Part shown: piece after piece, positions 1-39,418 of the stretch
How the letters are laid out: every line of letters begins with the position of its first letter
Position numbering within the stretch: position 1 is the first letter of the stretch
Assembly (NCBI GenBank): GCA_022824805.1
Contig: JAJDZE010000166.1
Coordinates: 1-39,418, forward strand
DNA length: 39,418 nucleotides
Direction of reading: 5' to 3'
Source: Acidimicrobiia bacterium
GTDB taxonomy: Bacteria > Actinomycetota > Acidimicrobiia > Acidimicrobiales > Poriferisodalaceae
Translations under genes and position numbers: made by a program
Notes under the pieces: model-generated
Told to the model about the DNA's origin: nothing
The model's input: the letters and a program-made list of their open reading frames with translations, nothing else
The model's database searches: none

Positions 1-359
1 CGGTGCTTGGGCCGCCGTCACAGGCTCGAACGTGCCCGCACGGTCCCGAGGCACCGCCAGGCCGGCCCTCGCCGATCTCAGTGGTGACCCGCTTGGGGGT
101 GAACCCGTTGCGCGAGTTCCCCGACCCTGTGCCCTCGACCGCGTGGCGCTCATAGCCCAGATGCTCGGTCATCCCGGCCCTCCAGGCCAGTCTGAAGCAC
201 CCGGCGCACCAGCCCGGTCAACAGGCCGTTCTCGCCGGTCAGCTCCACGCCATCAGCGCGGGCCTGGGCCACCAGCAGCTCAGCCCACTCGGTCATCGCC
301 GCCTCACCGGCAGCATCGCTCGCCGGCACCCCCGGCCTGTCATGATCAGTCACAGACAT
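1..359 (-). pseudogene. IS256-family transposase, N-terminal part, two frameshifts
   Basis: This is the N-terminal part of a Mutator/IS256-type transposase (DDE enzyme, cut-and-paste transposition). From the ATG at 359 the frame gives a typical start, including MTEWAELLVAQARADGVELT and LLTGLVRRVLQTGLE, then hits a stop at 150. The family continuation follows in the next frame: TEHLGYERHAVEGTGSGNSR, then NGFTPKRVTTEIGE. After a second shift it continues as LAVPRDRAGTFEPVT up to the window edge. Both breaks look like one extra base at the same 9-mer, GAGGGCCGG. IS256 elements are not known to need frameshifting, so decay or a sequencing error is likely. The DDE catalytic residues would lie outside the window. 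Confidence 0.75.
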
Positions 360-410
360 GATCCTCCCCGGCCCACAGCCCTTGGCTGGGGACCATCAGA
401 CCACGCCGCT

Positions 411-436
411 TACACAAACTTCTTGACAGTCCCCTC
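411..436 (-). repeat. probable terminal inverted repeat of the IS256 element
   Basis: The plus strand reads CTTACACAAACTTCTTGACA and then GTCCCC, which resembles the ends of IS256-family elements and sits about 50 nt upstream of the transposase start. The partner repeat is off the left edge, so pairing cannot be checked. Bases 437-604 to its right show no gene that I can support. Confidence 0.5.
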
Positions 437-604
437 ATTGACCATGGCCGTGACCACTTCGAGACGATCCGTGTCCCGGTTGGCTGACTGCCATCCTCGC
501 GACCTGATAGATGTTGAGCCGTAGCAGCGGGACGGGGCCATCGAAACGTCGGGTGACCTGCGGCGCGTGTTCGCCGAGCTAACGAGGAGCTTGCCGTAGC
601 GGTC

Positions 605-997
605 ATGGGTGCCAATGGAGTGCGCTGGTCAATGTCGGCGGCACTTGTCTATTGGGTTCTGATCTCCGCGTACATGTTGATCATGCACGGCGACGAGCTC
701 GACTTGGATGCCGTATTTCCCCTGGTCGACCGAGCTCCCGGAGCGTCCGTGTCGTCTGCGCCTACGCCGCCCAATCCGCCACGCGCGGTCGTGGCGGCGT
801 TCTGGATCATCGGCTGCATTGTCGGGCTTCCGCTCGTGGCCCCGGCCAAGGCACTCGCAGTCGTTCTCCGCATCAGCCTGATCGTGGTCGGCGCCTGTCT
901 GCTGGCAACCGTGACGCGTCTCGGAATCCTGCTCGCCCCAGTGCTTGCCCTTCAATTGATGGCCTACTACCGAAGTGACCCGTCAAGGCGCTCATGA
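605..997 (+). CDS. small membrane protein of unknown function
   Basis: This is a 130-aa open frame with two or three hydrophobic stretches: roughly residues 10-27, 62-80, and 82-118 (possibly two helices). A hydrophilic Pro/Ser-rich loop lies between the first and second. The C-terminus is short and basic (YYRSDPSRRS). No family is recognised. An internal ATG at 632 follows a GGAG and may be the true start, giving 121 aa. The gene lies alone between the IS remnant and the minus-strand HicB-like gene, so context gives no function. The regular hydrophobic pattern argues that it is coding; the frame on the opposite strand is low in hydrophobic residues and looks like a shadow. Confidence 0.5.
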   Translation: MGANGVRWSMSAALVYWVLISAYMLIMHGDELDLDAVFPLVDRAPGASVSSAPTPPNPPRAVVAAFWIIGCIVGLPLVAPAKALAVVLRISLIVVGACLLATVTRLGILLAPVLALQLMAYYRSDPSRRS

Positions 998-1040
998 AGC
1001 GGTCAAGTCACACGGATTCGTCTGACGAGTTCGACCCGCT

Positions 1041-1232
1041 TCACGCCAACCTGAGATCAGCGACGTGACGAATTCCAGGCAGTTCACCGCTCGTCAGGTC
1101 TGCGTGGAGATCGCGCAGGTGCTCCTCGAGGTCTTCCAGCGTCGTGCCCTGCGTCCAGTAATCGGGAAATTCCTCGAGATAGCCGAGCCACCACTCTTCC
1201 TCTTGCCAGTAGACGATCTTCGTGGTGCGCAC
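1041..1232 (-). CDS. HicB-like (UPF0150) orphan antitoxin-type protein
   Basis: This 63-aa protein begins MRTTKIVYWQEEEWWLGYLE and continues FPDYWTQGTTLEDLEEHLRD, the characteristic fold-core text of HicB/UPF0150 proteins, which have a partial RNase-H-like fold. In HicAB systems HicB neutralises the mRNA-cleaving toxin HicA. The GTG at 1232 is preferred because a GGGAG lies 8 nt upstream and the length then matches the family. The frame is open further upstream, to an ATG at 1331, but that extension would be encoded by a long palindrome. I find no HicA-like frame (small double-stranded-RNA-binding-like protein with GSHH) on either side, so the gene is an orphan or the partner has been lost. 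The DNA-binding domain seen in some HicB proteins is also absent. Confidence 0.6.
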   Translation of the reverse strand: MRTTKIVYWQEEEWWLGYLEEFPDYWTQGTTLEDLEEHLRDLHADLTSGELPGIRHVADLRLA

Positions 1233-1297
1233 GCCTGCAACTCCCTGCCGGCCGTCGGCGTCGAGCATCAGGTACCCGAAAATCGTCTCTGAATGCA

Positions 1298-1324
1298 GAG
1301 GCGGCACCGATACGGTGCCGCCTC
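1298..1324. repeat. perfect 27-bp palindrome upstream of the HicB-like gene
   Basis: The arms are GAGGCGGCACCG and CGGTGCCGCCTC, 12 bases each with no mismatch, around a 3-base centre (ATA). The palindrome lies 66-92 nt upstream of the chosen start of the HicB-like gene and 59 nt before the Abi-like gene on the other strand. It is therefore in the shared divergent control region. It could be an operator for a dimeric repressor or a hairpin. No T-run follows it on either strand, which argues against a simple terminator. Confidence 0.75.
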
Positions 1325-1382
1325 GTCGCATCTGTGCCCCAAGCAGCTTCCGTGAGAGGCCGACGAGGAGCGTACGCCAGAG

Positions 1383-2068
1383 ATGATACCGCGCCAGAGC
1401 GAGGTCAATGCCGCCGAGTCGTTTGTCTACGACGGCACCACGCGGGCGGCCCTGCGTAGCGCCCTCTCAATGGATCGTTTCGCGACGTACCTGCGACTCG
1501 CCCGAGGCCGCGAAGTGCGAGCACTGCAACCATATGCACGGAATGCTGCATTGGCGTCAGCCATGCACGGCCCACTCCACATGCTGGAGGTCACGCTTCG
1601 GAACGCGGCCTACGACTCCCTGTCGGAGACGCTCGGTGCCGATTGGCTCTCGGGAGTCGCGCTCACTACGAGACAGCGGAAGATGATTGACAGCGCCCCA
1701 CGAGAGCGCTTCGACAGCAAGGTAAGACGGTGACGCCGAGCGGGCTCGTAGCTGAGATGAGCTTCGGATTCTGGGTGGCGCTCTTCGCCAAGCGCTTTGA
1801 CCACCAGTTGTGGAGAGTTGCGCTGCACCGAGCGTTCGAGCCGACCCCGCCCCGTTCTGAACTACACCGGCAGTTAGAGCAGCTTCGCGCTCTGCGCAAT
1901 CGCGTCGCGCATCATGAACCCATACTCAAGCGGGATCTGAACGGCGATTACGAATCGCTCTTGGAAGTGCTTGCGATGCTGTCTCCGGAGGTGAGCAACT
2001 GGGTGCGTCACCACAGCCGCGTCCAGGAGGTACTCACGACGCCGACTCCGCAGATCATGCAGTTCTAG
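1383..2068 (+). pseudogene. Abi/HEPN-like protein gene, split into two frames
   Basis: Two consecutive frames together make one Abi-like protein of about 228 aa. The first (1383-1733, 116 aa) carries the N-terminal helical part, with LSMDRFATYLRLARGRE and MLEVTLRNAAYDSL. The second (GTG at 1730 to 2068, 112 aa) carries VAEMSFGFWVALFAKRF and the signature RNRVAHHEPIL. That last motif fits the R-x4-H active site of HEPN ribonucleases. Relatives are single proteins linked to abortive infection. Here the halves overlap by GTGA and a -1 shift is needed to join them. It may be a simple frameshift mutation, a real split gene expressed by coupled translation, or a sequencing error. Because both halves keep family text with no other damage, the break looks recent. 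Confidence 0.6.
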
Positions 2069-2113
2069 CGGCATGTCAGCGAGGTTGGCTTCTTCGGTGA
2101 CAGTGCTCAAGTG

Positions 2114-3280
2114 CTATTGCGCTAGGCCCTCTTGCCAGATGCGGCGGGCGAATTCGTGTGCGGGAATGATGTCGATGCCGTCGTGGGTGCGGCGTGGCCG
2201 GTCTTCGAGGCAGACCAGCATTCGGGCGCTCAACTCAGGATGCTCCTCGGCGAGTGTGCGCAGCCCCCGAAGATGGCGTGTGGTGACGGTGGTGGTCGCC
2301 TTGGCTTCGATCGCGACACGCATGTCGCCCACGACGAAGTCCACCTCGATGCCGCTGGGCAGCCGCCAGTAGCTGAGCTCCTCGCCGGTCTCGTGGTACG
2401 CCGTCATCGCGCACAACTCATGGAACACCCAGTTCTCGAACGCCTTGCCGTACGCGTCCGAGCCCCGCTCGACGGTTCCGCGGCGGGCGAGCCGATTCAC
2501 CACGCCGACATCCTCGAAGTACAGCTTGGGCGCCCCGGCCAGACGGCGCTTTGCCCGTCGCCGCCAGCGCGGCAGCCAGCGCGCGAGCAGGGTGTCGGTG
2601 AGGATGCCGAAGTGAGCCTTGGCAGTCGGGCCCGAAACGCCGCATTCGCGGGCGATGTTGGCGAAATTGACGGGGTCACCGTCGCTGAGAGCCGCGGCGT
2701 CGAGAAAGTCGGAGAATGCCGGCAGATTCCGCACGAGGCCCTCGGCGGCGATCTCCTGCCGCAGGTAGTCGGCGATGTAGGAGTCGAGCAGACGGTGCGG
2801 CCGTTCCGATTCGTAGATGCGCGGCAGGTAGCCGTGGTTGAGCATCCGGTCGAGGCTGAACGCGTCGCCGAGTTCGCCGGAGGTGAGGCCGCGGAGCTCA
2901 TAGCGCAGTGCCCGCCCGCCGAGCAGGTTCGCCGCGCCGTGGCGGACCTTACGTGCGCTCGATCCGCACAGCGCGAAATGGAGCCCGTGGCGTTCGATGA
3001 GCCAATGCACCTCGTCGAGCAGAGCGGGCACTTTCTGGACTTCGTCAATGACCACCTGGCGGGTCGGGTCAGGGCCGTGAGGGCCGGCCGCTTCCAGTTC
3101 CTGTCGCAGCCGCTCGGGTCGGGTGGCGTAACGGCGGAAGTCGTCGGCCTTGAGCAGGTCCACCCACACGCCATCGGGGTACTGCTGGCGCAGCAGAGTG
3201 CTCTTTCCCGCCTGCCGAGGTCCCCACAGAAAAAAAGTTTCGGTGCCCGACTGCGGCAGTGTCAATCCGCGCTCAAACAT
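2114..3280 (-). CDS. AAA+ family ATPase with DUF4143 C-terminal domain
   Basis: This 388-aa protein belongs to the AAA_14/DUF4143 ATPase group. Walker A is FLWGPRQAGKST (about residues 17-28) and Walker B is VVIDEVQK (about 76-83). A sensor-like LCGSSARKV and the conserved YLPRIYES/YLRQEI text of DUF4143 follow. The C-terminus has EVDFVVGDMRVAIEAKAT, resembling the D...ExK core of PD-(D/E)xK nucleases. The cellular role of this abundant, often mobile family is not settled. The ATG at 3280 was chosen; a TTG directly before it is an alternative. No clear Shine-Dalgarno is seen, and a TATGAT box ends 12 nt before the ATG, so the transcript may have almost no leader. The gene stands alone and ends close to the converging Abi-like gene. 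Confidence 0.85.
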   Translation of the reverse strand: MFERGLTLPQSGTETFFLWGPRQAGKSTLLRQQYPDGVWVDLLKADDFRRYATRPERLRQELEAAGPHGPDPTRQVVIDEVQKVPALLDEVHWLIERHGLHFALCGSSARKVRHGAANLLGGRALRYELRGLTSGELGDAFSLDRMLNHGYLPRIYESERPHRLLDSYIADYLRQEIAAEGLVRNLPAFSDFLDAAALSDGDPVNFANIARECGVSGPTAKAHFGILTDTLLARWLPRWRRRAKRRLAGAPKLYFEDVGVVNRLARRGTVERGSDAYGKAFENWVFHELCAMTAYHETGEELSYWRLPSGIEVDFVVGDMRVAIEAKATTTVTTRHLRGLRTLAEEHPELSARMLVCLEDRPRRTHDGIDIIPAHEFARRIWQEGLAQ

Positions 3281-3283
3281 CAA

Positions 3284-3309
3284 CTTTAGAATATCATAAT
3301 CATCTAAAG
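3284..3309 (-). promoter_or_regulatory. AT-rich promoter with inverted repeat before the AAA ATPase gene
   Basis: Arms CTTTAGA (3284-3290) and TCTAAAG (3303-3309) flank 12 AT-rich bases that contain a TATGAT-like -10 box read on the minus strand. The island is clearly AT-rich in a GC-rich region. The repeat around the -10 box would suit an operator, possibly autoregulatory; this is inferred from position only. Confidence 0.45.
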
Positions 3310-3354
3310 CACAATTTTCTGTGGAGCGTCACAGCAGGGGCGGCGCGACGACGT

Positions 3355-4620
3355 TCAGGTGCGGTCGCGCCGCAGCCTTGCCGTGCCGGCAGCCGCCCGG
3401 TAGATGCCGCGGGGGCCGAGCGGACCGGCTCGGCCTTGCAGCAGATCTGTGGAGACGCGCATGGCCAGGTTCCCCATGCGGGGGGAACGGATCGCGAGCT
3501 GCGTCAGCTTTCTCATCAGCCCGGGCCGGCCCAGAGCGCGGGTCGTCAGCCGACCGAGATGGTGGTACCGCTCCCAGCGCGCAGCGAGCACCGCCTCGTA
3601 ACGCCGCAGCTCGAGTCCGTCGTCGGCGTCGAGCGCACGCCCGATGACCTCGGCCGCCAGCCGACCGGTGGCCAGTGCCGGGCCGACGCCGTCGCCGTTC
3701 CAGGGATTGACACTGCCTGCTGCGTCGCCGACGACCACCCAATTCGGCCCCGAACGCGGGCGAACCGATCCTCCCATCGGCAATCGGCCGCCGGCCTGTT
3801 CGCTGCGCGGCCCGGCGGGATAGATCTCCCAATGCTCAGGGATCTGCTGGGTCCACTGTTCGAAGAGTTGCTCCAGGGAAATGGCCTCGTTCCCGTAGTG
3901 ATGGCTGAGCAGGCCCACGCCCACATTGGCGGTGCCGTCACCGACCGGGAAGACCCAGCCGTAGCCCGGCAGCTGGCTCCCTGCGCGATCGGCCAGCGCA
4001 AAGACCGACTCGATCCACGGCTCGGCGTGGCGCGGGGTGGGGTAGTAGGCGCGCATCGCCAGTCCCTGCGCGTAGGTGCGGGTGCGCACGGCGCCGAGCG
4101 CCCGGCCGAAGTTCGAACGCGGACCGTCGGCGATGACGACATAGCGAGCGCGCGCAATCACGTTCTCGTGCATCGCGCCGCTGCCGCCCCGAGCGATGCA
4201 GCCACGCAGGTGGCCATCGGTGATCAGCGGTGCCGTGGCCTCCGTGGCGGTGAGGACGCGCGCTCCTGCCGACTGTGCTCGGGCGAACGTCAGCGCGTCG
4301 AGGCGCGACCGGCGCACCACCACGCCATAGCCGGGCCATTGCTCGCCCTGGGGCCACGACACCTCGAGGCTCCGCCCATGAGCGGTGATCCGCAGACCGT
4401 GATGCCGGTGCCAGCGCGCAGCGCCGGGATCGCAGCCCATGTCGATGAGCTCGCCCACAGCAACCGGCGTGAGCGCGTCGCCGCAGACGCGTTCGCGCGG
4501 ATGGGTCGAGCGCTCGATGAGCAGCACATCTCGTCCCGCCTGCGCGAGCCAGTACGCGGCAGCGCTGCCCGCCGGCCCGCCACCGACGACGAGCACATCG
4601 CAATCGAGTGTCTGGGTCAC
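3355..4620 (-). CDS. geranylgeranyl-reductase-family FAD-dependent oxidoreductase (MenJ-like)
   Basis: This 421-aa flavoprotein has an N-terminal Rossmann motif DVLVVGGGPAGSAAAYWLAQ (about residues 8-27), followed by RERVCGDALTP, which fits the redox-active Cys region of this family. The second FAD motif is VVVGDAAGSVNPWNGDGVGP (about 285-305). Family members saturate prenyl chains; in mycobacteria MenJ reduces one isoprene unit of menaquinone. Its place beside quinone-using bc and nuo operons makes a role in menaquinone maturation likely, but the substrate cannot be read from sequence. The GTG at 4620 (VTQTLDCDVLVVGGG) is the chosen start; an open extension upstream would run over the end of the cytochrome c gene with low-quality residues. 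It is probably cotranscribed with that gene. Confidence 0.8.
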   Translation of the reverse strand: MTQTLDCDVLVVGGGPAGSAAAYWLAQAGRDVLLIERSTHPRERVCGDALTPVAVGELIDMGCDPGAARWHRHHGLRITAHGRSLEVSWPQGEQWPGYGVVVRRSRLDALTFARAQSAGARVLTATEATAPLITDGHLRGCIARGGSGAMHENVIARARYVVIADGPRSNFGRALGAVRTRTYAQGLAMRAYYPTPRHAEPWIESVFALADRAGSQLPGYGWVFPVGDGTANVGVGLLSHHYGNEAISLEQLFEQWTQQIPEHWEIYPAGPRSEQAGGRLPMGGSVRPRSGPNWVVVGDAAGSVNPWNGDGVGPALATGRLAAEVIGRALDADDGLELRRYEAVLAARWERYHHLGRLTTRALGRPGLMRKLTQLAIRSPRMGNLAMRVSTDLLQGRAGPLGPRGIYRAAAGTARLRRDRT

Positions 4621-4694
4621 AGTGCCGTGATCACGATCAGGGTTGCCGCTCGGTGGGGAATCGGCGTGGGCGCCGGGGCGCCGCAGGCATGGCG

Positions 4695-5474
4695 CTAGTG
4701 GCCGCCGCCACCCCCGCCGCCGGTCAGGGCGCCGCCGCCGAGATGGGTCCACTCGGCATCGCGCTCGGCTGCCACTTCGTCGCTGATCGCTTCACCGCCG
4801 ATCACCTCGCGTACATAGCGCGCGACCGAATAGAGCTGATGCTCGTTGAGCACATCGCCGAACGCGGGCATGGCCGCTGCGTTGTCGCTGCCGCCGGAGA
4901 TGTGCGCACCGCCGGGCCGGTTGGGATCGCCGTAGACCTGCCCCAGCCCGAGGCCTTCGGAGCCCACCGAGATCCACTCGATGAACGAGTCGTCCAGGCT
5001 CGGGAAGGTCAGCAGCACCTCGCCGTTCCACAGCGGGCGCCCCACCAAGCCTCCGTCGGAACCAGCGCCGTCACCGCCGTGACAGCTCGAGCACCGCACT
5101 GCGTAGGTGGCTGCTCCCTCGTTGATGGCGGTGATCGGTTCGGGGGGCGGCTCGGTCAGCTTCACGTACACAAATGCCCACAGCGGCAGGCAGAACAGCA
5201 CGGGCAGCACCCAGATCGGAATCCGATGCCGCGTCTGTGCTGCCATCACCCATGACGGATCGGGCGGCGCCTCAGGCTCGACTTCGAGCTGTGCCGCCTC
5301 GCGCGCGGCAGCGATCATCTCGGCTTGGGTCGGCCCAGCGGCTGCAGCTGCTCCCGCTGCGGGTGTCGCCGCGCCCGCAGCGCCGCCGCCACCGCTGCCG
5401 TCGTCTTCGAGGACCCCCAGCGCGATGCGACGCTGTCGCGAGCGCTCCAGCAGGTACTCGGGAACTTCGGTCAC
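4695..5474 (-). CDS. membrane-anchored monohaem cytochrome c
   Basis: This 259-aa protein has one CSSCH haem-c site (Cys128, Cys131, His132) and a likely distal Met in AAAMPAFGDVL. One transmembrane helix at about residues 85-106 precedes the haem domain, placing the haem outside the membrane. The N-terminus (VTEVPEYLLERSRQRR) is cytoplasmic and is followed by a Gly/Ala-rich linker. The start motif closely matches that of the cytochrome b C-terminal subunit across the divergent gap. The C-terminus is a run of Gly with a final His. The GTG at 5474 has a strong GGAGG 5-6 nt upstream. It probably carries electrons from the bc complex to a terminal oxidase; its exact partner is not in the window. 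Confidence 0.85.
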   Translation of the reverse strand: MTEVPEYLLERSRQRRIALGVLEDDGSGGGGAAGAATPAAGAAAAAGPTQAEMIAAAREAAQLEVEPEAPPDPSWVMAAQTRHRIPIWVLPVLFCLPLWAFVYVKLTEPPPEPITAINEGAATYAVRCSSCHGGDGAGSDGGLVGRPLWNGEVLLTFPSLDDSFIEWISVGSEGLGLGQVYGDPNRPGGAHISGGSDNAAAMPAFGDVLNEHQLYSVARYVREVIGGEAISDEVAAERDAEWTHLGGGALTGGGGGGGH

Positions 5475-5818
5475 GGGATCCTCCGCGGGGTTGCCCCCAT
5501 GGGTTCTGGCACGGCGGCAAGGCCAAGTTCGCAGGGCACGATACGCGCCCGAGCGCACCGAGGCGCAAGTCTGCCATGCAGCCACGCCGATGGCGCAGAC
5601 TGCCGCACCTGATTGGGGCATCCGATTGGGCCGTGCGAATGGGTCAGCCCGAATTGTGGCGAGCGCTGGCTGTCGTGCTAGAACATCACGCGCCATGGCC
5701 GGGGCGCCGGTAATCTTTGCCCCGGTCTCGCTGCGGCTGACGCACTCGATGCACTATCGATTGGGCCAGTTCGCAACAGTCCTGATACGCCGACGGGAGA
5801 ACGCGGGAGGAACACCGA
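5475..5818. other. 344-bp divergent control region between cytochrome c and the bc operon
   Basis: No gene is supported here. The region separates the minus-strand cytochrome c/reductase pair from the plus-strand bc operon and should hold both promoters. It contains a 7-bp inverted repeat at 5699-5725. A weak plus-strand promoter candidate is TTGGGC (5761) with TGATAC (5783), 16 nt apart, about 30 nt before the start of the first bc-operon gene. Codon-like frames through the region are low-complexity Arg/Ala shadows. Confidence 0.5.
5699..5725. promoter_or_regulatory. CCGGGGC-N13-GCCCCGG inverted repeat
   Basis: Two perfect 7-base arms are separated by 13 bases that include TAATC, about 95 nt upstream of the first gene of the bc operon. 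Spacing and symmetry suit an operator. No T-run follows, so a terminator is less likely. Short GC-rich repeats are common in such DNA, so this is tentative. Confidence 0.3.
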
Positions 5819-6253
5819 GTGGTTGCACTCGTCACATCGATCCTCGTCACCGCGCTGATGGTCTACCTGCTCGTGTGGTACGGCAAGCGCCGCCCGACCG
5901 ACCGTCCCACTACTTGGGGCGAAGCCATGCTCGGGGCCGCCTACGTCTTCATGCTGATGCTGCTGGTGTTCGGCATCGTGCCCGACCGCTGGATCCGCCT
6001 GACCGACAACGAGTGGGGCTGGTCGGTGGAGCGCTTCCTGGTCACCGAAGGCCAGTTCATGGAGTCGCCGATTCTCTTCCCGCCGACGCGCATCGACCTC
6101 AAGAAGGTCAGCGACATCGTGGTCGTCATCGAGCACCTGATCGCGTTCATCGGATTGCCGGTGCTCGCGTTGTGGTGGCAGAAGCGCGACAAGGCCCAAC
6201 CCGCTGCCGAGCCGATCTCCGACTACGGCCGTCCACTGGTCAAGGGCAACTGA
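5819..6253 (+). CDS. membrane protein, first gene of the bc operon, unknown role
   Basis: This 144-aa protein has hydrophobic segments at about residues 3-20, 36-54 and 101-119. Between the second and third lies a polar loop, starting PDRWIRLTDNEWGWSVERF. The tail is charged. The GTG start at 5819 has a good ribosome site (GGGAGGA, 7 nt). No family is recognised. It lies 11 nt before the ferredoxin gene and heads the cytochrome bc operon, so it is likely an accessory subunit or assembly factor of that complex; this is inferred from position only. Confidence 0.75.
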   Translation: MVALVTSILVTALMVYLLVWYGKRRPTDRPTTWGEAMLGAAYVFMLMLLVFGIVPDRWIRLTDNEWGWSVERFLVTEGQFMESPILFPPTRIDLKKVSDIVVVIEHLIAFIGLPVLALWWQKRDKAQPAAEPISDYGRPLVKGN

Positions 6254-6264
6254 GGGCACGACGA

Positions 6265-6681
6265 ATGGCTGCGAACGACGCGAACCCGCCGATGCCCAAG
6301 TTCCGGGATGACTACCTGCTGCAGCAGGTCGACGCCTCCTACCTCGATGCAGCCGTCAAGCCGAAGCAGTTCATCAACATCGACCAGTCCGAGTGCATCC
6401 AGTGCGAGGGCTGTGTCGACATCTGCCCGTGGAAGTGCATCTGGTACGTGTCGACCGAGGCGGTCGACGAGGCCGTCGGCGTGGATCTGCCGGGGCTGGA
6501 TCCCACAGACAACGCCATCTTCATCATCGACGACGACGTGTGCACCCGCTGCGCACTGTGCGTCGACCGCTGCCCGACCGGCGTGATCACGCTGGGGCGG
6601 GTCAGCAACAACCCTCCGCCGTCGGGCGACGTCCACGGCCGCACTCACACCCACGGCTACGCCTACGGGATGCGCCTGTAG
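6265..6681 (+). CDS. 2[4Fe-4S] ferredoxin-type protein in the bc operon
   Basis: This 138-aa protein has two complete cluster motifs: CIQCEGCVDICP (about residues 44-55) and CTRCALCVDRCP (about 93-104). The insertion between them is longer than in small ferredoxins and resembles NuoI-type proteins. It has no transmembrane helix, so it is cytoplasmic or bound to the membrane complex. The tail contains HGRTHTHGYAYG. Encoded between a membrane protein and cytochrome b, it probably docks on the cytoplasmic face of the bc complex as an electron entry or exit point. That is inferred; classical bc complexes have no such subunit. It could also serve the second complex I, which lacks its NADH module. 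Confidence 0.85.
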   Translation: MAANDANPPMPKFRDDYLLQQVDASYLDAAVKPKQFINIDQSECIQCEGCVDICPWKCIWYVSTEAVDEAVGVDLPGLDPTDNAIFIIDDDVCTRCALCVDRCPTGVITLGRVSNNPPPSGDVHGRTHTHGYAYGMRL

Positions 6682-6744
6682 GCCGGCACGAACGCTGGCA
6701 ACGCTGACACCGCGAAGGACAAGGTCCACCTAGATCGAAGAGAT

Positions 6745-7545
6745 ATGGCGAACACGCTCGAGTCCCCCGATACCAAGCCGAAGCTGCCGCAGCGCCTGCA
6801 GAACGCGCAGCAGCAGGCGGCTGACTGGATGCAGGACAGCCAGTTCTGGACGTCGATCTTCCGACCCGGGTCGATCTTCCGCAAGGGCTACACCGACAGC
6901 CCCCGGAACCGGTCCTACGTCATCATGAACAGCGTCCTGTACCACCTTCACCCGGTGAAGGTGAAGCGGCACGCCGTGAAGGTGAGCTACACGCTGTGCC
7001 TGGGCGGTCTGAGCTTCTTCCTGTTCATCCTGCTCACGATCACGGGCATCTTCCTGATGTTCTTCTACCGGCCGACCGACACGGCTGCCTGGGCAGACAT
7101 CGAGAGCCTTCACACCCAGGTGGCGTTCGGCCTGCTCGTGCGCAACATGCACCGATGGGCTGCGCACCTCATGGTGATCACCGTGTTCCTGCACATGGCC
7201 CGCGTCTTCTACCACGGTGCCTACAAGGCGCCCAGAGAGTTCAACTGGGTCGTCGGGGTCATGCTGTTGCAGCTCACCTTGCTGCTCGCCTTCACCGGCT
7301 ACCTGCTGCCGTGGGATCAGCTTGCGCTGTGGGCCGTCACGGTGGGCACGAACATGATGGGCTTCACGCCGGTATTCGGCGAACAAGTCAGGTTCGTGCT
7401 GCTCGGCGGCCAACAGATCGGAGCAGAGACGTTATTGCGCTGGTACGTGCTGCATGTCTTGATGCTCCCCTTTGTCATCGTCATCTTCATGGCGATCCAT
7501 TTCTGGCGAGTGAGAAAGGACGGAGGCATTTCGGGGCCGCTGTAG
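6745..7545 (+). CDS. cytochrome b, N-terminal (b6-like) subunit of the bc complex
   Basis: This 266-aa protein carries four haem-b helices. The b-haem ligands are His136 and His150 (HRWAAHLMVITVFLH, spacing 14) and His237 and His252 (spacing 15), as in cytochrome b6. Cys85 in YTLCLGG aligns with the b6 cysteine that attaches the extra haem c(i)/c(n), and the C-terminus ends RKDGGISGPL, nearly as in b6. About 70 extra residues precede the first helix. With the next gene it forms the quinol-oxidising cytochrome b. A split, b6-like form is unlike the single-chain QcrB usual in Actinobacteria. The ATG at 6745 follows GAAGAG. Confidence 0.93.
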   Translation: MANTLESPDTKPKLPQRLQNAQQQAADWMQDSQFWTSIFRPGSIFRKGYTDSPRNRSYVIMNSVLYHLHPVKVKRHAVKVSYTLCLGGLSFFLFILLTITGIFLMFFYRPTDTAAWADIESLHTQVAFGLLVRNMHRWAAHLMVITVFLHMARVFYHGAYKAPREFNWVVGVMLLQLTLLLAFTGYLLPWDQLALWAVTVGTNMMGFTPVFGEQVRFVLLGGQQIGAETLLRWYVLHVLMLPFVIVIFMAIHFWRVRKDGGISGPL

Positions 7546-7572
7546 GCAGCGTGTCCGTCCCGAACCATCAGC

Positions 7573-8340
7573 ATGACTGAGATCCCCGAACACCTCCTGC
7601 GCCGCAGCGCCGAAGCCAGGGCCCGCGCAACCGGCGCGCCCGCAGCCGGTGAGGGCGAGGCGCCGGCCGCCGCGCAGCCCGACGACGATGACGGCGTCAC
7701 CATCCCTCGCTCTTTGCTGGAAGCCAGCCAGCAGCCCGGCGGCGCACCCGCAGTTGCCGGCATGGCTCAGGCCGGCGGTCCCGCGGCTGGTGGCGGGGGA
7801 GTGGCCACCGCTCTGCCGCCGCTCATGGCAGGGCCTGCAGGCAACACTCACCGGCTGCTGACGGTCGTCAAGTCGGGCTCGATCCAGGATGTCAAGGCCA
7901 GCCCAGGCGACAAGGTCCACGTGTGGCCGCACTTGCTGGCTGCTGAATTCACCGCAGCGCTGTTCATCACGGCCTTCACGCTGGTCTTCTCGCTGTTCAT
8001 CAACGCACCGCTGCTCGAGCTCGCCAACCACAACGAGACACCCAACCCGTCCAAGGCGCCGTGGTACTTCCTGGGCCTGCAGGAACTGCTGACGATGTTC
8101 GATCCGATGATCGCCGGCGTGACCATCCCCGGGGTCGCGCTCATACTTTTGGCCTTCGCCCCCTATGTCGACAAGAACCCGTCTCTGCGCCCAGAGGACC
8201 GCAAGTTCGCCATCTCGATCCAGACGATCCACCTGATGTTCTGGGCAGTGCTGGTAATCATCGGCTCGTTCTTCCGGGGGCAGGGCTTCAACTTCACCTA
8301 CCCGTGGGACACCGGTCTGCACGGCATCTTCCACCTGTAG
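7573..8340 (+). CDS. cytochrome b, C-terminal (subunit-IV-like) subunit
   Basis: This 255-aa protein has three hydrophobic helices in its second half (about residues 123-145, 178-198 and 214-232). The Qo-site motif, PEWY in many cytochromes b, is here APWY within NPSKAPWYFLGLQELL, a variant seen in other menaquinol-type complexes. The first 90 residues are a disordered-looking Ala/Gly/Pro tract that starts MTEIPEHLLRRSAEARARAT and later repeats a related phrase, VTIPRSLLEAS. The same start motif opens the cytochrome c at 5474. It is encoded 27 nt after the b6-like gene and completes the cytochrome b core. Confidence 0.9.
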   Translation: MTEIPEHLLRRSAEARARATGAPAAGEGEAPAAAQPDDDDGVTIPRSLLEASQQPGGAPAVAGMAQAGGPAAGGGGVATALPPLMAGPAGNTHRLLTVVKSGSIQDVKASPGDKVHVWPHLLAAEFTAALFITAFTLVFSLFINAPLLELANHNETPNPSKAPWYFLGLQELLTMFDPMIAGVTIPGVALILLAFAPYVDKNPSLRPEDRKFAISIQTIHLMFWAVLVIIGSFFRGQGFNFTYPWDTGLHGIFHL

Positions 8341-8352
8341 GAGCACGTCGGC

Positions 8353-9240
8353 ATGTCCACCGGAACGATTCTCGCGATTGCCATCCCGGTCATCGTCGTG
8401 CTGGGTGCCGTGGTCGCGTTCGTCTCGTTGCGTCGTCGCGATGCCACCGGCCTGGGGCACCTGTCACGCGAGACCCGTCGGCGGGACGAGCTGGCAGCCA
8501 GCGCCGGCGACGACGCCGCTGCGGGCGACGACGCCGGTGCGTTCGGTGTCAGCGCCGAGGCACAAGAGCTGGAACGCGCCGTGGCCGCCGAGCGTCGCCC
8601 GTCGCCTGTTGCGATCGCCGAGCCCGAGCTGCCCCAGGACTGGGCGCCGCCGCCGTCCGACGAGGTGGGTGTCACCCGCCGGCAATTCCTGAACCGGTCC
8701 TCGGTGTTGCTGATGGCGACCGGTCTGGGAACCTTCAATGCTGCCATGCTCGCTTTCCTGTGGCCGCGCCCGACCGGCGGGTTCGGCTCCAAGATCAAGA
8801 TCGGCACGGTCGCCGCGGTTGACGAGGCGATCTCGTCGTCCACTCCTGCCGAGAACTTCTCGTACTTCTCCGAGGCGCAGAGCTACATCCAGCCCTACCC
8901 CACCGATTCGGCCACGCTGTCCAACGCCGAGGCGGTGTACGGCGGTACGGTGCTCGAGGGCATGCGGCTGGGCTATGTCGCGCTGTGGCAGGTCTGCCCG
9001 CACCTGGGCTGCAAGGTGCCGGTGTGCGGCAGCTCGCAGTGGTTCGAGTGCCCGTGCCACGGCTCGAAGTACAACCGCGTCGGCGAGAAGAAGTCTGGGC
9101 CGGCACCCCGCGGCATGGATCGTTTCCCGGTGACCATCGAGGGCGGCAACGTCTTCGTCGACACCGGCAAGGTGTCGCAGGGACCGGCGATCGGCACCGA
9201 CAGCACGGGCCAGGGCCTCGAGGGGCCGCACTGTGCCTGA
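8353..9240 (+). CDS. Rieske [2Fe-2S] protein of the bc complex
   Basis: This 295-aa protein has the two Rieske boxes CPHLGC (Cys215, His217, Cys220) and CPCHGS (Cys233, Cys235, His236), giving two Cys and two His ligands plus the disulphide pair. A hydrophobic segment spans residues 5-26. A twin-arginine motif, TRRQFLNRS (about 108-116), precedes a second hydrophobic segment, so the cluster domain is probably exported folded by Tat after an upstream anchor; actinobacterial QcrA proteins have a comparable extra-helix design. The ATG at 8353 has GGAG about 8 nt upstream. Its stop overlaps the start of the dihaem cytochrome gene by 8 nt. Confidence 0.92.
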   Translation: MSTGTILAIAIPVIVVLGAVVAFVSLRRRDATGLGHLSRETRRRDELAASAGDDAAAGDDAGAFGVSAEAQELERAVAAERRPSPVAIAEPELPQDWAPPPSDEVGVTRRQFLNRSSVLLMATGLGTFNAAMLAFLWPRPTGGFGSKIKIGTVAAVDEAISSSTPAENFSYFSEAQSYIQPYPTDSATLSNAEAVYGGTVLEGMRLGYVALWQVCPHLGCKVPVCGSSQWFECPCHGSKYNRVGEKKSGPAPRGMDRFPVTIEGGNVFVDTGKVSQGPAIGTDSTGQGLEGPHCA

Positions 9241-10495
9241 GCTCAGCCGCATGCTGGCCGTCAGCACGGAGCGTTCGATCGCGATCGTGCTCTTGGCAGT
9301 CGTCGTGGTGGGCTGGGCGATCTACGTCTTCGTCAACATCCGCCAGGCGAAGTCGGAGGCCGGCAGCGAGATCGAGTTGGCGCCCAACCGTGGCAACCTG
9401 CCCGACGACGAGGAACTCGAAGGCCGCAGGCTGGAGAAGGTCCAAGCCTTCGGTGTGCTGATGCTGCTGATCATGGCGCTCGTGCTGCCCGTCTACTGGA
9501 TGCTCGAAGGCGGGCGCCGTTCAGGAGCGGAGACGTCGTTCTCCGACGCGGCCGTGAGCCGCGGTGAAGCCGTCGCAACCGCAGCGGAGTGCTTCGACTG
9601 CCATGGCGCCGACCTCGGCGGCGCGCGCTTCGCTCCGGTGGTGCTCGACATCGGCCACCAGTTCTCCGACAAGGAGTCCTTCGTCATCAACACAACGTGG
9701 GAGGCGCCGTCTCTCGACGACGTGTTCACGCGTTTCGACACCGATGCCGAGACCCTCGACGAGGTCAGCGAGGTGCGGCAGATCCTGGTGTACGGCCGAG
9801 GCGTGATGCCGGCGTGGGGTCTCGAGGGCGGCGGCCCGTACAACGACCAGCAGATCGACGACCTCGTGGCATGGCTGTGGGCGAACCGGATCGGTGCAGA
9901 GCAAGACGCAGCAGATGCCGCCGCCGACGAGATCGCCAGCGAGATTCTCGCGCCCGCAGTAGGAGGCGACGAGAACGCCCAGATCTTGCTAGACGCAGCA
10001 GCTGACGCCGCGGACAACCCGCTCAACGAGGAGGCCCACGCTCGGGCCACGGCCCGTTTCGAGGCTGCCAGAGCGTCGGACGAGTACGCGGGAGCGTCGG
10101 ACGGGAAGATCTTGTTCGATCTGCACTGTGCCCGCTGCCACACGCCGCGCTGGCCGGGCCGCGGCCCCGCGCAGCTGCCCAACAACGGCGGAACGGTGGA
10201 GGTGCTTCCCGGGCCTGACGGCGCCGGCCGCTACGGACCGGCGCTCAACAGCGTGAGCCTTGAGCGGTTGTTCCCCGACATCGAAGATCACATCAAGTTC
10301 GTCGCGGATGGTGCTGCGGACAACGTGGCTTTCGGGCAGTTCGCACGCCTCGGCAACTACGGCATGCCCGGCTTCAAGCGGGTGCTGACCGAAGACGACA
10401 TCCGGAAGATCGTCGAGTACGAACGAAGCCTCGACCCGCAGCGCCAGGCCGCGGTCGGCTTCGATCTGCTGCACGAAGCGGGAGACGACGAATGA
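9233..10495 (+). CDS. dihaem cytochrome c subunit of the bc complex
   Basis: This 420-aa protein has two haem-c sites, CFDCH (Cys120-His124) and CARCH (Cys299-His303), separated by a long acidic, Ala-rich linker. There are two hydrophobic segments at about residues 14-34 and 72-90. Possible distal Met ligands are in GVMPAWG and YGMPGF. The GTG start at 9233 overlaps the Rieske stop. The protein fills the role of QcrC, the dihaem electron acceptor of actinobacterial bcc complexes, but its layout, with both helices at the N-terminus, differs from the signal-peptide plus C-terminal helix of QcrC. Confidence 0.88.
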   Translation: MPELSRMLAVSTERSIAIVLLAVVVVGWAIYVFVNIRQAKSEAGSEIELAPNRGNLPDDEELEGRRLEKVQAFGVLMLLIMALVLPVYWMLEGGRRSGAETSFSDAAVSRGEAVATAAECFDCHGADLGGARFAPVVLDIGHQFSDKESFVINTTWEAPSLDDVFTRFDTDAETLDEVSEVRQILVYGRGVMPAWGLEGGGPYNDQQIDDLVAWLWANRIGAEQDAADAAADEIASEILAPAVGGDENAQILLDAAADAADNPLNEEAHARATARFEAARASDEYAGASDGKILFDLHCARCHTPRWPGRGPAQLPNNGGTVEVLPGPDGAGRYGPALNSVSLERLFPDIEDHIKFVADGAADNVAFGQFARLGNYGMPGFKRVLTEDDIRKIVEYERSLDPQRQAAVGFDLLHEAGDDE

Positions 10496-11388
10496 CCGCC
10501 TCGCACCTGCTCGGCATCGTCAGCTGGGATCCGGTCCTCACCGGATACTTGGCCGTCATCATCGGCATCGCCGTGCTGTGCGGATCGGTGTACTTGCTGC
10601 TGGCTACCAACCTCGGGGTGCGTCTCGGCTTCCTGGTTGCGTGGACCGGGCTGTGGGGCTGGATGCTGTTGATGTCCGTCATCTGGTGGGTGTTCGGCAT
10701 CGGATGGATCGGCAGCCAGCCCGGCTGGAACGTGCTGCAGGTGACCTCCAATCTCGAAACGGTGCTGGTCGACGAGGTGCAGCAGCTGGAGGGCGTCACG
10801 GTGGATCAGCCGCCCCCCGGCTGGATCGAGATCGTGATCAAGGAGAAGTCAGACGACGACGCCGAGGAGATCGTCGATCCCGAGATTGTCGAAGCTCAGG
10901 CGTTCGCGGCTGACGCCCGCTCGGCGGCCGATGGACATGTCGTCTGCGACGGTGCCGACCCGCGACGGCTGCTGGCGGTGAACTCGTGCCTGTTCTCGGC
11001 CGCGGACGAGTACAAGACGTACCGGGTGCTGATCCGCGGCGGCGAGCGCTACCGGCCCTTGAGCATCCCCGACAACGCCGTCACGCAGTACTTCCTGCCG
11101 AGCAGGGGCAGACCGCACTACGCCGTCGTGCAGATCCAGCCGTACCAGCCCAGGGTCGAGATCGACCCGAACGTGTTCGGCGACGACGGGAAGATCGTGG
11201 TGCCTGCGCCCCAGATCGACGAGAACGAGCCGATGTATTCGGTGGTGCTGGTGCGTGACCACGGAAGCGTGCGGCTCCGCCCGGCCCTGCTCACGATCTT
11301 CTCCGCCCTGCTGTTCGGTTTGGGCTGCTACCACCTGCATCGACGGGATCAGGCGATCTGGGCGGTGCGCGAAGCTGCGGGCCAGTGA
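10492..11388 (+). CDS. membrane protein ending the bc operon, unknown function
   Basis: This 298-aa protein has two N-terminal hydrophobic segments (about residues 15-38 and 43-70). A roughly 190-residue polar domain with acidic stretches and two possible Cys (in HVVCDGAD and VNSCLFS) follows, then a C-terminal helix (about 262-282, ALLTIFSALLFGLGCYHL). The polar domain is predicted outside the membrane if helix topology is regular. The start overlaps the dihaem cytochrome stop by ATGA, so it is translationally coupled to that gene. I do not recognise the family; an accessory or assembly role for the bc complex is inferred from position. Confidence 0.75.
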   Translation: MTASHLLGIVSWDPVLTGYLAVIIGIAVLCGSVYLLLATNLGVRLGFLVAWTGLWGWMLLMSVIWWVFGIGWIGSQPGWNVLQVTSNLETVLVDEVQQLEGVTVDQPPPGWIEIVIKEKSDDDAEEIVDPEIVEAQAFAADARSAADGHVVCDGADPRRLLAVNSCLFSAADEYKTYRVLIRGGERYRPLSIPDNAVTQYFLPSRGRPHYAVVQIQPYQPRVEIDPNVFGDDGKIVVPAPQIDENEPMYSVVLVRDHGSVRLRPALLTIFSALLFGLGCYHLHRRDQAIWAVREAAGQ

Positions 11389-11571
11389 ACCCAGAGGCTG
11401 AGCCGCAAGGCGAAGCCGTGGCCCGAGCGGCCCGTGAGCGCAGCGAACAAGAGCGGGAAACAATTGGCGGGGCAGCAAGATGGTTGACCTAGCCGGGCGC
11501 CTTCCTGCGACTCGTTTTGGGCCAGACTGGGGCCTGCATCTGATCACCGACGCGCCGAAAGGGTCCGGGGC
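11389..11571 (+). promoter_or_regulatory. 183-bp gap before the first nuo operon
   Basis: No recognised gene is here. A 35-codon open frame starts with GTG at 11385, overlapping the previous stop as GTGA, and ends at 11492. It resembles the mini-frames inside the nuo operons at its start but does not reach nuoA. The remaining 79 bp before nuoA should hold its ribosome site (AAAGGG, 8-10 nt before the ATG). No convincing -35/-10 pair is visible, so nuo may be partly read through from the bc operon. Confidence 0.35.
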
Positions 11572-12114
11572 ATGAACAGTGGCTTGGCGGAATACCTGCC
11601 GGTGTTGGTTCTCGGCGTGCTCGCTGTGCTGTTCGTGCTGGTGAGCATCATCGCATCACGGTTGCTGGCGCCCCAGCGCAGCACGAATGCCAAGCTGGCG
11701 TCGTACGAGTGCGGCATCGTCGACCAGGCCGCCATTCCCGAGCGATTCCCGGTGCGCTTCTACCTCGTGGCGATGCTGTTCATCATGTTCGACATCGAGA
11801 TCGTCTTCCTGTACCCGTGGGCGGTCGCGAACGACCAGCTCGGCCTCTTCGGCTTCATGGCGATGCTGATCTTCGTCGTGATCTTCTTCCTGTCGTTCGT
11901 GTACGAGCTGGCGATGGGCGGGCTGGAGTGGGGCCCGCGCAAGCGCCGAGTCCTCCCGCTGCCGCCGGCTAGCCGCAGCGGGATCGCTGGCGTGCGCACG
12001 GTCGGGCTGACCGGCCGCGAGCACCTCCCAGACGGAGCATGGAGCGGCGCAGGCCAGCACGACGCCGCATGGAGCGGCGCACAGCAACCCGGCAGCGGGA
12101 CGGCGGCAGGCTGA
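11572..12114 (+). CDS. nuoA: NADH-quinone oxidoreductase subunit A (operon 1)
   Basis: This 180-aa membrane subunit of complex I has three transmembrane helices (about residues 8-29, 62-82 and 88-110) and the conserved loop KLASYECGI (about 41-49), near the quinone entry. It helps join the membrane arm to the peripheral arm. Typical NuoA is about 120 aa; here a roughly 60-residue Gly/Ala-rich tail is added. Part of the tail is two 30-nt direct repeats with a hairpin-forming core. The stop overlaps the nuoB start as TGATG. First gene of a complete 14-gene set. Confidence 0.95.
12031..12090 (+). repeat. two 30-nt tandem units at the 3' end of nuoA
   Basis: The units are 12031-12060 and 12061-12090. 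Each contains GCATGGAGCGGCGCA. In the second unit the flanks pair perfectly as CGCCGC / GCGGCG around a 5-nt loop, ATGGA. The first unit has a weaker stem. The units lie 24-83 nt before the nuoB start. Confidence 0.75.
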
Positions 12115-12794
12115 TGGCAGGCATCGACGATCTCAAGTCGCGACTCGGCATCGACGACGGTCTCGCCGGACTCGGTCACAACGTCTTCACCGCGCCGGTG
12201 GAGGAGCTCGTGAAGTGGGCGCGCCGACGCAGCCTGATGCCGGCCACCTTCGGACTCGCCTGCTGTGCCATCGAGATGATGGCGACGGGCACAGCCCACT
12301 ACGACCTGGCTCGCTTCGGCATGGAGACGTTCCGCGCCTCGCCGCGCCAAGCCGATCTGATGATCGTGGCGGGCCGCGTCAGCCAGAAGATGGCACCCGT
12401 CCTGCGCCAGATCTACGACCAGATGATGGAGCCCAAGTGGGTGCTGTCGATGGGTGTGTGCGCGTCCAGCGGCGGCATGTTCAACAACTGCGCCATCGTG
12501 CAGGGCGTCGACCAGGTAGTCCCGGTCGACATGTACGCACCTGGTTGCCCGCCGGGACCCGAGACGCTGCTGCATGCGATCCTCGCGCTGCACGAGAAGA
12601 TCCGCACCGGTGAGCTGACCCAGCGCCGGGCCGATCGCGGCGGCGGCGCTGCGGTGGACCTGGCGGCGCATGGAGTGCCGCAATCAAGCACGGCGGCGCA
12701 TGGAGTGCCGCAATCGGGCACGGCGGCGCATGGAGTGCCGCAGTCGAATCCGGTGGCACATGGAGTGCCGCAGTCGAACCCGGCGACGCGCTGA
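12114..12794 (+). CDS. nuoB: NADH-quinone oxidoreductase subunit B (operon 1)
   Basis: This 226-aa subunit carries cluster N2, which reduces quinone. Ligands are the tandem Cys of LACCAIEMM (about residues 49-52) and single Cys in GVCASSGG (about 115) and GCPPGPE (about 144). All are present. The last 43 residues are an unusual tail of four 10-residue repeats ([10 protein letters not shown] type), encoded by four 30-nt tandem units just before the nuoC start. The family core ends at about residue 165, so the tail is extra and likely disordered. The ATG at 12114 overlaps the nuoA stop and the stop overlaps nuoC. Confidence 0.95.
12663..12782 (+). repeat. four 30-nt tandem units at the 3' end of nuoB
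   Basis: The units are 12663-12692, 12693-12722, 12723-12752 and 12753-12782. Units 1-3 contain GCGGCGC-ATGGA-GTGCCGC, a 7-bp stem (one G-U pair) with a 5-nt loop; unit 4 has changes in the left arm. The loop ATGGA and its C-G closing pair are the same as in the nuoA repeat, but the element is read in another frame. The array ends 11 nt before the nuoC start. Confidence 0.9.
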
Positions 12795-13324
12795 TGGCAG
12801 ACGAGGGCGTAGCAGCCGACGACGCCGCGCCAGCGACAGAGATCGCTGAGCAGCCCACCATGTTCGGCGTGCCGTGTACCGACGAGCGTGGCCAGCGGGT
12901 GCTGCATCCCAGCCGCGACGAGTATCTCGATGTGCTCGGCATGGCTGCTGCGGATGGCTTCGAGCTGTGCGTCGATGTGTGCGCCGTGGACGGACTCACA
13001 AACGGCGGCCGCGCCGTAGCGCCCGGCATCGAGCCGGAACGCTTCGAAGTGGTGGTGAACCTGCTGGATCTCCGTGGCCGGCGCCGGCTGCGCATCCGCA
13101 CCCAAGTACCGGCCGACGATCCGCAGGTGTCCTCCGCGGTGGGCCTGTATCCCGGCGCCGAGGCGCCCGAGCGGGAGGCGGCAGACCTGTTCGGCATCAG
13201 CTTCAGCGATCACCCCGATCCCAGCCGCATACTCATGCCGCCCGACTGGGAAGGTCACCCGCTGCGCAAGGACTACGCCATCGGTGCCATCCCGGTGCAG
13301 TTCAAGGCGGTGGAAGGCCGATGA
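12794..13324 (+). CDS. nuoC: NADH-quinone oxidoreductase subunit C (operon 1)
   Basis: This 176-aa peripheral-arm subunit is a scaffold next to NuoD. The family signature is clear near the C-terminus: EREAADLFGISFSDHPDPSR, then [16 protein letters not shown]. It carries no cofactor. The N-terminal 20 residues are an acidic, Ala-rich extension. The ATG at 12794 overlaps the nuoB stop, and its stop overlaps the nuoD start as ATGA, so B, C and D are coupled in translation. NuoC and NuoD are separate proteins here, not fused as in enterobacteria. Confidence 0.95.
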   Translation: MADEGVAADDAAPATEIAEQPTMFGVPCTDERGQRVLHPSRDEYLDVLGMAAADGFELCVDVCAVDGLTNGGRAVAPGIEPERFEVVVNLLDLRGRRRLRIRTQVPADDPQVSSAVGLYPGAEAPEREAADLFGISFSDHPDPSRILMPPDWEGHPLRKDYAIGAIPVQFKAVEGR

Positions 13325-14610
13325 GCACCGCAACGGTCGCTGCCATCCGCCGACCGGCGGACGCCGTGCTGCGTATCTCCGAAGAGGCTGCGCTGGAAGC
13401 TGCCGTTGTCGAAGACGACACCACGGCTGTCCCAGCAGAGCCGGGCGACGGGCCGATGCTCATCAACATGGGCCCGCAGCACCCATCCACCCACGGCGTG
13501 CTGCGCATAGCGATGGAGCTGCAGGGCGAGACGGTGCTGCGGTCCAAGCCGATCATCGGCTACCTGCACACCGGGATGGAAAAGACCGCCGAAGACCTCA
13601 CGTTCCTGCAGGGGCCGACGAACGTCACCCGCATGGATTACGCCTCGCCGCTGTTCACCGAGTTGGTGTTCTGCCTCGCGGTCGAGGATCTGCTGGGAAC
13701 GGAGATCCCGCCGCGGGCCACGTGGATCCGCATGCTGATGTGCGAGCTGAACCGGATGAGCTCCCACCTGCTGTTTCTGGCGACCAACGGCATGGACCTC
13801 GGAGCAGTCGGGATGATGCTCTACGGATGGAAGGAACGCGAGGAGATCCTGCGGTTCTTCGAGAGCGTGACCGGCTTGCGGATGAACCACAACTACATCC
13901 GCCCCGGCGGCGTGGCAGCCGACCTGCCCGACGGCTGGCAGGACGACGTGGAGCACATTCTGACGGTGCTGCCCGACCGGCTCGAGCAGTTCGACACTTT
14001 GATGACCGGCCAGCCGATCTGGCGAGACCGCACTCAGGGCGTCGGCGTCATCACCGCCGACGAGGCCATCGCCATGTCGGCCACGGGGCCGCTGCTGCGC
14101 AGCACCGGCGAGGCGTGGGATCTGCGCCGCACAATGCCGTACCTGGCCTACGACGAGGTCGACTTCGACGTCGTGGTGGGTGCCTACGGCGACACGTTCG
14201 ATCGGTACTCCATCCGCCTGAACGAGATCCGCGAGTCGATGCGCATCGTCGCCCAGTGCCTCGACAAGATGCCGAAGGGCCCCTACCGCAGCGAGGACCG
14301 CAAGGTCACGCCGCCACCGCGTGCGCGCATCGACGAGTCGATGGAAGCGCTGATCCACCACTTCAAGATCTTCACCGAGGGCTTCCGGGTGCCGCCCGGA
14401 GAGACGTACGTCGCGGTCGAGTCACCCCGAGGCGAGCTGGGCTGCTACCTGGTCTCCGACGGCGGGCCCAAGCCACAGCGGGTGCACATCCGCGCGCCCT
14501 CGTTCGTGAACCTGCAAAGCCTGCCTCATCTGATGTACGGCGGCCTGCTGGCCGACGCCATCGCCATCATCTCCTCCGTCGACCCGATCATGGGGGAGGT
14601 CGACAGGTGA
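13321..14610 (+). CDS. nuoD: NADH-quinone oxidoreductase subunit D (operon 1)
   Basis: This 429-aa, 49-kDa-type subunit forms the quinone-binding pocket with NuoB. The quinone-site His is in NMGPQHPSTHGVLR (about residues 49-62) and the quinone-site Tyr in GYLHTGMEKTAE (about 80-91); both are intact. The C-terminal PSFVNLQSLPHLM and DPIMGEVDR are typical. It descends from a NiFe-hydrogenase large subunit that lost its metal ligands. About 45 residues precede the conserved core. The stop overlaps the nuoE GTG. Confidence 0.96.
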   Translation: MSTATVAAIRRPADAVLRISEEAALEAAVVEDDTTAVPAEPGDGPMLINMGPQHPSTHGVLRIAMELQGETVLRSKPIIGYLHTGMEKTAEDLTFLQGPTNVTRMDYASPLFTELVFCLAVEDLLGTEIPPRATWIRMLMCELNRMSSHLLFLATNGMDLGAVGMMLYGWKEREEILRFFESVTGLRMNHNYIRPGGVAADLPDGWQDDVEHILTVLPDRLEQFDTLMTGQPIWRDRTQGVGVITADEAIAMSATGPLLRSTGEAWDLRRTMPYLAYDEVDFDVVVGAYGDTFDRYSIRLNEIRESMRIVAQCLDKMPKGPYRSEDRKVTPPPRARIDESMEALIHHFKIFTEGFRVPPGETYVAVESPRGELGCYLVSDGGPKPQRVHIRAPSFVNLQSLPHLMYGGLLADAIAIISSVDPIMGEVDR

Positions 14611-15236
14611 GCTTTTTCACTGAGGAGAACCGCTCGCTGGCTCGCGAGATCATCGGCCGCTACCCGAAGCGCCGGTCGGCGATGATCCCGCTGTTGCATG
14701 TCGCACAAGCACAGGCCGGTTGGGTCAGCGAGGAAGCGATGGTGGAGATCGCCGAGCTCGTCGACACCACGCCCGCCGAGGTGCTCGGCACGTGTTCGTT
14801 CTACGAGATGTTCAAGCGGGCGCCCGTGGGCACGTACCTCGTCAACATCTGCGCGACCATGTCGTGCGCGCTGGCCGGCGCTGCCGAGCTCATGGAACAC
14901 GCTGAGGAGCGGCTGGGCGTACGCGCCGGCGGCACCACCCCTGACGGCCTGTTCACCCTCGCATCTGCGGAATGCCAGGCCGCCTGCACCGAGGCGCCCT
15001 GCCTGCAGGTGAACTACCGCTACCGCTACCGGGTCGATGCCGACGGGTTCGACCAGCTTGTCGACGACCTCGCTGCGGGCGCGCTCGACGACGAGATCCC
15101 GCCGCACGGGGTCACTGCTCGCGTGCGCCAGCACATCCCGGCAGGCCGAGCAGTCGGCGCCGTGCCGCCCGAAGCGGTCACCGAACCGCCGGTCTGGATT
15201 TCAGCAGCCGTCGGCAATGGGGCAGGTTCGGCGTGA
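14607..15236 (+). CDS. nuoE: NADH-quinone oxidoreductase subunit E (operon 1)
   Basis: This 209-aa subunit of the NADH module belongs to the thioredoxin-like 24-kDa family with one [2Fe-2S] cluster (N1a). The four Cys are in NICATMSC (about residues 81-88) and AECQAAC (about 121-127). The start is GTG at 14607, overlapping the nuoD stop. The C-terminal 45 residues beyond the family core are low-complexity. It is followed not directly by nuoF but by a 20-codon frame overlapping both genes. Confidence 0.95.
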   Translation: MSFFTEENRSLAREIIGRYPKRRSAMIPLLHVAQAQAGWVSEEAMVEIAELVDTTPAEVLGTCSFYEMFKRAPVGTYLVNICATMSCALAGAAELMEHAEERLGVRAGGTTPDGLFTLASAECQAACTEAPCLQVNYRYRYRVDADGFDQLVDDLAAGALDDEIPPHGVTARVRQHIPAGRAVGAVPPEAVTEPPVWISAAVGNGAGSA

Positions 15237-15295
15237 GGGCCCCCAGCCGCCGCGTTGGCGTGCGGTCCGCGTCCGACGGCGGAAGGCTCAGCTGA
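15233..15295 (+). CDS. 20-codon linking open frame between nuoE and nuoF
   Basis: The frame starts at GTG 15233, overlapping the nuoE stop as GTGA. It reads VRAPSRRVGVRSASDGGRLS and stops at TGA 15293-15295, whose A is the first base of the nuoF ATG. It contains the nuoF ribosome site, GGAAGG, 8 nt before the ATG. The 62-nt spacer aligns without gaps to the one between nuoD2 and nuoH2 (about 40 of 62 bases the same by hand count). Whether it is translated is unknown; it may only be a spacer. Confidence 0.35.
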   Translation: MRAPSRRVGVRSASDGGRLS

Positions 15296-16731
15296 TGGCG
15301 TCGTACACGATTCCCCACGCGCCCGGCTTCGTGGCCAACGATGCGCCCCGCATTGTCACTGAGCGATTCGACCATCCCGACAGCTACACGCTCGAGCGCT
15401 ACCTGGCCACCGGCGGTTACGAGGGCCTGCGTGCCGCCTTGGAGCGCACGCCCGAAGAGGTTCACGGCGAGGTCCGCAGCGCGACCCTGCTCGGGCGCGG
15501 CGGTGCCGGCTTTCCCGCAGGAGTGAAGTGGGGCTTCTGCCCGCCCGGTGTGTGGCCTCGCTACCTCGTGGTGAACGGCGATGAGTCTGAGCCCGGCACC
15601 TACAAGGACCGCCTGCTGATGGAGCTCGACCCGCACCAGCTCATCGAGGGGTGCCTCATCGCTTGCTACGCAGTCGGGCTGTCGCAGTGCTTCCTGTACA
15701 TCCGCGGCGAGATGGCGGTCGCACAGGAGCGTGTGGCACAAGCCCTCAACGAGGCCTACGAGGCCGGCTGGGTGGGCCGCAACATCTGCGGCACCGATTT
15801 CTCGGTGGACATCGTGCTTCACTGGGGCGCTGGCGCCTATGTGGTGGGCGAGGAGACAGCACTCATCGAGAGCTTGGAGGGCAACCGCGGCATGCCCCGG
15901 CTCAAGCCCCCGTATTTCCCGGCCGCCATCGGTCTGTACGGCCAGCCGACCATCGTCAACAACGTGGAGACGCTGGCAAACCTGCCGTGGATCCTGCGAC
16001 ACGGCGCCGAGGCGTTCACCGCCATCGGCACGCCCACGTCGCCCGGCACGCGCATGGTGGCGGTGAGCGGGCACGTACGACGCCCCGGCGTGTACGAGAT
16101 CACCAACGGCACCACGACGTTCCGAGACCTGATCTACGGCGACGACTATTGCGGCGGCATGCATCCGGGCCGCGAGCTCAAGGCCTTCGTTCCGGGCGGC
16201 GGCTCAGCGCCGTGGTTCACGCCCGCCCAGCTCGACCTTCCGTTCGAGGCCTCCGAGGTGGGGCCGCAGGGATCGATGCTGGGCTCCGGCGCGGTCATGG
16301 TGATGGACGACACCACCGACATCCCCGCCGCAGCGCTCACGCTGACGAAGTTCTATGCCCACGAGTCATGCGGCAAATGCGTGCCGTGCAGGGAAGGGGC
16401 GACTTGGCTCGAGCGGGTGCTGCGACGCGTCTGCGACGGCACCGGCACGCCGCGCGACCTCGACGTGCTGTTCGAAGTGGGCGCCTCGATCTGCCCCGGC
16501 GACTTTCCCCATGCTGCGGTGCCCGAACGGGGCCTCGAGCCGAAGCCGTTCCCGTACCAGATGACCACCATCTGCTTTGTGGGGCCGTCCGCGTTCGCCC
16601 CGGTGCACTCGGCCATGACACTGTTCCCCGAGGAATTCGAGGCCCGGGTTGCGCCGAACGCGCACCTCGATGCCGGGCCGTCTGATAGCCCTGCACCGAA
16701 TTCCATCTCGGAGGTGGCCATCCGTGTCTGA
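15295..16731 (+). CDS. nuoF: NADH-quinone oxidoreductase subunit F (operon 1)
   Basis: This 478-aa subunit is the NADH-oxidising one, holding FMN and cluster N3. The FMN/NADH glycine-rich loop is LLGRGGAGFPAGVKWGF (about residues 65-81), followed by NGDESEPGTYKDR. The N3 ligands are the Cys of ESCGKCVPCREG (about 356-367) and SICPGD (about 398). GAGAYVVGEETALIESLEG is typical. The ATG at 15295 has a good GGAAGG. The stop overlaps the nuoG start by 8 nt. Its presence shows that this operon makes a true NADH dehydrogenase, unlike operon 2. Confidence 0.96.
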   Translation: MASYTIPHAPGFVANDAPRIVTERFDHPDSYTLERYLATGGYEGLRAALERTPEEVHGEVRSATLLGRGGAGFPAGVKWGFCPPGVWPRYLVVNGDESEPGTYKDRLLMELDPHQLIEGCLIACYAVGLSQCFLYIRGEMAVAQERVAQALNEAYEAGWVGRNICGTDFSVDIVLHWGAGAYVVGEETALIESLEGNRGMPRLKPPYFPAAIGLYGQPTIVNNVETLANLPWILRHGAEAFTAIGTPTSPGTRMVAVSGHVRRPGVYEITNGTTTFRDLIYGDDYCGGMHPGRELKAFVPGGGSAPWFTPAQLDLPFEASEVGPQGSMLGSGAVMVMDDTTDIPAAALTLTKFYAHESCGKCVPCREGATWLERVLRRVCDGTGTPRDLDVLFEVGASICPGDFPHAAVPERGLEPKPFPYQMTTICFVGPSAFAPVHSAMTLFPEEFEARVAPNAHLDAGPSDSPAPNSISEVAIRV

Positions 16732-19213
16732 CGCCACTGCTGCTGAGACAGCGCCGGGCACGGTGGAGGTGACGATCAACGGCGTCGCCATCGATGCGCA
16801 GCCGGGCGAACTGGTCATCGCGGCAGCGGATCGTGCCGGGGTGCACATCCCGCGGTTCTGCTACCACGAGCGGATGAGCCCGGTGGGCATGTGCCGCATG
16901 TGCCTCGTCGAGATCGACACCGGGCGAGGGCCGCAGCTGCAGCCCTCCTGCATGGTGCCTGTCTCGCCGCAGATGGTGGTGGACACCACCAGCGAGCGCA
17001 CGCGGCGGGCGCAGGAAGGCGTGCTGGAGCTGCTGCTCATCAACCACCCGCTCGACTGCCCGGTCTGCGACAAGGGCGGCGAGTGCCCCCTGCAGGACCA
17101 GACCATGGCCTACGGCCCGGGCGAGTCCAGGTTCGTGGAGGAAAAGCGGCACTTCCCCAAGCCGATTCCCATCTCCGACTTGGTTCACCTCGACCGGGAA
17201 CGCTGCATCCTGTGCGACCGCTGCACCCGCTTCGCGGACGAGGTCGCCGGCGACCCCCTCATCGACTTCACCGAGCGGGGAAACGAGACACAGGTGCTCA
17301 CGTTCCCCGGCGAGCCCTTCTCGTCGTACTTCTCGGGCAACACGGTGCAGATCTGCCCCGTCGGTGCGCTCACTGCATCGCCGTACCGCTTCAAGGCGCG
17401 GCCGTGGGATCTCGTCGAGACCGAGTCCACCTGCACGACATGTTCCGTGGGCTGCCGTATCGCGGCGCAGTCGTCGCGCAATGAGCTGGTGCGTTACCTC
17501 GGCGTCGACATCGACCCGGTCAACCACGGCTGGCTGTGCGACAAGGGCCGCTTCGCCTTCGGCTCGGTGGGCAGCCCGGACCGGGTGACGACACCGCTGC
17601 AGGCTCGCGCGCCGTCGGGCGCCGCCTCCGACATCGCGGACGCCGAGCCGCTGCGGCGCTTCCAGCCGACCGACTGGGCGAGTGCCCTCGGTGCCGTGGC
17701 CGCTGCGGTGAAGGCGGCCCGACCCGGCGCGATTGCCGTGCTCGGCGGTGCCCGCGGCACCAACGAGGACGCCTACGCCTGGTCGAAACTGGCCCGCACG
17801 GTGCTGCGGACCGACCATGTAGACGCGCAGCTCGGCGACGGCTTGCCCGCAGAGCTGACGGTAGGCCTGCCGGCAGCAACCATCGATGAGGCGTGCAGCG
17901 CCGACACGACGCTGCTCGTGTGCGGCGACCTCCGCGAGGAGCTGCCGGTGCTGCACCTGCGCCTGCGCGGCGCGGCCCGAGCAGGCACGACTCGGCTGGT
18001 CGAGATCGCTCCGACCACGACGGGCCTGACGCGAAACGCAGTTCGCAGCGAGCAGTGCCGTGGCGGCGAGGCAGCGTCGGTGCTGCGGAACCTGCTCGAC
18101 GGCGATGATCCCTTGGCCGGCGAGCTGGCGTCCGGATCGGTCGTCGTAGTGCTGGGGCGCTCGTCGGTGTCGGAATCCGCCGAGGCAGCCGCCGAGGTGG
18201 CAGCGGTTATCAGCGCGCGCGTGCCCCACGCCCGCTTTCTCGTCGCCGCACGCCGGGGCAACGTCCGCGGCGCGCTCGACATGGGTTTGGCGCCCGGGAT
18301 GCTCCCGGGGCGGGCACTGAGCGCCAGCCCGCCGCAGGAGCTTGCGGCGGCGTGGGGCGAGTTGCCCGGCGAACGCGGGCATGACGCCACAGCGATCCTC
18401 GCGGCGGCCGCCTCCGGAGAAATCGACGTGCTCTTCCTGCTCGGCGCCGATCCGCTCACCGATTTCCCCGACAGCATGCTGGCGCGCCTGGGCGTGTCGG
18501 GCGCAGGCACGGTCGTGGCGGTGGACTCGTTCGTGAGCCAGTCGGCGGCAGAGGCCGACATCGTGCTGCCTGCCGCCGTGTTCGGCGAGAAGTCGGGCAC
18601 CACGACCAACCTGGAGGGACGCGTCTCGGCCGTCGGCGAGTTGGTGACCGCACCTGGCTCGGCCCGCGCTGACTGGATGATCGCAGCCGAGCTGGCCGTG
18701 CTGTGCGGCGGTGACCTGGGCTTCCTGTCGGTCGATGAGATCACTGCCGAAATCGCCGCGGTGTGTGCCACGCACGCCTCAGCGATCGGCCCCGACCTTG
18801 CCGCCGACGGCGTCGTGACGTCGGGAGCAGCCTTCGAGCCCGAGCTTCCGCCCGAACATGTGGCGCCGGCCCGAGACGCCTACGGCCTCCGCTTGGTCTG
18901 CAACCGCAAGCTGTACGACGGCGGCGTGACGGTCAGCCAGACGCCGGCATTGGCGCCGCTGGCGGCCGACACGGTGATGCGCGTGCACCCGGTCGACTTG
19001 GAGCGAGTCGGCGTCGAATCGGGCACAGAAGTCGAGGTGCACTCCGACCGCGGTGCGCTGCGGCTGCCGATCGTGGCCGACGCGGGCATCGCCCGCGGCA
19101 ACGTCGTGGTGCTGTTCCCCTCGCCTCATATCGATGTGGGGGCATTGATCGATGTGACGGCACCGGTCACCGACGTGCGGATCGAGACCCGCGGCGATGG
19201 GGTGTCGCGGTGA
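16724..19213 (+). CDS. nuoG: NADH-quinone oxidoreductase subunit G (operon 1)
   Basis: This 829-aa subunit is the multi-cluster protein of the NADH module. An N-terminal [2Fe-2S] domain has FCYHERMSPVGMCRMC (about residues 44-60). N5 and N4 ligands are in HPLDCPVCDKGGEC (about 107-121), RCILCDRC (about 160-167) and ICPVGAL. A further [4Fe-4S] site of the N7 type is complete: CTTCSVGC (about 237-244) plus LCDKG (about 271). The rest is a molybdopterin-oxidoreductase-like domain with no visible cofactor Cys, as usual for NuoG. The GTG at 16724 follows GGAGG. Its final codons and stop lie in a directly repeated sequence shared with the nuoH start. Confidence 0.95.
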   Translation: MSDATAAETAPGTVEVTINGVAIDAQPGELVIAAADRAGVHIPRFCYHERMSPVGMCRMCLVEIDTGRGPQLQPSCMVPVSPQMVVDTTSERTRRAQEGVLELLLINHPLDCPVCDKGGECPLQDQTMAYGPGESRFVEEKRHFPKPIPISDLVHLDRERCILCDRCTRFADEVAGDPLIDFTERGNETQVLTFPGEPFSSYFSGNTVQICPVGALTASPYRFKARPWDLVETESTCTTCSVGCRIAAQSSRNELVRYLGVDIDPVNHGWLCDKGRFAFGSVGSPDRVTTPLQARAPSGAASDIADAEPLRRFQPTDWASALGAVAAAVKAARPGAIAVLGGARGTNEDAYAWSKLARTVLRTDHVDAQLGDGLPAELTVGLPAATIDEACSADTTLLVCGDLREELPVLHLRLRGAARAGTTRLVEIAPTTTGLTRNAVRSEQCRGGEAASVLRNLLDGDDPLAGELASGSVVVVLGRSSVSESAEAAAEVAAVISARVPHARFLVAARRGNVRGALDMGLAPGMLPGRALSASPPQELAAAWGELPGERGHDATAILAAAASGEIDVLFLLGADPLTDFPDSMLARLGVSGAGTVVAVDSFVSQSAAEADIVLPAAVFGEKSGTTTNLEGRVSAVGELVTAPGSARADWMIAAELAVLCGGDLGFLSVDEITAEIAAVCATHASAIGPDLAADGVVTSGAAFEPELPPEHVAPARDAYGLRLVCNRKLYDGGVTVSQTPALAPLAADTVMRVHPVDLERVGVESGTEVEVHSDRGALRLPIVADAGIARGNVVVLFPSPHIDVGALIDVTAPVTDVRIETRGDGVSR

Positions 19214-19312
19214 CCGGCGATCCGCTCTTCGCCGATGGCCCCGAAGGGCTGCTCGTTTCGACGGCGTGCGATGGGGTGTCGCGGTGACTGGCGATCCGCT
19301 GTTCGCCGATGG
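19194..19312 (+). repeat. tandem duplication of the nuoG-stop/nuoH-start junction
   Basis: A 45-nt sequence occurs at 19194-19238 and again at 19268-19312, 74 nt apart, with 43 of 45 positions identical by direct comparison. Each copy contains GCGATGGGGTGTCGCGGTGA, so ribosome site, stop and GTG start were all duplicated. The spacing of 74 (72+2) puts the two GTG codons in different frames. Confidence 0.92.
19210..19287 (+). CDS. 25-codon linking open frame between nuoG and nuoH
   Basis: GTG at 19210 overlaps the nuoG stop (GTGA), and TGA at 19285 overlaps the nuoH GTG (GTGA again). The first residues, [10 protein letters not shown], duplicate the true NuoH N-terminus, and the last, DGVSR, duplicate the NuoG C-terminus, because the junction itself was copied. 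It may act in handing ribosomes from nuoG to nuoH, or be an inert scar; translation is unproven. Confidence 0.35.
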   Translation: MTGDPLFADGPEGLLVSTACDGVSR

Positions 19313-20639
19313 AGTCGACTGGGGCGACATCGGCATCGTGGGCATCAAGGTGCTCGTGGCGTTCGCTGCCCTGCTGGTCGCCACCATGTTCATGATCTGG
19401 TTCGAGCGCAAGCTGATCTCGGACATGCAACACCGCATCGGCCCCAACGTTGCCGGGCCGTGGGGCCTGCTGCAGGCGCTCGCCGACGGCATCAAGTTCT
19501 TCTTCAAGGAAGACCTGCGCCCCGCCAATGCCGACCCTCTCGTGTTCCGGCTGGCGCCCTACATCTCGGCGGTCACCGCGTTCGTCGCCTTCGCGATCGT
19601 GCCGATCGGAGGCGTCTTCACCGACCCTGCGTCAACGGGCGCCGCTGGACGCGGCGGCACGGTCACGCTCTTCGGCAAGGAGACCATCCTGCAGGTGGCC
19701 GATCCGCCGGTGGGCATCCTGCTGCTGCTCGCGATGTCCTCGGTCGCGGTCTACGGCGTGATGCTGGCGGGCTGGTCCTCCGGTTCGAAGTACCCGCTCA
19801 TCGGCTCGGTCCGCGCCTCGGCGCAGGCCATCTCCTATGAGGCCGCGCTCGGCATGTCCGTCGTGGCGGTGGTGATCGCGGCGGGATCGCTCTCGACCCA
19901 GAGCATCGTGTCGCAGCAGGTTGGCGGTACCTGGTGGGGTGGCAGCCCCGACGACTGGTTCCTGCTCACCACCGGCATCGTGCCATTCGTTGTCTTCCTC
20001 ATCTCCGCAACCGCCGAGCTGAATCGACCGCCGTTCGATCTCGTCGAAGCCGAGCAGGAACTGGTCGGCGGTTTCCACACCGAGTACTCGTCGATCCGCT
20101 TCGCCCTGTTCTTCCTGGCCGAGTTCATGAACGTCATCACGATGTCGGCGATCATGGTGACGCTCTTCTTCGGCGGACCGGCGGGCCCCGTCTTCTTCGG
20201 CCTGACATGGCTGTGGCCCACCGTGTGGTTCCTCGCCAAGGTGCTGGCGTTCCTGTTTGTGTTCGTATGGTTCCGCGCGACGCTGCCCCGCCTGCGCTAC
20301 GACCAGTTGATGTCGCTGGGTTGGAAGGTGCTCATCCCCGTGATGCTGTTCTGGCTGATGTTCCTGGGGCTGCGACAGCTGGTGGCCGATCAGGGCTGGA
20401 GCACGCCGCGAGAGCTGGTGGTGGTACTCGGGCTGAGTGCTGCGGGGCTCGCGCTGGGTTGGACGCTGCTGGCGGCGGCACTGCGCGCAGCCAAGCGCAA
20501 TACGGCCGGGGAGTATTTCGAGGGTCAGGATCTCGAGGCCGTGACGCCGACGGCCGACGCGCCGACCGGCTCGGTCCCGGCAGATCGCGCGCTTGCGGGT
20601 GCATCGCCGGGCGAGGCCGGCCCGGAAGGGGAGAGCTGA
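19284..20639 (+). CDS. nuoH: NADH-quinone oxidoreductase subunit H (operon 1)
   Basis: This 451-aa membrane subunit forms the quinone channel at the junction with the peripheral arm. Typical conserved parts are [32 protein letters not shown], and [20 protein letters not shown] with its acidic residues. About eight transmembrane helices are expected and seen as hydrophobic runs. A roughly 60-residue polar C-terminal tail is extra. The GTG at 19284 was chosen because it follows the second junction copy and gives the usual N-terminus; a near-identical GTG 74 nt upstream runs into a stop. The stop overlaps the nuoI ATG. Confidence 0.95.
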
Positions 20640-21322
20640 TGGGCTACCTCGACGGCTTCAAGGTCACGTTCGGCAAGCTCTTCGGTGAGCGGGTCACCAC
20701 CGAGTACCCCCAGGAGAAGCGGCCGAAGCCGCCCCGCTTCCACGGGCGCCACGTGCTCAACCGCTACCCCGACGGCATGGAGAAGTGCATCGGGTGCGAG
20801 CTGTGTGCGGGTGTCTGCCCGGCCCGGTGCATCTACGTGCGCGGGGCCGACAACCCGCCCGACGACCCGGTGTCGCCGGGGGAGCGCTTCGGCTACGTCT
20901 ACGAGATCAACTACCTGCGCTGCATCCATTGCGACCTGTGCGTGGAAGCCTGCCCGACCGAGGCCATCACCGAGACAAAGGTCTTCGAGTTCAGCTTCCC
21001 CACCCGACGAGACGCCATCTACACGAAGGACGAGTTGCTGACCGACGACGACGGACGGCCCCGGCGGCAGCCATGGGAGCTGTGGCACGACGGCGACGAC
21101 GAGCACACTTCGGGCTGGATGCGGGCCACCTCGCCGTCGGGCCAGCCCGACTACGAGGGCCGTGTCGGCTGGAGCGGCGAGCTGGGCTACGGCGTGCGAG
21201 CGCCCGAGCAGGGCCAGCACGCCGACTACGACGGCACCGAAGACGAATCGCCCGCAGTCGGCGACGAGCCGGCCGAGCTCGACGAGCACGGCCACGCGTC
21301 TGGCGCAGGAGACCATCACTGA
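20639..21322 (+). CDS. nuoI: NADH-quinone oxidoreductase subunit I (operon 1)
   Basis: This 227-aa subunit has two [4Fe-4S] clusters (N6a, N6b), with motifs [16 protein letters not shown] (about residues 48-63) and [16 protein letters not shown] (about 96-111). It relays electrons from the NADH module toward N2 in NuoB. An amphipathic N-terminal stretch is typical of membrane-surface docking. The C-terminal 60-70 residues are acidic and His-rich (ending [11 protein letters not shown]), beyond the family core. Overlaps with nuoH and nuoJ indicate coupling. Confidence 0.95.
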
Positions 21323-21954
21323 TGGTCGAAGTGGTGGTGTTCGCGGTGGCCGGTGCCGCATGCCTCGTCGGCGCGGTCGGCGTGGTGCTGTCGCGCAATC
21401 CGGTGCACGCGGCGCTCATGCTGGTGATGACGCTGTTCGGCGTCGCGGTGCTGTTCGTCGCGCTGCAGGCTCACTTCATCGCTGCGGTGCAGGTCATCGT
21501 GTATGCCGGCGCCATCGTGGTGCTGTTCCTGTTCGTCATCATGCTGCTCGGCGTGGATCGGGCCGCCGAGCTGTCGCTGGGCGCCTTGCCGGCCCAGCGG
21601 TGGACCGCGGCGGCATTCGGCCTCGGCGGCGCCGCCGTGCTGGTCTGGCTGGTCGCTGCGGTCGACCGGATCTTCAAGGGCGCTCATTCGTACGAGCTCG
21701 AGAGTGCAGGCGTCGTCGAAACCGACGCAGTCGCCACGAGCTACGCAACCGATGTCAGCGCAATCGCCCGATCGCTGTTTTCCGACTACGTGTATGCGTT
21801 CGAGCTGACGTCGCTGCTGCTCATCGTGGCGGTCATCGGCACGGTGATCCTGGCGCGACGCAGCTACGGCGCCGATGGTGGGCGCGCCGGCCAGCACGGC
21901 GACGAATCAGCGCCTGCAGAGAGCGGCGCGACGCCGCAGGAGGCGCGCCAGTGA
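21322..21954 (+). CDS. nuoJ: NADH-quinone oxidoreductase subunit J (operon 1)
   Basis: This 210-aa membrane subunit has five hydrophobic segments. The conserved stretch HFIAAVQVIVYAGAIVVLFL (about residues 51-70) includes the helix with the pi-bulge that links quinone chemistry to proton pumping. The last 30 residues are polar. The ATG at 21322 overlaps the nuoI stop, and the stop overlaps the nuoK GTG. Confidence 0.94.
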   Translation: MVEVVVFAVAGAACLVGAVGVVLSRNPVHAALMLVMTLFGVAVLFVALQAHFIAAVQVIVYAGAIVVLFLFVIMLLGVDRAAELSLGALPAQRWTAAAFGLGGAAVLVWLVAAVDRIFKGAHSYELESAGVVETDAVATSYATDVSAIARSLFSDYVYAFELTSLLLIVAVIGTVILARRSYGADGGRAGQHGDESAPAESGATPQEARQ

Positions 21955-22265
21955 GCGGCCTCGAGGTGACCACCGGCTGGTACCTGACGCTCGGAGCGAT
22001 GCTGTTCCTCATCGGCGGCACGGGCCTGCTGGTGCGGCGCAACCCGCTGATCATGCTCATGTGCGTCGAGCTGATGCTCAACGGCGTCAATCTCAGCTTC
22101 ATTGCCTTCGCCGACCGCTTCGGCGATGTGCATGGGCACACGGTGGTGCTGTTCGTGCTGGTCGTTGCGGCGGCCGAGGTAGTGGTAGGTCTCGGATTGG
22201 TGGTGGCGGTGCTGCGCGCCTCGCCCCGGGCGACAGCAGATGATCTGTCAGCCCTGAAGGGCTAG
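21951..22265 (+). CDS. nuoK: NADH-quinone oxidoreductase subunit K (operon 1)
   Basis: This 104-aa subunit has three helices. Conserved acidic residues used in proton transfer are in MLMCVELMLNGVNL (about residues 37-50) and VVAAAEVVVGLGLVVAV (about 70-86). The size is normal for NuoK. The GTG at 21951 overlaps the nuoJ stop. It is followed by the longest gap inside this operon, 94 bp, before nuoL. Confidence 0.95.
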   Translation: MSGLEVTTGWYLTLGAMLFLIGGTGLLVRRNPLIMLMCVELMLNGVNLSFIAFADRFGDVHGHTVVLFVLVVAAAEVVVGLGLVVAVLRASPRATADDLSALKG

Positions 22266-22283
22266 GGCCGGGGGTCTCAGGCA

Positions 22284-22355
22284 GTGTTCGAACCTCGAAG
22301 AGCACGACTTCTGGCGCTGTCAGGGCTTCGCCCGGCGACCGGTGCAGGGAGCTGA
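22284..22355 (+). CDS. possible 23-codon open frame in the nuoK-nuoL gap
   Basis: The frame runs from GTG 22284 to TGA 22353-22355, ending 4 nt before the nuoL ATG. It contains GGAG just before its stop, which is the likely nuoL ribosome site. It does not overlap nuoK. It resembles the linking frames elsewhere in the nuo operons only in length and in ending at the next start. Short open frames are common in GC-rich DNA, so it may mean nothing. Confidence 0.15.
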   Translation: MFEPRRARLLALSGLRPATGAGS

Positions 22356-22359
22356 GTCG

Positions 22360-24267
22360 ATGGTGGAGCTCGTATGGCTCATCCCCGCGCTGCCCCTCGC
22401 CGGGTTCGCAGTGCTCCTGCTGGCCGGACCGCGCCTGGGCGAGCCCCGGGCCGGCTGGCTGGCCACCGCAGCCAGCGCCGGGTCGTTCCTGCTGACGCTC
22501 ATCACGTTCGGCGGGCTGTTGGGGCTCGATTCGGCCGAAGGGGGCGGTGCCGGAGGGCACGGCGGCCGCTGGTTCGTCTCGACGCTGTTCGAGTGGATGC
22601 CGATCGGCGGCCTCGAGGTCGACGCTGCCCTGCTGGTGGACCCGCTGTCAATGACGATGGCGCTGTTCGTGACCGGTGTCGGCACGCTCATCCACCTGTA
22701 CTCGGTCGGCTACATGGGGGGCGACCCGAAGTACTCCAAGTTCTTCCTGTACCTCAACCTGTTCCTGTTCTCGATGCTCATGCTGGTGCTGGGCGAGAAT
22801 CTCGTGGTCACGTTCCTCGGCTGGGAGGGCGTCGGCACCTGCTCCTATCTGCTGATCTCCTTCTGGCACGAGCGGCCCACCGCGGCCACCGCCGGCAAGA
22901 AGGCATTCGTCACCAACCGCATCGGCGACTTCGGCTTCATGATCGCCACGTTCCTGCTGTGGACCACGCTCGGCACGGTGTCGTACGCCGGGCCGGAGAG
23001 CTTGGCGGCAGGGGCGCCGGCGCTGGCCACCGGCACCGCCACCGCTGTCTCGCTGCTGCTGCTGCTCGCCGCCGCGGGCAAGTCGGCCCAGCTGCCGCTG
23101 TACGTCTGGCTTCCCGACGCCATGGAGGGCCCCACCCCGGTCTCGGCCATGGTGCATGCGGCCACGATGGTGACCGCCGGCGTGTACCTGCTGGTGCGGC
23201 TCAACCCGGTGCTGGACGCGTCAGAGGGGGCGCTGGCGGTCATTGCCATCGTCGGTGCTGCGACGGCGCTCTTCGCGGCGCTCGCCGCGGTGGCACAGCA
23301 CGACATCAAAAAGGTGCTCGCGTACTCCACGGTCAGCCAGCTCGGCTACATGTTCCTCGCGATCGGCTCGGGCGCATACGTGGCGGCAATCTTCCATGTG
23401 ATCACTCACGCGTTCTTCAAGGGCCTGCTGTTCCTCGGCGCCGGCTCGGTCATCCATGGCCTCGGCGACGAGCAGGACATGCGCCGGATGGGCGCGCTGC
23501 GCGCAGCCATGCCCGTCACCGCCGCCACGTTCATCGTGGGATGGCTGGCGATCGCCGGTGTGCCGCCGCTGTCGGGCTTCTGGTCGAAAGACGAGATCCT
23601 GCTGGCCGCACGGGAACAGCACTGGCTGCTGTGGGCTGTGGGATTGGTCACCGCCCTGCTCACCGCCTACTACATGAGCCGCCAGACCTTCCTGGTGTTC
23701 TTCGGCGGCCAGCGGTGGGACGACAGCGCGCACCCGCACGAGTCGCCTGCCACGATGACTCTGCCGCTGGTGGTGCTGGCCGGAGCAGCAGCCATCGGCG
23801 GAGTCATGAACCTGCCGCTGGTGGGCGACTGGCTGGTGCTCGAGCATTTCCTTGAACCCACCCTGGCGCACGCGCATCACTTCACGACGCCTACCTGGCA
23901 GAAGCTGTTGCTTGCATTCGGCGCGGCGCTTGCGGCGCTGATCGGCATCACGGTGGCTGCCTTGGCATGGCTGCGTTCGCGTATCCCGCCCGGCAAGCTC
24001 GAGCCGGCGCTGCTGGAAAATGCGTTCTACGTCGACTCCACGATCTCCAATTTCGTCGGCGGACCCGGCACCAAGGCATTCGAGGCCGCTGCCGCCGCTG
24101 ACAGACGCTTCGTCGACGGCGCTGTCAACGGCGTGGCGAAGCTCGTCCGGATGCTCGGCGAAGCCGTGCGGCCCCTCCAGTCGGGCTATCTGCGGCACTA
24201 CGCATCGGGCGTGGCCGTCGGTGCGATCGTCCTCGTCGTCTGGCTCGCGCTGCGGGGAGTCTCCTAG
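22360..24267 (+). CDS. nuoL: NADH-quinone oxidoreductase subunit L (operon 1)
   Basis: This 635-aa, antiporter-like subunit sits at the far end of the membrane arm and pumps protons. The helix-5 Glu lies in FLGWEGVGTCSYLLISFWHE (about residues 154-173). Further core text is SAQLPLYVWLPDAMEGPTPV, the broken-helix region with QHDIKKVLAYSTVSQLGYMF, and FSKDEI-like WSKDEILLAA. The C-terminus carries the long lateral helix. The ATG at 22360 follows GGGAG. The length is normal. Confidence 0.96.
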   Translation: MVELVWLIPALPLAGFAVLLLAGPRLGEPRAGWLATAASAGSFLLTLITFGGLLGLDSAEGGGAGGHGGRWFVSTLFEWMPIGGLEVDAALLVDPLSMTMALFVTGVGTLIHLYSVGYMGGDPKYSKFFLYLNLFLFSMLMLVLGENLVVTFLGWEGVGTCSYLLISFWHERPTAATAGKKAFVTNRIGDFGFMIATFLLWTTLGTVSYAGPESLAAGAPALATGTATAVSLLLLLAAAGKSAQLPLYVWLPDAMEGPTPVSAMVHAATMVTAGVYLLVRLNPVLDASEGALAVIAIVGAATALFAALAAVAQHDIKKVLAYSTVSQLGYMFLAIGSGAYVAAIFHVITHAFFKGLLFLGAGSVIHGLGDEQDMRRMGALRAAMPVTAATFIVGWLAIAGVPPLSGFWSKDEILLAAREQHWLLWAVGLVTALLTAYYMSRQTFLVFFGGQRWDDSAHPHESPATMTLPLVVLAGAAAIGGVMNLPLVGDWLVLEHFLEPTLAHAHHFTTPTWQKLLLAFGAALAALIGITVAALAWLRSRIPPGKLEPALLENAFYVDSTISNFVGGPGTKAFEAAAAADRRFVDGAVNGVAKLVRMLGEAVRPLQSGYLRHYASGVAVGAIVLVVWLALRGVS

Positions 24268-24269
24268 CC

Positions 24270-25885
<1,616 letters not shown>

Positions 25886-25886
<1 letters not shown>

Positions 25887-27511
25887 TGGCCCAGGTCGAG
25901 ATCGGGTTCGAGGCCCCGGCCGTCGATTGGTGGGTGCTCACCCCGCAGATCGTCCTGGTGGGCGCTGCGCTCGGGCTGCTGCTGGTGGCCTCGCTGACGC
26001 CGCGGGCGCTGCCTGGCTGGGCATCCACAGCTGCCTCCATTGCCACCGGCGGTGCCGTCGCGATCGTGGCCGCTGTGCAGTGGGGCGAGTGGGGGCCCGC
26101 GTCGCGCTCCACATTGAACGACGCATTCGTGAGCGACGGCTTCAGCCTGCTGCTCACCGTGCTGGTGGGCGCCGGCGTGGTCATGACGGCGCTGGTCGCA
26201 CACTCGGCCCTCGACCGCTATGGCATGGCGCCGCCGGAGTTCGCGGCGCTGCTGCTCGCCTCTGCTGCGGGTGCGGTCGTCATGGCCGGCGCGAACGACC
26301 TCATCGTGCTGTTCCTGGGCCTTGAATCGCTGTCGATCGCGCTGTACGTGCTGATCGCGCTGGCAGGGCGGCGAGCCTCGGCACGCGAGTCGGCCATGAA
26401 GTACTTCGTGCTGGGAGCGTTCAGCTCGGCATTCTTCCTCTACGGCATCGCGCTGGTGTACGGGTCCACCGGCAGCACGAACCTCAGCGGGATCGGCGGC
26501 TTCCTCTTCGGTTCGATCAGGGAAACCGACTACCTGCTGCTTGTCGGCATCGCATTGCTGCTGGTCGGCTTGGGGTTCAAGGTGGCCGCCGTCCCGTTCC
26601 ATTTCTGGGCGCCCGACGTGTACGAGGGTGCGCCCAGCCCGGTCACCGGCTACTTGGCGTCGATCGCCAAAGCGGCTGGCTTCGCTGCGCTGGCACGGGT
26701 GCTGTACGTGGCGGTCGCGGAGCAGAGCGATGCGTGGGCGCCGATCCTGGTCGGGCTGGCGTTCGCGACGCTCGGCGTGGGTGCGGTCATGGCGATCTGC
26801 CAGAACGACGTGAAGCGCATGCTGGCGTACAGCTCGATCAGCCACGCAGGCTTCGTGCTGGTCGGCCTCTCCGCAGTCGTCGGCAGCGGCGGTGAGAGCG
26901 CGCAATGGCTCGTGAGGGTCGCCGGCGAGGCGTCTCGCGTCGTGACATACGGGACCGCGGGCGGCGGTGACGCTGTCTCGTCGGCCGTCTTCTACTTGGT
27001 CGCCTACTCGTTCATGGCACTGGGCAGTTTCGCCGTGCTGTCGGTGGTCGGCGCCGAGCTTCGATCGCCGGAAGCCGATGCGAGCGCCCACGCCCTCAGC
27101 CGCTACGGCGGACTTGCACGTCGCCGCCCAGTCTTGGCGCTCGCGTTCACCGTGCTGCTGCTGGCGCAGGCCGGCGTGCCGCTCACGGCCGGCTTTGTGG
27201 CCAAGCTCGAGGTAATCCGAGCGGCCATCGACGCCAGTGGCTACGTGCTCGCCGCAGTCGCCATGGTCACGGCGGTGGTGAGCGCCTTCGCCTACCTGCG
27301 GGTCGTGCTGGCCATGTACGCCCCGGAGGTATCGGCCAACGACGACGACAGTGCCCCGGCCGCACGAGCGGGCCGGCCACGCTGGGGCGGCCTGCCCCTG
27401 ACATCGGTGTTCGCCATCAGCCTCGCGGTCGCCGTCACGGTCGTCGTAGGTGTCCTCCCGCAGACGCTCCTCGAATGGAGCCGCGACGCCGTCCTGGCCA
27501 TTGTCCCGTAG
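25886..27511 (+). CDS. nuoN: NADH-quinone oxidoreductase subunit N (operon 1)
   Basis: This 541-aa third antiporter-like subunit completes the 14-gene operon. Signature stretches are LFLGLESLSIALYVLIALAG (about residues 144-163), VPFHFWAPDVYEGAPSPVTG and QNDVKRMLAYSSISHAGFVL. Many hydrophobic helices are evident. It ends the operon; 152 bp with no clear terminator follow before the toxin-antitoxin pair. Confidence 0.95.
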
Positions 27512-27647
27512 CCCTAGACCGTCCTCTGACGCAAGCCGTCACGTCACTCGGGAATAGTCTGGCGGCCCTGGGGCTTCTGCACGATGCCTGCCGCTCGACG
27601 ATGTGCCGCCGCCAGCCTGATCTCGCCGGAGCTGCGCCCCGTCGTGC

Positions 27648-27679
27648 GCTGTATACTCCTCACATGCGGCGTATACAGC
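27648..27679 (+). promoter_or_regulatory. palindromic operator and leaderless promoter of the vapBC-type pair
   Basis: Perfect 9-base arms GCTGTATAC (27648-27656) and GTATACAGC (27671-27679) are separated by 14 bases that include the ATG of the antitoxin gene. The left arm carries TATACT (27652-27657), a good -10 box exactly 6 nt before the A of the ATG, so transcription probably starts at the start codon. The GTATAC half-sites are 20 nt apart, two helical turns, suiting side-by-side binding by the ribbon-helix-helix antitoxin. No clear -35 box is seen. Confidence 0.65.
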
Positions 27680-27894
27680 TTTACATGGCGCCTGACATCG
27701 ATGACGCCTTGACGGCGGCGGCAGCAAAGCGGGGGGTGTCGCGCTCCGCGCTGATGCGGGACGCCGTGCGCACATTGCTCGAATCCGATGGTCCAGCGCA
27801 GGCCGACCCCATCGATGCACTTGTCGGATGGCTGGATGTGGAACCTAGCGATGACATCGATGCGGTGGTCTACGGCTACGAAGCGCATACGTGA
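27664..27894 (+). CDS. ribbon-helix-helix antitoxin (VapB-type)
   Basis: This 76-aa protein has an N-terminal ribbon-helix-helix pattern: MRRIQLYMAPDIDDALTAAA, followed by KRGVSRSALMRDAVRTLLE (a beta strand that reads DNA plus two helices). The acidic C-terminus (about residues 46-76) would wrap the toxin. Such proteins neutralise a PIN toxin and repress their own operon; the palindrome across the start codon supports autoregulation. The ATG has no upstream ribosome site because the transcript is probably leaderless. Its stop overlaps the toxin GTG as GTGA. Confidence 0.85.
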   Translation: MRRIQLYMAPDIDDALTAAAAKRGVSRSALMRDAVRTLLESDGPAQADPIDALVGWLDVEPSDDIDAVVYGYEAHT

Positions 27895-28286
27895 GATTCG
27901 CTGACACCTCGTTCTGGATCGCCCTGCAAGTTCAGCGCGACCGCAACCACGCTTCTGCGGCAGCACTGTGGAGCAGCAATCTGCGTCCGGTGCGAACCTC
28001 GAACGTGGTGCTCGGCGAGACCTGGACTTGGCTGCGAAGCCGTGCCGGTCACGCGGCCGCAGAGCGGGCCATCGCCGAGATACGTCGCTCTGGGCGTGTC
28101 TCGGTGGCTCACGTCGGTGAGATGATCGATTTGCGAGCGTGGGAATGGCTTCGGCGGCATGACGAGCGTGCCTACTCCTACGTCGATGCCACCAGCTTCG
28201 AGATCATGCGCCGAGAGCGCATCAGGGAGGCCTTTGCATTCGACGGCGACTTCAGTGCAGCGGGCTTCGTGGAAGTGCGCCCGTAG
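27891..28286 (+). CDS. PIN-domain ribonuclease toxin (VapC-type)
   Basis: This 131-aa PIN protein has all four acidic metal-binding residues: Asp5 (MRFADTSFW), Glu43 (VVLGETW), Asp99 (YSYVDATSF) and Asp118 (AFAFDGDFSAAGF). VapC toxins cleave specific RNAs, often tRNA or rRNA, with Mg2+. The GTG start overlaps the antitoxin stop, so toxin synthesis is coupled to antitoxin translation. The gene looks intact. It belongs to the small islet between two nuo operons. Confidence 0.88.
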   Translation: MRFADTSFWIALQVQRDRNHASAAALWSSNLRPVRTSNVVLGETWTWLRSRAGHAAAERAIAEIRRSGRVSVAHVGEMIDLRAWEWLRRHDERAYSYVDATSFEIMRRERIREAFAFDGDFSAAGFVEVRP

Positions 28287-28301
28287 CCCCAACCGCCCGG
28301 T

Positions 28302-28679
28302 TTGCAAAGCTTTGAACGAGAAGTCAAACCTAGAGCAAATTTCAAAACTTTGAATCTGCGGCATCGCTTCGCGACATCACGTGTCGCTGAACTGATCCAG
28401 CGTGGTCAAGCAGACGCTCGCGGATTGCTCGGAGCGCTCGTCGAGAAAGGGCTGATCGAACCGCGCGGCCGTGGCCGCGAGTATTACCTGTCCGCGTCCT
28501 TGTACCGCCGCTTTCATAAGGAACGTCGATGTCGTTCGTACGGTCGATCTGCGAGCGGTGTCCTTCGGGATCCGACGCCTGAGCTCGCCGAGCCCAATGC
28601 CCTGATCTCACAAGAACGCGAAGGCTCCTCTCTTGTGGAGGCGCTCTCGCGTCGCGACGGATCGGTACGCGCGGTGTGA
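28302..28679 (+). pseudogene. fragment of a winged-helix (AlbA_2/RecG-like) regulator protein
   Basis: A 125-codon frame contains one recognisable piece, SRVAELIQRGQADARGLLGA followed by LVEKGLIEPRGRGREYYLSA. This resembles the C-terminal winged helix of ATP-binding AlbA_2-domain proteins. The rest of such a protein (400-500 aa) is absent upstream, and the text after residue 75 looks non-coding. The TTG start is weak. The beginning is AT-rich and carries two similar 14-nt stretches (28304-28317 and 28342-28355). Most likely a remnant left by insertion or deletion. Confidence 0.4.
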
Positions 28680-28810
28680 CGACCGATGAGACGGAGTCCT
28701 CCTCGGGTGCGCAGAACATCGGGTGACGCTCCGTAGAGTGAGCGGCGAGTTCTCTGAAGCAACCAAGACGCACAGTTCGCAGGCCCTCCAGAACGAGCGG
28801 GGATGCTTCG

Positions 28811-31800
28811 ATGGCCGAAGGAAAGCTCCACGAGCACGATTTCAACGCCGCGCTCGCCGAGGCGATGAAGCGGATGCATGCCGACGACCGCGTCATCTTC
28901 AGCCACGAGCGCGTCGGCGTGCTCAGGCCCGTCTCCGGCGGCGGCTCGCGCCGCGTGGACGTGCTGGTGAGAGCCAAGAATCTCTTGCCGGTCGCTGTCG
29001 AGGTCGAGTACGACCGCCCGGGCGCCAGGCCAGACCGCGATGCCGAGGCGCGGCTGGGCCTCGAATTCGTCGGCGACGGTCGGGTGATCTCCTCGGCGAT
29101 CTCGGTGCTCGCGCCCCCGCTGGCTGAGCAGTGGACCGATCACGAGGACGCCGTGAGCCGCCTCGTCGGCGGAGCGCAATTGCAGTACGCCGTCCTCTCT
29201 CGGTCAGAAGATGCGGGGGCGCCGGGCCGCTGGCCTCGGGCGGGCTGGCTCACCGGCACGGCGCAGTCGCTGGCCGAGCTTGCCGTCATGGTCTCGGTTC
29301 CGCCGGGTCAACTGGAGCTCGTAGCCGTCGACGCCGCCGACAAGATGCGCGGCATTTCAGAAGACCTCGCCGCCGACCTCAGCGACGGCGCCAAGCTTCG
29401 GCTGGCGGCTGCGATGGGGCGGCCGTCGGGCTCGGACAGCCTCAACGTGGTCGGTGTGGTGTGGCTGAATGCATTCCTGTTCCAGGACCGGATTGCGCGG
29501 TCGCACCCCGACGTGCCGAAGCGCTCGGAGGCAGCCCCCGACCACAACCCGATCCCCCAGCTGGTGCGGCAGGCCTGGGAGGCGATCCGCGCCATCGACT
29601 ACCGATCGGTGTACGACCCTGCGACTGCCGCGCTGGGCATTGTCGAACGAGATGTCGGGACTGCCCTCACTGCTGACCTGCTCGGACGGGCGGCACTCAT
29701 CGCCGGCCGTGTCGAATCGGGCGTGCTCGGTGTGTTCGACATCGGTGGCGAGCTGTTCCAGCGCCTCATATCGGACAGGTCGGAGGCGGCGAGCTATTAC
29801 ACCCGCCCAGAAGTCGCGGAGTTCCTCGCCCACATCACGGTCAACGACAGTGTGCGGCTACCGCGCTCGGCCCGCGCGGTGGCGCTGGGCGAGTTGGATC
29901 ACCTGGGCGAGGTCTTTCGCATCGCCGACTTCGCCTGTGGCACGGGAACCCTGCTCCGTGCGGCCTATCGGAGAGTTCGTGCCCTTGCGCGAGCAGCGGG
30001 AGCGCAGCCAGAAGGCTTGGCCGCGTTGCATACGCACCTGATGGAGGAAGGCTTCTGCGGCGTCGACATCTCGCCGATAGCGGCTCACCTGACTGCATCG
30101 AGCCTCTCGAATATCGAGCCTGGCACCGACTACCGCCACACCAACATCGGCGTCGCGCCGGTGTGCGGCCCGAAGGGTGTCACCGGCTCAGTCGAGTATC
30201 TGGAGACCGAGTATCTCGCTGACCTCTTCGGCTACGAGGCTTCGACGACAGGAGCCGCACCTCGCGCAGGCGCCGAAGCGGACGCACAAGGCTTGTACGC
30301 CCCCGATGAGCGCTTCGACATTGTGCTCATGAACCCGCCGTACTCGCGCACACGGGGTGGCCAGGCGCTGTTCGACATCGCCGGCGCGACCGACGCTGAG
30401 CGCGTGAGAGCCCAGAAGCGGGCAGCGAAACTGGTGCACGACACACCCGCCAATCTCAAGGCTGGGCTCGCTGCTGTGTTCTGCGAATTGGTGCGCCGCA
30501 AGCTCAGCCCCGGCGGGCGGGTCGGCATCGTGCTGCCCGTCACCGCCGCCGCATCGCCTGCTTGGTCAGGCATTCGGGCCATGTTCGAGACGGACTTCGA
30601 CGACCTGCTACTGGTGGCATTCCCGGGCGCGACCCGTGGTGGAGACAAGACGCTCTCGGCCGACACCGCGATGGGCGAGATGATTATCGCTGGTACCAAG
30701 CGCTCCGAAGCTCGCGTTGACCTCGCCGCAGCCGACATCATGACGGTGGCGCTCGACGAGCCGTTCGGGAGCATCGCTGTGGCCGCCGAGACGGGACGAT
30801 CGGTCGATGCTGCGCTACGCGGCCGGGAGGAGCAGCGGGAGGGCAACGTCACGGTGGGTTCCGCCGTGACTGGCCGATGGACGGTGCTGCCGACCGCCGA
30901 CGGCGGGCCGTGGGCCGCAGTCGGGGCTGCGAGCTTCGGTGCGGTGGCAGTTGCAGAACGGCTCACGCGGCGGGGCGAATTCATGCCTCTCGATGCGCAC
31001 GAACCTGTATGCCAAGTCGCCATGACGACCATCGGCAAGCTGTTCGAACTAGGCCCGACGCATCACCGCATAGGTCATGTCGCAGGCAACGAGCCGATCG
31101 GAGAGTTTGAGCTGTGGCCGGTCACGGACGATCAGGTGCGCCCCGACACGTCGCTGTGGGCATCCGATGCTGAAGCTCAGACTGCGCTGACTGTCGACCC
31201 CACGCACTATGGCCTAGCTGTCGGCCCACGGCTCAGCACGGCACGCGAGAAGGCGCTTGCGCAACTGCAACGCAAGCTGCGACGGACCAATGGCGGCAAG
31301 CCCAGCGATTCGGCAATTGCGGACGCCCAGTCCGAAGCCGAGGCAGCCGAAAGGGTTCGCTCGCAGGATGCGCTTGCCGAGATGCGACGCTGCCGGTCCA
31401 CGCTCTTCTACCAGCGCGGCATCTTCTGGCCCTCACAGGTGGCGCTTGTCGCGGTCACCGACAAGCCGGTCATGGGCGGACGGGCATGGTGTGCGCTCTT
31501 GCACGACGACCCCGTCGTCCGCTTCGGCTTCGCGATCTGGGCCAACTCGACGCTCGGCATGGTCGTGCACTGGTCGCGTGCGCAGCGTCAGCAACACGGT
31601 CGCAGCAGCACCCAGCTGGAAGGCATCCGGCAGATGCCGTGCCCAGACTTCAACGAGACTGCGACGCACGCGGCAGCCCGCGACCTGTTGTCGGCCAGCC
31701 AGCACGTCCTGAGTGACCGGCTGATGCCCGCTCGTGATGCCCACCGCGATCCTGCCCGTGCAGCCCTGGACGAAGCTGCAGCCCACCTGCTCGGAATCCC

Positions 31801-31885
31801 CGACGCCGAGTCGTTGCGCGATCTCGCCCGCAACTGGTGCTGCGAACCATCCGTCCACGACGGGACACCACCGAGGTTCGAATGA
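28811..31885 (+). CDS. single-chain N6-adenine DNA methyltransferase, possibly type IIG restriction enzyme
   Basis: This 1024-aa protein has a gamma-type N6-adenine methyltransferase core: SYYTRPEVAEFLAH (about residue 329), motif I ADFACGTGTLLRAAY (about 371-385) and catalytic motif IV NPPY (508-511). An N-terminal 70-residue part has Asp50, Glu64 and Glu66 in RRVDVLVRAK and VAVEVEYD. This is a D-x13-E-x-E layout like the BamHI variant of the PD-(D/E)xK nuclease site. The C-terminal 350 residues would be target recognition. Nuclease plus methylase plus specificity in one chain of about 1000 aa fits type IIG enzymes. The nuclease call is inferred; it could be a methylase only. No separate R or S gene is nearby. 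Confidence 0.8.
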   Translation: MAEGKLHEHDFNAALAEAMKRMHADDRVIFSHERVGVLRPVSGGGSRRVDVLVRAKNLLPVAVEVEYDRPGARPDRDAEARLGLEFVGDGRVISSAISVLAPPLAEQWTDHEDAVSRLVGGAQLQYAVLSRSEDAGAPGRWPRAGWLTGTAQSLAELAVMVSVPPGQLELVAVDAADKMRGISEDLAADLSDGAKLRLAAAMGRPSGSDSLNVVGVVWLNAFLFQDRIARSHPDVPKRSEAAPDHNPIPQLVRQAWEAIRAIDYRSVYDPATAALGIVERDVGTALTADLLGRAALIAGRVESGVLGVFDIGGELFQRLISDRSEAASYYTRPEVAEFLAHITVNDSVRLPRSARAVALGELDHLGEVFRIADFACGTGTLLRAAYRRVRALARAAGAQPEGLAALHTHLMEEGFCGVDISPIAAHLTASSLSNIEPGTDYRHTNIGVAPVCGPKGVTGSVEYLETEYLADLFGYEASTTGAAPRAGAEADAQGLYAPDERFDIVLMNPPYSRTRGGQALFDIAGATDAERVRAQKRAAKLVHDTPANLKAGLAAVFCELVRRKLSPGGRVGIVLPVTAAASPAWSGIRAMFETDFDDLLLVAFPGATRGGDKTLSADTAMGEMIIAGTKRSEARVDLAAADIMTVALDEPFGSIAVAAETGRSVDAALRGREEQREGNVTVGSAVTGRWTVLPTADGGPWAAVGAASFGAVAVAERLTRRGEFMPLDAHEPVCQVAMTTIGKLFELGPTHHRIGHVAGNEPIGEFELWPVTDDQVRPDTSLWASDAEAQTALTVDPTHYGLAVGPRLSTAREKALAQLQRKLRRTNGGKPSDSAIADAQSEAEAAERVRSQDALAEMRRCRSTLFYQRGIFWPSQVALVAVTDKPVMGGRAWCALLHDDPVVRFGFAIWANSTLGMVVHWSRAQRQQHGRSSTQLEGIRQMPCPDFNETATHAAARDLLSASQHVLSDRLMPARDAHRDPARAALDEAAAHLLGIPDAESLRDLARNWCCEPSVHDGTPPRFE

Positions 31886-32072
31886 TCGCTGCGAAGGGCA
31901 GCCTTCGGCAGTCGCCAACTGCTATGGAACGGCCAGTGCGGAGCGATGTTCGAGGGCGCATCGGGCGCACGTAATCTGGTGCTGCAGCCAGCCTCGCCGT
32001 TCTGTATCAGCGAACGGTCTGGGTTGTGCAGATTCGGCGCAGGGTGGCGCGAAGTCGCTAGCGTTGCGGTCC
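31886..32072 (+). promoter_or_regulatory. 187-bp region before the second nuo operon, likely promoter
   Basis: No gene is supported. A TAGCGT box at 32059-32064 lies 8 nt before the GTG of nuoA2, and no Shine-Dalgarno is visible, so nuoA2 may be transcribed from at or near its start codon. No good -35 box is seen at the right distance. This gap should hold the promoter because the gene before it is unrelated. Confidence 0.35.
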
Positions 32073-32438
32073 GTGTCCGACCTCTTGCGGAGCTATCTGA
32101 CCGTCGCAATCTTCGGCGCAGCGGCAGTCCTGATGGCCTTCACGATGTTCGGAGTCGCACGGGTCCTGCGGCCCCAGCGACCGACGCCCCAGAAGCTCAT
32201 CGCATACGAGAGCGGCGTCGATCCGGTCGGCAGCGACTGGACCCAGAGCCAGATCCGCTACTACGTCTTCGCGGTGCTCTTCGTGCTGTTCGACGTGGAG
32301 GCCGTGTTCATCTTTCCGTGGGCGACGCGGCTCGAGGTCTATGCCCTGTTCGGCCTGGTCGAGATGGCGATCTTCATCTTCATCTTGGTGCTGGGCCTGT
32401 TCTACGCATGGCGCAAAGGCGTCCTGCGCTGGGTGTGA
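32073..32438 (+). CDS. nuoA: complex I subunit A, second operon
   Basis: This 121-aa protein has three transmembrane helices (about residues 8-30, 63-82 and 88-110) and the conserved loop KLIAYESGVDPVG (about 43-55). In place of the Cys in the ECG loop motif of operon 1 it has ESG, as in some complex I relatives. The normal NuoA length contrasts with the 180 aa of the first copy, and the repeat-bearing tail is missing. GTG at 32073 starts the family text. First gene of a set without nuoEFG. Confidence 0.93.
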   Translation: MSDLLRSYLTVAIFGAAAVLMAFTMFGVARVLRPQRPTPQKLIAYESGVDPVGSDWTQSQIRYYVFAVLFVLFDVEAVFIFPWATRLEVYALFGLVEMAIFIFILVLGLFYAWRKGVLRWV

Positions 32439-32458
32439 GGGGCTGAGGGAATTCCGCG

Positions 32459-33025
32459 ATGGCACTGGTCGACAAGGTCAAACTGCCCAAGCCGCTGAGC
32501 TGGCTGCTGAACTTCGGCCGAGCGCGCTCGCTGTGGGTGTACCAGTGGGGCCTGGCCTGCTGCGCCATCGAGATGGGCGCCGCATTCGGCTCGCCTCGCT
32601 ATGACGTGATGCGTCTGGGCGTCATCCCGTTCCCGGCCAGCCCGCGCCAAGCCGATCTGGTAGTGATCTCGGGCACCGTCACCGACAAGATGGCGCCGGT
32701 CATCCGCCGCCTGTACGAGCAGATGCCCGAGCCCAAGTACGTCATCTCGATGGGCTCGTGCGCCAACTGCGGCGGGCCGTACTGGGACAGCTACTCGGTG
32801 ACCAAGGGTGTGGATCAGGTCATCCCGGTCGACGTGTACGTGCCCGGCTGTCCGCCGCGGCCCGAGGCACTGCTGGAAGGCATCGTGCTGCTGCAGGAGC
32901 GCATCCAGCGCGAGGACATGCAAGAACGCTGGCGCGGCGAGCCGATAGTGGTGCCGACCTCGGCACCATCATCGACACGGGGCCCCGCAGCGCCGGCGGT
33001 CTCAGCAGGATCGGCGCAGGCGTAG
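32459..33025 (+). CDS. nuoB: complex I subunit B, second operon
   Basis: This 188-aa protein has all N2 ligands: LACCAIEMG (about residues 32-40), GSCANCGG (about 99-106; the Cys are two residues apart) and GCPPRPE (about 130). It differs from copy 1 by the second Cys in CANC and by a shorter, repeat-free tail rich in Ala, Pro and Ser. It reduces quinone with NuoD2. The ATG at 32459 follows GAGGGAAT. Confidence 0.95.
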
Positions 33026-33027
33026 CC

Positions 33028-33753
33028 ATGGCCGACGACACCGGCGACGAGCAGCCTGACGATCAGGCAGGCGACGAGGCGCGCGAAGCGCTCGCCGCCG
33101 AACTGTCCGAGCTGCTCGGCGATGCGGTGATCGAATCCCATGTGGAAACAGGCCAGAACCTCTGGCTGCGCATCGACATCGAGCAGTGGCATGGCGCGAT
33201 GGCAGCGCTGCGCGATGCAGGCTTCGCCTACTTCGGGTTCCTGTCGGCCATCGACTGGACCGATGCACCCGAGGGCCGCTACGAAGACACTGAGTTCGAT
33301 TCCGCCGGCGCCGGCGAAGAAGAGGACGCCTCCAGCGCCACCGCCGAGGAGACCGTGCGGCGAGGAGGCGGCGAGACCCGCTTCCAACTGCTTGCGCAAC
33401 TGCATTCGCCGGCCCGGCACGCCGCCGTGCTCATCAAGGCCGACGTGCCCCCCGCCGACGGCGCTCCCGCATCGGTGCCGTCGATCATCGACGTTTTCGC
33501 CGGGGCCGACTGGCATGAGCGAGAGGCCCACGAGATGTTCGGCCTCGTCTTCGAAGGTCATCCGAATCTGGAGCACATCTACCTGCCCACCGAGTTCGAG
33601 GGCCACCCGCTGCGCAAGGACTTCCCCTTGCTGGCTCGTGCGGTCAAGCCGTGGCCCGGCGTGGTCGACATCGAGGAGATCCCGCCTGAGCTCGAAGCCC
33701 AGCTCGAGGCCGAGGTGATGGCCGAGTTCGAGGCATCAGGAGCGGGCGCGTGA
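33028..33753 (+). CDS. nuoC: complex I subunit C, second operon
   Basis: This 241-aa protein carries the signature [20 protein letters not shown] followed by [15 protein letters not shown]. Two insertions relative to short NuoC proteins stand out: an acidic N-terminus of about 20 residues and an acidic Glu/Ala/Ser-rich stretch near residues 85-115. The C-terminus is a Glu-rich helix. The ATG is 2 nt after the nuoB2 stop. Its stop overlaps a 23-codon frame that leads into nuoD2. Confidence 0.93.
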
Positions 33754-33821
33754 GCTCAGCTTTCGTGACGCCGGCCATGCTTGATGGCGCTCGCAGGCTC
33801 GCGTCTGGGGCGGACGCATGA
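33750..33821 (+). CDS. 23-codon linking open frame between nuoC2 and nuoD2
   Basis: GTG 33750 overlaps the nuoC2 stop as GTGA, and the TGA at 33819-33821 overlaps the nuoD2 ATG as ATGA. The frame begins [20 protein letters not shown] and ends ADA. GGGGCGG before the nuoD2 start may be a weak ribosome site. The first and last junctions share GC[G/A]TGAGC, a possible trace of duplication. No family; translation unproven. Confidence 0.3.
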
Positions 33822-35002
33822 GCCCCCCGCCGACGGCATCGACGCTGCGTGAGCAGCAGGCCTACGTGGCGGCCCAGGCCGCCGACGCTCGTGTCAATGT
33901 CGAGCTGGACACCGGCGACATGACGCTGAACATCGGCCCGCAGCATCCCGCAACTCACGGCACGCTGCGCATCGCCTGCCAGCTCGACGGTGAGCAGGTC
34001 ATCTCGGCTGAGCCCCTCATGGGCTACATGCACCGCGGCTACGAGAAGCTCTGCGAGGTCCGCACCTACCCCCAGTGCACCACGCTGATCAACCGCATCG
34101 ACTGGCTGGGCAGCTTCGCCAACGAGGTGCCGTTCATCCTGGCGGCCGAGCAGCTGATGGGCGTGGAAGCCCCGCCCCGTGCGCAATGGATCCGCACGAT
34201 CCTGTTCGAGCTGAGCCGTATCGCGAACCTGTCGCTGTTCCTGGGCGACATGGGCGTGCAGGTGGGCGCGCTCACGCCGGTGTTCTTCGCCTTCCGCGAC
34301 CGCGAGCGGGTGCTCAACCAGATCGAGGAAGTCACCGGCGGCCGATTCCACCCCAACTTCGACCGCATCGGCGGCCTGAAAGACGACATCCCCCGCGGCT
34401 GGATCGCCGAGACGCACGCCGTCATGGCCAAGATGCGCGGCTTCTGCGACGAGATGGAAGACCTGCTCATGGGCAACGAGATCTTCCAGACTCGCTGCCG
34501 CAGCGTCGGCGTGATCCCGGGCGATGTGGCGCTCAGCTACGGCCTGTCGGGCGCCAACCTCCGCGCCAGCGGGGTCGACTGGGACCTGCGCCGCGACGCC
34601 AACCCGGGCCTCGCCTGGGACCAGGTGGACTGGCGGGTCTGGACCCATCCAGACGGCGACTCGTTTGCCCGCTACTGGGTGCGCCTGCAGGAGACCCGCG
34701 AGGCCACCAAGATCGTCGACCAGCTGCTCGACGGCATCCCCTCGGGCCCGATCATGGCCAAGGTGCCGCGCATCATCAAGGTGCCCGCCGGAGAGGCGTA
34801 CGTGTCCACCGAGAACCCGCTGGGCGAGATGGGCTACTACGTGGTGTCCAAGGGCGGTCTCGGCCCGTTCCGGGTGAAGATCCGCACGCCCAGCTTCAGC
34901 AACATCTCGGTGGTGCCGTGGGTGATGCGGGGCACCTACGTGCCCGACATCATCACCATCCTCGGCTCGCTGTACTTCATCCTCGGAGACATCGACCGAT
35001 GA
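33818..35002 (+). CDS. nuoD: complex I subunit D, second operon
   Basis: This 394-aa quinone-pocket subunit has the His site in NIGPQHPATHGTLR (about residues 38-51) and the Tyr site in GYMHRGYEKLCE (about 69-80). The end reads TILGSLYFILGDIDR. It is clearly a paralogue of the first copy, but differs through most of its length, so the two operons are not a recent duplication. The ATG at 33818 overlaps the preceding linking frame, and its stop overlaps the next one. Confidence 0.95.
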   Translation: MSPPPTASTLREQQAYVAAQAADARVNVELDTGDMTLNIGPQHPATHGTLRIACQLDGEQVISAEPLMGYMHRGYEKLCEVRTYPQCTTLINRIDWLGSFANEVPFILAAEQLMGVEAPPRAQWIRTILFELSRIANLSLFLGDMGVQVGALTPVFFAFRDRERVLNQIEEVTGGRFHPNFDRIGGLKDDIPRGWIAETHAVMAKMRGFCDEMEDLLMGNEIFQTRCRSVGVIPGDVALSYGLSGANLRASGVDWDLRRDANPGLAWDQVDWRVWTHPDGDSFARYWVRLQETREATKIVDQLLDGIPSGPIMAKVPRIIKVPAGEAYVSTENPLGEMGYYVVSKGGLGPFRVKIRTPSFSNISVVPWVMRGTYVPDIITILGSLYFILGDIDR

Positions 35003-35064
35003 GCGTTCGCGACCGCCGCGTTGGAGCATGCGCCGCGCCCGACGGTGAGAAGGTCGACCGATGA
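34999..35064 (+). CDS. 21-codon linking open frame between nuoD2 and nuoH2
   Basis: ATG 34999 overlaps the nuoD2 stop (ATGA), and TGA 35062 overlaps the nuoH2 ATG (ATGA). The peptide begins MSVRDRRVGACAAPDGEK. It shares RRVG, the later DG and basic residues at the same positions with the nuoE/F linking peptide. The 14-nt phrase TCGACCGATGAGCG occurs at both ends (34992 and 35054), 62 nt apart. AGAAGG, 7 nt before nuoH2, is the ribosome site. Confidence 0.35.
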   Translation: MSVRDRRVGACAAPDGEKVDR

Positions 35065-36107
35065 GCGCGGCGGCAGACCTGACCGGGGCACTGGGCCTGG
35101 CGTACTGGGCCGAGACCAGCATCAAGCTGGGCGTGGCACTCATCGTCATCCCCACGGCCGCGCTCATGCTGGGCTACCTGTTCCTGCTCAAGATGATGGC
35201 GTTCATGCAGAGCCGGCTCGGCCCCACCGACGTCGGCCCCTACGGCACGCTGCAGCTCATCGCCGACGCGGTCAAGTTCCTGCAGAAGGAAGACATCCAC
35301 CCCGCCGCCGCCGACCGGCGAGTGTTCCGGGCCGCGCCGGTGGTGGTGCTGGCCTCGTCGTTCCTGCTCTTCGTGGTGCTGCCCACCGGCCCTGACGCGG
35401 TGGTGGAGAACCTCGACACGGGCATCTTCTACGCGATGGCGGTGTCGTCGCTGTCGGTGCTGGGCGTGCTGATGGCGGGCTGGGCGTCGGCCAACAAGTA
35501 CGCCTTGCTCGGCGGCCTGCGAGCGGCGGGCCAGCTCATCGCATATGAGCTGCCGCTGATCCTCGCCGTCATGGGCGTGGTCATCCAGGCCGACTCGCTC
35601 AACCTGCAGGAGATCGTGCGAGTCCAGGCCGAGGGCGAGATCTTCGGTTTCGGCCTGATCGGCAACCCGTTCATCCTGACGCAGTTCATCGGCTTTTTGA
35701 TCTTCATGATCGCCGCCCAGGCCGAGCTCACCCAGACGCCGTTCGACATGCCCGTGGCCGAGACCGAGCTCGTGGGCGGCTTCCACGTGGAGTACACGGG
35801 CTTCCGCTTCCTGCTGTTCTTCATGGCCGAGGTGGCCACGGCGTTCGCCTTCTCGGCACTCGCCACCGTGATGTTCCTGGGCGGCTGGTGGATCCCGGGC
35901 TTCGACTTCGACGCCCCCATACTGAACGTGCTCGGCCCGGTCGTGATGCTCGTGAAGATCCTGCTGGTGGCCTTCATCATCTTCTGGATCCGCTTCACCT
36001 ACCCCCGCCTGCGCGAAGACCAGCTCCAGAAGTTCGCCTGGAAGGTCCTCATCCCGCTCTCGCTCGCGAACATCGTCGTGACCGGAATCTTCAAGGTGGT
36101 GCTGTAG
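35061..36107 (+). CDS. nuoH: complex I subunit H, second operon
   Basis: This 348-aa quinone-channel subunit has about eight helices. Conserved text includes QSRLGPTDVGPYGTLQLIAD, AVKFLQKEDI and AELTQTPFDMPVAETELVGG. It lacks the 60-residue polar tail and some loop residues of copy 1. In this operon it directly follows D, because E, F and G are missing. The stop is next to the nuoI2 ATG with no spacer. Confidence 0.95.
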   Translation: MSAAADLTGALGLAYWAETSIKLGVALIVIPTAALMLGYLFLLKMMAFMQSRLGPTDVGPYGTLQLIADAVKFLQKEDIHPAAADRRVFRAAPVVVLASSFLLFVVLPTGPDAVVENLDTGIFYAMAVSSLSVLGVLMAGWASANKYALLGGLRAAGQLIAYELPLILAVMGVVIQADSLNLQEIVRVQAEGEIFGFGLIGNPFILTQFIGFLIFMIAAQAELTQTPFDMPVAETELVGGFHVEYTGFRFLLFFMAEVATAFAFSALATVMFLGGWWIPGFDFDAPILNVLGPVVMLVKILLVAFIIFWIRFTYPRLREDQLQKFAWKVLIPLSLANIVVTGIFKVVL

Positions 36108-36695
36108 ATGCCACAACTTCCCGGACTGCTGAAGGGCCTTGGCGTGACGGCGCGCACCGCGATGCGCACGCTGTTCCCCAAGCGGGGCATGCGCACGCTC
36201 ATTCCTGCCCCCCAGCAGGGCTCGGTGACTGTGCAGTACCCGCACGAGAAGGAAGCCCCGCCCGACCGCGCCCGCGGCGTGATCGCGCTGCACGAGGAGA
36301 ACTGCACCGCCTGCATGCTGTGCTCGCGCTCGTGCCCCGACTGGTGCATCTACATCGAGGGCCACAAGGTGAAGGCCCCGCCCCGACGGGCCGGCGGTGC
36401 GGTTCGCTCGGTCAACGTGGTCGACCGGTTCGACATCGACTATGCGCTGTGCATGTACTGCGGCATCTGCGTGGAAGTGTGCCCGTTCGACGCGCTGTTC
36501 TGGTCGCCCGAGTACGAGTACTCCGAGCCGCACATCGCCGATCTGCTGCACGACCGGATCCGCCTCAGCGAGTGGATGGAGACCGTGCCGGAGTTTCTCG
36601 AGTACGAGCCCGGCTCGGAGCAGAAGGTGCGCAAGGTTCCCGAATTCGGCAATGACGACTTCGCGCCCAAGCGCCAGCTTGGGGCGGGGAGCTAG
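36108..36695 (+). CDS. nuoI: complex I subunit I, second operon
   Basis: This 195-aa protein has two [4Fe-4S] motifs, [16 protein letters not shown] (about residues 65-80) and [16 protein letters not shown] (about 114-129). About 60 basic residues, rich in Arg and Pro, precede the first motif. In a complex without NuoG and NuoF, NuoI becomes the likely docking and entry subunit for an external donor, as proposed for ferredoxin with photosynthetic NDH-1. That role here is inferred. Confidence 0.94.
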
Positions 36696-36703
36696 GACGC
36701 CCG

Positions 36704-37198
36704 ATGGTTGCGCAGAACATCGCTTTCGGCATCATCGCGGCCATCACCGTGGCGGCCGCGCTCGGGATGGTGACGACGCGCAACATCGTGCACGCCGCTT
36801 TGTTCCTGGTGGCCGTTCTGGGCGGCCTCGCAGCCAACTACGTGCTGCTCACCGCCGAATTCATCGCCACCACCCAGGTGCTCGTCTACATCGGCGCGGT
36901 GATGGTGCTGTTCTTGTTCGGCATCATGCTCACCCGGGCGCCGATCGGGCGAATACCCCAGATGACCGGGGCCACGTGGCCGGTTGCCGCGCTGTCGGCA
37001 CTCGCCTTGGGCGGCATCACCGTGTATGCCCTCATCGACCGTTTCGGCACCGATTCGCTGGCCACCGACAACACGGTCTTCCGCACGGCTGACGTGTCTG
37101 ACTCGGTCTTCTCCCAATACATCATCCCGTTCGAAGCCGTCTCGGTGCTGCTGCTGGCAGCGCTGATCGGCGCCGTCGTGCTGGCGCGCAGGGACTGA
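36704..37198 (+). CDS. nuoJ: complex I subunit J, second operon
   Basis: This 164-aa membrane subunit has five helices, with the conserved stretch FIATTQVLVYIGAVMVLFLF (about residues 49-68). It is shorter than copy 1 and lacks the polar tail. The ATG lies 8 nt after the nuoI2 stop with no strong ribosome site between (GGACGCCCG). Confidence 0.92.
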   Translation: MVAQNIAFGIIAAITVAAALGMVTTRNIVHAALFLVAVLGGLAANYVLLTAEFIATTQVLVYIGAVMVLFLFGIMLTRAPIGRIPQMTGATWPVAALSALALGGITVYALIDRFGTDSLATDNTVFRTADVSDSVFSQYIIPFEAVSVLLLAALIGAVVLARRD

Positions 37199-37204
37199 GC
37201 GCTC

Positions 37205-37504
37205 ATGCTGCTGAACCAGTTCCTGCTGCTCGGAGCACTGCTGTTCGCCGTAGGCGTCTACGGCGTGCTGGCGCGCCGCAACGGCGTGATGGTGCTGATG
37301 TCGATCGAGCTGATGCTCAATGCCGTCAACCTCAACCTGGTGGCGTTCGGGGTGCAGCACGATGTCGTGTCGGGGCAGGTCTTCGCCCTGTTCATCATTG
37401 CGGTCGCAGCGGCCGAGGTCGGCGTTGGCCTGGCCATCGTGCTGCTGCTGTACCGCAACCGCAAGTCGATCGCGGTCGACGAGTTCGACCTGATGAAGGG
37501 CTGA
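37205..37504 (+). CDS. nuoK: complex I subunit K, second operon
   Basis: This 99-aa three-helix subunit carries the acidic residues in [20 protein letters not shown] (about residues 31-50) and [20 protein letters not shown] (about 63-83). Length and layout are typical. The ATG is 6 nt after the nuoJ2 stop. Confidence 0.93.
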
Positions 37505-37514
37505 GCGCGCGCGT

Positions 37515-39418
<1,904 letters not shown>

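What the first reader, a model, noticed from the sequence alone, without database searches (positions are those of the whole stretch)
15233..35064. Four nuo gene gaps are filled exactly by 20-25 codon frames chained by stop/start overlaps
Seen directly: between nuoE/F, nuoG/H, nuoC2/D2 and nuoD2/H2 a short frame begins in a GTGA or ATGA overlap with the upstream stop and ends with a stop that overlaps the next start (TGATG, GTGA, ATGA, ATGA). No base is left uncovered. Most other nuo junctions in operon 1 overlap directly, so the chain keeps reading unbroken. Known: overlapping stop/start pairs allow termination-reinitiation. Inferred: the mini-frames act as relay cistrons that pass ribosomes across a gap, perhaps tuning subunit ratios, and I know of no described complex I feature like this. 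Chance open frames are common in GC-rich DNA, but overlap at both ends in four gaps looks unlikely.
Basis: partly seen in the sequence, partly recalled or inferred. Interest (0 to 1): 0.75.

Follow-up and report, generated by a model that had tools for sequence, protein, structure and literature searches.

The report
Mini-frames bridging coupled gene junctions
In this uncultured actinobacterium the gaps between some tightly overlapping genes are filled by tiny reading frames, several of them copied from the gene ends beside them, and comparison with sister genomes suggests that such inserts survive only when they let a ribosome pass from gene to gene without a break.

Summary
Four nuo gaps (15233-15295, 19210-19287, 33750-33821, 34999-35064) are 20-25 codon frames overlapping the upstream stop and the downstream start. 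Openness alone means little in this GC-rich DNA; the register is what is unusual.

In ten same-genus genomes these junctions switch between direct ATGA/GTGA/TGATG overlaps and mini-frames. The same is seen at nuoC/D, nuoD/E, nuoI/J and at ribosomal-protein junctions, sometimes as two chained mini-frames. At ten junctions all 19 gap-length alleles counted keep the stop/start chain, whereas length changes at 65 uncoupled junctions spread over all three frames (31/38/41).

Several inserts are duplications of their own junction; one module was copied among nuoD/E, nuoE/F and nuoD2/H2. Peptides look near-neutral and no covarying RNA structure was found.

Best reading: small duplications arise at translationally coupled junctions, and those that keep termination-reinitiation unbroken survive. 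The mini-frames are relays by constraint; tuning of subunit ratios is unsupported. The nearest precedent is the mycobacterial MIRU mini-ORF. Outside the genus the rule is looser. No expression data were available.

The parts
15233..15295 (+). nuoE/F mini-frame, 20 codons, GTGA overlap with nuoE stop, TGATG with nuoF start; carries the RRV..DG module
   Evidence: orthologous frame in 9 of 11 genus genomes, direct overlap in 2
19210..19287 (+). nuoG/H mini-frame, 25 codons, begins as NuoH and ends as NuoG
   Evidence: in 5 of 11 genus genomes, direct overlap in 6
19194..19238 (+). first copy of the duplicated nuoG/nuoH junction
   Evidence: 45 nt, 96% identical to 19268-19312 at 74-nt spacing
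19268..19312 (+). second copy of the duplicated nuoG/nuoH junction
33750..33821 (+). nuoC2/D2 mini-frame, 23 codons
   Evidence: in 4 of 10 genus genomes, direct overlap in 6, one of them (G005) with the related sequence fused to NuoD2
34999..35064 (+). nuoD2/H2 mini-frame, 21 codons; carries the RRV..DG module
   Evidence: other genus genomes: 5-codon frames in 2, direct overlap in 7 of 10
34992..35005 (+). direct repeat TCGACCGATGAGCG spanning the nuoD2 stop
35054..35067 (+). second copy of TCGACCGATGAGCG spanning the nuoH2 start
14607..14610 (+). nuoD/E direct GTGA overlap; in seven other genus genomes this junction holds the related module (six tabulated, G005 at a contig break)
14607..15236 (+). 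nuoE
   Evidence: NCBIfam TIGR01958 above cut-off
15295..16731 (+). nuoF
   Evidence: NCBIfam NF010120 above cut-off
16724..19213 (+). nuoG
   Evidence: NCBIfam TIGR01973 above cut-off
19284..20639 (+). nuoH
   Evidence: NCBIfam NF004741 above cut-off
33028..33753 (+). nuoC2
   Evidence: NuoC family resemblance, E 2.1e-26, below cut-off
33818..35002 (+). nuoD2
   Evidence: NCBIfam NF004739 above cut-off
35061..36107 (+). nuoH2
   Evidence: NCBIfam NF004741 above cut-off

Best explanation
The four mini-frames are short insertions at gene junctions whose ancestral state was a direct ATGA/GTGA/TGATG overlap. Several arose in place by tandem duplication of the junction (tail of the upstream gene, stop/start, head of the downstream gene); one module was also copied between nuo junctions. 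Such an insertion is kept if it leaves an unbroken chain of overlapping stops and starts, so that a terminating ribosome can restart on the mini-frame and again on the next gene. The mini-frame is a relay kept by constraint; its peptide has little or no function, and its loss restores the direct overlap. Shown here: anatomy, gain and loss between sister genomes, duplication origin of several inserts, frame constraint, near-neutral peptides. Inferred: that the mini-frames are translated, and that reinitiation is the cause of the constraint.
For: Same-family genera have direct overlaps at nearly all of these junctions. In 11 genus genomes, at ten junctions, 107 junction-by-genome states are either direct (48) or bridged (59), none unbridged. 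19 of 19 gap-length alleles fit the frame class of one mini-frame (16) or two chained mini-frames (3); uncoupled junctions show 31/38/41 over the classes. Junction duplication: nuoG/H, rpsS/rplV tail match in 11 of 11 genomes, nuoC/D in G010, rplF/rplR, nuoD/E of another genus with two chained frames. Copied module: 19 strong matches, all at three nuo junctions. Peptides near-neutral. Mini-frame starts carry Shine-Dalgarno pairing like coupled genes (-6.5 against -2.2 kcal/mol at random sites). Published distance dependence of reinitiation (PMC10666635).
Against: No expression data. Genes after mini-frames also keep Shine-Dalgarno pairing (-6.0), so they could start on their own. Outside the genus the rule is loose: 6 chains and 10 unbridged long gaps at ten nuo junctions in 71 loci, and two other-order genomes have long unbridged nuoD2/H2 gaps. 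Alleles are related by descent, so 19 is not 19 independent trials. In-frame openness is nearly free at this GC content. No excess in 20 other stretches of the own genome. nuoE/F, nuoI/J and rpsN/rpsH show little or no sign of junction duplication.
Confidence: 0.7

Rival explanations
1. Pure by-product: duplicating an overlapping junction copies both ends, about one third of duplications keep the frame, and nothing selects for it.
For: Junction copies are visible, and the copied parts are open by themselves; same-length shuffles stay open.
Against: Predicts about one third of alleles in register; 19 of 19 are, 12 of 12 without the two junctions never seen as direct overlaps, 8 of 8 without also the four window alleles (subsets counted by hand). 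Uncoupled junctions show no such bias.
Confidence: 0.1
2. Selection is for continuous translation rather than for reinitiation: an untranslated stretch would expose the mRNA to Rho-dependent termination or decay, and any frame that covers the gap will do.
For: Frames cover the gaps completely; mini-frame starts have Shine-Dalgarno pairing.
Against: Does not need the mini-frame to end exactly on the next start, yet it does in all 59 bridged cases (the classifier demands it, but no case failed); long untranslated gaps are common elsewhere in the same operons, for example nuoK/L.
Confidence: 0.12
3. The mini-frames encode functional small peptides or an RNA regulatory element.
For: Pairwise counts lean synonymous at nuoE/F (0.62 against 0.30 expected), nuoG/H (0.56 against 0.29) and nuoC2/D2 (0.60 against 0.31); a short stem in the module pairs in nearly all 18 copies.
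Against: Counting each change once there is no bias (50 synonymous against 45.8 expected, p 0.26); nuoD/E and rpsS/rplV show none even pairwise; sister genomes lack the frames; 0 of 8 predicted pairs has a two-sided change; no Rfam match in the window.
Confidence: 0.05
4. A MIRU-like mobile element inserts at start/stop junctions.
For: The RRV..DG module sits at three separate nuo junctions and is tandemly repeated in G007.
Against: The module was found at no other place in 25 whole genomes (150 candidates scored per genome), and the inserts at other junctions are unrelated to it and partly copies of local sequence.
Confidence: 0.08

Closest known systems
Mycobacterial interspersed repetitive units (MIRU; Supply et al. 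1997, seen only as cited in the review PMC12548453)
   Different: MIRUs are described as mobile repeats found in many mycobacteria. Here several inserts come from their own junction, sequences at different junctions are mostly unrelated, and the one shared module was found only at three nuo junctions.
Translational coupling by termination-reinitiation at -4/-1 nt overlaps (PMC6728339 passages; PMC10666635 abstract and passages)
   Same: Same overlap motifs, heteromeric complexes, and a need for very short distance.
   Different: A third, non-gene frame, sometimes two, stands between the two genes.
Leader genes that raise translation by reinitiation (PMC4833913, abstract) and short uORFs that deliver ribosomes (PMC12548453, passage)
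   Same: Short frame whose product is not the point; it hands a ribosome on.
   Different: Here the short frame is internal to an operon and overlaps at both ends, receiving as well as delivering.
mgtQ, a small ORF between mgtC and mgtB of Salmonella (PMC8092293, outline and short abstract)
   Same: Small frame in an operon gap that promotes downstream translation.
   Different: By its section headings mgtQ works through stem-loops and acidic codons; here no covarying structure and no peptide constraint were found.

Membership tests
MIRU-type insert | Short ORF coupled to the neighbouring gene by an overlap at the insertion site | tested here: met
   Both ends overlap in all four window frames
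MIRU-type insert | Dispersed repeat family with related copies at many unrelated loci | tested here: not met
   Module found twice in this genome, both in this window; in 25 genomes strong matches only at nuoD/E, nuoE/F, nuoD2/H2
MIRU-type insert | Mobile insertion rather than local duplication | tested here: inconclusive
   Local duplication at nuoG/H, rpsS/rplV, nuoC/D, rplF/rplR; copying between nuo junctions for the module
MIRU-type insert | Sequence homology to mycobacterial MIRUs | not tested
   No MIRU sequence was fetched or compared
Termination-reinitiation coupling | -4 or -1 nt stop/start overlap | tested here: met
Termination-reinitiation coupling | Downstream translation depends on ribosomes arriving from upstream | not testable with these tools
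   needs reporters or profiling
Regulatory leader peptide or small protein | Conserved peptide | tested here: inconclusive
   No bias when each change is counted once; pairwise lean to synonymous in three of six long sets
RNA regulatory element | Conserved, covarying structure or known family | tested here: not met
   0 of 8 predicted pairs with a two-sided change in 18 module copies; no Rfam match in the window

The most novel reading that the evidence does not exclude
Coupled gene junctions in this genus are a niche for coupling-compatible micro-cistrons: short modules that arise by junction duplication, copy themselves between junctions of the same pathway, stack in tandem, and are lost without trace, tolerated only while they keep the ribosome relay intact.
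Probability: 0.25. Interest if true: 0.75.

Novelty: new variant of a known kind. Interest (0 to 1): 0.6.

Why it matters
Whether a terminated ribosome can cross an intergenic gap or must restart at an overlapping codon is still argued (PMC10666635, PMC12548453). Here evolution has made insertions repeatedly at the same junctions of sister species, and in the genus only chain-keeping ones were seen at the coupled junctions compared. That gives matched natural alleles (direct overlap, one mini-frame, two mini-frames) for reporter tests, and shows a simple route by which tiny reading frames arise inside operons.

Tried and rejected
Openness of the frames as evidence: rejected, because same-length shuffles keep 3.33 of 4 bridged. 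RNA element: no two-sided pair changes, no Rfam match in the window. Genome-wide repeat: a pattern allowing 3 mismatches found two copies in the genome, both in this window; a sequence profile found strong matches only at three nuo junctions (the first look passes on 150 candidates per genome, so weak copies could be missed). Peptide conservation: no bias when each change is counted once; pairwise counts lean synonymous for three sets. In-frame stops: none in the mini-frames, but my classifier demands openness, so this counts only in that no non-direct case at these junctions failed it; 160 substitutions would give about 4.5 stops at the pooled rate, P(0) 0.01, or about 3.7 when weighted by junction (my arithmetic).

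Choices behind the frame-class count: alleles are distinct gap lengths over 12 nt, plus by hand the 10-nt (5-codon) nuoD2/H2 allele. Five junctions were kept out of the coupled class by hand (upstream tails DDFAAPA, AEHWLGA, NTASAEV, TDDNEGN, VRRTGEW). Of these only DDFAAPA has gaps over 12 nt, neither of its two lengths bridged; its single 'overlap' is a TTGA read as a start. With it the count is 19 of 21. rpsN/rpsH and rpsM/rpsK were put in although no genus genome shows them as direct overlaps; rpsN/rpsH has a Shine-Dalgarno-like stretch before an earlier ATG and may not be a true relay. The nuoC/D allele of G010 is not among the 19. A bridged junction in four other-genus genomes (tail LEGPHCA) is probably a miscalled start. 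Gene calls are from a small caller of my own, which put the nuoH start 18 nt too early.

Mapping of gains and losses on the tree was done by eye, not computed. Searches in which I found no description of in-place junction duplication giving relay frames, or of such frames in nuo operons: (open-licence papers; listings and start of abstracts seen).
Full report
1. What is there. NCBIfam agrees with the names of the eight flanking proteins scanned, NuoC2 only below cut-off. The relatives are metagenome-assembled: nine named contigs with 92-97% identical NuoF are labelled Acidimicrobiia, Acidimicrobiales, Acidimicrobiaceae or Microthrixaceae. The wider claim of an unbroken chain holds from nuoA to nuoK and for M/N, but not for K/L (94 nt), L/M (2 nt) or much of operon 2.

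2. Is it more than chance. In the window 4 of 11 co-directional gaps of 20-160 nt are bridged; after insertion of 1-2 bases none is, but with the gap interior shuffled at the same length 3.33 still are. So the open frame is cheap and the register is the signal. With my own gene caller the chain-aware survey gave 15 bridged of 119 gaps against 3.45 by frameshift control in 400 kb of G010, and 10 of 86 against 2.85 in 326 kb of G000; the nine other genus genomes, mostly nuo and ribosomal stretches, also lay above their controls. In 20 stretches of the own genome without the window there was no excess (2 of 65 against 2.05). In stretches of eleven other-genus genomes it was 6 of 87 against 2.4, four of the six at one doubtful start.

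3. The same junctions in relatives. Eleven genus genomes (own plus ten) were compared. nuoE/F: mini-frame in 9 of 11 (20 codons in 8, 25 in G004), direct overlap in G005 and G010. nuoG/H: 25 codons in 5 of 11, direct in 6. nuoC2/D2: 23 codons in 4 of 10, direct in 6, of which G005 has the related sequence fused in frame to NuoD2. nuoD2/H2: 21 codons here, 5 codons in G006 and G007, direct in the other 7 of 10. nuoD/E: of 10 tabulated, direct in 4, one 21-codon frame in G006 and G008, two chained frames in G001-G003 (21+7) and in G007 (22+21); G005 has the module at a contig break. nuoI/J: one frame, in G007 of 11. nuoC/D: a 36-codon frame in G010. Ribosomal operon, 11 genomes each: rpsS/rplV 22 codons in 7, direct in 4; rplF/rplR 9 codons in G002 and G003, direct in 9; rpsM/rpsK 21 codons in 8, 10 in G004, 22 in G005, 21+10 chained in G000; rpsN/rpsH 8, 13 or 18 codons in steps of 15 nt. 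Other genera of the family have direct overlaps at nearly all these nuo junctions, so the nuo mini-frames are derived. On a tree of eight nuo genes the patterns need repeated losses or gains; for example nuoG/H frames occur in both main clades and are missing in members of each. This was read by eye.

4. The frame constraint. Relative to the upstream stop, a direct overlap, one mini-frame and two mini-frames put the downstream gene in three different frame classes, whichever in-frame start is chosen. At ten junctions there are 107 junction-by-genome states, 48 direct and 59 bridged, none unbridged. Of 19 distinct gap-length alleles, 16 fall in the single class and have one mini-frame, 3 fall in the double class and have two. 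At 65 uncoupled junctions with varying gaps the length changes spread 31, 38 and 41 over the classes, so indels themselves are not biased. Leaving out the two junctions never seen as direct overlaps gives 12 of 12; leaving out also the four alleles that prompted the finding gives 8 of 8. At one third per allele that is about 2e-6 and 2e-4 (my arithmetic; alleles are not fully independent). The hand choices behind these counts, and the reading in which it is 19 of 21, are under Tried and rejected.

5. Where the inserts come from. Several are copies of their own junction. nuoG/H: 45 nt repeated at 74-nt spacing, 96% identical; the mini-frame begins as NuoH and ends as NuoG. rpsS/rplV: the insert matches the tail of rpsS in 11 of 11 genomes, E 1.7e-7 to 4.6e-5. 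nuoC/D in G010: NuoD head plus NuoC tail. rplF/rplR: a 26-nt period. Register tests around the two stops support this at nuoC2/D2, nuoD2/H2 of G000, rpsM/rpsK and part of the nuoD/E cases, but give little or nothing at nuoE/F, nuoI/J and rpsN/rpsH. In another genus (L242) nuoD/E holds two chained frames that both begin MIPRCAP, the first ending in the NuoD tail. A second source is copying: the nuoD/E, nuoE/F and nuoD2/H2 frames share a module read in the same frame, with RRV and DG in common. A profile search of 25 whole genomes gave 19 matches at E 1e-10 or better, all at these three junctions in 10 of 11 genus genomes, and nothing else above background (next 1e-4; 150 candidates scored per genome). 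In this genome nuoD/E is a direct overlap while nuoD2/H2 carries the module.

6. What is and is not conserved. Peptides: 50 synonymous to 110 other changes in six sets, 45.8 synonymous expected, p 0.26; pairwise counts lean synonymous for nuoE/F, nuoG/H and nuoC2/D2, weakly for rpsM/rpsK, not for nuoD/E or rpsS/rplV. RNA: 0 of 8 predicted pairs show a two-sided change; no Rfam match in the window. Shine-Dalgarno pairing is strong before direct overlaps (-6.8 and -7.1 kcal/mol), before mini-frame starts (-6.5) and before genes after mini-frames (-6.0), weaker before ordinary gap genes (-4.85), and -2.2 at random sites. The mini-frame starts therefore look like possible initiation sites, but the genes after them could also start on their own.

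7. Mechanism. Reporter work in E. coli and Haloferax found that gaps of about 20 nt almost completely abolish coupling and concluded that overlaps are needed (PMC10666635, abstract and passages). Given that, an insertion at a coupled junction is tolerated if it carries a frame that restarts on the old stop and ends on the next start. Junction duplication supplies both ends at once and open sequence, leaving the length to chance. This explains the double overlap, unrelated sequences at different junctions, second mini-frames where the frame has slipped, near-neutral peptides and clean losses. Outside the genus the filter is weaker: in the 71 loci L175-L245, at ten nuo junctions from A/B to J/K, I count 6 chains and 10 unbridged long gaps, against 17 chains and no unbridged long gap in the nine genus loci (not every locus covers every junction). 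Two genomes of other families (G033, G034) have long unbridged nuoD2/H2 gaps.

8. Known relatives. A 2025 review describes MIRUs as apparently mobile repeats that insert at start codons so that their ORF is coupled with -4 nt spacing, probably with little effect on the host gene (PMC12548453, passage); the original MIRU paper was not seen. Short leader genes have been proposed to raise translation by reinitiation (PMC4833913, abstract). The working principle is therefore known. In-place junction duplication, stacking, rapid gain and loss, and the frame-class evidence were not found in print in the searches listed under Tried and rejected.

9. Verdict. Observation confirmed; relay reading supported as a constraint, not as a tuning device; not special to complex I. 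New variant of a known kind.

Noticed in passing
window 11436-11460; 60 places in the own genome: GAGCGNAGCGAACAAGAGCGGGAAA is a dispersed repeat: 29 forward and 31 reverse matches with up to 3 mismatches, 0 for the reversed control. A related stretch ends nuoI just before the nuoI/J mini-frame of G007.
   Followed up: partly
window 12031-12081 and 12662-12781: The 3' ends of nuoA and nuoB hold 30-nt tandem units with GCATGGAGYGSCGCA; the nuoB form has 4 copies in the genome, all here.
   Followed up: partly
window 27664-28286: Ribbon-helix-helix protein followed by a PIN-domain protein, overlapping by 4 nt: looks like a VapBC-type toxin-antitoxin pair between the two nuo operons.
   Followed up: no
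window 28811-31885: 1024-aa protein with a match to N6_Mtase just below Pfam's cut-off (19.9 against 20.4 bits), perhaps a restriction-modification type enzyme.
   Followed up: no
L059 / L036 18551-18622 (G005): In G005 the sequence related to the nuoC2/D2 mini-frame is fused in frame to the N-terminus of NuoD2, so a mini-frame and an N-terminal extension can interchange.
   Followed up: partly
L242 nuoD/E; L070 nuoD2/H2 (G019): A different genus of the family has its own double-overlap frames: two chained at nuoD/E and one of 20-odd codons at nuoD2/H2 whose tail repeats the NuoD2 end.
   Followed up: partly
L094 12232-12268 (G010 contig C31 232232-232268): A weak second match (E 2.2e-4) to the nuoC2/D2 mini-frame profile downstream in operon 2 of G010; its exact place relative to genes was not examined.
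   Followed up: no
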